In this document: positions 1-64,000 of the stretch, piece after piece
How positions within the stretch are numbered: the first letter of the stretch is position 1
Layout: every line of letters starts with the position of its first letter
Assembly (NCBI GenBank): GCA_017506865.1
Contig: JAFCMP010000013.1
Span: forward strand, 496,001 to 560,000
Reading direction: 5' to 3'
Source of the DNA: Tribonema minus
Lineage: Eukaryota > Sar > Xanthophyceae > Tribonematales > Tribonemataceae
Length of the DNA: 64,000 nt
Notes under the pieces: generated by a model
What the model was told of the DNA's origin: nothing
The model's input: the letters and a program-made list of their open reading frames with translations, nothing else
Databases searched by the model: none
Program-made: the position numbers and the translations under genes

Positions 1-449
1 CATCGTGGTCATAGGCTTTTTGTTACATACTAATCGGCTGAGGCAACAATTAGATAGTTTCGTTCACTGGAGTGATCGCAAACCAGGCTAGGGCGTATCG
101 CAGAGGTGAAGAACACACAGACACAATCCATGAGATCTGTACCTTGGCGGCATCCGCACCCCACAAAGATGGACGCACTGCGGGTGGGGTGGCAGCAGCG
201 TCGACGGTGATCACTGTCATACTGGCAGCACCAGCAGCAGAGCAGCAGCGGCAGCAGCAGTGGCAGCAGCAGCAGGAGCGGTGGCAAACCCCCCACAGCA
301 AACGCCAAGCATCACACGCCAGCGACGGCTACGGTCCATGAAAGCAACACATGTCAAATATATTTTTGTTCCATCCCTCCGTGGCATCGCCGCTGCCCCC
401 CACCCCCCCCCCCCCCCATCCCCGGTGCGCGCCAAATACGCTCCCACAA
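1..449. other. Downstream flank of the chaperonin gene
   Basis: No coding exon could be supported here. The stretch holds a CAG/CGG-type trinucleotide repeat at about 226-280, which produces spurious Gln/Ala/Leu-rich open frames on both strands, and a C homopolymer-rich tract at about 397-420. It follows the stop codon of the minus-strand chaperonin gene, so it should contain that gene's 3' UTR and polyadenylation region, but no signal was identified. Confidence 0.5.
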
Positions 450-2889
450 TCAGAAGCTGAAGGACTGGCCCGCCTGTGCCATGGCGAGCGCCTCCTCGCC
501 GGCGGCGCGCGCCGATGCCTCGTACGCGTCGCTGTTGGGGATCACGGCGCAGATGTTCTGGTACCGCACGAAGGAGAACTTGTGGTTGGAGAACTCGTCG
601 TCCTTGGGGCCGATGCCTGCGCACGCGTGCGTGCGTGGGGAGCGTCATTGAGGGCGTTATGCGCGAGCTGAGCAGTGTGCGTGCACGGATGCGCATACAT
701 ACATGCACATATATGTGTGTGTGTGTGTGTGAATGTATACTATCTGCGCGGAGCGTCACCGAGCGCGTTGCGTCGGCTGAGCTGTGTGCGCGCACGTGTG
801 CATATGCCGCATGATATGCGCATACTTCGAAGTACATGATATGAATCTCTATGCTTCAAAGTATACTTCCATTCATGTGTGTTGTTTGCTCCGGACGCAA
901 GCGGCTGAGGGTAAGTGAGCGTTGAAGCAACGCGCGCACAGGTGAGTGCCTAGGTCAACGCTGCTGAACTCAGTGCGGCGCGATGCTGTGCGCACACATG
1001 CGCGGAGCGTCACGCGTGAAGTTTTTTCTGCGCTGCAACGAGGTTACGAGGACTCCCAAACCACGCAAACCCATCCCTGTGTTCCGGGCGTCACGAGGTA
1101 CATGCGGGCCGACCAGCGCCAGCAAATTTACGCTCAAAGTAAACCGCGTTTGAGGTCGGCAGCTGCGGCGATAGAGAGCGCAGCGAGGCACAGAGTGCAT
1201 GGGCCAGTTCTGGCACGTGGTCGTGTGAGCTCGCGCGTGCCGTGTGTATATGTGTGTAATTGTGTGCAGGGCATTCTGTGGGCAGAATCTGATGTTTTGG
1301 TGTGTGAGTAAAAACAGCGAGTGTGTGTGTCTGTGTGTGACAAGGAGTTATGTGGCCGCACGCCACTAGATGTGGACTGAGCCACAATGGGTCAGAGAAG
1401 CGGTTGTTGCAAGTTCTGAGCAGCTGCGCACATCATCAGTACAACTGAATTCAATAGCACACATGAGACTCAGTTTCAATTCATTACGCTCCAAACACCC
1501 AGCATCGGCAGAGCTGAAGTCAGCTTCGGCTTGCCATGCTGTACATTAGGTACAGCCCTGTCTGTAGAGCACCGCTCCAGAAAGTCAAGTGCACTGAAAG
1601 CGCCTCAATATTTTCCCATACTGAACACCCATGCCTCGAACGCTAAAAAGCTTGCACACAGAAGTCTTTTCGCCTACTGTGGATATGGTGGCACTGTTTG
1701 ACTCTTGTCCAATGACTGCAGCAGCGGCGACCACGGTTATTTGCGGAAGGCATTCAATTTGACGGCTAACCACACCTTGTCACCTGGAGCTCTACGATCT
1801 TTTGATTCGTTTTTCATTCATAAAACTGCCTTGCAGAAGCGCGTTGGTCGCTTCACCTCCGCGTGAGGAGGCCTGCATCACTGGTGATCTGGTGTCAGAA
1901 CAGTCGCTTTGACCTAAGCCTTCGGTAGGTTCCAAGCTGAACAGCTCCTCCGGGAATCTGATTGTTCAGCTGGCCAGTGCATGTTGAATACTGAAAAGAG
2001 GCATGCTGCCGGTTAATGCGGTCAGCACTTGTGCTCAAAGCAGGCTTAACAGGATCTCTAGAGTCAATTGGCAGTCCGTAAGTTGGCCAAGTGCTTGCCA
2101 TGCGGACGCACTGCACAATGGACTTGCGTCACTGGAAGCAGCTGCATGCATGCACATCGAGCGGATACAGCCCAAGTGCAACTCAAACTTCAACTGTGCC
2201 TCGCTGAAGGGCACTCATGCCATGCAAATTAGCAGATTGTGTTATGCTCACCCCATGGGTCTTTTACATACACCAGGTCCCCTGGCTTGAGCCCAGCATT
2301 TTCCACCAGGGTGCCGCTCTCGCCCTCCCTCCCCTGCCCCAAGCTGACTATTTTGCACACGTGCATGCGTGGGTTCTCCTTGCCGGGGAGGAACAGGCCG
2401 CTCGTCATCTGCTGCGCCTCTGGTAGCCTCTCCACGTACACCATGTCGTACAGAGCTTGCTGCCGCACAGCCTGAGTGCAGAAACAGAGGGCCAGTGTTC
2501 GAGATGACATGCTCGGATGAGTGCACAAGCGCAAGATCGAAAAGCAAGTGCGACGCGTGGCGCGATCAGCAAGCTTACTGTGGTGGCGTAGAAGGGCTCA
2601 TAGAGTGTGGGATGAATGTCCTCAATGGATATTGCAGCTGAACTATGCTTTTGTTGTCCAATAATCACAGCCCATCAACTAACCACGCATGCACACACGG
2701 TGCCACGCTAATGAAAGCACCACAAATGCAGGCGCGTACCAGATTACTCACCTTACTGGGGAGCTCCACGGCCATGCGCAGCGTTGCTGGTGCTGCGCGT
2801 TGTCTGCAGAGAGGTGCAACCACGAAAGCAGAGGCCAGCGGCGCCAGTGCCGCTGTCGCCACACAGGACACCACCAATGCCCGCTTCAT
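450..2889 (-). CDS. Plastid-targeted chaperonin 10/20-like protein (GroES family)
   Basis: Four exons join in phase on the minus strand: 2889-2757, 2637-2579, 2471-2252 and 616-450, giving 192 residues. All introns are GT-AG; the last is about 1.6 kb. Residues 1-21 are a hydrophobic signal peptide and residues 19-22 read ASAF, the ochrophyte motif with Phe at the cleavage site, followed by a basic transit-like segment. The body has the co-chaperonin pattern: LYDMVYVERLPEAQQ, a glycine-rich loop with SGLFLP, then GLKPGDLVYVKDPWG, ending with FSFVRYQNICAVI before a short Ala-rich tail. Known role: Cpn10/20 caps the Cpn60 barrel and helps fold stromal proteins. The start was chosen as the Met that opens the signal peptide; an upstream in-frame Met (2979) would put 30 polar residues before it. 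The first donor could be GTAAGG or GTGAGT; only the former keeps frame. Confidence 0.85.
617..2251 (-). other. Large third intron of the chaperonin gene
   Basis: The donor GTGAGC at 2251 and acceptor GCGCAG ending at 617 bound a 1635-bp intron. It contains a (TG)n tract at about 714-731, near-palindromic ACTTCGAAGT-like motifs at about 825-870, and one copy of a dispersed repeat at about 1739-1825, in the sense orientation of the host gene. No additional exon is needed: the codon split across this junction restores Gly in KDPWGIGPKD. Confidence 0.75.
1739..1825 (-). repeat. Dispersed repeat, copy A
   Basis: On the minus strand this reads AATCAAAAGATCGTAGAGCT, then CCAGGTGACAAGGTGTGG, then a spacer, GCCTTCC, and AACCGTGGTCGCCGCTGCT. 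The same blocks recur at about 14620, 25047 and 62457. It lies within the large chaperonin intron, in sense orientation. Confidence 0.7.
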
Positions 2890-5800
2890 CTTCTGCAAAT
2901 GGCTGTCTTGGGCTTGAAAAGGGGATGCTGAGTCACTGCACGCCCTACTATAGTCGCTGGTGTCGCGTGCTTTACGCAATCAGCAAAAACGTAAAAGCTC
3001 AACTCGGGGGATCATTCCCCCGCCACGCACTGGCTGTTTTGGCTAGCATCGACACACACGGGGGCGGGGAGCTGATTGCAGTAGGAGCAGCAGGAGCTAA
3101 CGACGTGGAGAGTTTACTGGCAAAACCTGCGAGGATCTTGGAGTAGCACCGCGGAGCATGTACGAGAGGGAGGTGAGGATTGTGGAATGTATCTTTGTGA
3201 GAGGCGCGCCAGGATGTTGCAAGCAATAGCACCTGCAAGCAAGTCTCTGCTGAATAACACTGATCATGGCACATCGAGCACGTATGGTATATGGTGTATT
3301 CGTCAATGGTGTGCCACACAACCGCAGATTCGCCATTTCGGATTCTCTGAAATATTATCCTGTGATCAGGCATGGCTGCCTTGATAACAACCACGCTTGC
3401 AACAAGCTTTCGTTTGGTGAAAGTCTCAGCGCAGGCTTCAAATCCAGTGGCCTCGTGTGTCAACCGCTCTTTTTCGCCCCTTGACGAATATTGCCCACCT
3501 CTCGAGCTACAACATGCTAGGCTGGTTGCACTGTAAGAAAGCACATCATGGCCTGATAACACAAGGCCTCGAAATCAAAAGTGTCTTTGACAATGTCACA
3601 AACAAGGTTTACAACGACGTATCAGGCATGGCAGGCATGGCAATTAGACAAGTAGACCGGATTCATGGCAATGCATGCACTGCTTGCGAGAGAAGCATTG
3701 CCTGGGCGATCCTTTGCCCGTTCAAACAATAGTCTGCGAGGCCTGCGCAAGTAGTAATTTAGCGCTGCAGACATGCATCTCACACCACGATGCCATGCCT
3801 AGAGCATGGCAGCGAGCTACTTCAAAGCTGCTCCTAGTGAGCGGTGCATGGCACTTCCTGTGATCTCTTGCACGTACCGTCATGGCTACTGCGTGCATTG
3901 ATTGAATCTCACAAAGAGCACAGACAACAGCAAAGTTAGGGGCACCTGCCATCGCTCAGCAGAAATCAGCCATTGGCTTGGTGCATCTAACTTTTCCAAT
4001 GAAAAAGAATGAATGATCAGTGGTGACCTGACTGCACCGGGGTGGCGCTCAGCAAAAACCACCAAAGCCTGCTGTAAGAGAAATTGCAAGGCAACTGTCA
4101 TGGCAGGAGAGGTGCACTTGAACTTGAACTTGAACCTGCTGGCTCGTGCGACGACAGTGCGCCAGCGGCGACATCGCCGTATCATGCAAGGCTCGCTCGT
4201 GGGCGCAGAAGCTGCTTGCCATACAGCATGCGTCTTACTGATTCAGCGCCATCGCCGTGGGGCAACTGGCTAATACCAATGTGACGAGGCATCTGTCGCC
4301 TTGCGGCTGCGCATCAGACCATCAGACAGCCAGTCCTGATGAGAAATCTTGCGCACGCGAACTCTGATGAAGCCACCGTACTTTAATAATTCTTCAACAG
4401 GGCTCATCGCATGTAACTCAACATTGAATTGGTATTTCAAAAATTCCCACGCTGATTCAGCATGAAGATGTCAATTTATCTCATCTGCCCCAAAAGGTAT
4501 CCTTGTGGAAGGTGACCCAAACTGAGTCGAGAGGGCCTGCTGCCTGAGCTTGCGACTGCGGAATGCGTCAACAGCTACCAAGCCAAGCGGTGCCCATACT
4601 GCACTAAACCTAGCACTGAGAGGGCACTCTGTCTAGTACACTCTCTCGCCGAGCCTGCTGCGGGCCGGACCAGCGCATCGTGTATGCAATGCTATGCATA
4701 CATGGCGTTTGTGTTCACAACATGTGTGTACGGCCTCAGCGAGAGGCACGCTGCAATCATGATTCATTTCAATTACCAAATACATACTTCAAGAAGCACT
4801 ATATACCTTCTTCAAGAATTGCATGTATGCGGGGTTGCGCCGACCCTCAGAACCCTCACTTTGTTATCACTAACGAAGTAATGAGAACCACACTGGAGTG
4901 CACCAATGGTATGTAATCATTTATGAGTACAGTTGCATTTACCGTGTCAGTTTGTGCACAATTTCACGGTTCAAGTGCGCTGAAGTCCGCCGCAGTAAAC
5001 TGCATGTGCACTGCACCGGCACAACAAAATAGCTTTGCGAGATGAGCACCTGAACTGCAAGGAGAGTTAGGGTCAGGGTCAACCTTAAGCCACTGACCCC
5101 GGCATGCGTTTGGAACGGTGTAGCTGCTGCCCATCTGCTGCACGCAAACAGCTGCAGTGTGGATCTGCCGTGGGAGTGGTGGTGGAAGGAAAAAAAGGTG
5201 CTGCCCCACGTCACAGTTGAAGATGCGCTGTGCGGAAACGGCAGTGCTCAAGAGAGCAGCGGTGCGCTGGCATCTGCCGACACACGGCTGCAGTCACAGA
5301 TGCGCAGCAGCGCTCAATAGAGTAGCGCCAACGCAGTAGAGGTGCGCGTGTCGGCGGCGGCCGATGGCACCGGCGGCGTCCGAAAGCACAGCGCCGATGT
5401 GCTGCTGCGCACTGCCGCATGCGCCTCATCACCTGCGCCCCCCCCCCCCCCCCACGTGCGTGCGCCATGATACGTGGGTGTGAAAACAAGAGAACGGAAG
5501 ACGGACGTAGAGATTGCGGAGGCCATGTGACGGCCTGTGTTGTGCCGGGATGCCCCGGGGGTGTGAAAGAGAAGATAGAAGCAGGCTATTTGCGCTGAAA
5601 TGCAGAGGCGCTGTGCCAGCCTGACGGCGACCCGATCAAGTGCGCGATTGAAGCGCGTCGCTGCACGTACCGGCACTGGCCAGTGCCAGGCAGTGCTCAG
5701 TAGCGACGCAGGCACGAGTGCCGATGCGGATTCTCATGTGGAGCCCATGCATCGGCGACCTTTGTCAACGGCCGCCAGGCGTTTGTAACTGCCACGAGTT

Positions 5801-6037
5801 GCTTGCAACTGTCGCAGTACAGCTGCCGCATCATTGTGTGAGATGCTCCAGCCGTGCTGTGCGACACTGCGCTAATTCCCTTAACCCTAGACTGTAACTG
5901 ATCAAACAACTTCAAGAATAGGAATCACTTGACCCAAACTTTATCATGCCACCTTCGTGGGCGAAGATTACTCCAACAAGAGCGACGACAACAGCGGCGC
6001 AGCACCCTAGACTGTAACCGCTCAAATAACTTCAAGA
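2890..6037. other. Intergenic stretch without supported genes
   Basis: Upstream of the chaperonin start and before the LRR-PAQR gene I found no open frame with convincing composition, splice context or family resemblance. A C homopolymer occurs at about 5437-5453. The last part, about 5885-6000, is a diverged direct copy of 6004-6130, the first codons of the next gene and its leader, including ACTTCAAGAAT and ATCATGCCACC. That copy lacks the initiating ATG context and carries indels, so it is read as a decayed duplication. Confidence 0.55.
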
Positions 6038-9000
6038 ATGGAACCTCAAACGCACTTGATCCAACGATATCATGCCACCGCGATCATGTGCACTCAGGGT
6101 GAAGACTACTCCGACAACGACGACGACAACAGCGGCGGCGGCGGCAGCGGCAGCGACATGAACGCCGCCGAGCGGCAGACGCACGTGCCGCCGCCCGCCA
6201 ACGGCGCCAGTGACGACGGCGACAGTGCCGCTGACGCCAACGCGGACGTTGACAGTTACATCCGTAACTGCCGCAAGTACCAGGTGCCGGTGGACCCGAG
6301 CGTCGTCATCAGCCTCAAGACGCGTTGGCACATCATGCAGCCGACGCGGAGTTTCTGCGAGGGCGCGATGCTGCCGCTGGCGGGGATTCTAGACACAAAT
6401 GAGCACATACGGTGAGCGCGAACTTTGCGGTTTGAAGTTGGTATAAATGTTGAAGTACATCATGCAGCCGACGCGGAGCGTCTGCGAGGGCGTCATGCTG
6501 CCACTGGCAGGGACCCTCGACACGAACGAGCACGTACGGTGGGTGCGCACTTTGCGGTTGAAGTTGGTTAGAAGTTGAAGTACATCATGCAGCCGACGCG
6601 CAGTTTCTGCGAGGGCGCTGGCAGGCATCCTCGACACAAACGAGCACGCACAGTGAGAGTGTGCTTTCTGGTTTGTTTTTGCGGTTGAAGTTGGCATGCG
6701 CCCGCTGTCATGCGCAAGTGTTGAAGTGCATGATGCAGCCGATGTCCAGGTTCTGCGAGGGCGCAATGATGCTGCACACGCAACGGGTGCCAAGCGACTT
6801 CAGCCTTGTGGTGTTGATGCTAGCCGCCATTCTTGTGTGTTACTGTTGACTCAGGAGGACAACCCGAGCTTCGCCCTGGCTCTGGGCTCTCAGACTGCAT
6901 AAGTGCCGACGGCTTGCCTGGACGTACTCAGCTGAGCACTGTGACGTGGCGCCTGCTTGCCCTGAATTTGAAGCTCATTCAGTTCCAGCGAGAGCTGCTA
7001 CCGCGCGCGTTGCGTGCCGCAGGTCGCTGCTGCTGCACGGCGCCGCCATCAAGCCCACGGCGTGCAACAGGACAGTGCTCAGTGACTTCTATCAGATTAT
7101 CTCAGGGTACGCGCGCTTTGCAAAGGCAGTCTGCCTAAACCATCGGTTTCAATCGAGCGCTGCTGCGCCGTCAGTGCTCAGCGTCTTCTTTAGATTTAAA
7201 AGTGGGAGCGCTGTGTGCAGGCAGTCCACCGACAGCATCGGTTTCAGCGGAGCGCTGCTGCGCGTGAACCGTAGCCATCAGTGCTCAGCAGTTCTTTTTA
7301 AATGCTTAAGTACATGCACTTTGCACAGGCAGTTCATGGTGGTTTAAGCAGAGCGCCGCTGCGCGTGTGACGTGCCACGCAGGTCACTGGTGTTGCACGG
7401 CGCCGGCATGCACAACCGCAAGCCCATGGCGGGCAACGGCAACAGCAACGCGCGCGTGCTGCGCACGATGCTGCGGCGCAACAAGGCGGTCAGCCTGCTC
7501 GACCTGAGCAACACGGGCCTGGACAACGACGGCGTCGCCGAGGTGTCGCAGGTGCGTACTTCTAAAGTTGAAGTCGGCGTGGCGAAATAACGGCAACAGC
7601 AACGCGCGCATGCTGCGCACGATGCTGCGGCGCAACAAGGCGGTCAGCCTGTTCGACCTGAGCAACACGGGCCTGGACAACGACGGCGTCGCCGAGGTCT
7701 CGGGTGCATACTTCCATACTTGAAGTTTGAATTTGAAGTTCAAAACTTGAAGCCAAAGTTGTGTCAACTTGAAGTAGACGTGGCTAGATTCCATCGATCG
7801 CTGCTCGGCCGGTTTGCGTTACAAGAGCAACACGGGCCTGGACAACGACGGCGGCGTCGCCGAAGTGTCGCAGGTGCGTACTTCAAGAGTTGAAGCTGGC
7901 GTCAGAGTACATAAACTGCAGGCGCAGGCAGGCACAGTCAGCGCACTCTACCTGAGCAACAAGGGCCTGGATACTGATGGTGTCACTTAAGTGTCACAGA
8001 CACATACTTCCAAACTGGAGGCTAATGAGTTGTCGAGACAGAGCGCGTACCTGTCACGTTGAAGCTGACGTGCCAGTTGAACATTGTGCTCAGCGCTCGA
8101 TGTTGGCTGCACGGGCCTGGAAAGCGACGGTGCCGTTGAGGCATGAAGAGCACTGCAGTACAGAATTTAGGATTAGAGTTAGGGTTAGGGTTACGCAGTC
8201 ATGACTCGACTGCGCTTGCAGCACAGACAAACGCCATGATGTGGTCACAGGCTGATGGCTGTTTAGTAGGGCCACAGCTGCAGAAGACGATGCGGGGGAC
8301 TGGGTCCTCCCTCACCCCTTGTCTAATACTTGCGCCAGGGCCTGCGGAATTGCCTAGAAAAGTTCACCCTGCATGCGCCCACACATTTTTTTCTTGTGTC
8401 GCGCTCTGCCCATCAGCTGCGCCTCGCAACCACCGTCGCTGTATACCATGCACGTCCTGACGGAGAGCGAGAGCCTGACATTGCTCCACCAGCCATGAGT
8501 CACAATCCGAAACCCTTGTAAGTCCACAAACTTCAACTGGTGTGCGCGCCATCCCTGATGCGCCTCAAAAAAAGCAGCATAGCTGCGCCTCACAGTGGCC
8601 AGTCAACGCGGTCGCTGCAACTGCAGATCCTGGCGGAGAGCCGGAGTCTGACATTGCTCAACCAGTGAACGCGGCGGCGACCGGTAGCACGTCATCATCG
8701 GCCCCAAAATGTGTACCCATGCAACCCCAACCGGTGTCACCCACCATCCCTGACGTGGATTATGTCATTCAAGAACTGATGAAATAGCTGCACTTCACCG
8801 TGGCTACTGTATGCTGACGCTGCGACTGCAGATGCTGGCGGAAAGCCAGGGCCTGACATGGCTCACCCACCTAACGCGCTGGTCGGTTATGCATCGCCAC
8901 CGGTCCGAAACCTTGTACTTCCGCAACTTCAACCGGTGCACGCGCCATCCCTGACGCGCACATTCTCAACTGCGCCTTCCAATGGCTACTTGCACACTGA

Positions 9001-12000
9001 TGATGCAACTGCAGATCCTGGCAGAGAGCGAGAGCCTGACGTCGCTCAACCGTTTAATGCAGTGGCCACCGATACCATGTCACCGTCAGTTCAAAGATTT
9101 GAACTTGCACAACTTTAATCGGTGTACGCGCCATCCCTAACGCGCATTATTGCAGCGAAACAAAACTCTGTACCCCACAGTCACTGTGGCTACTCCATGC
9201 AAACGCTGCAACTGCAGATCCTGGCGGAGAGCGAAAGCCTGACATCGCTCAACCTAGCGCGCAACTACTTTGGCGCGCCCGGCGCCAAGGCCCTGGAAGA
9301 CGCGCTGGGCGTCAACGAGACGCTGCAGCACCTCGACGTCAGCAGAAACGCACTTGGCTTCAGGTACACCTGGAAGCGCTGTGAATCGAAAACTTCAGCC
9401 TATGTGTTTGCCTTACTATGTCAACATTTGACTAGGGTTAGGGCTTAGTGCTGCGCTCGCACTTGGGCACGCGTACTCAGACAGCGAGACGCTGCAGCAC
9501 CTCAACGTCAGCAGAAACGCACTGGGATTCAGGTGCGGTTCAAAGCGTTGTGGGTTACAGCCTTCACCCAGTGTGCGGCGTAGTACTAGTTTGCATTTAT
9601 CTAGGGGGGACGCAGTCAACGAGACGCTGCAGCGACATCAGCAGAAACGCGCTGGGCTTCAGGTGCGGTCTTGAGAGCAATGTGCTTCGATATCTTTGCC
9701 TTGTGTCGGCGTACTATTCTTTCGTGTGTCCAGGGTTAGGGCTAGGACGGCGCTTTGATGCCAGTGCTGCGTTGGCACTTGGGTGCGCGTATGCAGACAG
9801 CGAGACGCTGCAGCACCTCGATGTCAGCAGAAACGCGCTGGGTTTCAGGTGCACGAACTTGTTGGCATGCATACATAATTGAAGTTGACTACCGGTGGGG
9901 TGCGCTCACTGGGTTACTGAAATGCTGCAATTTAGGTGTGCTTCTACGTCCCTCCTTGTCTACATCCGAGCTTTTTTTTTGCCAGTGAGCTGTGCTTGTA
10001 TTAGCGTTCTTGGATTTGAATTGTTGAAGCTGGCTGTGCTCGGCATTTCGAAGATTTGCCGTCGATTTGATTTGCTACTTGCGCCATGTCTCTATCGTTG
10101 ACGCTCCTCCTCACAAGCGACAAGGTGGCCCTAGGGTCAGGGCCCCAATGTCAGGGCTAGGCAAACTCACTCGGACCGACTGCTCTGCTTGCGGCTGTGA
10201 ACCCTAGTATTGGGGCCCTAATGTTTTAAAAGGTTAGGTAAAATCATCCCGTTGAGCGCTGCTTTGCGGCCGCTGCGTGCTGCGTTTCAGGTCCGTCAAC
10301 ACACTGCAGCAGAAGTCATCGTCATTAAACCAACTCGTCGCTAGCGCGTTTGTAAGCTATTACGCAGTTGCTGGCCATGCTTCAGCGTAATGTGACGCTG
10401 CCCTTACGCCAGTAGGGCCCTAGTGCTAGTGCACGGGAAACTCGCCCTGTTGAGCACTGCTCTGCAGCCGCTGTGCTGTGTGGCAAGTCCATCAACGCGC
10501 TGCAGCAGAAGTGCGCGCACCGGCGCTGTGACCCTAGTGTTAGGGTTAGCTAAACTCATCCTGTTGAGCACTGCTCTGCGGCCGCTGCGCGGCAGTGTTG
10601 CAGGTCCATCAATGCGCTGCGACAGAAGTGCTCGCACTGGCGCTGTGACCCTAGTGTTAGGGCCCTAGTGCTAGGTTTAGGTGAACTCACCGCATTGAGC
10701 GCTGGTTTCAGCTGATGCGTGCGGCGTTTCAGGTCCATCAACACGCTGCAGCAGAAGTGCGCGCAACGGCGCTGTGACCCTAGTGTTAGGGCCCTGGTGT
10801 TAGGATTAGGCGAACTCACCCTGTTGAGCGCTGCTTTGTGGCTGCTGCGTGCTGTGTCAGGTCCATCAACGCGCTGCAGCAGAAGTGTTTGCACCGGCGC
10901 TGCGGCTGCGCCATCACCGTGCACGCCGACGGCAACTACGTGTTTGAAGAGGTGCGCAAAATTGTTTGTTCACCATGGGTTAGGCTTGTGTGTTATTATA
11001 TATATTATGGCTCGTGTGTTATTATTTTAGGGTTGGGGTACGATAGAGATAGGATTAGCAAGAACGTCAGGGCCTAGGTCAAGGTCAGGGGTGGCCGTGC
11101 ACGCCAACTGCAACGACTTGCATTTTGAAAACGAGGTGCGCAAAAAGATTTTTGATGAAAAAATTGTTTGCCTGGGTCAGGGGCGGAGTCAGGGTTGCTC
11201 GTTGGGTGCCCTGCGCACAAATGACAACCACGCGTTTGATCCTATTGTGATGATGCTCAGCAGCCGCGCTGTGATGATGCTCAGCGAATTGGGCAAACTA
11301 CCTACGTTGGAATGAATGCCCGGTCCGCATGCAGCGCGCTTCAAAGCCAGGTCTCTGCATCGCAGCTGTTACAGCATGGAGGTCACTGCGCACTGCGCTG
11401 GCTGCTCCGCCTTTGGCCTTCAAAGAGTGGCAATACGCCTACTCAAATATTTGTTGAGAGCTCTGTGACTTCCATGAGCTGTGCAGCAGCCACTGTCTGA
11501 ATAGCCACTGCTTGTTGCGGCCAAACAAACACGAGGGCAGGGAAGTCCCACTGTGCAGCCTCTGCGCAAGCAGTTATGTACACAAGTGCTCACCTCTCTG
11601 GGCCGCTGTTGCTGATTTCAATCATGACCTTGCCCTTCTAACACAACCCTCACCTACCCATACACCAGGTGCTCCTGCCCCCGCTACCAGCAAGTTCAAT
11701 CCTAGTGGCTTTCATTGACCCTCACCTTACGCTGCACTCTCTTGGGTACTCATCACCTGTCGCATGCGGTGCTCCTCTCCCGCCGCCGCCAACGCTAACC
11801 CTACTAACTTCCCTTAACCCTAGCCTTACCTACCCTGCATCTCGCAGGTAATCACTCTACTCAATCACCTCAACCCTAACCTCCACCGCAACATCTCGCA
11901 TGTGCTCAACAGCCTGTCGCACGCGCTGGGCTTCATCATGTCCAGTACCCTCAATTCTGACCCAACCCTAGTTTATCCACCCTCACCTAGCCCTACACCA

Positions 12001-15000
12001 GGTGCTCCTCTCCCGCCGCCATCATCTCTAACCCTACTCACTCACCTCAACCCTAACCTCCACCGCAATATCTCGCAGGTGCTCAACAGTCTGTCACATG
12101 CGCTGCTCCTCTCCCGCTGCCGCCAACTCTAACCCTACTAACTTCCCTCAACCCTAACTCTAACCTCACCCGCATCATCTCGCAGGTGCTCAACAGCCTG
12201 TCGCACGCGCTGGGCTTCATCATGTCCATCATCGGGACCATTCTGCTCATGTCGGAAGCGTCGGGGCCGGAGCGCTCTCCGGTGCAGTTCTGGGCATGCG
12301 CCGTCTTCAGCACCAGCCTCATGATCCTGTACCTCAGCAGCACGGTGAGAGAGAGTGCACTCATGGTCAGCAGTGCTCACCGATGCGGTATTGCAATGCG
12401 TTGCTGCGCTGCTGCCAGCGTGGCGGCTGTGCGGTGCACGGCGCACCATTGTCATTACCTGCATGCCCTACAGATGGACGCTCTGGGTCTGCCTTTCAAG
12501 CCCTTGCGTGCGTTGCGACTGCTCTGCTAGCGCGCGTTGAGAAGCATCACACCAACTGTCACGTTGTCCACTGTCAAGTGGTCGCAGCGTCTTCGCTTTA
12601 ACCTGCCATCACGCGCTGCGACCGCCCTGCCAGCGATCGGCGAGGAGTCAAACTATCAAGTCGGCGCAGTCCCTTGGTCCACCCTTCGATTTGTCGTCCC
12701 TCATTGCTGCCAGCACCTTTTCGGTCATCCCTTGCAGGGCACACGGACGCACGGAGAACGCGCAGCACCCAACCGTGCGCTCTGTGTGTCCTTTTTAAGT
12801 GTTTTTGGGGTTGAGGCCCCTGGAGTGTCGCTTGAACCAGGAGTTTTGGAACCAGCAGCAGCACCTCCAGCGCCGCAGCCGGACCGCGACTTACACCGAT
12901 ACACCCCTCTTTTACCCCCCCTTATCCCCCTCCCCCCCCCACTCGCAGCTTTTCCACATATTCTTCATGATACCGCACGTGCTGGACCACAACTTACATC
13001 AACACCCCCCTCGTTCGCCCTCCCTTACCCCCCCCCCCCCCCCCTTAACCCCCGTCCCCCACTCGCAGTTGTTCCACTCCTTCTTCATGATACCGCACGT
13101 GCCAGACGACGACTTACATCACTACCCCCCTTGCTCTGGCCTCCCTACCCCCCCCCCCCCCCCTCCCCCCTCTTTGTTCCATTCCTTCTTCATGATACCT
13201 CACGCGCCAGACCACAACATCAACACACACCCTGTTCTGCCCTTCCCTAACCTCCCCCTCCCCCCTCCTTCCTGCAGCTGTTCCACTCCTTCTTCGTAGT
13301 ACCGCACGTGGCCTACATCCTCCAGATTGCGGACCACGTGGCCATCTACCTGCTCATCGCCGGCAGTTACACGCCGTTTCTCATGATAGGGCTGCACGGC
13401 TCAACGATCGGCGGCGTGGTGGTGGTCGTGGAGTGGGTGGCAGCGCTCGTCGGCAGCATCTTCAGCATCAGCTGCGACTTGAAGTCCAGGTAACTTCTAT
13501 GCTGTACTTCCTGTTGTCTTCTGTAACTTCTACTGGATTACTTTTGAAGTTGTTGTGTTGTTATGACTGGTGTGGGCTCTGCTGAGGTGGGTCGCCGCGC
13601 TCGTCGGCAGCATCTTCAGCATCAGCTGCAACTGGAAGCTCAGGTATGTGTGCACTTCAACAAGCACGGCTTGAATTCACCGAGTGCTATTATTGCTGGT
13701 GTTGGCGCTCGAGAAGTAAGTCAGTGCCCTAGCCGGCGGCATCTTGGGCTGTGCATGAGCTCCAACGAACAAGACTTGTAATTCATGAATTGTTGCTGTT
13801 AGTGCTGTTGGCACTCGAGAAGCGAGTCGCCGCCCTGGTCTGCAGCATCTTTCAACATGAACACCATGGTTGTGGAGCTGACACTGTGCCTGGACATGAT
13901 TTTTTCTTTTGCACTGACGACCCACCCACCTTTCATCATGCCACTAGTTTTCCGCACCTGCTGCCCATTTAATCTCGTGTGCAGCTCTATCATGGTGATT
14001 GAGGTGCCACTGTACCTCAACCTGGGCTCAGCCACTTCTTCCTGAGCTGAGCGCCATATATGCATCACGCCGTTTGTGTTTTTCCGCACCTTCTGCCCAT
14101 GTAATCTCGCGTGCAGCTCCACCATGGTCGTGGAGCTGACACTGTAACTGGGCACTGCACCCATAATGCCGTTTTTACTTTTCCGCGCCTGCTGCCCACT
14201 TAATCTCGCGACCATGGTTGTGGAGCTCACCGTGTATTTGGGCATAATGTCCGATTTGGTTTTTGCACTGACCACCCACCAGCCTATCGCCATGCCATTG
14301 TTTTTCCCGCACCTGCTGTGCATTATATCTTGTGTGCAGCTCCACGATAGTGGTTGAGCTGACACTGTACCTGGGCACTGCACCTTTCATTATACCATTA
14401 CTGTGTCGCACCTGCTCTGCATTTCATCTCGTGTGCGCTCTCATGCCATCACTTTATTACTTTGCCGCACCTGCTGTGCACCTCATCTCGTGTGCAGCTC
14501 CACGATGGTGGTCGAGCTGACGCTGTACCTGGGCTCAGCAACTCCTTCCTGAGCTGAGCGCCCGAATTTTTCATCGCGCCGTTTTATTTCCTTCCGCACC
14601 TTCAGCCCATTTCATGGACATGAATCAAATCGTAGAGTTCTAGGTGACGAGGTGTGGTCTGCCGCACATACCTTTCACCAATCACCGTGGTCGCCGCTGC
14701 TTTAATCTCGTGTGCAGCTCCACGATGGTGGTCGAGCTGACTCTGTACCTGGGCATGGGGCTGGCAGTGCTCACCATGTGGACGGAAGTGGCGGCGGCAT
14801 TCGTGCCGCAGTGCCTGTACCTGCTTGTGGGCGGCGGCGCCGCATATGTAGTTGGCGTCGTCTTCTTTGTCATTGGCGAGACGGTGAGCAATCTGACCGC
14901 TGCTCAAGTACAGGCGTTGAAGGACACTTCAATATGCCTTGTTTAATTAATACCTTTTGGTGCACACGACCTGCGATTCCAAGCATTCGTGCCGCAGTGC

Positions 15001-15820
15001 CTGTACTTCTTTGTGGGCGGCGGAGCCACATACGTCGTCTTTTTCGTCGTTGGTGAGACGGCGAGAGGCTGAGCATGGCATTATGCGCACCCCTAACCCT
15101 AGCCCTGACATGACCCTACACCCTGAACCCAATGCGGAGTGCATTCATAGTTACATGCATACAGACATACAAGCAGCTGGTTGAACTTGTGTCAAGTACG
15201 TCGTTGGCGTCGTCTTCTTTGTCATTGGCGAGACGGTGAGAGGCTGAGCATGAACGATGACATGAACTGCGATCCATGTCCTCATCTTGGCAACGAGTAA
15301 TTCCCGCATGCGCTTGCAGCATACACTTCTCTAACTCTTTTCTGTGCGCCGTGCTTGACGCTTTGTTAGTGCAACACCGTAAATGCAAGCGTCATGTGCG
15401 GTTGCAACTGCTTTCTTCCGTCGTGTTTTGCATGCCTGCAGAACGGCATTGGGTTGCCAGTTGATATTGTAGCAGTTTGTCTGCCGTTTGCACAGCTCGC
15501 CAAGTGTGAGATCACATGCAACGTCGCCCCCTCCGCGCACGCGTTCACATGCGCACAAGTTGCGACTTGACAGCACCACACTCTTTGACGCTCCGCAATG
15601 CAGCAACGCTTAACAGTACATTTTTCAAACTGAAGCTCAAGTGCTCGCCTGCCCTCTCTTCCCCTCCCCCTTTCCCCCCCCCCCCCAGATCCCCATCTAC
15701 CACGTCTTCTGGCACCTGTTTGTGATTGTGGCCAGCTGCATGCACTGGTTTGCCATCTACCTGTACCTGGCCGGCGCACCTCTCGCTGCTGTGTGTGAGG
15801 CTGCGCACTTGGCAAAGTGA
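6038..15820 (+). CDS. Leucine-rich repeat protein fused to a hemolysin-III/PAQR seven-helix domain
   Basis: Eight exons join in phase: 6038-6411, 7383-7551, 9218-9363, 10861-10951, 12186-12344, 13278-13489, 14718-14883 and 15689-15820, giving 482 residues. Residues 1 to about 75 are acidic and low-complexity. About 122-230 are RI/NLRC3-like LRRs ([51 protein letters not shown]). From 261 the PAQR core begins: [10 protein letters not shown], then LSSTLFHSFF, then [16 protein letters not shown], and finally [15 protein letters not shown]. His316, His444 and His448 match the three zinc-ligand histidines of PAQR/adiponectin receptors, and Asp332 the conserved acidic residue. The protein should be an integral membrane protein with a soluble LRR head; the ligand is unknown. 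The start could also be Met17. An alternative in-phase piece at 7023-7106 may be an extra LRR exon or a decayed copy. Confidence 0.82.
6455..6790 (+). repeat. Decaying copies of the 3' end of LRR-PAQR exon 1
   Basis: Three diverged direct copies of the last 70 or so bases of exon 1 lie just downstream of its donor: about 6462-6540, 6585-6655 and 6722-6790. Each repeats the segment around ATCATGCAGCCGACGCG. The first two end in a donor-like site (CGTACGGTGGGTGCG and GCACAGTGAGAG). The third has lost it. Confidence 0.8.
7023..7106 (+). CDS. Optional LRR exon or degenerate exon copy in intron 1 of the LRR-PAQR gene
   Basis: This piece has acceptor GCCGCAG, an open frame reading [20 protein letters not shown] across the junction, and a usable donor GTACGC. 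It would add 28 residues in phase between exon 1 and the 7383 exon. It shares its first 25 or so bases with the 7383 exon, and other introns here carry decayed copies of the following exon's 5' edge in the same position. It may therefore be a ghost that happens to stay open. Confidence 0.4.
7585..7995 (+). repeat. Decaying copies of the 3' end of the 7383-7551 LRR exon
   Basis: Direct copies at about 7591-7700, 7829-7876 and 7950-7990 repeat the exon end that encodes the [15 protein letters not shown] segment. The first is over 100 bp and very similar to the exon, the second keeps about 45 bp with a GTGCGTAC donor, and the third is strongly eroded. Similarity falls with distance from the exon. 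Confidence 0.8.
8450..9060 (+). repeat. Decaying copies of the 5' end of the 9218 LRR exon
   Basis: At least four copies of the acceptor region and first codons of the exon precede it: about 8456-8492, 8615-8665, 8825-8870 and 9005-9050. Each contains variants of CTGCAACTGCAG followed by CTGGCGGAGAGC and GAGCCTGAC. The reading frame closes or drifts in all of them, so only the last, at 9218, supplies a full LRR exon. Confidence 0.8.
9470..9860 (+). repeat. Decaying copies of the 3' end of the 9218-9363 LRR exon
   Basis: Copies at about 9478-9535, 9617-9665 and 9797-9853 repeat GAGACGCTGCAGCACCTC and the AGCAGAAACGC segment, each ending at a GGxTTCAG|GTGC-type donor. They sit in the intron directly after the exon, separated by unrelated sequence. 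Confidence 0.8.
10280..10780 (+). repeat. Decaying copies of the 5' end of the 10861 exon
   Basis: Four copies of the acceptor plus first 40 or so bases of the exon lie upstream, at about 10291-10330, 10485-10530, 10602-10645 and 10729-10775. Each contains a variant of CATCAACRCGCTGCAGCAGAAG, and most are followed by GACCCTAGTGTTAGGG-like units. Only the copy at 10861 runs on into a donor in frame. Confidence 0.8.
12940..13220 (+). repeat. Decaying copies of the 5' end of PAQR exon 13278
   Basis: Three copies of the region around TTCCACTCCTTCTTCATGAT lie at about 12951-12985, 13072-13105 and 13176-13215, spaced by poly-C tracts. The true exon has GTAGTACCGCACGTG where the copies have ATGATACCGCACGTG. 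Confidence 0.8.
13580..15250 (+). repeat. Ghost copies flanking PAQR exons 13278-13489 and 14718-14883
   Basis: Three kinds are mixed here. Copies of the end of the 13278 exon lie at about 13586-13645, 13707-13775 and 13815-13855. Copies of the start of the 14718 exon, around TCCACCATGGTCGTGGAGCTGA, lie at about 13858-13895, 14112-14150, 14211-14250, 14336-14375 and 14495-14545. Copies of the end of the 14718 exon lie at about 14985-15066 and 15190-15246. The interval at 14608-14700 is instead a copy of a dispersed repeat. Confidence 0.78.
14618..14702 (+). repeat. Dispersed repeat, copy B
   Basis: This copy has diverged blocks GAATCAAATCGTAGAG, AGGTGACGAGGTGTGG and CACCGTGGTCGCCGCTGCT. It lies in an intron of the LRR-PAQR gene, in sense orientation, immediately before the acceptor of exon 14718. 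Confidence 0.65.
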
Positions 15821-18605
15821 CAGCTCGGCATTTACAGTTGAAGTTCCGATACGAACAAGGCCATGCCATGGGAGGGGCAGAGGTGAGAGGGACTCGGTGT
15901 ATGTCATGGCGTGACGTGTGTGAGCATGTCTCAATGGAGAGGATGGCTGGGGTGTACAGCATTCTGAGGACCTAAACAGCCAGAGCTGGGGCTGAGGGTC
16001 AAGCATCAAAAGTATCTTTGCCTGGTCAGTGCATCACTTGCATGTGTGTGTGTACACACACCATGAGGCTACAGATGCATTGAGTGATGATGGCTCTGAG
16101 CTAGGCAATGCATCGACGCTGGCAAGAAACTGCTGATTTGAACACCGTGCCCCCGCTAATAAATTGAACATGCACATGGCATTCTAGCAGCAGTGGTGAT
16201 GTTCACCAGGGCTGCCTTTAAACGCGTGCAGGCGCTCAACAGCTGCGTAGGCAGGTATGCTGCAATGACCTTCTACCATATCATACCCAGCTGCACCGTT
16301 CCTGGATCTCATTGCCACCATGGTGTGGTGTGAGAGTGCTCTTCACCTATGTGTTGGCGAAGTGACGGCTCAGAAGTTAAAGCTGCAGCTACTGTACGTG
16401 CATGCATGCATGCAGCCGCTATAAAACGCGCAGGGATCTCATTGTAACCAGGTGTCTGAGGAGCATTGCTTTTGAACATTTGGAAGAGCCCAAGACATAT
16501 GCAGGCGGTATAATGCACCGTACCTTAACCTAACTTCACCCGACCCGAATGTCAGGCCCCTGCACATGTGCGCATGATGACTCATGTCGCACTTTACTGT
16601 CACAGTGCTCGGCGAAGTGCTGTTGTGGGTGCCGCTGGTCCTGTCTCTTACGTCAGCAGCTTTTCCCTCTGACAGTTTCACGCATGTTGAACAGCACGCC
16701 ACGTTGCACGCGCCGCTGTCTCTGGCATTGCAGCGTCGCCTCTTCTGCTGAGCGCTGAGCGAGCCCTGCGCGTGTGACCGCCGCGCTGCAACCGCCAACG
16801 ACAAGAGTCAACTGCAAGGGACTGCTACCATGCCTCCTTGAACTGATGCAGAACAAAGAGGGATGGGGTTTTGCCAGCCCCTAGCTGAGACATTTTGTGG
16901 CCAATCCATCAGTGCTTGCAGCTGATCAGTCAGAACATCATGACTCTTCCACGCTACACGAAGCTGTGTATACACCAGCCCATGGGCATGCTGCCGCCGC
17001 TTGCAGGGTTGGGGTTTGGCGGAGAGGGGGGGGCAACTTGTAACGTCAAGGCCCAATCGCAACCGCCTTGCTGCCGGTGCGAGTGCCGTCGCTGCTGCTA
17101 GTGCTACAGGATGTGCATACGTTTACACGTGCTTGAATTGGAGGGCCACCAACTTCAAGTTGAAGCCTGGAAATGGCCCCTAGCGTGCTGTTCTCCCCCA
17201 CGGACAACTGAAGCGCATGCGCTGGCGGTACGCCTTTAATATCACAATTGCGCTCCGTGATGATCATGCCAACTACATGCGTGCTGGTTTCCACTGCATT
17301 TTGGCGGAATGTGTGCTGGTGTGCTGAGTGGAATGCTTGTTCTGTTGCCCATGTGGAGGGGCTGTTGGAGTACGTTCGGGCATCGAGACGTGCGTCATGC
17401 GCACCAATCACAATGCAATGGACAGACAATCATCTCGCCAGCTCGTGGTAAAGCGAGGCAGGAGGCATGTTTGTATGGCTGACAACTCCGAGGTCACATT
17501 TCCACACTGTGTCTGGCATTCAGTTGGCTGCCGCTGCTTGCGTTCCAATTTCACTGGGTACAGCACTAAGGAGCATGCGCTTGGCTTCGTCCGCAATGCT
17601 CCGTGCGTCACAGGCCTGGACCTAATGACCCATACTTGGGCGATGTAGCTGAATACTACGCGCTGACCAACTCTCGTCATTTCCTGCACTGCGCTGAGAT
17701 GAGACTGGTGCTCACGGCGCCAAGGCTTGGACTTCTTATGTGGAGGTCTTTGCTGATATGCTTGACTTGACGGAGGCATTGCAACATTGGACCCCAAAAG
17801 CATGAGGTGCTTGAACACACTGATATGCTGACTTGATTGATGCAGTACACGTTATTTGGTCTGATCTGCTGACGTGCTTGTCCAGTCATGACTTGATTGA
17901 GGCACTGGACCGCGCATGCGATTGTGCTGCTGAGTTGGCTGAGGCGCGTGGAAACCCACTGACGTGCTGACTTCATTGATGCATAGCTACGGTTTGATGC
18001 TGACAAGCGTTCGACTGGCAGCACCATGCTATCAGGGTCCAATGTAATAGTTGCAATGCCTCAATCAAGTCAAGCATATGTGTTATGACCGCAGTTCAGT
18101 CTCACATCAGGCAAATCACAGAAGGTCTAAGCACTGCATGGCTCAAACCCGACATGTTCGTTGCTGCTTAGTTGGGGTCATAGACTGGGACTCTGACTCA
18201 ATAAGTTGCTGATGGTCCGACATGCTTGGGCAGATGAGGGTGCCAGAGCACTGAGCATACCGATCTTGCGCACATGCACACAGTTTCAACTGCCAGTAAA
18301 TCCGTGCGCGGCGTCACCGCTGTTCCAATGTGTCTCTGCTGTGTCAACTCTGCTGTGTCAACTGGCACTTGGCTGTGCAACCGCGACAAGCTGTGAACAG
18401 TGTGCACGCACCATGGCCCACTGTACATGTGCCACGTTCAGTCACCTGCAATGGCAACGGCAACGGCAACGCATCCGCGCGTGCATTTCATGTCGTCGCA
18501 CGGTACATCGCACTGCACATCAAGCGGCGAGTCCGCATCTTGAGAGAAAAGAAAGGATCGACTGCGAATGCCTGGCATGTCTTTCTTGAGTGCGCGCGCG
18601 CGCAA
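15821..18605. other. Intergenic stretch without supported genes
   Basis: No exon chain could be assembled. A short plus-strand frame at about 16600-16752 encodes a hydrophobic run (VLLWVPLVLSLTSA) preceded by a plausible acceptor, but no partner exon or family match was visible. Motifs common in the introns (GTGCTCAGC, ACTTCAAG) are also present, so this could include unrecognised intron sequence. Confidence 0.4.
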
Positions 18606-20375
18606 TCAGCCCTTCTCGCAGGCGCACGGGCACCCCAGCTCGTGCAGCTTCCTGATGTGATGCGCCGACGGCAGCAGCTTCTCGCACGTAGCGAACGTCC
18701 ACCCGCTGCCGAACGGGCAGCCGAGCCGCACCGCCCTCAGCGCCTCAAACCCGCTGAGCGCGTGCTCCTCCACCAGCTGGCTCAGGTCGCGCGGCCAGCG
18801 CGCGCCGCTCGACAGCATCCACGCAATGGCCGCCTCCACCTCGGGGCCGCGGCACTTCTGGAGGGCGAAGGCGAGGTGGGCGTCGCGCTGCGCGGCGGAC
18901 GACCACTCCCACACGCCCGCGCCGATGAGCCACTGCAGCGCTTCCGGCGTCGTGCCGCCGTCCCTGAGGCCCTTCGAGACGAGGTCCGCGTCGACGGTCA
19001 CGCCGCGCGCGCGGAGGAGCTCGAGGTTCGCGGCGAGCCCGGACACCGCGGCAAAGTACCAGCTGGCCTCCGTGAACTTGAGGCCCTGGGCCAGCAGGAG
19101 CTGTAAGGCGTCGTGCGCGCCGTCGGCAAGCGCGTGGTCGACCAGCGAGCGCGAGTCCGCAATCTCCTCAAACACCTGCTCCTCGTCGTCATCGGAGTCG
19201 GCAGAGTCCACCAGCTCTCCGAAGAGGACCGCGCCGTCTCCGAAGAGCCACTTGAGCGTATCCATGCTGCACTTCTCTATCGCCTCGTGGCAGAGGGCCG
19301 TCCTCAGCCACGCGGGCCACGACCCTCACGGAGTGAACTGCTGCGAGATCCACACGAGGGCCGGCCCGCTGTCGCCGCCCGCAGCCGCCCCGCAGCACAT
19401 CCTCACCAGGTCCATCCTGTCAAGAGCAACCGCGCTGCAAGCGCAGATGTACTGCAGGAGCCCCACTCTGCAGGCCTGAGAGGCGCCGAGGAAAAAGTTC
19501 AGATCTAGGGGAATCCCCGCCTCCACGGCGATCTCGACCATCTCTACCGAACCTGTCGCGCCTACCTGCCAGTGGAATGGCGCCACACAGACGCCGCTTT
19601 CCAGCGCGAAACGGAATGTGTCTGGCGAGTGCAGCGCCGCGTGCGCGGATGTAGCGCAGAAGTGGGGGTAGTACGGCCGATCCAGAGCGCGCTCCGCCAG
19701 GACCCTCAGGTAGACGGCGCGGATCATCCTGCTGGTAGGAGCGATGAAGCCCCAGTAGCCGCTGCCCAGCGCCGTCAGCACCGTCTCGCAGATCACTGGA
19801 TCGTAGAGGATGCATTCGCCTTGCGCCGTCGCACGGCGTTTCTCGCTTTGCGCCGTTGCGTCGCCGCCGCCGCCGCCGCCGCTGCCGCGCTGGCGGCAGC
19901 AAGCGTCTTCGGTGAGTCTCAGCTTCGAAAGCAAGCTATCAGCAGCCATCAGCAGGCATTCACAACGGGAGTCATCGCATGGCGAGACGTGTCTGACCAC
20001 CGCCGCCACAGCGAGAATTTCCTGCTTGACCAGGGGCAGGCCGCGCTCCATGGCCGCGAGATCTGCACAAATTCAGGGAAAGCAACGAAGGCTGGAGCTG
20101 TGTGTACAGACCCGCGTACTCAGGCATTGGTGATGGGACCACTGAGGCTTTTGTACGAAATATAATTCGCAAGTCGTCGCACTGGCATTTGCAAGTCGTC
20201 GCACTGGCAAAAAATGGACCATTAAACTAACTACGAATCTACAGTCTTCACTTATTTCACTTACCTCGCGCTCGCTGGGCGCCATGCTCGATCCCGGCAG
20301 CGGCATGAGGTCATAATTTGCATTTATCCTCGCCACTTGGCGCTCCAGCAACCGTATATTGTCTCTTCTTTTCAT
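18606..20375 (-). pseudogene. Ankyrin-like repeat gene interrupted by an in-frame stop
   Basis: A long minus-strand frame runs from Met at 20051 to the stop at 18606-18608, broken only by one TGA at 19326-19328. Codons before and after the TGA are in the same frame, and the sequence just past it (AWLRTALCHEAIEKCSMDTL) is ordinary ankyrin-like helix. The N-terminal part has a helical segment (VICETVLTALGSGYWGFIAP) typical of algal ankyrin proteins, followed by degenerate repeats of the GPEVEAAIAWMLSSGARWP kind. A putative first exon, 20375-20265 (37 codons starting MKRRDNIRLLERQ, donor GTAAGT), does not join the main frame in phase. A stop plus a phase clash suggest a decayed gene. Alternatives: two separate genes starting at 20051 and 19265, or stop readthrough. 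Confidence 0.65.
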
Positions 20376-20402
20376 TGCGTTCTTTTCTAAAGTGCAAAAC
20401 AA

Positions 20403-21023
20403 ACAACTTCAAAGTTTTGAACCTTAAAATCAGCTTGAAGTTGTCTTGTGCGCATGAAACGAAACACAACGCCGATGTAACCGATGTAACCGCCAAGTAG
20501 CGGACATTGCCGAGAACACCCTGATACGTGCTATGAAAGTGGTGGGTCTGAACTCCCCCCGTACCAAATGATTGTGACAGAAACAGGAACCGGTGCTATC
20601 CTAACAGTCTTCCCACATCTCATTGCACGTCCTTGCCTTTTGTTGTGAATCATGAAGCATTGTCTTTGTTTACAAGTGCACCTACATCGCTGACCTGCAT
20701 CACACGCAGAGGCCAGAGGCCAAACGGAGAGTGGGTTGGGGCATGCCGTCCATACTGATCGTGTGGCATGTCTCACCATTAAAATCAAGAAAAAAATGGC
20801 CGCAATCACACTGCATGCTCTTTGAATGGCACCAACAGAGCGCCAGGTTGAGATCAAAAAAGCTGAATTTGACATGTAAGCGCAGCGCCAGGTTGATATC
20901 AAAATCAAAACGCTGATTTTGTCATGTAAGCGGACACCCGCCCTCCCCCTCCACACACTCATGCACACAAATCGTGCTGGCTAGAACACCATCATCACAT
21001 CTCGTTTAACACATGACAGCAGC

Positions 21024-21054
<31 letters not shown>

Positions 21055-21419
21055 ACAACAGTGCCAGATGTATGAAAAAAAGTGCTTCAAGCATGATAGT
21101 AAGTCTTGATGCATTATAGTCTGAATTGGACGCGTGACCCGCTGAAAGCAGGACGCAGTGGAGCAGAGGACGTAGCACACCACAGTCACGTCAACTCTGA
21201 CTGCTGTCGCGCTTGGCTGCGCCGGGTGCTTTCCGCTGTCCTAGCCGGCAGCGCATCAAGCGCACTGACGCGTCTACAGCACATGCAACTGCCGCACCGC
21301 ACCACTGCAATAGCCCCCTGGGGCAGCTGCCACCCTGTCTTGCCCGCAACATAACACGCACGGAGTCATGTTCTCGACGTTGCATCAGACGGCTGTCACG
21401 CCACGTTATATGCACAGAG
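20403..21419. other. Intergenic stretch with a CAG microsatellite
   Basis: This lies between the ankyrin-like pseudogene's 5' end and the stop codon of moaC. It contains a near-perfect (CAG)n/(CTG)n tract at about 21015-21060 and a short direct duplication at about 20838-20925 (GCGCCAGGTTGAxATCAAAA). No coding potential was supported. Confidence 0.5.
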
Positions 21420-22767
21420 TCACGTTTTTGACGGTGCATCAGCCGGCTGTCCCGCTCTGCTGTATGGGCGCTTCCCGCCCTCCTTCGCCAGCAGCTGCGT
21501 GCTCTCGATGACGATGTCGTGGCTCAGGCCCTTGAGCATGTCGTACACAGTGAGCGCTGCCACAGATGCGCCTGTCATGGCCTCCATCTCCACGCCCGTC
21601 TTGTGCGTCACGCGCACCGTGCAGTCGATCTGCGTGAGCGCGCAGCATACGCAATATATATCACATATGCAGGAGAGGGCAGAGTTCAGGATGGACAAGA
21701 CTTCATTGTGGTCGAAATGAACTGCTGACCTGTTGCAAGACAAAGTGGCACGCATCTCTGGCACACGCAAACAGCAACCTTGACAAAAACCTCAACAGCA
21801 TTGGCTGATGAGAAACGCAAGACATGGAGGTGAGGCCACAGGCACACAGCCTTGCAATGAGCACGGCGGCATAAGATGCTCCAGCAGGGCACACCGCTGA
21901 GAGCTCAAATCCAAGATCAGTATGCACGGTACTGATCTTTATCGCAACAGGCGCTCCTTCTTTGTTGACATCAGCAGTTCATCAGCAGTTCATGGCAAAC
22001 TATAGCCTTCGCAGTCCGCATGACACCTACTATTGGATAGAAAATTTGAGATTGAGGTCTCATCCTCTCGTGTACCCACCTGTATAACAAAGTTTCCTTC
22101 AGTGAGTTCCATGTCCACCTTGCAGTCCTCTATGGGCAGCGGATGACAGAATGGAATTAGACTGCTCGTATTCTTGGCTCCGAGGACCCCCGCAATGATG
22201 GCGGTTGTAAATATGGGCCCCTTCTTGCCCACCACCTCCCCCCCTACAACATTCATCTTATTGATGACATCTGGAGGCAGCCTCACTCGCGTTCGGGCAG
22301 TGGCTGATCTTCGTGAAGCGGTCTGTGGTCAGGGTGAGCCAAAACAATCAAGATAGAGTTGAAGTTTGAACAATAAATCCGAAACGATGCAAAGCCACCA
22401 CGTGCCAGTGCGAGAATTTTTCTGCGCAAACTCGATGCATGCGCTGATTCTCTTCATACGATTTATGCGCAGATCCTCAGCGGCATACAGATCCTGCGAC
22501 TTCTCAGATATGAGTATCCTCAAGTCGAATCTTCACCTTGTGCCCCACGTCCACCATCATGGGAGTTGTGCCATCGCTGCTGACATGAGTCGAGAGATCA
22601 TGAGTGTCGCTTCCTGCGCTGCTGCTGCCACCAATCCCAGCCCCGCTGTGACTACACCGCAGTGGATCTGGCCTGGTTGCAGGATTTAGCCACCAGGCAG
22701 TTTTGCTTGCGGTCTTGGTAGCAGCACTGGCAGCGGCCAACCTGCACAGCGAGGCTCTGCACAGCAT
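21420..22767 (-). CDS. moaC: Cyclic pyranopterin monophosphate synthase (MoaC/CNX3)
   Basis: Three exons join in phase 0: 22767-22537, 22322-22080 and 21629-21420, giving 227 residues. MoaC converts the GTP-derived 3',8-cyclo intermediate made by MoaA/CNX2 into cyclic pyranopterin monophosphate, the first stable molybdenum-cofactor intermediate. Family signatures are complete: MMVDVGHK at 70-77, [11 protein letters not shown] with His137, [13 protein letters not shown] at 168-180, and YDMLK at 187-191, covering the conserved catalytic His, Glu, Asp and Lys positions. The first 69 residues are extra relative to bacterial MoaC and begin [18 protein letters not shown], which is basic, Ser/Ala-rich and acid-free, consistent with a mitochondrial presequence; CNX3 is mitochondrial in plants. 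An in-frame upstream Met at 22809 is possible. The gene is divergent from an ankyrin-repeat gene. Confidence 0.93.
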
Positions 22768-23075
22768 TGCGCCTCGTTTTGGCAGCACGTAAGCAACTTG
22801 TGGGGGCACACGCGACCAGATTGAAAAAAGCGGCTAATCGGGAAGTTGAACTTTGCAAACTTCAGCTGCAGTTTGTAGCGTCGTTTTGCACTGCGACACA
22901 CACCTCGCAGCTAGATCGGCTGTTGATGCAAGTGTGCAGCAGCGGAACAGAGCTGCAGCTGCACCAGAGGAAGCCGCGCGTTTCCCTGGTGTCTGGCAGC
23001 ACGAGTTCAAGTTGCAGAACGGAACGCGAAGGCGAAGCGGAGTCATCGACGGCTGGTTGCCTCGGCATAGTCACC
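22768..23075. promoter_or_regulatory. Divergent intergenic region between moaC and the ankyrin-repeat gene
   Basis: The two predicted start codons, 22767 on the minus strand and 23076 on the plus strand, are 308 bp apart. Both promoters and 5' UTRs must lie here, or upstream exons must exist. No TATA box was recognised. The plus-strand frame stays open upstream to 22767, so the ankyrin-gene start could also lie further left and overlap moaC. Confidence 0.55.
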
Positions 23076-26000
23076 ATGCTGAAGCGAGGCCTCCGCAGGC
23101 GGCGGACTCAACGCTGCCGTAAGATTAAAGGTCATGCGCAGGACGAGAGCAGCGTCTGCAGCAGCGGGAGCGCGACCGAGGTGGAACTGCTGCTTGACGA
23201 AGAGCCTATCCCTATACAGCCTATTCAGGCAGCGGCCAGGATGGACGTGGGCCTCTGGGAGGCTGTCTTCTCGTTCATTGGGCCCGGTCACTTTCTGCAG
23301 CTGGCTGTATCCAAGGAGTGGAGAACAGCATATAGTGCTGGCACTGGCAGCACCAGCACCGCCGTCGAGTTTTTCGCAGGTATCATCAAGTGATTTGTTT
23401 GCAGTAACCTGGTCAATTTCCATTGCAGTGCTGCTGATTTTCTTCTAGCATTTGTGCATATTTTGTAGATTTTCTACGCTGTGGCATGCAGCAATTGTAG
23501 TCTGCACGGCTCTGACGCACATCTTGTCATGGCCCGAGCGCATATCCTGACATACCCAACAAAGTCATTCACTGCACAACACTCTGTGCTAAAGTGCGTG
23601 ACGTTGCCCTGCACCGCGACACAGCGTGATACCAATGTGCCATGTCGCCTTCAACTGCCTGATCCCCCCCCCCACACACACACTCAGACGACCTGGTGCA
23701 GCTGCGGTGGGCTCTCGACGCGGGCTGCCCGCGCAACGGCTGGGTCTGCGCCGCCGTCGCGCGCTGCGGCCGCCTGCGCCTCCTCCAGTTCGCGCGCGAC
23801 AGCGGCTGCCGCTGGGACGAGAAGACGTGCGCGGCGGCGGCCGCGGGCGGCCATCTCGCCGTACTCAGGTGGGGGCGCGCGCTGCAACGAGCTCAGAGCG
23901 GGCAGTACATGTCTTTGCATGCCTCATAAATTTCAAAGCATGCTGATGATGGCGTTCGCGGCGTTGAAGGGGGACGCAGCAGCAGCAGCAGCAGCAGCGG
24001 GCGGGCATCTCGCCGTGCTCAGGTGCGGGGCGGGCGCTAAACCGCCAGAGTGGGCCGTACGTGGGCGCCTCAGGCACTTCGACGCGTGTCCATTGCTGGC
24101 GCCCGCGCGTTGAGCGGTTGCTGAAATGAGCTCACAACGGGCAGTACATGTATGCCTCGCGTACTTCAAAGTATGCTGATGTTGGCGTCCGCAGTGTTGA
24201 GGGGGGACGCAGCAGCAGCAGCAGCAGAAAGCGGGCATCTCGCCGTGCTGAGGCGGGAGCAGGCGCTGGACTTCTGCCGCCATGGGGTCGGCATATTTGG
24301 CATTGCAACTGCTGACGCGAGACGCACTGGTGATGTTGATCTCAGATGCATTGCTGGTGCGGTGCCTTTACACGGCAGGCGGCCGCTCTGCTGTGCTGAG
24401 GAAGGAACAGGCGCTGAGTTATTCGAGCTCGTGACAGTAGCAGGAGTCATTTGCGAGTGTCAAAGTGTGCTCATGCTGGTAACGAAACCACTCAGTCGAA
24501 ATCTGTGATCCGATGCGACGGCATGCAGGTGGCGACCTCGCTGCGCTAAGGTAGGATCAGACTCTGAACTGACTTGGGCTTGTGGCAGGCAGCATTCGTA
24601 TGCCATAGAGTATGCATACGCTGGCACTGAAAGTGTGAGCATGATATCCGTTTCTGCGGCGGGTGGTGCAGTGCTCAGGCTGGGCAGGCGCAGCAGAAAG
24701 TCGTGGTGAGCAGTGATGACAAATGAAACTGTTAGGGATCAATTGCCACTAGACTTCCTGAACGCTCAATCTTTCAATTGGCAACTGCTTGTCACAATCA
24801 TGGGCCGGCGAGTCAGTGCAGCGCCATGCAACTCGGTGGAATCCTCCCTTGGCACTGACGACGCGACCGTCGCAGCACTGTCGGGAGCAAGCGCCGACGC
24901 CTGACCTCGACCGTAACCTCACAGGCTCGCGAGCGCAGAGACATTTCCGCTGCGCCTGGTAGGACGCGAGACGGGCAAACGCGCTACGTGCCAAACACGG
25001 TACTCGCTGTCCACGCACCTAGCAATAATGATAAAACTTCAAGTATAGTGGAAACGAATCAAAAGATCGTAGAGCTCCAGATGACAAGGGGTGGTGGTCA
25101 GCCGCCAGTGCCTTCCACCAATAACTGCTTAGTAATCCATTGAGAGCTGATGCTTTGCGTCGTCTCGCGCCGCAGGTGCGCGGGCGAGCAGGACTGCCCA
25201 TGGCCGAAACACGATAATCGCTGTGCACGCACCTTGCTGAAACCATAATGAAAGTACTTCAATGTGTCATCTATTGACAACCAATGCACTCCGTGGTATC
25301 GCGCCGCAGGTGGGCGCACGAGCAGGGCTGCCTGTGGAGCGGGTGGACGTGCGAGGCGGCGGCGGAGGGGGGGCATCTTCAAGTCTTGAAGTTCGCACGC
25401 GAGCGCGGCTGCCTCTGGGACGAGCGCACCTGCATCGGCGCGGCGCGCGGCGGCCATCTTCCAGTGTTGAAGTTTGCCTTCGAGGCCGGCTGCCCGATCT
25501 CCGACAGGTAGGGTTGCACGAAAAAGATGTTTGGGCCACGCGAATACGGCGTGTTTGGGGCGTATTTGGCAACCAGGAATACGTCTCAAGCAAACCTCAA
25601 CATGACGACATGCCGCGCAAAGGGCGTATCTGTGGGGCATGCGGGGAGTCTGCGCGGTTCTGAGCATACAGCAGTCCACCACAAAAGCGGCATCATGCAA
25701 ACTCAGACATTAACTTCAGTATTCGCTTCCTGTGTGCAACTCTAACCTTACGACAGGGCGTGCTCTGCGGCAGCCGCCGGCGGGCACCTCGAGGTGCTGC
25801 AGTGGGCGCGCCACCGCGGCTGCCCGTTCTCGCCGCGCACCGCCGCCGCCGCCGCCGCCGGCGGCCACCTCGCAATGCTGCGCTGGGCGTGCGGCGACGG
25901 GTGCCCCGTGGACGCGGACGCGTGCGCAAACGCCGCCGCGCGCGGCCACCTCGCAGTGCTGCGCTGGCTGCGCGAGGAGGCGCGCGCGCCGTGGGACGCG

Positions 26001-27294
26001 CGCACGTGCGCCGCCGCCGCGCGCGGGGGGCACCTGCACGTGCTGCGCTGGGCGCGGGAGGAGGCCGGCGGCGCTGGCGGCGGCGGCGGCGCTGGCGGCG
26101 GCGGCGGCGCTGGCAACGGCGGCGGAGGCGGCGGTGGCGGTGCTGGCGGCGGCAATGGCGGCGGCGGCGGTGGCAATGGCGGCGGCAGCGGCGCGTGCCC
26201 GTGGGATGGCACCACGACGGCGGCAGCGGCGCGCGCGGGGCAGCTCGCGACGCTGCGCTACGCGCTGCGCGGCGGCTGCGACGCGGGCGAGGGTGCGGTG
26301 CTGGCAGCGGCGGCGGGCGGGCACGTCGCGGCGCTGGCGGAGCTGCGCGCCGCGGGCGCGCCGCTGACGCCGGCGCTGTGCGCGCTGGCGGCGGACGCGG
26401 GGGACGAGCGCGTGCTGGAGTGGGCGCGCGCCGCGGGTGCGCCGTGGGACGCGGCGATGGCGGCGGCGGCGGCGGCGCGCGGGCGGCTGCGCGTGCTGCG
26501 CTGGGCGCACGACAGGTGAGGCGGGGGCGCCTTTCTTTGAAGGCTGGGCTGCGTTGAAAGTTTGCAGAATCGAGACACGCGCACTGCTAGGTGCGACGCG
26601 CTGTCCAATGTGGTGACGGCGGCTACGGTGGCGGAACGGGGGCGATTTGGTCCTGCGGCGGGTGTATGACAGGTGAGAGGGATGTTGATTGAACCATTGC
26701 TGCGTGGAACGCCACGGGGAGAGGCTGGGGGGAGGGGGGGCGGGGGGCGCGGTAACATGAGCGCTTGCGTGTGTTTACCGGTCACTATGTCCAAGCATGT
26801 TCTGCTTTGGAGGATACGCTCGCCAGTGTACAGCTGCTGCCGCGTGGGAACGCGCATGGGTGTCAGTGGCATCACTGTCACGCATGAAGAATGCGCACTG
26901 ACTGTGAGCGCTACGCACGCGCGCCCTATCATCGCGCAGGGGGTGCCCCATGGACGAGCGCACGTGCGCCAACGCGGCCGGCGGCGGCCACCTCGAGCTC
27001 CTGCGCTGGGCGCGCGAGCACGGCGCCCCCTGGGACGCGCGCACCTGCAGCGCCGCGGCGGCACGCGGCCACCTGCGCGCGCTGCAGTGGGCGCGCGCCA
27101 GCGGCTGCCCCTGGGACGCGGACTGCTGCAGCAGGGCGGCGGCGGGGGGGTATCTGGAGTGCCTGCGGTGGGCGCTGGAGGAGGGGGGGTGCCCCTGGGA
27201 CGGGGGGGCGTGCCTGCGCCTCGCTGCGGGGAACTGCCAGTACAAGGTGCTGCGGTACATCAAGGCGCGCATCTGCGAGGAGCACGGGTGGTAG
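23076..27294 (+). CDS. Multi-exon ankyrin-like repeat protein
   Basis: Five exons join in phase: 23076-23379, 23688-23868, 25310-25507, 25757-26515 and 26940-27294, giving 598 residues. After a basic N-terminus comes MDVGLWEAVFSFIGPGHFLQ, the helical leader seen in many stramenopile ankyrin proteins. About 14 degenerate 26-27-residue repeats follow, of the form GGHLxVLRWAxExGCPWDxRTCxxAA. The last three introns all fall in phase 2 at an AG|G arginine codon, after LR or DR, so exon borders coincide with repeat structure. The fourth exon holds a Gly-rich insert from about 26067 to 26196. The protein is probably a scaffold for protein binding; partner and location are unknown. Met23076 was chosen because a basic stretch follows; Met at 23242 (MDVGLW) is the alternative. 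Confidence 0.85.
23985..25230 (+). repeat. Ghost copies of ankyrin exon edges in one intron
   Basis: Decaying copies of the end of the 23688-23868 exon (GGGCATCTCGCCGTGCTCAG) lie at about 23995-24021, 24228-24255, 24375-24402, 24524-24550 and 24657-24680, mostly keeping the AG|G junction. At about 25150-25200 one copy of the following exon's 5' edge (CTCGCGCCGCAGGTGCGCG) precedes the real acceptor at 25309. A dispersed repeat copy occupies about 25045-25130. Confidence 0.75.
25045..25130 (+). repeat. Dispersed repeat, copy C
   Basis: This copy has blocks GAATCAAAAGATCGTAGAGC, CCAGATGACAAGGGGTGG, CAGCCGCCAGTG and CCTTCCACCAATAAC. It lies in an intron of the ankyrin-repeat gene, in sense orientation. 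Confidence 0.7.
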
Positions 27295-28822
27295 CGGCGG
27301 GGGGGGGGGTTCGAGAGTTTTTTTTGGGGGGGGCGGGGGGGGGGGAGGGGGAACGGAACACAAAGCTGCTGAAAGCATTCCCGTGCTGGCAGCACACATG
27401 GTGGTGCGGGGTCGGGGGTGGGGGGGAGGGGTGTCTGCGTTGAACACAACGCTGCGGATAAAAGCATCCCCTTGCTGGGGGGGGGGGGGGAGGGGATGCT
27501 GCTCTGAACATGACGCCGCGGATAAAAGCATCCATGTGCCTGGCAGCACAGATGGTGGTGCGGTGCCTGGCGGTCTCCAGGTGCTGCAGCTCATCAGCGC
27601 GATGCCGGCTTCGACCTGGGTGGGAGGGGGGGGGGGAGACGGCAGCTAAGGCAGTGCCATGTGCTTGAGCTTTGATGCAGCAGTGGCGTGCCGCCATTTT
27701 CTGGGGTGGGGGGTGAGGGGGGGGGGGGGCAGAGGTGGCAGTTGCCCAAGGCAAACGGGCAACAGGCCGCTGTATTGGGGGGGGGAAGGGGGGGGGGGGG
27801 GGTACATATGTCGGGGAGGCCTGTCAAGGGGGCCTTGCGTGGCCCCACGATTGCGGTAGCGCACCCGGCAGTTGCGCATTGCATGATCTGTTCTCAGGTG
27901 TTCCATTCCAGCATTGCGGTGCCGCCGCCACGGCCGAACCAGTGTATTCAAGGGGTGTGTAGCCACCAACCTCCCGGGTACACAGTGAGAGGATCCAGAA
28001 CCATGAGTGTTCCATTCCGGCTCTGGTAGGCCCGCCACAGTGCAAGGGTGTAGGTGGGATCCTGACCGCATAAATGTGTCCGTCAAATCAAAGCAGGTGG
28101 TTGTCTAGGTACATGTTCCTGTAGTTAGCGTGGTGGGAGCGATTTTTCCCGGCTTGGCTCAACAGATGTGAACTAGCCACGCCAACGCAAGTGAAGTGCT
28201 GGCAATGATGCCCTGTGCATGCAAGTGCAGCGCACCAACTGTATGTTAGCTTATGCATACAGCTCAGGCGTTATAGAGACACTACAACCACTCCCGCTCC
28301 TCCTCCATAATATATGTACATTACCCACCAAAACGTGTAGACTGCCAAGCTATTTGGCCTTTTTCACTCATGGGTGGTGCATGCGAATCTGCCTCTGTTG
28401 CTCAAGACTTAGTTGTGCAGCTTCTGTCGTCACCTGTGGGGTGTGTCAGATGGCTGGTTGATGCTGTCCTTATGGCATCTGAATGCTGAACTCGCCGACA
28501 TGCTACACATAGCATTGTTGCACAGCCGACGCCAAAATAAAGCAGCAGTCTTTACTCATTGCAATCATCGTGATGGACCAGGCTAAACTCCAATTCACAA
28601 AGGGCACTGACACGACAGACCAGATTCAATTTTTTTTCAACTTCAACTTAGCTTTGGCGCGCTCAGTGTGTGCGTGCTGCCTGACGAACAATTGCGGTCG
28701 TGGTCAAGCTACTAGAACTTTCTAGGACTTTAGTAACGGAGGAGACACCCGCGGGGACCAGCGGCGAGCGCCGTCACTTCCTACTCAGGTGCTTGAGCAG
28801 CAGAAAATCGCTCCCCCCGAGG
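27295..28822. other. Intergenic stretch with many poly-G tracts
   Basis: G homopolymers of roughly 8-20 bases recur at about 27301-27352, 27411-27430, 27478-27495, 27627-27640, 27715-27731 and 27777-27803. Two diverged copies of a unit with AAAGCAT...CTGGCAGCACA and TGGTGGTGCGG lie at about 27372-27412 and 27524-27566. No gene was supported. The long open frames on either strand are products of the homopolymers. Confidence 0.6.
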
Positions 28823-30349
28823 ATGCGGAGGTCAAAGAGAGTGCAAGGCAGAGCGCAAGCGATCAGCACTGGCGGGGAGCAGCTTAACGTTGTGGCAGTC
28901 TGTCAGATCATGGCGGCCGCCTCGCTGTTGCCGAAGCCAGCCTGGGAGCTGAACAGGGAGCTCAGACGCGGGGTGAGACTGGCTGTGCAGGTCAACTACA
29001 CCACTGGCATGCCTCGTGGCGTGCTGCGAAGTGTGCTTGCGACCAAGGCAGTCAAAGGCCTAACGGTGCATAACGCGGGGCACCATGACCTGGCAGATTG
29101 CATACTTACAGCAGAGCTGCAGAGCGTTGACGACATGCTTCCGGCCATGCTCGATCATCTCCAGAGCTTCACAGTCACCAGCCTACGTAAGGACCAGTGG
29201 GACGACCTAGCGGAAGTGCTCGAGTCGCTGCCGGATAGCGTGCGGCGTGTCAGCATCAGCAGCGATTACCTCGACCGCAGCCTCGGCGCCAATCTTCCCT
29301 GTCGCTTCATCGACATGCAGCATGTTCCCCTGCCGCCGCGCTGTGAGACGTTGGAGCTGAGCAGCATTCATCGGCTGCGCTGCCAGTTCCCCGCATCGCT
29401 CACTAGCGTCAGCCTGGTGAACTGCTGCCTCACGGCAGTGCCGCAGCTGCCGGAACCAGCAACTAGCGTCCGCCTCGGCATTCATTTCGCGTACAACGTG
29501 CCGCAACCGATAGCGTTCACCCTGCCCGGCGGCCTCCGTGACCTCCATCTCGAGGACTGGAGCCCGCAGTGGGCGATAGAATCATGGCCGCCCACCCTCA
29601 AGTCCCTCAAAGTTCACTACAGAGACACCGATCCAGCGCTTCCAGCCCACCCGCTAGCGCCGCTGCTGCACGCGCTCGAGACCCTCGTCGCGACCGCGCC
29701 ATGCACCTCGGGGCAGCTTCCCATCCTCGCCGGCGAACTTCCGCCGTGCCTCCGCACGCTCGATCTCGAGGGCTGCTGCAAGTTCAAGAGCGCGCTCGGC
29801 CCGCTGCCCCCAAACCTCAGCTCGCTGCGCCTGCCCCCCTGGTTCGAGCGCGACCTGGGGCCGCTGCCGGAGAGCCTGACGGCGCTGCACATGCGCAGGG
29901 AGATATTCGGCGCGTCCGCCGTCTTCGATCGGCCGCTCGGCGCACTGCCGCCATCGCTGCGCATTCTCGACCTCGAAGGCGCCGCGCTCTTCAATCACGC
30001 GCTGGGGTGCCTGCCGCGCGCGCTGCGCAAGCTGCGCCTCGGCGACAGTTACTCCCGGCCCCTGGCCGCGCTGCCGCCGGCGCTGGAGGTTCTCGTGCTG
30101 GGGCGCGCTTTCGACGGGGAGCTGCAGCCGCAGGTGCTGCCGCGCACGCTGCGCGTGTTCCACATGGGCGAGCGGTTCCGCGCGCCAGTGGCGCTCCCCG
30201 CGGCCCTGGAGGAACTGGTCATCGGCGACAGTTACACGCTTCGGCTGACTCTGAGGCCGTCGTTAAAGACGCTGCTGGTGGGGGCAGAGTATCGGCACGC
30301 GATACCGCGTCTGCCGAAAACGCGGCACCTGCATCGCGGCTATTGGTAG
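28823..30349 (+). CDS. FNIP/LRR-like repeat protein, single exon
   Basis: An intact frame encodes 508 residues from the first in-frame ATG. After an N-terminal domain of about 150 residues that I do not recognise, the rest consists of 20-25-residue repeats in which LP is followed by a L..L.L pattern: LGPLPPNLSSLRLP, LGALPPSLRILDLEG, LAALPPALEVLVLG. This is the FNIP-type variant of LRR, common in amoebae, some algae and giant viruses. It would form a solenoid for protein contact. Unlike its neighbours the gene has no intron, and no ghost copies surround it. The frame is open upstream to a CTCAG at about 28790, so an upstream exon is possible. Confidence 0.75.
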   Translation: MRRSKRVQGRAQAISTGGEQLNVVAVCQIMAAASLLPKPAWELNRELRRGVRLAVQVNYTTGMPRGVLRSVLATKAVKGLTVHNAGHHDLADCILTAELQSVDDMLPAMLDHLQSFTVTSLRKDQWDDLAEVLESLPDSVRRVSISSDYLDRSLGANLPCRFIDMQHVPLPPRCETLELSSIHRLRCQFPASLTSVSLVNCCLTAVPQLPEPATSVRLGIHFAYNVPQPIAFTLPGGLRDLHLEDWSPQWAIESWPPTLKSLKVHYRDTDPALPAHPLAPLLHALETLVATAPCTSGQLPILAGELPPCLRTLDLEGCCKFKSALGPLPPNLSSLRLPPWFERDLGPLPESLTALHMRREIFGASAVFDRPLGALPPSLRILDLEGAALFNHALGCLPRALRKLRLGDSYSRPLAALPPALEVLVLGRAFDGELQPQVLPRTLRVFHMGERFRAPVALPAALEELVIGDSYTLRLTLRPSLKTLLVGAEYRHAIPRLPKTRHLHRGYW

Positions 30350-31188
30350 TGCTGCGTCGGCTGCAGGTGCTGCGTTGGCATCGCGTTGCGTGCTGGCAGC
30401 CTGCTCAAGATCTCAGGCAGCTGCGATGCTGTAGTTGTCATTTGTTGCGCATCATCGCCTGTAGAGGCATGTTTCCATTCATTTAGGATAGTTCGGAAGG
30501 CTCACCCAGACACGGCTGGTTCTGCTGTTGGCTCAGACCATCACCCACAATCACAACTCAATTGGCAGTGTGCCATCAGGGTGTCCAGTGTCTTGTCTAG
30601 AGCCTCACCTGCGGCCTTTGACAGCATGTGCTTACATGACACTGCTACATTGCATGGCTTCTTGTGCTTAATCAGCAATGCATACTAGCTGCTTTTTGTT
30701 GGTGCAACTTGTGGCTCATCGTGTACATGCCAGAATGCCATAGGGTTCACTATCATTGTTAACCCTTGCACCCCTCGGGATTCAGAACCACCAATGAGGG
30801 CTTCAGAGAAAGCAGCTGCTCTTGTGGTGCAGCCGCTAAAGATTCAGTGCAAATGGGACACAAGCGCATGTATGTCGCAAACACACAGGAGCTGCGAGCG
30901 TTCGCAGCTGTGCGTTGAGGGAAGAGAAGAGGGCGCACATACATCACAGCACCACACCTTGCTGCACAGGTTTTTGAACATTGCGGTGTATTGCGCTGCC
31001 AACAGGAAAGGCGTGAACAATATGAACAATGCCCACTGCCGCCACCGGAGAGAAGCCTCAACGTGTGAGCCGCCAAGTGTCAAAGCGCGCATTATGTGCC
31101 GGTGCCTGAAGGTGCTGATCTGCCTCGGCAGCAGCAGAATGCTGTCTGAGTGCAAGCGTCCAACTCTGCTTCAGCCTGTGCCATCCGT
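30350..31188. other. Convergent intergenic region
   Basis: This region lies between the stop of the FNIP-like gene (plus) and the stop of the HECT ligase gene (minus), so it holds both 3' ends. No open frame with supportive composition was found, and no terminator or polyadenylation signal stood out. Confidence 0.5.
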
Positions 31189-34100
31189 TCAGTCTCTGTC
31201 GATAATGTCCCTTGAGTTGTCCATGGCATAGATGAGCTTCTCGAGTAGGGTCGCTTGGTTTGAGTAGGGTGGGAGATGCAGCTGAGGGGGGCGATTGGGG
31301 GGGGGGGGGGGCAAACATTGGGTCAACCACCGCCAGGCATACAAGAAGACAGTACGACTGCATTGCATGCAGGCAATACGTGCACACTGCAGGCCTCCAG
31401 CACAATTGTCAAGCGCTGGCGCCAAGGCCCCACGCACTGCAATTGCCTTGAAATCCACCACAATGCCTCAAGTAAGCATCAGGCACTGCAACTGTGCGCC
31501 CAGGTGTTGTCGATACAAGGCATCTCGGCACCTGTACGGGACAGTACGACACGGTACCGAGGTGTGCTGTATCGACAACACCTGCGCGCACACGAGTCCA
31601 AACGTCACCATGCGACGTGGCCGCAATTGTGAGGCTAGCTCACCGTGATGCGTGCACGTGCGCGCGAATGGCAGCTCCCGATTGCGGAGGCCGCAACATC
31701 AACCCACGATGCCTCCTCAAGTAAACGTCCAGCACCGCAAGTCAAAAGGTTGCCATGACACACATGGCCGCGATCGTGAGGCTAGCTCACCGTATGCGTG
31801 CATGTGCGCGCGAACGGCAGGTCCCGATTGACCTGCTCCTCGCTCGCAAACGACGACGCGAAGCCCCCCTGTTGGCGGCGGCTGACTTCGAGGGGGGGGG
31901 TCAGGCCCCCCAGACCCCCCGGGGGCAGCCGCGGGCACCCCAGCACAAAGAGCAGGAAGCGCCTCTTGGTGGGGAGGTCCATGTCGCTGAGGCAGTGCAG
32001 CAGCGCTCGGAAGGGCTGCGCGCGGCGGAAGTGAGAGCAGAGCCACGTTGAAGTGATTGGATGCACGCGAGCGTATGCGCTTCGAAGCGTACAGACAGCA
32101 GAAAGGTTATCTTTTGTCCGGTGGCGAGATCAATGTCATTGAGGCAGTGCAGCAGTGCTCGGAAGGGCTGCGTGTGCGGAAGTGAGCGCAGAGCCACACT
32201 GAAGTGATTTGGTTCACAAAAATCCATGCACTTGGAAGCGTACAGACAGCAGGGAGCTCCTGTTGATTCGGTGGTGAGGTCCAGGTCGCTTAGGCAGTGC
32301 AGCAGCAATGCAGCAACGCTCGGATGGGCTGCGCACACGAAAGTGAGTGCAGAGTGTCACGCTGATGTGAGTCGGCGCACGCACCTCCAGAGATGCAGAA
32401 GGCGCAGCAGTCACGTGAGGATTGCATCAGGACATCAATGTAACCCACCAAGCAGTGGGCAGGGAAAAAGTATGGAGACAGCAGCGAGCTCCTTTAGTTC
32501 GGCGGCAAGACTGAAGTCATTTGAGGCTGTGCAGTAGCAGTGCAGCAGCGCTCGGAATGGCTGCGCATGCGGGCAGCGGCATGCAGAGCCAAGCAGACGC
32601 GGTTGGGTGCGCGCACAGCTATGGTCACACGCACCTCACGGTGGGGAGATCCATTCCGCTGACGCAGCCCAGCTTGCGAGGCCTGAGCCGGGAAGACATG
32701 ATTGTGTGCCCTCATGCAATGGGCGCCGGGCGATACCACCGCCTCCAAGTACTCACTATCGCTTCCTTTGTTGAAGGTCAGAGTAAATATTTCAAGTCTG
32801 TGACGTGAAAGCGTCAACAAATCGCTATGCACCTGTCCGTACACATCAACCCAGGGTAAAGCTGATACCTACATACCTCGCTGTTGCGCGTGTACCCCGC
32901 GCCAGGCGAAACGACAGCCTCAAGATACTCCAACGGCCAGTCCAGCGGCTCCTGACCGCACAGCTGATCTCGCAGTTCAGCTGCGCTGAACGCCCTCAGC
33001 TTGCGGGCCTGTACAGCATCGAAGAGCATACAGCAGCAGCACTGAGCAAAGGGGGCTTGAGGTGCATGGAGTGTTGTGTTCTACAGTACCAGACAGCTGA
33101 TCTCGTAGCTGCGCTGCGCTGAACGCCCGCAGCTTGCGAGCCTGCACAGTGCAGGGTCGAGGAGCGCGAAACAGCAGCAGTGAGCAAGTAGCTGAGAGGA
33201 ATGCAAGATGCACAGAACATTTAATGTTGATACTGTTCGTATGGCTGAAGCTGAACGCGAAGCATTAGCGGTTAGAAGGGGGGGCCGGAGGGGCAAATTG
33301 CTGCAGCACTGCTCAACGTTCTTCCGTCGCGCTTCTTCTGGGGTGCTTTCATTATTGTAGCAGGCATGCCAGACAAACAACAATATCATGCCTCGAGATC
33401 TTAATGGATCGTCCTTGAAAGGAAGCTACCCCCCAAGTGAATATGTGTGTACCAGAAGTGGAGGGCTCGCATTGATTCACAAACCAGTAAGGCTGAAAAA
33501 GTTGGGACTTGGCATCGTGAGGCCTGCTCCATTACCATGCGTTTTTAACAAGGGCCGCAGCACTGGCCATGCTTCGCCAAGCCCCTAGACCTGTTGCAGC
33601 TGTTAGACTGTTGGCGGGGAGCGAGATTGCTGAGCACTGCAGCACCACTCAGCGCTCTCCCGTGTGCTTTCGGCATTGCTTGAGCAAAGATACTTGACAA
33701 TGAACCAGCCAACATACTGATTTTTGTTATTTTTTGTTCAAGTCATACACATACCATAGGTGGAGCGGGCTTTCGCCCTCTGTCCAAAATCCCTCACTGC
33801 TGGCCTCAAACAAAACCTTTACACTTTGATGTATACATATGCTGCAAAGTACTTCTTTCTCACTCACGGGGAAGGCCTCCGCGCAGCCCGCAACAAACGC
33901 CTGTGCCTGCGGCACGACGCCATACCCTAGCCACTTAAGCAGCAGTTCGCCGACGAAGTGGTGAACGTTGGCAGGCGTCACGGCGGGTGCCTCGCCCGGC
34001 CCTGCAGCAGCAGCAGCAGCAGCAGCGCGCAATGGCGGCAGCGCCGGTGCGGCGCGAGCAAGGCCCATTGTGATGTTACATTACCGTATGTGATAGATGA

Positions 34101-35880
34101 TGTGATGGAATGTGCACCGCTGTACAAACATAACGCATACTTTGGTAGCGGTACAGAATATGGCGACATGAGTGACAGGCCCGGCCCTGCGGCAGCAGCA
34201 GCGGCAGCACGCATGGCGGCGGCGTCAGCACAGCGCGAGTGGCAATGGCACAAGGTGTGACAGAGCACACGACGATGTGGAGCACGCAATGGAATAGAGC
34301 ACATGGTGTGATGATATCCAGGATGCGATGTGACACGCAGTCAGTGTGTTGGAGTTGAGCGCTTCATGTGGCGCACGCGGTGCGGCGTGAGAGCAAATGC
34401 GGTGCGGCGGCGCACTGAAGGACAGCGGTTTTCACGTCACACGGCAAGAGTGCAGGCTGGGGGTCAGCCAGCGAGGGCCATAGGTAGGTGCGGCACAGCA
34501 AAGTGGCTGTCAACGCGGTAAACATTTCGTCGCAAGCAGCCTGCGCAATGCATGTGTTTTCAAACTTGAGCGCCGCTACTGGGCAATTGCAAAGGATGCT
34601 GCGAGGGCATCTGCGCAACTACTCCTCGAAGTCAAACGCATTGACCAGCAGTCGCTCCGCTCGTGCACGCGTCCTTCAATCGAGCAGCACAGCCCCATCA
34701 GTTGCAGCAGCGACAGTTGCGGCAGTTACGGCAGTTACAGTCGTTACGCACCCGCCGCGCACGCCAGCCGCTCCCCCGACAGCGGGTCCACCATGGACAG
34801 GCACGCCGCCTCCAGCCAATCAGAAAGCGGCATGCCGTCCAGCTGCGCAGCAGCGGTCGCCGCGTCCGCCACTGTTGAAGTTTCCAGAGTTGAAGTCTCC
34901 GGAGTTGAAGTCGTGTGGAGGGCGCGGCTCAGGCGCAGCAGCACGGCGCCGGGCTCCGCGTACACGCGCGGCAGGTCGCGCGGTGCGAGGGCGGCGGCTT
35001 CGGCGGTTACGGCGGTTACGGCAGTTGCCGAGGGCGGCGGCGCGTCATCTGCTGCGCCGCCGCCGCTGACCGCCAGAACCAGGCGCATGAAGTCCAGAGA
35101 CAGGGGGAGGGGCAGGACTTGGCTGTCGATGAGGCAGCGCGCGGCTAGGCGCCCCAGGAACTGTGCAGCGGCGGTGGCGGCGGCGGCGGAGAGGGATGTC
35201 AGTATGGGCGCGCTGTCGGTTCAGTCGTGTGAGTAAATTTGAAGACTTGCGCCTGACCTGAGTATCCGGTGGGGCGGCGGGGGGGGGCAGTGCGTGGCGA
35301 AGCGCTGCAGCACTGCGGTGTTGAGAATGCGGCAGAGTTAGCACAGTGCCCCCCTCTTCTTTCCTAGCGTGTGACCATTCAAAGTGATGACTCTGTCGTG
35401 GGTGGGTGACAAAGTGGCGACGCGGTGGCTTTCAAAATCGTGAATGTCAAGCGGGGAAGGCGGAGGGGAGGGGGTGGCAGTCAGTGAGGCAGCGCATGGA
35501 GAGTTGATTTTTCGAGGAACTGTGCAGCGGCGGCGGCGGCGGGGAATGCCAACAACTGCGCAAACGCGTACCTGTCACGCCTGAAGGGCATCTGAAAACG
35601 CGTGTTGCTTGCCAGCGCGCATCCCTTTGTTCGCCGCATCACCACTTCAACTTCAACTTCTCACCTTGAACTGCGCGAGCACAGCGCCGCGCCGCGGGTG
35701 ACCGCGCCCGAGGGGCATCGGGAACAGCCCGTTCGGGTGCGTTATGGGTTCGCCAACGGGCGCCAGCGAATCGCTGTCAACCCACAGCGGCAGTTTGCCT
35801 AGGGCGCCGCGCGCGTGCATCGCTGCCGCCACGGCGGAGTAGAAGCTGGCCGTGACGCCCGCGCCTAGGCCGCGCTCCCC
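31189..35880 (-). CDS. HECT catalytic domain exons of the E3 ligase
   Basis: The six 3'-most exons give the HECT fold in order. GERGLGAGVTASFYSAVAAA starts the N-lobe, then FLGRLAARCLIDSQVLPLPL, then VTPANVHHFVGELLLKWLGY, then LRAFSAAELRDQLCG with W and GYT following, then the C-lobe FLLFVLGCPRLPPGGL and GGLTPPLEVSRR. The catalytic cysteine is in LPFARTCTHT, codon 31802-31800, and LHLPPYS follows in the last exon, matching the UPL3/TRIP12 form LPSVMTC...LKLPPYS. The exon 35160-34752 carries a long Ala/Thr-rich insertion. The protein ends DNSRDIIDRD, without the Phe usually found four residues from the C-terminus. Confidence 0.92.
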
Positions 35881-38800
35881 CTGTTTTGGGGGGGGGGGGG
35901 AGGGGGAAGGGCGTTACACCAGGAATCCAGTGCAGGAACTAGGGGGGCAAACGTGGGGACATACATATTTATAGTCAGTCCACTTTTGCACAGCGTAGCC
36001 AGCTATGGAATCTGCACGTAGTTGCTCATATCAATGCAATCATCAGGTGCGTAACGCGCGTTGCATGAATTGTAGAAGTACCACTTTTACTGCATGTTCT
36101 GCACTGAGGTAGTGGCGTGGTGAAACGTGCAATGCGGTGCAGGCCAAGGCCTTCAGTTACAAGTGTGCACGACTCTTACTCTCTAAATCATGTCGGACAC
36201 ACATGCCAAGTAGGGGTTCAATTCACAGAAACGTATGAGGGCCCCTCACGACTTCAAGAGTGACAACCCTGGAATCTGAACTCGAGCACCGACGCCAGCG
36301 ACGGCGGCGTGGTGTACGCGAGCATACCAAAAACTTCTAGTATAAATATTAATGTACATACTTTGAAGTATGCAGGCGTGTGGACATAAACTTCAACTCT
36401 TACGGCATGAACTTGAGAGCGCGCTGCGCGTGGCGCACCTGGAACCTGAACTCGAGCACCGATGCGAGTGACGTCGGCGTGGTGTACGCTAGCATGATCT
36501 GCTGAGCGTGCTCCAGGAGGTGGTCGCGCGACACCTGTACGACGTCACGCCTCAGCAGCCTGCCGCCGCTGAGCGATGATGAGGAGAGGCAGGGGGTATG
36601 TAGGGTATGGTGAGGTATGACACGTCAGGAAGTGGTCGCGCGACACCTGTACGATGTCAAGCCTCAGTAGCCTGCCGCCGCTGAGCGATGATGCAGACAA
36701 GGGGTATGTAGGATATGGTAAGGTGCTGATATGCATCGACGTCACGCCTCAGCAGCCTGCAGCCGCTGAGCGATGATGCAGACAAGGGGTATGTATGGCA
36801 TGGTAAGGTATTGATATGCATCGGCGTCATGCCTCAGCAGCCTGCCGCCGATGAGCGATGATGCGGAGAGACAGGGGGGTATGCATAGTATGGTAAGATA
36901 TGCTAGCGATGTCACGCCTCAGCAGCCTGCCACCGCTGTGCAATGCTGTGGAGAAGCAAAGTAAGGTATTATACGTCACGCCTCCGCAGCCTGCCACTGC
37001 TGTGCAATGCTGTGGAGAAGGAATGGGGTATGTATGGCATGGTATCACAACGAAAGCGCTGTAGTGACGTCATGTTTGGGCTCCTCGTTTCATGCAGCAG
37101 CTCTGTCTGTCGGCGCGCCAAGTGCACCCAAACCCTAACTCTAATTCAGATCTATGTTGCCCATGTTAACTGCTGGCCATCTGCCTACCCCAAAGGTCAC
37201 AAGAAGACTTTTGCTGAGAGCAATGCTGCAGGGACTGGTAACTACTCCATGATGCAACAACATCATAAGGCTTTGAAGGACTGATGCTCATCTGCATTTT
37301 GTAATTAACATTTGTAACATTAACATTGTATGACGCAAACATCACAACACGCACTCCCATCACGGGCTTGCAACCGCCTGAATTGCTTTTAAAGCTGTCA
37401 AACTTCAAACTGGTCTACTTCACAGTGCATTACTGCGAGGCCCGCGACGGAAAACGAGCACCACACGTATCGGCCCATGGTAGTTCTTGAACAGCACTTA
37501 TAAGCCGCATGTATGCGATACTCGTAACCGAATTGATGCCTACCTTGGCTGTCCGCCTGAAGCCCCTGCGGCGGCGGCCGCAGCCTGCGTCTGCAGCCAC
37601 GCGATGCTGCGGTTGACGCCGAACGAGCACGACTGGAAGAAGCGTCGGCGCAGGCCCAGTGGCAGCAGAAACCTGAGCATCAGCGAGGCAGGCCGAAAAT
37701 TGAGTGGGCGACATGAGTCGAGAGGCCAATTTTGAGTCAAGAGGCCGATCTGAGTTAACGAGTATGGCGAGAAGAAGCGCCGGCGCAGGCCCAGTGGCAG
37801 CAGAAACCTGAGCATCAGCGAGTGGACCGAGAGTCGAGTCGGCGGCGTGAGTCAAGAGGCCGGTCTGAGTCAATGAGTACGGAGTGAACAAGCGACGGCG
37901 CAGGCCCAGCTGCAGTAGAAACCTGCGCATCAGCAAGCGGACTGCGTATCGAATCGGCGACACGAGTCAGGAGGCCGATAAATCATGAACACAACAGTAC
38001 ATCAGGCTCTGCAGTATGTGACATAGTCCTGCAATGTGCACTCGCCCGTGGTGAGCGTACGCTATCGCCTCAAGCCATGGCAGCAGCGCCAGTATTTTAA
38101 GCATGCCCTTACCTCAAGGTTGTAACAAAATAGGCAAACTTGAATACGTGAAGCAGGCATAACACTCACCCGTAGCCGCCGACCACAATGGCCTTGAGCC
38201 ACGGCGGCAGCGGGATATTCTAAAAAGATTCCTAACCTCAAGGTTTACAATAGATGAACTTCAACACTGACATGCAAGATTCAACACTGGAAGCGCTTAC
38301 CCGTAGCCTCCGCAAACGATGGCCTCGAGCCACGGCGGCAGCGCGATACTTTGAAAGATTCCTGACCTCAAGGTTCACCATGGGTGAACTTCAACACTGA
38401 CAGGCAAACTTCAACACTGGAAGCGCTCACCCGTAGCCGCCGCACACGATGGCCTCGAGCCACGGCGGCAGCGCACGTGTTCTAGAAAGGTGGTCCTAAC
38501 TGCTAACTTTAAGGTCTGAGAAAGGCAAACTTCAATACTTGAAGAAGCTATGAGCACGCACCCGTAGCCACCGCACACAATGGCCTCGAGCCACGGCGGC
38601 AGTGCGTTGGCGGCGACTGCAAGCTCATCCGCCATGGCCTGCGACGCGACGCCGGCGAGCGGCTCATTGACCCACGACTCAGACTCGTCCGCGTCGGCGC
38701 CCGCAAACAAGTCGGGCTGCAGACACACGCGGGAGAGCACGGTATGAGCGTCTGCATGCGTCAAGATGCACATGTGTCAATGCGTATACTGCAGATTGTA

Positions 38801-41800
38801 AACTGTATGTATATCGCTATGTAGAAGCGTCCTTCGACCCTTTGACGATGACCCACGACTCAGACTCGTCCGCGTCGGCACCCGCAAATAGGTCGGGCTG
38901 CGAACGCAGGCGCGTACACACGCAGGAGCGTGACGTGAGCATCTGGATAGTCGAGGTGCATTTGAGTGGGTACATAGGAGTGTACTGCGAAGTGTACATA
39001 TGCGATGTGCGACTTGTAGGTTTCAGGAGAGTTTCACAGGCAAGAGACTGCGGGTGTTCGTTTGGCACAGCGTCGTCAGAGCGGCGCGCAGGCAGTCATC
39101 ACGTCGTCAAGTGTGATGCGCCCTTGATGACCAGTACACGAATATGCAGAAGAGTGCATGCAGACCGCTCGTCAATGCTCCTACTACTACACGTCGCCCT
39201 GCCGCACTATTTATTTTAATACACCCTCAGTTTCATGACATTGTTCATAGAAACACACTTCTTGTGGAGGTGACATTGGGGGGGGGATGATTCCATTTTT
39301 TTTGAAACGTGCATGAATTCGGATTCATCTGACTTTTTTTAAAGAAGACTTTCAGTCGAAAAACAGCACATCTTCGAGTGCGACAAGCACCCCCTCCCAC
39401 CTGCCCTGCCTTCTCCGCCTGGCTGACCCCCCACAGCCCCCTCGCAACCTCCAGCGCCGTGGCCAAACCGGGGGAGAGAGACCCCCTGATCTCCTCCAGG
39501 GCTATTGCCGACTGCGCACGCGCACCATTGCTGGGAGAGGCAGGGTCCCCCACTGTGACCGTGAAGACCAGGGTCTGCGGGAGGACGCGAGAGCATACAC
39601 AGCCGTGTGTAAGCTTGGTATTGTGAATCCAGGTGAGGGTATTTGGAGCAACTAGGGTATTTGGAGCATGTGCGTGCAGCCTATAGCTTGCAGTCTACGG
39701 GTGCCCCCTGTACCGTGGGGAGGCACAACCGTGGTGAGTCGCCACAGCAAGAACGTGGTAACCTTTGATTATGAACATGAAGCGTGCGATCACGCTAACC
39801 CTAAGTGGTGTCATTTGATAAGGGAGAGTGCGATCACAGGCGTCGGGCAGCAGCGCAGCGCCGCAGTGCGCAGTGCTCAGCTGCGTGCCTCGCGTGGTGC
39901 AGGCACGCAAAATGCTTCACATCCTACACGGTACTTCAAGAAATGACATACTTCATGTAAAGTCACCGTCTATGATCCGCGGCATTTGCACGAGTCTGGG
40001 TGCATCTTTACTTCAACTCTCGTATACACTTATACATACATACCTGCAACCCCCTGTCGGCGCCTACGCCCGAGTCTAGGTCCGCAATAGGCAAACGTAT
40101 GGTAGATACGCAGTGCAGAGGCTGACTAGGTCACAGCATGCACGTCTCATCACGGACACTTGTGCCGCAAATCTGAACTGTGGTGCCTGCGGTACTTTGA
40201 CTATCATGACAACAGTACTTCAAGTCTCATGTACACTATATATACCTACATACCTGCACCCCCCTGTCGGCGGCGTCGCGCCCCAGCGTGCGCCTCAGAT
40301 CCGCCAGGTTGAGCCCTGCCCTCACGCTCGGCGCAGTGCCTGCGCGCACAAACACAAAACGGCGCATCCATACGGACATGCGTGGCGACTCAACGACTCA
40401 ACGACTCGAAGTCACTCGTTTGCTTCAGTGCCCCAGTGACCCGCTCAAGAGGAGGCGATGTGCAGTGCATATTCATTTCAATGCTCGCATGCAATAACCA
40501 GGCCGAGCGGCTCAGTCAAGTGCATCACTCCATTGCAAACAGAAAATGCAGAAGTACGTCTACTTGCATGGCAACATTTGCGCCGCCAGCTCATGTGTAA
40601 GGAGTGGCGGAGGTCGCACACCCAGGGAACATAGCTTACATGAAATGTACGCTGATGGGCCGCAAAATCAGTACGACATGAAGCAATATCTAGTATCCCC
40701 AAAGTGGGCAGAGGGCGGGTGGATCGTGCTAGCTGCGTATGTGGCGCGGTGACGAACACGCACACATGCTCATGAACCATGAAGGCGCGTGACATTCTGG
40801 CGCGCGCCTTGTCAGCAAACGCTGCATACTCCATAGTATGCAAGCAACGAACCACTTGAAGTATGGCAGCAAGCGTAGCGGGACCTCGGCGAGATCAAAA
40901 GCCTGCATACGCAAGGAGCACTGCTGCTGATGTCAAGCTACAGACGCACGAAGCGTGGCTGCTTACGTGGCGGCGGCACCTTGACGTGTGCGAGAACAGC
41001 AGTCGCTGCAACTACGAACTGTAAATCCTGACAAAGTATTGATTCATTGGCCCCTATATTTGGGAGCGAGAAGCTGCACACGCGTTGAGCGCTGCTGCTT
41101 ACGTGGCGGCGACGCTTTCAAGTACTGCAAGTAATGAACTTCACCAACATGCGATTTGGGACCTTGCAGGTGACGATAACGACAGCTTGCACATGCGTGG
41201 AACACTGCTGCTTACATGACAGCCAACCCAACCATTTCCATGAAAACACTTTGCCACCAACTCACGACACGTTGACACCTGCCACAACCTCGATTGCCAC
41301 AAGCAAAACAGAACATGCTGACATTAAAGTGATTCATTAGACCCCCCTCCTCAAGCTGCACAAGCATTGAGCGCTGCTGCTTACGTGGCGGCGACACGTC
41401 CCGGCTGCTGGCCTCGCTGGTGCTGTTGCTGCTGTGTCGCTGCAAGCTCGCCGCCTGCAGCGCAATGACGACGGTTAGGGTTAGGGGTGGGGCTCGGCAT
41501 AGGGTGTAGGGTTAGCATTGACAAACACGCATGGCCTGGATGGTGCTGGTGCTGCTGTGCCGCTGCAAGCTCGCCCCCTGCAGCATTTACGAGGGTCAAG
41601 TTTAGGATAAGGATTAGGGATAGGGTCAGGAGTAGGGTTTGGAATTGACGAAAATGATCACGCTTGAACTCAGAGCTGTTCACAAGCGCCCATGCTCGGT
41701 TGCTGGTGTGTTGTTAAGCATTCAAGGGGGGCATAGCCACTGTGTCAAACTGACAAGCCTCCCCCCTCCCCCCCCCTCCCACCCCCCTGCAACCTCAGCC

Positions 41801-44800
41801 GAACAGACCCTTGAACACGGTCCTCTGTGGTGATGCAGATGCTGGATTTTCGCATTCTCTGAGCTTAACAGGTGCCAAGACCAAGTGTTTTCAAGCACTT
41901 GCTGGTTGCAGGTGCGTAAAGATTGGGGTTAGCGTCAGGATTTGCCTACCCCTATGCAGGAGCTCATCGCCAGGTGCAACACTGTGGAGCGCAACACAAC
42001 GGAGTGGTGCCTAATCCTAACCCTAAAACCTAACCCTAACTCTAAGGCGCAGTTGCAAAGCGGTTGCACCGCTTCAACGCTCACCTGTTGCGACAGCAAC
42101 AACGCTCTGGTCGTCTTGAACACGGTGTCGGAGTCCTCTGGCTCGACCCATCTGCCTGCGCGGACAAGTGCGCATCATTTCTGATTAGGGTTAGGGTTAG
42201 GGTTATGCCCTGTCCCTAAAAGCAGCCATGTCGCTAGAGGTGTGCCACGCAGTTATTGCAGTGTTCTGAGCGGTTCGCAGTCGGCACAGAGCTCAACGGC
42301 ACACACTTCCCACAGCGCGCAGCGAGGTCACTGGAGTTGCGTTGCACACCTGTCAGATTGTTCAGGTCTACACAGCTGTCATGGTGCTCCATGACGTGCA
42401 CTTGATGCATGCAGCGCTGCTCAGCGCCATGCACTCGTTGCAGCGCCGGCATCGCTTTGCAACTGTTGCGGGCCTCAGCGCCACGCACTTGCAGCAGTGT
42501 TCAGCGTAACGCGCTCGTCGCACGTGGCGTTGAAGCAAGAGCGGAGCTTCGAGCACACCGCGTTCATGCGCGCAACTTACAACTTTTTTGACAGCTGCTC
42601 CTCGACGCTTTAAGTACCTCACAACAGCTCATGGTCATCACCATATGCCAGCAATCGCTCAGTCAGGGTAGCGTCAGGGTTGGAGTAAGTTTTAAGCTGA
42701 GAGTTAGGGTTGACACCACATGCGAGCCATCGCCTAGGTGGAGCGCACTGAATGCACCGGCAGTAACATCCGCATTCGTGTCAATGCAGTCCCACACCCA
42801 GCGCCAGCAGCGGCGTCGCAGGCTACCGACATCAGTGCCTGGACCTGAAATGTCCTTGGAGCCAAATGCATAGAAACGGTAAGAAGAAAATTGGAAGGTT
42901 ATAGCGGCACGTCAAGGCTCGAGCTTGCCTCCACACAGCAGTGCTCAACACCGCCGATTCTGCCACCGTCGCCCACTGCGCACAGATTTCTAGCAGCCGC
43001 AGCGCATATGCACGCATCGCCCTCGGCCAGCGGAACGCCTCACTGCGAGCTGAAACACCACTGCCCCTGCCCACTTCAACGTGTGACGCACCAGTGTTAA
43101 TATCGCAGTGAGAGGGCCATAGCCGACTGCGGCTTAGGGTTAGGGTTAGAGTTACCCTAGCCCTTGAAAGGGACACGCAACAGGCGCACTTGGCCTCAGC
43201 ATCAAGCTGTCAACTTCAAAGTTGAAGTCATCAGCATTGCACAACCGGGCGCGACGAGCGCCACGCGTGCAGCCCACTTCAACGTGTGACGCACCAGCAG
43301 TGAAGTCGCCGCCCAAAGCCTCACTGTGAGCTGAACGCACTGCTCAGCTCAACCCAGCAGCAGTGTCGCCACTCAGCGCCTCACTGTGCGCTGAACACAC
43401 TGCCCACTTCAAACAATGATGCACCAGCACTAATGTTGCCACCCAGCGTCTCACTGCGACCAGCAGTAATATTGCCGCCTAACACCTCACCACGCACTGC
43501 GCACTTCAACCCGCGACGCACCCGCAGTCATGTCGCCGCCGCCCGCGCCGCCGCCGCTGCCCGCCTCCGCCGCCGGTGCCAGCAGCAGCTGCAGCGCCGG
43601 CGGCGCCGCCCAGCCCTGCGCAGCAAGCGCATCACCGTCCTCTACCCGCGGCAGCGTCAGGTACTGGGGCCCTGCCTCCTCGGCTCGCGCCTGGTCCCCC
43701 CTGCCTGCCCCCCCGCCCCCGCCGCCCCCTCCCCTCCCCCGCCCCGCGCCCGCAGCTTCGGTGCGGCGCTCCTGGCGCCGCCGGGTGGCGCGCCGCGCGC
43801 TGCTGCTGCTGGCTGCTGCCGCTGCGGCGGCGGCGGCGCGGGAGCATGGGGGCGGCAGAGCAGGTGAAAAAGGTGTACTTCAAGTGTTGGGTATTGCAGC
43901 ACTGCTTTGCTTGACAAACCTCATCCTGACCAAGGTCCCAAAAGACGAAGCTCCATCCCGACCCTATCTCCGACAGACGCTGCTGCGGCCGCCATCTCCT
44001 CCGAGTCGGCGCGGCGCAAGCGCATGGCCTGTGTCAAACCCTGCAGCCTGAGGTGCGAGTAACCCAATCAAACCCTAACGCTAACCCTGACCGACCTACA
44101 GCCCTAATCCCTGACCCGCACCCCAAATCTCACCAACAGACGCCGCCGCGGCCGCGGCCATCTCCTCCGAGTCTGCACGGCGCGAGCGCATCGCTGCCGC
44201 CGCCACCAGCGCCGCCGCCAGCGCGTCCTCCTCGCCGTCGCCATCGCTCTCGCTGCCGCTGTAGTCCTCCTGTCCGTCGTCGTGCGCGCCTGCCGCGGCG
44301 GCGCAAGGGGCAGGGGGCAGCGCCGCGGTGAGGTCGGTTTCACGATTACAACTAATTAGGGTTAGAGCTAGGGTTAGGGTTAGGGTCAGAGATAGGGCTA
44401 GTGCCGCCAGCGCATCCTCCTCGCCGTCGCCGTCGCTCTCGCTCGCTGCCGCTGTAGTCCTCCTGGCCGTCGTTGTGCGCGGCGCCTGCTTCGGCGGCGC
44501 GAGGGCAGGGTGATGAGCACGTACGGTAAGGTCGATGTGACGCTTCACCATCAGGTAATAATCAGGGTGAAGGGTTAGAGTTAGGGTTAGTGGTAGGGTC
44601 AGTGCTGCCTACGGAGTCAGCCTGTTTTGTCATATGCGCCCTATGGATTTAATGCGGCTATCTTGCCAATGTGAACAAGAGGGTCAGTGCTAACTTGAAG
44701 GGCATGCGTGCAGGATGAGATGCTCACGTGACAGTGCTCCGCCGTGTGTGTCGTGTCTGCCGCGGCAGCACGAGGGGCAGGGGCGCCGCGGTGCACGTGA

Positions 44801-47800
44801 GGTGAAGCCGATGCGACGAGCACTGCTGCTCAATGTCACATACCTACCTACGCACACGCCCAGCTGAGCCGTGCTGCATTGCGTTGATGAGCGCTGTGAT
44901 TCAGTGTATATATATGTCACATACCTACCTACGCACACGACCAGCTGAGCCGTGCTGCATTGCGTTGATGAGCGCTGTGGCTCAATGTCACATACCTACC
45001 TACCCATCCAACCATGATGCGTCTGCCGGAGACGGTCGTGGCGAGCCACGGTGCCGCCGTCGTTCGTGGCCGTTTGCCTAAGCGCTGCACACATTCTGGG
45101 TATGAAGATGCCGCATGCGCCTGGTGAGGTCGATGTAACGCTTCGCCATTCGTGCTGCCTGGTAGTCAGCCCGTGTGTATGTGCCCTTTTGACCCAATTT
45201 TGCTGCCTTGACCGATCTGAAATAAGCAAATCATTGCTCACTTGAAGGACACACACTGTAGTTCATGGACTGTCTTTGTGTAAGAAGCGTTCGATTTGTT
45301 GATGCAGGCTACAAAGGCAAAATTGGCAATGATTTGATTGTGATGCGTTTAGGCTTTACTTGCAAGACAAGATGTGCTCACGAGACAGTGCTCCGTCTCA
45401 CCTTGCTGATCATCATCGACCTCCTGGTCATCGCCGGCGTCGCCACCGTCGTGCTGGCGGTGGCCATCCGCACTGCAGCAGAACCGTAGTGCGCGACACG
45501 AGAGCAGACCATTTTTCGCATTGAGTGTTTTGTGGGTACGCTCTCTCGTGAAAATATGTGGTCGCTGTCAGTTGTGCTCACAACCAGATGAGCATCGCTA
45601 TAGTGCTCGTGGACTTGGATATACTTCAGAAGTACTTAAGGCCGCATCCGCACTGCAGCAGAAAGGTAGCGCGCGCGATTAAGAACATTCTTCAGAATGC
45701 GTGTTCCTCCAGTACGCTGTCTCATGGGCAACGTGTGGTAGCCTTCGGATGTGCTGATGAGTAAATGCGTATTGCGAACCCCCTAACCCTAACGCTAACC
45801 CCTGAGCCGTGCTCACAACCATATCAGCATCACTGCAATACTCCTGCCTGGTCTTGGAGGTTTGAAGGCCCCAAGGAAAGTCAGGTGTCGTTTGTGTTCG
45901 TAGGGTATACTCTGTTATGCAGCAACCAAGTCTGCGTTGCGCCCTGGTAGAGTACGTTTTGTGTGATGGCCAATGGTTTCATGTAGTGTTGAGTTGCTGC
46001 CATACCGTATACCCTCCACTCGCCTGTAGCAGCCGTGCATGGCAGCGTCGGCTTCAGCCTCTGCGTAAAAACTGCCACGGTAAGCAGCAAGTAGGTAACA
46101 AAGCCAACATGGTATGTATTGAATTGCTGCCACACCGTATACCCTCCACTCGCCTGTAGCGGCCTTGCATGGCAAACAACCAACATGATAAATGTTGAAA
46201 TTATATTACATTGCTGCCATACCGTATACTCTCCACTCGCCTGTAGCGGCCGTGCACGGCACCGTCGGCGGCAGCCGCTTGTGCAAACAGTGTCATGGTA
46301 AGTCGCTAAAGAGTCACGTGAATACTGTACTTCAACTTGAAGTATGTCTTGAGTTGCTGCCATACCGTATACCCTCCACTCTCGCCTGTAGCGGCCTCAA
46401 ATGGCAACTAACCGACATTGTAACCTTCGGACTTGTACTAAATTGCTGCCATACCATATACCCTCCACTTGCCTGTAGCGGCCTGGCATGGCGGCGTCGG
46501 CAGCGGCTGCCACCGCCGCTGCAGGCTCGCTGTGCCTGCGGCGCTGCGGCCGCGCCAGCGTTGTGAGGCCGCCCGTCAGGGTGCTGAGCACTGTCGTGCT
46601 CACGGGCCTGTCACTGGAGAGAGGTGCAAAAACATGGATGGCGTTCACAATTATGAACTGACTGTAATAAATGAATGATGGATAATGGGCACTGTCTTGG
46701 TTGCGGGCCTGTCGCTGGTAGGTGCAGAAACATAATTGGTGGTCAGATTCATGAACCGAGTAAAATATTCATTCACAATTGAATGTAGAATTGTGGGCAC
46801 TGTCTTGCTGGCGGGCCTGTTGCTGGAGAGAGGTGCGGAAACATGCATGGTGTTCAAAACAATCCACCAACTGGTACTCATTATCAATGAATGAAAGTAA
46901 GGACTAAGGACGCTGTGGTAGTTGTTGATAGCACCGTGAGGCCGCCCGCCAGGGTGCTGAGCGCTGTCTAGCTCGCGGCCTGTTGCTGGAGAGGGTGCAG
47001 GAATGTGGATGGCATTCAGATTCATGAATCAACTGATATCTAATCATGATTGAGTGAAGGGAATCACCAATGTGGTGGTTAAAAAACAATGATGGTATTT
47101 TATCATGTCAGCGCAGAACATAACTGGTGTTCCGAATAATGAGCGAACGAAAATTCGTACATCAACAAACGAAGGTAGAAAGACACTGTGGCAAATTGAG
47201 CATATACTGGTCTTCTCGTATGGGTTCAGCGGAGAAGGAGGAGCACAGGACGCAAGCCGCAAGTAAACTGCAAACACAAACGTGACCACGGTGATGTTGG
47301 CGACAGTATCAGGCAACGAGGGCGCGGCATGCATCAGTGCTCAGCTGCACATACCGAGAGCGAAGCCACGCGTGCGGTGTGAACGGCTCCTGTTGCGGCT
47401 GCTGCTGCTGCTGCTGCGGCGGCGGCGGCGGCTGCTGCGGCGACCCCCCCTGCTCGCAACACGCGCAAGGCAACATCAAGTCAGTCGTGCTTCAAGGTAT
47501 CAGTAGCAAGGAGCTTGTTGCATGAGGAGAAGGTCTTCATCAGTGCTGTCTCCAGGTACAAAAAAATAAAAAATAAACAACAACAAAACAAAACTGAGGT
47601 CGCCTAGTCTCAGCCTCTGCTACCCCTGAACAACTTGAAACAGATCAGGCGCAGGCGATTCAATTCAAAGGTAAAAAAAAGGGAATAAATTCGCTCCTGC
47701 CGCACGTCTTTCAGCGCTGCCTGAGCTGAGCACTGCTGCTTCCATGTTTGAGACAGTGCGCGCTCCAACGGTTGTTGTGCGGGGAACGCCTTGCTGTTAG

Positions 47801-50800
47801 CTCTTGGAAACAGCCGGATTTTGGGCAAGAATTGCAGCCAACCACCCGGCGGCGACGCGCGCGTAGGGTTAGGGTTCGGGTCAGCGGCCCAAGGGCTCAA
47901 GCGCATCGCGTGTCTTCCAGCACATCCCGGCATCGGCGCATGGCATGCATATGCACAAGCGATAGCAACTTGTAATGAATGATGAGACGCCTGAAATGCC
48001 CTTTTGTGTCCAAGGCGTCTTGAGCGACTGCCAAACCGTGCCAAAATATGACGTTCGGGCCACATCTCAATACCAGGACCTCCTCTTGAGATTCCCGTGG
48101 TGTACGCAGAGAGGTTTGGCAGTAGCAGTTGAGCACTGACGCATCCTCCCGCCCCCCCCCGCCCCCCCCCTCCCCCCGCGCGCAGCCGAATGGCGTATGA
48201 GCACCCAGGCATGCATGTAGCTAGCTGCCTACTGCCTCCCACGCCACGCCACTAACCCTACCCAAAACCGCGACATTTACCCTCTCAAGGTCTGAAGCCA
48301 CACCCACGTCTGTTTCTTGCATCTATACATACCTCAGCGGTGCCCGCAGCGGGCGTCGAGCGCCGCCGCAGCAGCGCGTTCCCGAACGGCAGGCGCGCGC
48401 TGATGGACCCCGTGAGCCTGCATACATGGCTGCTTACCACAACACGCCGCTAACCCTTGCCCTTACCCTAACTCTAACCCTAACCGTCTCAAGATATGAA
48501 GCCACTACCCATGTCTGTTTATTACATACATGCATACCTCAGCAGCGCCCGCTGCGGGCGTCAAGCGCCGCTGCAGCAGCGTGTTCCTGAACGGCAGGCG
48601 CACGCTGATGGACCCCCTGAGTATGCTTGTACCTAGCTGCTTACCACGACACGCTGCTAACCCTAACCCTAAACCTAATTGTCACCATAAGCTCTCTCAA
48701 GGTCTCTGAAACCACAACTACGTCTGTTTGTTGCATGCATACATACCTCAGCAGAGCCAGCAGCAGGCGTCGAGCGCCGACCGCAGCAGCGCGTTCCCGA
48801 ACGGCAGGCGCGCGCTGATGGACCCCCTGAGCCTGCATACATGGCTGCTTACCACAACACGCCGCTAACCCTTGCCCTTACCCTAACCCTAACCCTCTCA
48901 AGATATGAAGCCACTACCCATGTCTGTTTATTACATACATGCATACCTCAGCAGCGCCCGCTGCGGGCGTCGAGCGCCGCTGCAGCAGTGTGTTCCGGAA
49001 CGGCAGGCGCACGCTGATGGACCCCCTGAGTATGCTTGTACCTAGCTGCTTACCACGACACGCTGCTAACCCTAACCCTAAACCTAATTGTTACCGTAAG
49101 CTCTCTCAAGGTCTCTGAAACCACAACCACGTCTGTTTGTTGCATGCATACATACCTCAGCGGAGCCAGCCGCGGGCGTAGAGCGCCGCCGCAGCAGCGC
49201 GTTGCCGAACGGCAGGCGCGCGCTGATGGACCCCCTGAGCCCCCCCCCGCCGCCCCCCCCTGCCCCTCCTGGGACGCCTCAGACGCAAACCGGAGCACCG
49301 ACTGAGCTGCAACCCACGTCACCCCCCCCTCGGCAGAGTCCAGGAGATAGGGGGACAGGGGGGAGGGGGAGGCGTTGGCGAGGGCCCCGGATAGGGCTGC
49401 CGCGGTCTGCCAGGTGGGGGGGTCTGTGGGGTCGCGCACCCAGACGCGTCTGTTGAGGTGGGGTGGAAGAGAGGGGGGGGGGGGGGGTTCAGCTGCGCAG
49501 CGTCACAAGGCTAGTTCAAGTATGTGTTGAAGTATGCTTCGGCCGGCGCCCAGCAGCCCCGCGGCAGACGGGGCAATGTCACGTGCATGCCACGCAAAGA
49601 CATGAGAGAAAAGCGTCGTGCTGAAGTAAAGTTGAAGTGCGCTCCAGGTACGCTGCCGGCTGCACAGTCAGCTGAGTGTCCACTAGTGCAGTAATCTCTC
49701 GGGGTGCTTCCGCGCAAGAAGTGGTGCACGCGCTGCTGCTGCTCACTGCACAACTCTTTGCAGGACGCTCCTCTTTCTCTTTCAGTCCTGTTCCTGACGA
49801 CGCCGTCATGAGCCTAGAAACTTCAAACCGAAACGCTCTACAACACGTTCAAGCTCTTGCACAGGCCTATTCCCTACTAACAATGCCGTCGTATACTTTT
49901 GTCTTGTATGTGTATGAAGTATAAGCCTTTGCAGAGGCCTGTTGCCCTATTAGAGCAAGGCTGCCTTGTATTAGCACACATACACACCTCTCCGAGCCCT
50001 GAGCATCCATCGGCGCAAGCAAGACACTTGCAAGACACTCCTAGTTCTCTTTCAGGCTTGTTCCGCCACTGACAACGCCGCCGTATGAAAGCCTTCATAC
50101 CTCTCCGAGCCCTGAGCATCCACCGGCGCGAGCAAGACACTTGCAAGACACTCCTAGTTCACTTTTAGGCCTGTTGCCCTATTAGATTGATGCTGCCTTT
50201 TATGGATGCATTCATACATACCTCTCCGAGCCCTGAGCATCCACCGGCGCAAGCCCCTCCCCCCCCGTCAGCAGCACCCTGTCCAAAGGCACCCCCTTCT
50301 CCACAGCGCCCCCCTTGTACGCTACCGTGAGCACGGTAGCAGCCCCCATGCCCCCCCCTGCCGCCGCCCCCTGCGTAGCGCTCGCGCCTGATGATAGCAT
50401 CAGGACGAGCGCCTGGTGGTACTGGGAGCCCGCAGCGGGCCAGGCGATGCGCACGACGCTGCCTGCCGCGATGCCCCTGGCGGCAGGGGCAATCAAGGCA
50501 GCGGCGAGATAGAGATGCGGATGAATTGACTTGAGTTGAGACGATTCGAAGTGCAGATGAAGATGAGTCATTTGATGGTGCGGATGCGGTATCTGCGATG
50601 CCCCTGGGTATAGAGGGCGAGCAGGGCAATGGCAAGATAGATGCAGATCAATTATTGAGACAACTCTAATTATAGACGCGGATGAAGTATGTGACAACGC
50701 GAAGCTACAGCACATAGCGACGAGTGCTACAAGGGTATGCGTTGAAAAGTGTGACTGCAGTTGCGCTCCGGGCGGTGCCGGCTTGTGTGCATGATGCTGA

Positions 50801-53800
50801 GCACTGGTCGATCCATGGCGGCAGACAGCGATCAGGGCAGAGGCGACATAGATTCAGATCGTCTGTGTGAGGCAATTTGAAGTTGGTAGGAAGAGCCTTA
50901 TCCCCTGCACGCCACGACCGCAGAGTGAACCGCCCGCATCGCCTCGGCCAGCTGTAGAGCTCGAAGCTGCTGCCAAAAAGAATGCGTCTTCTGCCCTGGG
51001 CACAGGGTCAACGGTGGCTTCAACCTTGTGTCCATGTACATGCATGAAGTGTCTGATCATGCGAAGTTGCAGCGTATAGGAAGGAGTGCTTCAAGAGTAT
51101 GTTTCATCGAGTGCGACAGCAGTTGCTCTGAGCGAGGGCATGATGCTGAGCACTGTTCACTCCGTCGTGCGCGCTGCTCCACATGGCACTTCTTCGGTGC
51201 TTGCTTATTGTGTGTGTGTGGGGGGGGGGGCTGCGGCAACACCAACTACCGGCACATGTTTGACCATCCATCATCAGTTGCCGCAGCAAGGCTCAGCATT
51301 GCCACCACGTGTGATGTGAGCGCTGCTGCTGCCTCTGCTAGCGCAGCGGCGATGCCGGCGCCCCACGATGGGTACGCCAATGTTCAACACTCTTTCTGCC
51401 ACAACACCGCTGTGTGATAAGCTGCGATGGCAACAGCGACAGGGCCAATGCACAGAATCACAATCATTGGTACTGCGTGTGCAAACGTTCTGAGTCGTCA
51501 GCTCCCCTTTCGCGCAGACCTCAGGACATGCAATCTTCGAGATTGCTATCAACTTCAACTTCAGATTAACATTCTGCAACCGCCAAGTGGTAGGGCTATC
51601 CCTGCGGCTCAGTCAATCACGTGTAGGGGCGCACACTGGCTGCAGGCACCCCCTCCAGCCTCTCCCCATCGCACACCACGACAGCACACGCTTCTGAGTC
51701 GTCGGCTCCCTTGCACGTAGGCCTCAAGACATAAAAACTTCAACACTGTGTCAACTTCAACTTCAAGTTTGCATTCTCGCAACCGCCAGAAGGCAGGGGT
51801 TACCTGTAGGGGCGCACCCTGGCCACCGGCACCCCCTCCACCCTGTCCCCATCGCCCATCACGACAGCGTACGCTGCCGCCGCGGGTTTGCCCTCCGTGC
51901 AGGCCTCGATGCGCCCCCTGTAGAACCCCGAAGTCCACCGCTCCTCCCCCCCGTCGTTTGCGTAACCGACGCGGCACTGGCACTCCACCGCCGCGCCCGG
52001 CTCCAGGGCTTGCTCGCTGCCGCCGCCGCCGCTCTGCAAATTCACAAGCACGGGGGGGGGGCAGGAGAATGCATCGTTGTGGAGCCGGCCAGGATACAAG
52101 TCTATGAGGCACAAGCGGCAAAGGGTAAGCAGCCTAAATTCCGATGACTGCGATGACAACAGCTTCTTCTCTTGTTGTGCAAATGTGTGGTGCGACGCTG
52201 GTGCTTCACAACTGCGCCTGGCGGCAGGGCTGGCTCGGTGCTGCCGCCGCCGGCCTGTGAGGTTGCGAGTGCAAGGGCGTTGGACCAGTCTTGACCAGAG
52301 TGTGCGCGCTTCGGTAAGCGCACGCCAGAGCCGCACCCCCACTGCGTCCTCGCTGATAGCCAGATGAATAGAGCTCATTGCGATCCTGTTCCCTTGCTTG
52401 TACTTCAAGTACGCTGCATATGCTGTGCACATTGCCAACACCGTCGACTGTGTGCTTACAAGCGCCTGCAGCCGGCTCACATATACATGCAGCAAAACGA
52501 CTCTTCACCTGCTCGCCATCACCGCCGGAGTGTATGTGCAGCTTGAAGAACACCACCGCGCCCCCCCTCTGAAACATCAGTAGCATATACGCACAGCAGT
52601 GCTCAGGTGCAACCCTGAGCTGTACTCTATTCCTTCGTACACAGCGCGTGCAGCCGACTCACACACACAAGCAGCGACTTCCAGCTTGAGCACTCCTCAC
52701 TTGCTCGCCATCGCCGCCGGAGTGTATGTGCAGCATCGCAGGCACGTCCAAAACCACAGCCGCCTATTGGCCCACCAGTGAGAGCAACGCTACCCCGCCC
52801 CCCCTCCTTGGTAGCCGGCTCAAGTACACGAGCAGCGGCTTCCAGATTGAACACTCCTTACCTGCTCGCCATCGCCGCCGGAGTGTATGTGCACCATCGC
52901 AGGCACGTCCGAGACCGCAGCCGCCTATTGGCCCATCAATAACATCAACCCCCTCCTTTGTGCACCGCGTGTGAAGCCGCCTCACACACACATGCAGCAA
53001 GCTCTCAGTGAAATTCTTCACCTGCTCGCCATCGCCGCCGGAGTGTACGTGCAGCATCGAGCGCACGTCCGAGACCAGCCCGCGTTCCCATCGCTCCAGT
53101 ATAACTAATGCTCACGGCAGTGCTCAAATACGGCGCCTTAAGCCACACCTTTTCTCCTTTACACGCCCAGCACTACCACACGTGGAGCCGGCTCAGCCCA
53201 CTCCCATTCCTCCTCACCTGCTCGCCATCGCCGCCGGAGTGTATGTGCAGCATCGAGCGCACGTCCGAGACCAGCCCGCGTCCCCACCGGTTTGCGCGCG
53301 AGCGCAGCTCCTTGCTCGCCGCGCTGCCCCCTCCCCCTGGCGCAGAGTCTGAAGACCCCCCTGGGGGCCCCCCAAAAGGGGGCTTGCGGGGGGTGAACTC
53401 CGCGACGCTGCCCGCGGGCGTGGTCTGCTCCGAGCTGAACGGGGGGGGCACATGCAACAGGGGCGGGGGGGGGGGGGGGGGGAGCCGAGTGTGAGGGGCA
53501 GCATGAACGAAACATGATACATCTACTTCTATGGAAGGTGATCACACCCCTGCAGTTAGTGAGTGAGTGCTTCAAGGTACAGTGGGGGCTGCAGTGTACG
53601 AGCGGGTCCGCCCTGCCAGCCCCGCCGCTCTTAGAGTGTGGTCGCTCTAGTACAGAAATTTGTCGTTGAGCTCAACTAGGGTCAGCGTAACCCCTAGACT
53701 GACCCTACCTGAGCTTAGGGTAAGGCCGACTTCGCAAAGGCTAAGGCTAGGGTTTAAATTGGCAGCTGCCACTGCACGTAATGCTTTGTTTGATGCGAAA

Positions 53801-56800
53801 GAGAGAGCATAACAGTCATTGACACAGCTCGGATCAAAGGCGTTGCGTCGCACTCACTGCTTGCTGCCGCTGCCGGTGCGCTTGTGCCGCGGCGCGCCGT
53901 CGCTGCGCCGCCGCTTCGGCCCCCCCTGCTGCACCCCCGGGTGAAACTCCAGTTGGCCAACATCCCAGGGGGAGGCCCCCCTCGCCCCCCCCCCTTCGCC
54001 CTCCTCTCGGAACACAAAGCTGGGGGTGGGGAGCTCTGCTGAGGAGCGCCTGACGGGGGTCGCCGAGGGGGGGTGGGCTGGTGGCATCCGCACGTGGTAT
54101 TCGCACTCCACTAGGGCCAGCTGCGAGAGCAACGAGGCAAAAGTAAAAAAAGGAGACTTTAACATTGACGGTTGCGGCATGCGAGCCGCGCGGTTCTGTC
54201 GCCGTGCGGCAGGCCGACGGGATTCTGGCGAATATAGCAGCCGCGGGCATCGCCACAGACAGAGTACTGCAGGCAGCAGGATGGCGCAGCACTGGCGCCG
54301 CGCGCCGCAACACACTGCTGCTGGTCGGCGAACCTGCCGTCCCGTTACGGTGACCCATTGCACGGTTGTTCACCTACCTACTTCCTGACGCAACGGCTTT
54401 CAAATGCGATCGCGGCGCTTCTAGCACACCGTCTTCAGCCCCTAGAAACAGCAAGCGGCCAAGGTCAGCACGCGGCAGATCCGCGCCCCCCTTCGCCGCG
54501 TGCATACATACGGTATGAAACTTACCCATACATACCCCCCCACCCTGTCCCGCACCGCGCGCCCCCCTCCGCTGCGTACCTACATACTGTATGAAATTTA
54601 CCTGTACATACCCCCCCACCGCGCCCCCCTCCGCCGCAAGCATACATACGGTATGAAACTTACCTGTACATACCCCCCCGCCGCGTCCCCCGCCCCCGCG
54701 CCCCCCTCCGCGGCGTACCGCAGCAGGTGCGTCCCCGTCCTCTCGTCGAAACCTAGGACGTTGAATACGCTTAGCGCTGCTGCTGACTGCGCAGCAGCTG
54801 CTGCTGCTGCTGCTGCCGCTGCTGAGCCGGCGTCCGCGCCGCCGCTAGGGGGACGGCCAGGGGGTTCGAGGCCCGGACAGGAGGTGATGCGCACCATGCC
54901 GCCGACGATGCTCTTGCAGTACTGGGTGTAGCTGTTGTTGGCGAAAATGGGTGGTGGAAGTGGGGAGGGGGAACGGGGGAGGGGGCAGGGGGGGGGGGTG
55001 AAGGAGTATGGCGGGGAGGCAGCGGCAATGATGGTGCGGGCTGTGGCAGAAAAACTTGTACTGGAAATGTCAAAGGGATGGCCGCATCCTTGACAGTGCG
55101 CAGGCTCAAAATTGAAGATTGCACTGGCTTTCAATACAAATCAACTGGAAGCGCAGAAGTGATGGTCGAATCCTCATGCGCGCGAAGCGATCCTTGACTG
55201 ATCCGGGCAGATGTCACGTTTGCAGTCACCAGCACCATTGTCAACTTGTAACGCAGAGCACAAACTTCAACGTGCTACGCCAGTGTGCACATAGCACAAA
55301 ATTCAAAACGTGACGCACCTGGGCAGCGATACGTGTATGCTCTTGAGGAGGTACTCGCGGACCTGCTTGATTCTGGCGAGGGGCTGAACCGACACCAGCA
55401 GCGCGGTCTCGTCGGCAGCAGCGCTCGCGGCGCGTCCGCCCGCAACTGCCGTAACTGCCGCCTGGTCCTGTACGAGAAACGATCGCAAAGCACGCAGAAA
55501 ATGTGGATGTCAAGGGAGTAATTTGCAACTTTGACGCGGTGTGAAAGAACTGCGCGCACTGGCATCAGGCAGTTACGGGGTATCGACATGTAACTGCCGT
55601 AACTGACGCCTGGTCCTGCACAAGAAAGGATTGCACGGGCAGGAGGCAGAGAATGTCAATGGCAAGAACAAAGTGTCAAAGCTCATGACGTGCGATGAGA
55701 ACACTGCGCGGACTGGAATAAATACACCAAGCTCGCGATGCGTGCCTGAACTGATAGTAAGACCCCCCTTACCGCAGGGTGCCGCCGCCGCCCGCCCTCC
55801 GCCGCACGCCAGCCGCAGCACCACGGGCTGTAACTGCGCTCACCATGCCGCTGGACAACTTGTGACACGCGCCACTCGAACATCCCAACTGCTTCTACTG
55901 AAGATGATGCATTAAAGAAGCGCTGAATACGCCAAGTTTGCGATGCGTGGCTGAATCACATATAGTAAGACTTTCTTACCGCCGGGTGTCGCCGTCGCAC
56001 GCTGCACCCCCCCCCCTCCGCCGCTCGCAACCGCAGCACCACGGGCTCCGTCAGCGCGCTCAGCACGCGCGCAATACCCCCCGCGCCCCCCCCCCTGCGC
56101 CTCCCCGCCCCCCCCCCCGCCGCCGCCCCCCCGCCCCCCAGCCTCAGCGTCTCCGCCGATATGACCCCCTGCACTATGGCCAGCAGGGCCGAAAAGGCGG
56201 GGGTATCGGTCTTGCCGAGCGCGCCCATGAGGGGGGTCTGGCTCCCATTGAGAGAGGCCCAGACGAGGGCGGGCTGGGGGGGGCGTAGGAGGGGCAGCAG
56301 CGCGGGCACCAGGCCGGATTCGAGGGCCTCGAAGGGGGTCACGCCCTGCAGAGGAGATGGATGTTTGAGAACGGGGAGAGGAGGGGGGGGGGAGGGGGGG
56401 GGGGGGAGTATTGTTAGCGCGTTACGCAAACAAGCAGCATGTGGTCAGTAGGGCGGGGCGCTGCTGCGTATTTGCATTGGCATGCAGCGCAACGGAGTGA
56501 GACATACAGCCATCTGCTCTCGAAGCCGCAGCGCTGTTGCGATGCGCTCGTTGGGCGTGCAAAAAGTCATCTTCACGCGACCCCGGAGTGTCATCGCAAC
56601 TCACGCGACCCCGGAGTGTCATCGCAACATGTCCATGCGGCCTATGGAACAGGTGCGCGTCGTGGGCCAACTGGCTGTTCTTGTAGGCTAATCCGCGCAT
56701 CCATACATGCAAGCCTATCAGGTATGTAGTACTCTGCCGCAGCTGCGTGCGGAGTCTTGCTGGTTGCTGCCTGACCCTGACCCTAATTCCAACCCTATTA

Positions 56801-59800
56801 CCCCTAACCCTAACCCTTACCCAACTCCTAGCCCTCTCATAACCCTAATCAGCGGTGCACACGCTGCTGTCTCTCCCAGACTCTTGACCAAAAACGCAAG
56901 AAGCATACAAGCGCACGCGCAGCACCGTCTGGCCCAAGCCCTTCAGCAGCACCTGCGGTCCCGAGCTGTCCTGATCAACCAGGCTCACTATTGAAATAAA
57001 AGCTTCCAAAAGCTGGTGAGCACCCACTGTTCCTGACTTGAGGTTGAACTTGTAGGAACTGCAACACTTTTTGCACGCGTGTCGGTTGCTGCTGTGTCAG
57101 CGCTCTGCGGCCTTGCCTCTTCCGACAGCAGCAGCGCCTTGACCGACTGCAGCGGCGCCGGAGCGCGCTGCTGCTGCTGCAGCTGCGTCAGCGTCCGCCG
57201 CCGCGCTCCGCTAACTCGCAGTCGAACGTGTAAGAACTGAAATAATGCTTTGCACGCGCATCAGTGGGACATTACGCGGGTCAGCCTCACCTCCTCCGAC
57301 AGCAGCAGCGCCTTGAGAGACTGCAGCGGCGCCGCTGCGGGTTGCTGCTGCTGCTGCTGCGTCAGCGTCAGCGTCAGCGCTCCGCCGCCGCCGCGCTCCG
57401 CGGGGGGCACTGCCTGCGCCACTGCGAGCGCCTGCACGAGCTCCCGCATCGCGGCCAGCCTGCCGCCCGTGTCCCCGGCAGCCCCGCCTGATGCAGACAG
57501 AGAGGGTTTGGTTGATGGCAGCTTCTACGATGTGAATGTCTGCTGCTCGGAGAGTGTTTGATGTTCACTTTTACGATGAGAGCTCCCGCATCGCGGCCAG
57601 CCTGCTGCGCGTGTCCCCGATAGCCGCGCCTGATGCAGACAGAGAGTGGTTGATGGCAGGTTTTACGATGTGAATGTCTGATGATCGGAGAGTGCTTGAT
57701 AGCAGATTCATGATGAGAGCTCCCGCATCACGGCCAGCGTGGCACCCGTGTCTCCGGCAGCCCCCCCTGAGCAGACAAAGAAGGTGCGTTTGACACCAAC
57801 TTCAGTAATTATTTTCACATGGTGGACAGTGATGCTCACACAGTATTTCTACAGACAGCCTGACCAGTCTGTTGTGAGTGTCTGATGCTCAAATAGTACT
57901 CGCACATGCGGCCTGATGTGTCTGTCAGCCTTGTCGAAAAGCAGACACCCCCTCAGCAGACGCATCAGGGTGGCGATACGTCTGTGAGTGTGTGATGCTA
58001 AGGGTAAGGATTCAACCCGCTACAAGGAAGTACGCACGCGCAGCGTCACCTCAAACCTACCATATCATGATTGAAGGTGCCAGGATCGGTCTATGGTGCG
58101 GCGCTAACCCTAATCATTCCAAACATCTAACCGGTGGCGCCGTGCCCGTACGTGGTCAGCGCGTCATTGAGCTTTGCCGCGAGTGACGCTCCGCTCCCGC
58201 CAGCAGACGCACTTCAAGAACTCTGGAGTACATGTACTCTTACTTCAGACCTATCCTGTTATGATGGCAGGTGACAGGATTACTCAATCAGGTGGGCTGC
58301 TAGCTCTAACCCCATCATACATCATACCAGCGGCGCCGTGCCCGCACGCACTCAGCGCGTCATTGAGCTTTGCCGCGAGTGACGCTCACCGTCACCAGCT
58401 GCCGCACTTCAAACCCTTCAGAGTACACATGGCCACGCCTCAGACCTACCCTGCTATGATTACAGGTGCCAGAATCGCTCAATTAGATGGGCCGCTAGCC
58501 TTAACCCCATCCTAGAGTACATCTCACCAGCGGCGCCGTGCTAGCATGCGGCCAGCGCTTCGCCGAGCTTCGCCGCGAGTGACGCTCCACCATACAGCAG
58601 GCGCACTTCAACCCCGCATCGAAGTACATATAGCAACACCCCAAAGCTACCCTATCATAATCTTAGGTGCCACAATTGCTCAATTAGTTAGATGGGCAGG
58701 TACTTAGACCTAATCCCATCAAACACCTCTTACCGGCGGCGCCGTGCGTGCACGCAGCCAGCGCTTCGCTGAGCTTCGCCGTGAGCGACGCTCCGCCTTC
58801 GCCAGCGGTCGCCAGCACGTCGCCGCGCAGCTGCTCCATCCTGCCCCATGACATCAACACAAGAATGTCACATATCGCAGAAGCAGCTGTTGTAGAGGTC
58901 GTGCCATCTTGAAACCCTGCCCTACATATGGCCCTTCTCGTAACCCTACCAGTAAACCTAGCCCCAACCTAACCTAACCGTACACAGCACGTCGCCGGCT
59001 GAACCCACTACGCAGCTGCTCCATCCTGCACAACAACACGAATCAAGATTATGAGGACACGTGTGTAGCTTCTTGCCCGTGCAGGCCTACAAACACGCTT
59101 TGTAGAGGGACTTGCAATCCGAAAGCTGCTCCTGCACGGCGACATCAACATATGAAGCTCAAGGCACGTATTTGCTTGTGTCACTTGTCGTTCGCGACGG
59201 CTGCAGAAGCAGCCTTTGCGGAGGGATGTGCAATGCACCACGGCATCGACACAATAATAGCAAGGCGCGCGCGTGCCTTACATGCTGTCCATGCGGGCCG
59301 CAGAAGCAGATGTTGTGGAGGGACGTGCGTCCGTAAAGCTGACCCCAATTCTGGCCCCTTGTGGTAACCCACTCGTAGACCTGTTCCCCCCTTACGCACC
59401 TGTGCACAGCTAATTAGTCATTCAAACCTAAATCTAGATATCTTTATCATGACAAGAATGATTCGAAGCGCAGCTGCTCCATCCTGTACCGCCACATCAA
59501 CACGCAAACGTGAAGGCAAGTGTGTAGCTTCTTGTCCGTGCGGGGCTTCAAACACCCTCTGGTAGAGGGATCCGCAATCGTAAACCTGACCCAACTTTGG
59601 CCCCTTGTGGTAAACCTACTGGTAGACCCGGCCTCAATCTAATGTAACCGTGCACAGCAGAGGCGTCGCCTGAAACGCTGCGGTCACCATAGAAGAGTAA
59701 TCATGCTGGAGCCCTTGATCAACTCAGCATCCCAGCAAGCGAAGCGCACGGGTTCGCACGTCAGGTCAGGCGTCTCAGCAAACTTCAACCAAACGGCCTG

Positions 59801-62800
59801 TACAGGTCATCGTTGTAGGCGAGGGACCCTTCAGGGCGCGAGCCTTTGTAAGTCATGGCGCGCGCAAGTCTCCGCACCACTGATGCACCTGCGTGATGCC
59901 ACGCTTGCTGATTTTTGCGAACACGAATACTTTTGCGGAATGTTACGCATCGCCACCAATCAGCGCTGGCGCATTGTTCCTCAAAGCAGCTCGGCACGAC
60001 CGTTTACCAATCAGCGTGCAGGGGTTTAGTTGCTCGTTGCATCGGGCAACACCAGGAAGCTGCGAGCTTATTCTGGCGCTGGCTCTTCAGCTCACGAGGT
60101 GTTGCTGCACAGGCGGCGCTGACCGCATGCAGCGTTTTGGCACTTGGCATGTATCGCATTGCAGTCTCAAGCCTGCGGCCACGCTTCGCGGCCTGCAGAG
60201 CTCTTGAAGGCTCATGAGCGCTCACGAAGTCTCTATTTTTATTGTCTACTCCGTTACGCGCAACTTCACTTCCTGAGGCGGTAACCCTTCTAAGGGTTAT
60301 GATTATGACTACTTAGGGTTAGAGCCAGAAACTGATCGCCAGCGTGATGGTGTTGGTGTGCTGAGCGTGGCAGGACAGCTTCATGGCAATGCAGATGTAA
60401 TCCCGCAGCATGCGCATAACATGATCTCGATTAACAGAAACATGCGGTGATGCACATGTTTCAGATTCAAACAAATATTGAGGTGATGGGTCTCTGACTT
60501 GCTTTAAGCGCAACTCACAAAAGAGGCTGTCTGTTTCCGGGTCGCTCGCCCCCCAGTCCTTCAGGAGGGGGGTGCTTTCTTGTACGACACAATACATCAT
60601 CAAGCATGGAGGGCGGGCCACACTTTCCCTAACCCTATCTCCTAAGCCTAAGCCTAACCCTAACTCTGCCACCATCGCCGCAAATGTATATTAAAGTATA
60701 TGTGCAGCAGTGCAGTGTGAGGGTGCTAGCTTCCAGTCCGTGTCGGGAGCTCGCACTTCAAGGCTTACTTCTCAGCATACTTCAAGTGAAATACCTGTAC
60801 AACACAATCTCACTTCTTCTTGTTTTGAGGCAATGTAAGGCGCGATGGTGTGAGAGTTGTGACTTCCAGTTCGTCTCCGGGGCTCATACTTCAAGTCTAG
60901 TGCTTAGCGCGTACTTCAAGTTAAGTACCTGTACAGCACGACCATAGTGTACAGTGTGATGCTTTGAAGCACATGTGCAGAGGGGTACTAGCTTCCAGTC
61001 TGTCTCAGAGGCTCGCACTTCAAGTCTAACTTCTTGGCGCAAGTGAACTACCTTGTACAGCGCATGCTCACTTCCACTTGTTTTTAGGCCATGTACAGCG
61101 AGACGGCGTGAGGGTTGTGACTTCCAGTGCCTGTCGAGGGTTGGCACTGCAACTCAACATTTCTTAGTGAGGGCACTAGCATCCAGTCCGTCTCAAAGGC
61201 TTGTACTTCTACTTCAAGTCCAACTTCTGGCGTACTTCAAGTTGATTACCTGTACAGCACGCCTCGGCGCTGCAGCGGCTCAGCGTAGACCGCGCCGCAC
61301 TCGCGCACCAGCACCTGCGGCATAGAGTCAGAGTCAGAGTCACACAGTGTGTTTGTTCCGTCAGACTTTGAAATGGTGTGGGATATATTGGTAACATGTA
61401 ATATTGGTAAACCAATTTTATTTGACAATGCGGCAGTTCGTGGATGCAGCTCAGCAGCGCAGCATCAGCAGCAACTAGTGGTGATGACGGTTTGCTAATG
61501 ACTAACTCACTGCTGCTCCACTTCTGCTGTGACGACACGCAAGAGGTGACTGTTGACGAGGAGGGGGTGCCGACTAGGGGGTCTCTGCCCGTTTCAATTC
61601 CGCTGTGACACGGTAAATATCACCGTCAGTGATAATGGCATGCCGACAGGGGACGCTTCTGCTGCGACACGCTAGAGTTTACCGTGCAGCGCTCCGAGTC
61701 ACCAAGCGCTAGGGTTAGGGTTAGGGTTAGGGTTAGACTGTTTTTGCTCGACACGCTTTTGAACCTGCTAGCTGAGCGGTGCCACGTCTACTCCATTGCG
61801 AAGAACATGTCTCGCGCCCCAAGCGAGAAATAACAATGCATATGTGATGGCACCGAGAGAGGCCAGCCTAACCCTAACCCTAACCCCCCTAATGCATATG
61901 TGATGTCTACAAAGCCAAAGTTGCGGCGCAGCAACTGCTTTCGGCGGCCCTAACGAGTCCGTTTATGCTTTCCGCAAGCCTCGTGTATCTTGCGCAGCAT
62001 GTTGAGCTGGGTCTCGTTGGCGTCCGCGGCCTGCATGTGTTGACACTCACGCGGCGGAGCAGCGTTGCGGATTCGCAACACTTGATTTCACGCGTTGGCG
62101 TAGATATGTACGAGCTCATGCGATGAACTGAAGACCTGGCAACAGCACCCCCATCCCCAGCATGGGGAGTCAGCGCAATGGTCAATGGCTCAGGCTTAGA
62201 AGCGATGCGCGTTTAAAATATAGATACTTTGAAGTACTGTGTATACATGTATACATACACATACACTCTTGTACTTCTATGTTTATATTTACGCGGTGTA
62301 TATTGCGCGCGCCTGTAGCATGTCCAGCGCGCGTGCGGTGAGGCCGTCTTCCGACTACCATCAACGCATTTTACTCCGGTGCCAGGTATGTCACAATGTC
62401 ACAGCGTGAGCAATCCATGCGCTTGCAGCACCGGCCCTGGCAAATACTCTTTATATGGAAACGATTCAAAAGATCGTAAGCTCCAGGTGACAAGGTGTGG
62501 TCAGCCGCCAGTGCTTCACATGTCACATATATATTTTGAACCATTTCCGTATCCTTCTCTCTCTATATATATATATATGAAGGATATTCATATTTATAAT
62601 ACACGACGAATACTGCGCGCACCTGCAGCGTGTCGAGCGCGCGCGCAATGAGGCCGTCGTCCGACGCGCCCGCGCCGCCGCCACCCGACAGCAGCGCCTC
62701 CATGAATGACACAGCGGCATCTACGCAGGGGCCTTCGCACAAGACGACGCGCACGACGGCGGCGTCGGCTCCGCTGCCGTCGCCGCCTGCAAGGGAGCCA

Positions 62801-64000
62801 AAGAGCAGCCAGGGTACAGTTACACTGCTTGTCGATTCCGTGGATACAGCATCTGGGTGATGTGAGCAGACACTTCGGTTTGAAGTATATGAATGGGGCC
62901 CTCGCACAGGACGGCGCGCACAACGGCGGCGCCCGCTCCGCTGCCGTCACCGCCTGTTGAAGAACCCACAATGAAGCCGAAGCTCAGTGGATGCAGCGTG
63001 TGGGTGTATGTGGGCACTTCTTACTCACACAGACACACATAAATTTTATACACGGGGAACAAGCCATAAAGAGTGTGAAGTTTTTGCGAAGAGTCTGGGA
63101 GAGGCAGCAGCATGTGCAGCACTTCTTGCATGGCACCGACCAGCAAGGGCACCCCTTGCATGGCACCGACCAGCAAGGATAGGCACATGGCTGCAGCAGA
63201 GTACTAGCTGGTAGGCTAGCAGAGAAAGCAGACAAACCAGCGCGAACAACAGCGGCGTCGGCTCCGCTGCCGTCGCCGCCTGTTGAGGGGTCGCAACGAA
63301 GCCGAGCCTCAGTGTCTGCTCGTCATGTCCATGAATACAGCATCTGGGTAATGTGGGCAGATGCTTCAGTTTTGAAGTTTATATGCAGGGGCCCTCGCAC
63401 AGGACGGCGCGCACAACGGCGGCGTCGGCTCCGCTGCCGTCGCCACCTGCTGAGGAACCGCGACGACGCTGCAACTCAGTGTCTGCTTGTCATGTCCATG
63501 AGTACAGTATGTAAAGGTACTTAGGTATGTATATATAATACCCGGGCCTCGCACAGGACGGCACGCACCACAGGAGCCTCCGCTCTGCTGCCGTGCCGCC
63601 TGTTTGGGAGACGAAAGGAGCGATAATTCGAAAATCTCACAATGTGCACCCGTCTACATGCTTCTCGCACCGCTTGTACTTCGCGTGTGCATGCTGCCTG
63701 TGCCTTTAGCGTGGAGCAGTTTTGCCAGCACAGCGAGCCACGCCTTGCGCCTGTTGCCTGCATTGCACACAGTGCTGCGCAGAGAAGCCTCGGCCACTGC
63801 TGCAGTTGCACCCTGATTCACCACTCCTCAATGTATACTGCAAAGTACAACTTGCATGCTGGACATCCACCATCTGAGCTTTTTCGCGCCCTAAGCAAGA
63901 ATTAATGAGAAATGTGACGTACATACATACCTGTCTGCGCCAGAAGCGTGGCGAGCAGTTTCGCCAGCACCGCCAGCCACGCCTTGCAGACCGTGGAGGA
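31189..64000 (-). CDS. Giant HECT-type E3 ubiquitin ligase, UPL3/TRIP12-like, 5' end outside window
   Basis: About 32 minus-strand exons: 64000-63931, 62786-62623, 61314-61250, 58840-58734, 57487-57291, 57012-56917, 56345-55980, 55467-55319, 54928-54664, 54120-53858, 53434-53218, 52033-51804, 50476-50222, 49449-49156, 47449-47355, 46613-46473, 45472-45402, 44289-44134, 43671-43522, 42155-42085, 41454-41385, 40339-40254, 39574-39401, 38716-38562, 37672-37544, 36559-36439, 35880-35665, 35160-34752, 34001-33868, 33008-32877, 32015-31791, 31281-31189. All junctions agree in phase except within 49449-49156. The roughly 1789 residues read ARM-like repeats, Tudor-like modules, an acidic linker, then a complete HECT domain. 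UPL3/TRIP12 ligases take ubiquitin from E2 onto a HECT cysteine and pass it to substrates, including N-degron or ubiquitin-fusion substrates. The acidic and proline-rich exons are the least certain. Confidence 0.82.
32100..38910 (-). repeat. Ghost copies of HECT and pre-HECT exon edges
   Basis: Copies of the 5' edge of exon 32015-31791 (GCAGTGCAGCAGCGCTCGGA on the plus strand) lie at about 32125-32180, 32285-32345 and 32520-32585. Copies of exon 33008-32877 edges lie at 32724-32765 and 33110-33152. A copy of exon 34001's start lies at 34177-34215, of 35160's start at 35510-35545, and of 36439's end at 36240-36320. Six or so copies of 36559's start lie at 36625-37000, of 37672's start at 37765-37825 and 37885-37945. 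Copies of 38562's end lie at 38168-38480, and of 38716's start at 38845-38905. Confidence 0.8.
36439..39574 (-). CDS. Pre-HECT region exons (TRIP12-like NxLPxWL and FPFExR-type segment)
   Basis: Four exons: 39574-39401, 38716-38562, 37672-37544 and 36559-36439. They encode ALEVARGLWGVSQAEKAGQ, NALPPWLEAIVCGGYG, FLLPLGLRRRFFQSCSFGVN with RSIAWLQTQ, and RRDVVQVSRDHLLEHAQQ with LEFRFQ. This order matches the segment immediately N-terminal to HECT in TRIP12/UPL3 (NLPxWL, then LFPFETR..F, then RxxLLExA, then LEIxFE). It is the strongest evidence for subfamily assignment outside the catalytic domain. All four junctions are phase-consistent. Confidence 0.85.
40035..47005 (-). repeat. Ghost copies around the linker exons
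   Basis: Copies of exon ends occur at about 40035-40080 (of 40254), at 40960-41230 three times (of 41385, CTTACGTGGCGGCG), at 43085-43445 (of 43522), at 43970-44040 (of 44134) and at 46000-46460 (of 46473, five or more). Copies of exon starts occur at 41530-41585 (of 41454), 44400-44500 (of 44289), 45643-45666 (of 45472), and 46684-46735, 46795-46845 and 46935-47005 (of 46613). A further three-copy tandem of about 65 bp, without a matched exon, lies at 44830-45000. Confidence 0.78.
40254..47449 (-). CDS. Acidic and low-complexity linker exons of the E3 ligase
   Basis: Eight short exons: 47449-47355, 46613-46473, 45472-45402, 44289-44134, 43671-43522, 42155-42085, 41454-41385 and 40339-40254. 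They encode a Pro/Gln-rich stretch, a Ser/Ala-rich stretch, then strongly acidic runs (QHDGGDAGDDQEVDDDQQ, DYSGSESDGDGEEDAL) and a Ser-rich stretch (SLQRHSSNSTSEASSRD). UPL3-type ligases have an acidic linker at this position. Identity rests on splice sites, phase chaining and nearby ghost copies rather than on sequence family. The 5' border of 43671 could instead be 43821, with the frame open across. The exon 46613-46473 ends in a GC donor. Confidence 0.6.
46471..46472 (-). other. GC donor splice site (GC-AG intron)
   Basis: The exon 46613-46473 ends TACAG followed by GCAAGT. No GT donor keeps the frame, whereas the GC site gives phase 2, matching the next exon (acceptor at 45473). CAG|GCAAGT is the consensus for the rare GC-AG class. 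The five or six ghost copies of this junction at about 46010-46400 also carry GC (TACAGGCGAGTGGAGGG), so the GC predates the duplications. Confidence 0.7.
48290..49035 (-). repeat. Four tandem copies of an exon-end plus intron unit
   Basis: Units of about 200-215 bp repeat four times before the real exon end at 49156. Each carries about 85 bp of the exon's 3' end (around GATGGACCCCCTGAG and CGTTCCCGAACGGCAGGCG on the plus strand) with its GTATGTATG donor, followed by CTCTCAAGGT and TTAGGG-type units. Exon parts lie at about 48330-48425, 48530-48620, 48745-48830 and 48945-49030. Alternate units resemble each other more than neighbours do, suggesting a later duplication of a two-unit block. Confidence 0.85.
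49156..54928 (-). CDS. Tudor-like module exons of the E3 ligase
   Basis: Six exons: 54928-54664, 54120-53858, 53434-53218, 52033-51804, 50476-50222 and 49449-49156. Three stretches resemble small Tudor/PWWP-like barrels: VLGFDERTGTHLLRYAAEGG leading to LALVECEYHVR; LEPGAAVECQCRVGY with WTSGFYRGRIEA and DGDRVEGVPVARVRP; and AGSVVRIAWP with YHQALVLML and GVPLDRVLL. Such folds often read methylated Lys or Arg or bind acidic peptides. Canonical UPL3 and TRIP12 lack them as far as I know. The exon 49449-49156 is open in one frame for about 60 residues (VWVRDPTDPPTW...), but its 3' third agrees with downstream phase only after a 1-nt shift near a poly-C/G run. Confidence 0.6.
49980..55860 (-). repeat. 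Ghost copies around the Tudor-like exons
   Basis: Copies of exon ends lie at about 49985-50020 and 50100-50130 (of 50222), 51625-51720 (of 51804), at 52505-52545, 52695-52745, 52860-52910 and 53020-53090 (of 53218), and at 54500-54660 three times (of 54664). Copies of exon starts lie at 50590-50650 and 50815-50855 (of 50476), 52195-52265 (of 52033) and 55583-55640 (of 55467). The copy at 55745-55855 is of the end of exon 56345-55980. Confidence 0.78.
55319..64000 (-). CDS. ARM-repeat region exons of the E3 ligase (5' truncated by window)
   Basis: Eight exons: 64000-63931, 62786-62623, 61314-61250, 58840-58734, 57487-57291, 57012-56917, 56345-55980 and 55467-55319. They encode armadillo-type helices: VCKAWLAVLAKLLATLLAQT, DDGLIARALDTLQ, VLVRECGAVYAEPLQRRGVL (compare UPL3/TRIP12 REGVLHAIDxL), LQSLKALLLSEELLEAFISI, and GVTPFEALESGLVPALLPLL, which corresponds to the STFEFxxSGVVxALL segment of UPL3. 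The last exon has ALLVSVQPLARIKQVREYLL, matching the VLIDPLASLxAVEEFL block of UPL3. The N-terminal ARM repeats and start codon lie beyond position 64000. Confidence 0.75.
61710..61889. repeat. Interstitial telomere-type repeats
   Basis: About four TTAGGG units lie at 61710-61735 and, in the opposite orientation, three or more CCCTAA units at 61868-61889, both inside one intron of the HECT gene. These are among the longest uninterrupted arrays in the window, with 42185-42205 (three and a half units) and 8179-8193. Confidence 0.85.
61980..62030 (-). other. Possible extra 17-codon ARM exon or exon relic
   Basis: After acceptor ACATGCAG the frame reads AADANETQLNMLRKIHE and then runs into a TAG at about 61950. 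An exon ending at 61980 would be in phase 0 with both neighbours, but its donor would be GAG|GCTTGC, a poor GC site. It is left out of the main gene model. It could be a cassette exon or an abandoned exon. Confidence 0.3.
62455..62520 (+). repeat. Dispersed repeat, copy D
   Basis: This copy has blocks GATTCAAAAGATCGTAAGCT, CCAGGTGACAAGGTGTGG and CAGCCGCCAGTGCTTCAC. It lies in an intron of the HECT ligase gene, antisense to that gene. Confidence 0.7.
63120..63182 (+). repeat. Short tandem repeat of about 28 bp, two copies
   Basis: The unit CTTGCATGGCACCGACCAGC with AAGG(GCACCC) is repeated directly twice inside an intron of the HECT gene. It does not match any exon edge that I could identify. 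Confidence 0.75.

Follow-up and report, generated by a model that had tools for sequence, protein, structure and literature searches.

Introns of Tribonema minus, a yellow-green alga (Xanthophyceae, Ochrophyta), frequently carry tandem copies of the edge of the adjoining exon, usually together with its splice site, and this pattern, as far as it can be read from sequence, suggests that introns in this alga lengthen as their own borders are copied locally again and again. To our knowledge, how introns lengthen without mobile elements is poorly documented. The arrays were analysed in a window of 64,000 nucleotides (C13:496001-560000) and at further loci of the 158.18 Mb genome, which is assembled in 554 contigs; the analysis covers one genome, with transcript support for one gene, predicted exons in most of the pooled set and a limited range of simulations.

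Exon-edge arrays in the window

The best-supported gene of the window is an LRR-PAQR (HlyIII) gene on the plus strand (6038-15820), assembled by hand, which encodes 482 amino acids in eight exons (6038-6411, 7383-7551, 9218-9363, 10861-10951, 12186-12344, 13278-13489, 14718-14883 and 15689-15820). All joins are GT-AG and the frame is open through to the stop codon; matches to PF03006 in the window support the assignment, and EukProt transcript P0001 matches the protein with 99% identity over 77% of the query, crossing all seven exon joins. At 12 of the 14 intron edges of this gene, one to six tandem copies of the exon edge were found, mostly including the splice site. On the donor side, arrays follow exon 1 (6330-6775; three copies with a period of ~127 bp and 82 nt of exon), exon 2 (7435-8141; four copies, the nearest 97% identical in its exon part), exon 3 (9311-9854; three copies), exon 4 (10917-11145; one copy), exon 6 (13433-13851; two copies by local alignment, a similar copy lying inside the retained-intron transcript P0003) and exon 7 (14797-15252; two copies). 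Acceptor arrays precede exon 2 (7003-7437; one copy near 7020), exon 3 (8435-9262; four copies with an exon depth of 37-45 nt), exon 4 (10125-10902; four copies, with a depth of 42 nt in three of the four pairs), exon 5 (11646-12228; two copies by local alignment and more pairs by BLAST), exon 6 (12878-13310; three copies) and exon 7 (13862-14757; six copies). The start-codon edge of exon 1, a coding edge and not a splice junction, is also copied upstream of the gene (5884-6137, plus strand).

Two of the acceptor copies of exon 6 encode FFMIPHV and the third FFMIPHA; the exon in the window reads FFVVPHV, and transcript P0001 reads FFMIPHV, like the two copies. Judging from this exon, copies can preserve an older state of the exon that they flank. 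By eye, several further features were seen in introns of the window: short TTAGGG- or CCCTAG-like interstitial stretches in PAQR introns, lying partly within array units (8160-8190, 10200-10245 and 10530-10550); long C tracts immediately 5' of two true acceptors (15668-15687, plus strand; 35881-35900, minus strand) and within one acceptor copy (13029-13046, plus strand); and a TTGAAGTT-like motif that recurs soon after several true and copied donors (6412-6700, 7552-7900 and, on the minus strand, 38280-38560, as well as other intron starts).

Part of a HECT E3 gene lies on the minus strand (31791-38716), with predicted exons at 38562-38716, 37544-37672, 36439-36559, 35665-35880, 34752-35160, 33868-34001 and 31791-32015, the spliced translation of which matches the Pfam HECT family (E = 1.5e-13); by eye, the model misses one more exon near 32.9 kb. 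Donor arrays, all on the minus strand, were found for exons 38562-38716 (38038-38606; depth 41-45 nt, nearest period 131 bp), 36439-36559 (36268-36495) and 31791-32015 (31595-31830), and acceptor arrays for exons 37544-37672 (37622-37979), 36439-36559 (36514-37044) and 31791-32015 (31945-32673). A self-complementary stretch of ~100 bp (31493-31592) lies in the same gene region. The sequence-only reading had drawn its pattern from three genes; the PAQR and HECT arrays bear it out, and the third example, an ankyrin gene on the plus strand (~25.7-27.3 kb), is confounded by coding ankyrin repeats, which, read by eye, account for much of its self-similarity.

Other parts of the window are poor in arrays, with no local direct pair at E ≤ 1e-6 by self-BLAST in 1-5.8 kb and 15.3-23.7 kb. 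The minus-strand gene at 450-2979 likewise has 0 local direct pairs at this threshold, and one array (639-804) at a laxer cut-off; its N-terminus resembles a bipartite plastid presequence of the ASAF type. A dispersed short repeat of 53-89 bp (78-92% identity, both orientations), which does not belong to the local arrays, occurs at 1720-1812, 14622-14701, 25044-25125 and 62452-62514. Elsewhere in the genome, two short stretches resembling rbcL (C334:714136-714324 and C112:516888-517037), both interrupted by a stop codon, are perhaps plastid DNA in the nucleus.

Occurrence of the arrays across genes

Self-BLAST of the window at E ≤ 1e-6 gave 130 direct and 4 inverted pairs, the direct ones nearly all within 1 kb, and in the shuffled-sequence control that had been proposed with the sequence-only reading, for which the window was shuffled block-wise 20 times with dinucleotides preserved, direct pairs within 1 kb numbered 0. 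In ten random 8-kb loci, 3 inverted pairs were found beside 68 direct ones spaced within 1 kb, and nine of the ten had at least one direct pair; genes were predicted in eight of these loci, and the two that are gene-free by prediction (L040 and L044) contain two arrays each per 8 kb.

Each exon edge (50 nt of exon plus 15 nt of intron) was then compared with its own intron and with 200 dinucleotide shuffles per edge, in the PAQR gene and in 11 kinesin genes, the motor exons of which had been found genome-wide by Pfam with repeats disregarded. HMM-adjacent kinesin exons were linked by frame and splice consensus into 21 introns, 17 of high and four of medium confidence; one of the latter (L056, 4649-7912) is wrong, containing a hidden exon with the true donor at 4738, and was kept in the counts of 28 introns. 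Over these 28 introns of 12 genes, 14 donor and 17 acceptor edges scored, with at least one edge in 21 introns. For PAQR, 6/7 donor and 6/7 acceptor edges lay above all 200 shuffles, and for the kinesins 8/21 and 11/21 did so. Matching the edges against introns from the other genes gave 1372 comparisons, 17 of which exceeded the shuffle maximum. The claim that donor copies lie downstream of the exon and acceptor copies upstream held well: for 14 exons, scores on the expected side were 39-111 in 20 of 28 cases and the highest of the 28 scores on the wrong side was 26, the shuffle maxima of 21-35 referring to the expected side only; one opposite-side pair was found over 226 edges.

Cores defined by HMM were used at 30 HECT loci and one PAQR-like locus, some of them neighbouring exons or identical contigs, and direct pairs touched nine core edges in 8 of these 31 loci, always outward, although at L025 by a single base. 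One direct pair of 32 nt lay within a core, and inverted pairs touched the HECT cores L004 and L014.

For a wider sample, a gene finder was trained with 18 kb of coding sequence, defined for the most part by Pfam and including the kinesin, HECT and PAQR exons; its fit to these genes is partly circular because their exons trained it. With a stricter intron penalty, it recovered PAQR exons 2-8 and the joins of locus L050 exactly, both being in the training set. Its prediction for the C520 kinesin is identical to the annotated T. minus protein P0277 over the last 294 of 364 residues, and all five random-locus genes searched in Pfam, two of them in part, were matched (ammonium transporter, TRM1, CPSF73, Sel1 and SET). 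The model for the minus strand of the window chains several genes together, and the exons that it places at 23.7-30.3 kb probably lie antisense to the ankyrin gene. Kinesins L053 and L055, which had 0 copies in the edge test of 28 introns, have no multi-exon model and are hence absent from the pooled counts.

In 18 gene models pooled with the minus strand of the window, copies were found at 47 of the 112 donor edges and 40 of the 114 acceptor edges (87/226). Copies of exon edges are thus not special to the window, occurring in the kinesin genes and the pooled models as well as in PAQR. Among 101 introns of 150-2500 bp, 82 arrays touch an exon and 32 are interior (58 and 20 when the 20 introns of the window minus strand are left out), and the edge arrays make up 33% of the intron bases. 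The statement that nearly every intron contains such copies is true of PAQR and a few other genes, but too strong for the sample, since 39 of the 101 introns have no edge array. Introns with an edge array have a median length of 1165 bp (n = 62) and those without one 593 bp (n = 39), a difference that is no proof of growth because long introns offer arrays more room.

With the window minus strand counted as one unit, the load varies strongly between genes (chi-square 63.8, 18 df, P = 5e-7; 0 of 5000 permutations), from 12/14 edges with copies in PAQR, 7/8 in L050 and 6/8 in the ammonium transporter to 0/13 in TRM1, 0/8 in the Sel1 protein and 0/6 in kinesin L058. The two edges of one exon are correlated (odds 3.4, P = 0.006) and the two edges of one intron more weakly (odds 1.6, P = 0.30), which hints at a cause at the level of the exon or gene rather than the intron. 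In 2 of 18 models, copies also precede the edge at which the first predicted exon starts (the copies at 5884-6137 and in L041), and in 2 of 18 they occur at the end edge. These prove little, as predicted gene ends are unreliable; the start-edge copies may mean that splice junctions are perhaps not strictly required.

Structure, decay and splicing of the copies

The median spacing between the exon edge and the nearest copy is close to 170 bp, with quartiles of 131-206 and 124-201, and the mean greatest exon depth is 57 nt for donors and 47 nt for acceptors. A set of 79 copies at 30 edges, 19 of which have two or more, was aligned; the 29 donor-edge copies begin 28-699 nt from the donor, and none of the 29 adjoins the acceptor. 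The exon-side breakpoint agrees within 3 nt in 76 of 161 comparisons within an edge, as against 9.4% between edges. Copies of one edge have 139 derived bases in common, about four times the 35 expected if each had been copied separately from the present exon (112 pairs, which are non-independent). Part of the changes common to the copies of PAQR exon 6 is a change in the exon itself.

These common breakpoints and changes fit one founding duplication per edge with subsequent in-register amplification better than an independent series, and most extra copies look like amplified descendants of one founder. The sequence-only reading had seen similarity falling with distance, as expected of successive duplications of different age. 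A weak trend of this kind exists (67 pairs for, 42 against, 4 ties; the nearest copy beats the farthest in 13 arrays and loses in 6), but, given the common breakpoints, the common derived bases and the weakness of the gradient itself, successive independent duplications are not supported in the form proposed. A strict age ladder, with the nearest copy the youngest, was rejected on the weak gradient and the many changes in common.

Differences between exon and copy fall at the three codon positions in 130/1135, 89/1125 and 198/1124 cases (11.5, 7.9 and 17.6%), and a twofold excess of third- over second-position differences is what a neutral copy beside a mainly synonymously changing exon predicts. 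The description of the copies as having broken frames applies to some of them only: exon bases are missing inside the aligned exon part in 8 of 79 copies, insertions and unaligned parts being uncounted. The retention of cryptic splice sites was confirmed, with an intact dinucleotide in ~80% of aligned copies (GT in 21 of 26 donor and AG in 36 of 44 acceptor copies; 3 and 6 more, respectively, are unaligned). Observed retention is near the 0.77 expected from 87.7% identity, so that, measured against this neutral expectation, there is no sign of selection removing or keeping decoy splice sites. The copies, splice sites included, decay as neutral DNA does.

Whether copies are ever spliced, a question raised with the original reading, can be answered in part from the transcripts of PAQR. 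Transcript P0001 joins true exons only and skips every copy. Isoform P0003 continues beyond the exon 6 donor and terminates within the intron, in sequence with a copy-like stretch, thereby entering one copy by intron retention. This stretch is closest to the first donor copy of exon 6 (52% over 23 residues, E = 0.007), the other copies in this intron being less similar, and the resemblance indicates that this array is probably also present in the organism from which the transcript comes, orthology of the two copies being likely rather than proven.

Origin of the arrays and comparison with known systems

The arrays are probably best explained by local tandem duplication at exon edges, with neutral decay, in-register turnover and lengthening of the intron. 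Tandem duplications of roughly 125-205 bp would arise locally in the DNA of T. minus; where one spans an exon-intron junction, as the pattern indicates, the outer copy would stay functional and the inner copy, with the exon edge and usually the splice site, would be left in the intron, freed from coding constraint and open to neutral decay. Once two copies are present, homology would let the array expand or shrink in register, by slippage or unequal exchange, up to nine copies, as the common breakpoints and changes suggest, and introns would lengthen inward from their edges; about one-third of the sampled intron DNA is still recognisable as edge-anchored arrays. The exon copy, held constant by selection, may serve as a permanent template that sustains its array, contractions into the exon being purged, and in simulation the template and the purging explain part, not all, of the excess at edges over the intron interior. 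The copies would have no function that we could see, being skipped by the transcript of the one gene for which this is shown. Sidedness would need no special process, because a duplicated junction should be tolerated only if the outer copy remains the functional one. Of the original proposal that duplication of junctions makes introns grow, local tandem duplication spanning the junctions is supported by the direct, local and edge-anchored copies and growth would follow from it, but the repeated independent events are not supported as proposed. Against this explanation as a whole, uniform duplication leaves the edge preference unexplained, some copies may in truth be old but converted by the exon, the strong differences between genes are unaccounted for, and inverted pairs touch two HECT cores (L004 and L014).

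How far the edge preference goes beyond uniform duplication was examined by neutral simulations in which duplication was uniform, exons were protected and deletions had a mean size of 20, 130 or 400 bp. The observed edge share is 0.72 (82/114 arrays), and 13 of the 32 interior arrays lie at most 40 nt from a predicted edge. The 28 curated introns hold 38 arrays, of which 28 touch an exon, six are interior and four overlap an edge copy without touching the exon; the four are in neither count, and the share is 0.82 without them and 0.74 if they are taken as interior. Two of the six interior arrays fall on mis-set or missed predicted exon edges in L056. Pure detection bias was rejected as the cause of the excess, since 26.6 of the 28 edge arrays would still be detectable if the exon copy had decayed like its copies. 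Simulated mean shares were 0.29-0.54 in base settings and 0.35-0.67 when rates were raised or copying was homology-driven and introns were shorter; the 101 introns were matched in 54 further sets, with shares of 0.24-0.59 (means 0.30-0.55). Homology-driven turnover in matched introns, in five settings, gave set values of 0.30-0.70 with a best mean of 0.65, and an average of 15-44 edge arrays per set as against 82 observed; it was rejected as the full cause, and the uniform model failed in every version to reproduce both the observed share and the number of edge arrays. The clustering of exon depth, considered as a footprint of a special process, stood out clearly when set against a uniform draw (20 and 0 of 5000) and was then mostly matched by simulation. 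For exon depth itself, simulated means are 54-70 nt, the donor depth of 57 nt lying within this range and the acceptor depth of 47 nt below it. A preference for exon edges is likely, though modest, and its cause may be an effect of the junction, the exon or the template.

In a stronger form of the preferred explanation, which we entertain only tentatively, tandem duplication would have true hotspots at junctions or exons, arising for instance from stress at splice sites, either co-transcriptional or in the chromatin. The 82 edge against 32 interior arrays (13 of the latter close to a predicted edge), a share above each of the 54 length-matched uniform sets, and the 28 against six arrays of the curated introns, free of a detection effect, speak for it. 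The copied start-codon edge (5884-6137) and the arrays in loci L040 and L044, with no predicted genes, fit it poorly, exon depth is not clearly special beside the simulations, some settings of which come near the observed share (mean 0.67, one set 0.70), and a junction preference is indistinguishable from an exon preference because exon-internal duplications are purged. If hotspots exist, which seems to us possible rather than likely, junctions would perhaps be seeded by transcription or splicing, introns would grow from both edges, in each gene at its own speed, into layered fossils of the exons beside them, and the spliceosome would have to keep choosing the outermost of several near-identical sites. 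That duplication is instead plainly uniform, the edges seeming special through exon conservation and purged deletions or contractions into exons, is unlikely as a full account. Its means in simulation, 0.30-0.55 where lengths were matched and as high as 0.67 in other settings, imply that most of the pattern needs no special process, yet the observed share exceeds every simulated mean (binomial P = 5e-9 at 0.45, 0.005 at 0.60 and 0.07 at 0.65). That the copies serve as functional alternative exons, or as decoys kept by selection, is very improbable: this reading could draw on the splice dinucleotides kept in ~80% of aligned copies and on the copy that P0003 includes by intron retention, but this retention is near the neutral expectation, second-position differences reach 7.9%, the pooled copies cover only part of the exon from one edge, and P0001 uses none of them. 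Insertion of introner-like or other mobile elements beside exons has next to no probability, for the copies match their own exon edge and rarely other genes (the 17 of 1372 comparisons above), the repeats are local, and no supporting evidence was found in the loci examined.

With local duplication at exon edges as the preferred reading, a source of intron DNA is directly readable in many genes, so that the growth of introns could be counted and given dates. The arrays also amount to natural experiments in splice-site choice, because an intron offers several near-identical sites of which the outermost is used, as the transcript shows for PAQR. Copies may mislead gene prediction; our exon finder took copies for exons until the intron penalty was raised. 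Among the matches listed, a named T. minus protein exists for the array-poor C520 kinesin and none for the array-rich PAQR, L056 and L050. Arrays may spoil gene annotation, and search length limits and the extent of the matches listed could also explain the absent names. T. minus is reported to be transformable (PMC7139823), which would make experimental tests possible.

No description of exon-edge arrays was found in the open-access literature among the matches listed. Introner elements, in which intron sequence spreads within a genome, differ in that hardly any sequence is common between genes in the Tribonema sample; similar introns at many unrelated loci were not seen among the 28 introns of 12 genes, with 17/1372 cross-gene comparisons above the shuffle maximum. 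In intron gain by tandem duplication, a local duplication in a gene is reported to supply intron sequence in Drosophila (PMC2891723) and in a potato RdRp gene, the duplicated segment of the latter including existing intron-exon structure (PMC4974935). Local in-gene duplication yields intron sequence in both systems, but these cases reportedly concern a new intron in single genes (PMC4974935, PMC2891723), whereas in Tribonema existing introns hold silent copies at 87/226 edges. Tandem exon duplication with mutually exclusive exons also reportedly repeats exon sequence within a gene (PMC9013439, PMC6071210); Tribonema copies differ in taking one exon edge only, mostly 20-90 nt, with one splice site, and in decaying. 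Coding duplicates with both splice sites were not found in the pooled set: the pairs reach part of the exon from one edge, under a counting rule that excludes whole-exon copies, and the codon positions decay neutrally. For the LRR genes of Tetrahymena, an 'intron length cycle' with expansion of whole exon-intron units is reported (PMC6564038), which is alike in the repeated duplication of an exon-intron unit and in intron length changing with age; there, whole 90-bp coding exons of one family are reportedly involved (PMC6564038), whereas in Tribonema partial, non-coding edge copies occur in unrelated genes. With minisatellites, as generally known, the arrays have in common head-to-tail units, copy number changing in register and common unit boundaries, and more than two units with such boundaries are indeed seen (at least two copies at 19 of 30 edges, depth within 3 nt in 76/161 comparisons). 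They differ from minisatellites in that each Tribonema array has its own unit and counts among its members the conserved exon edge on which it is anchored.
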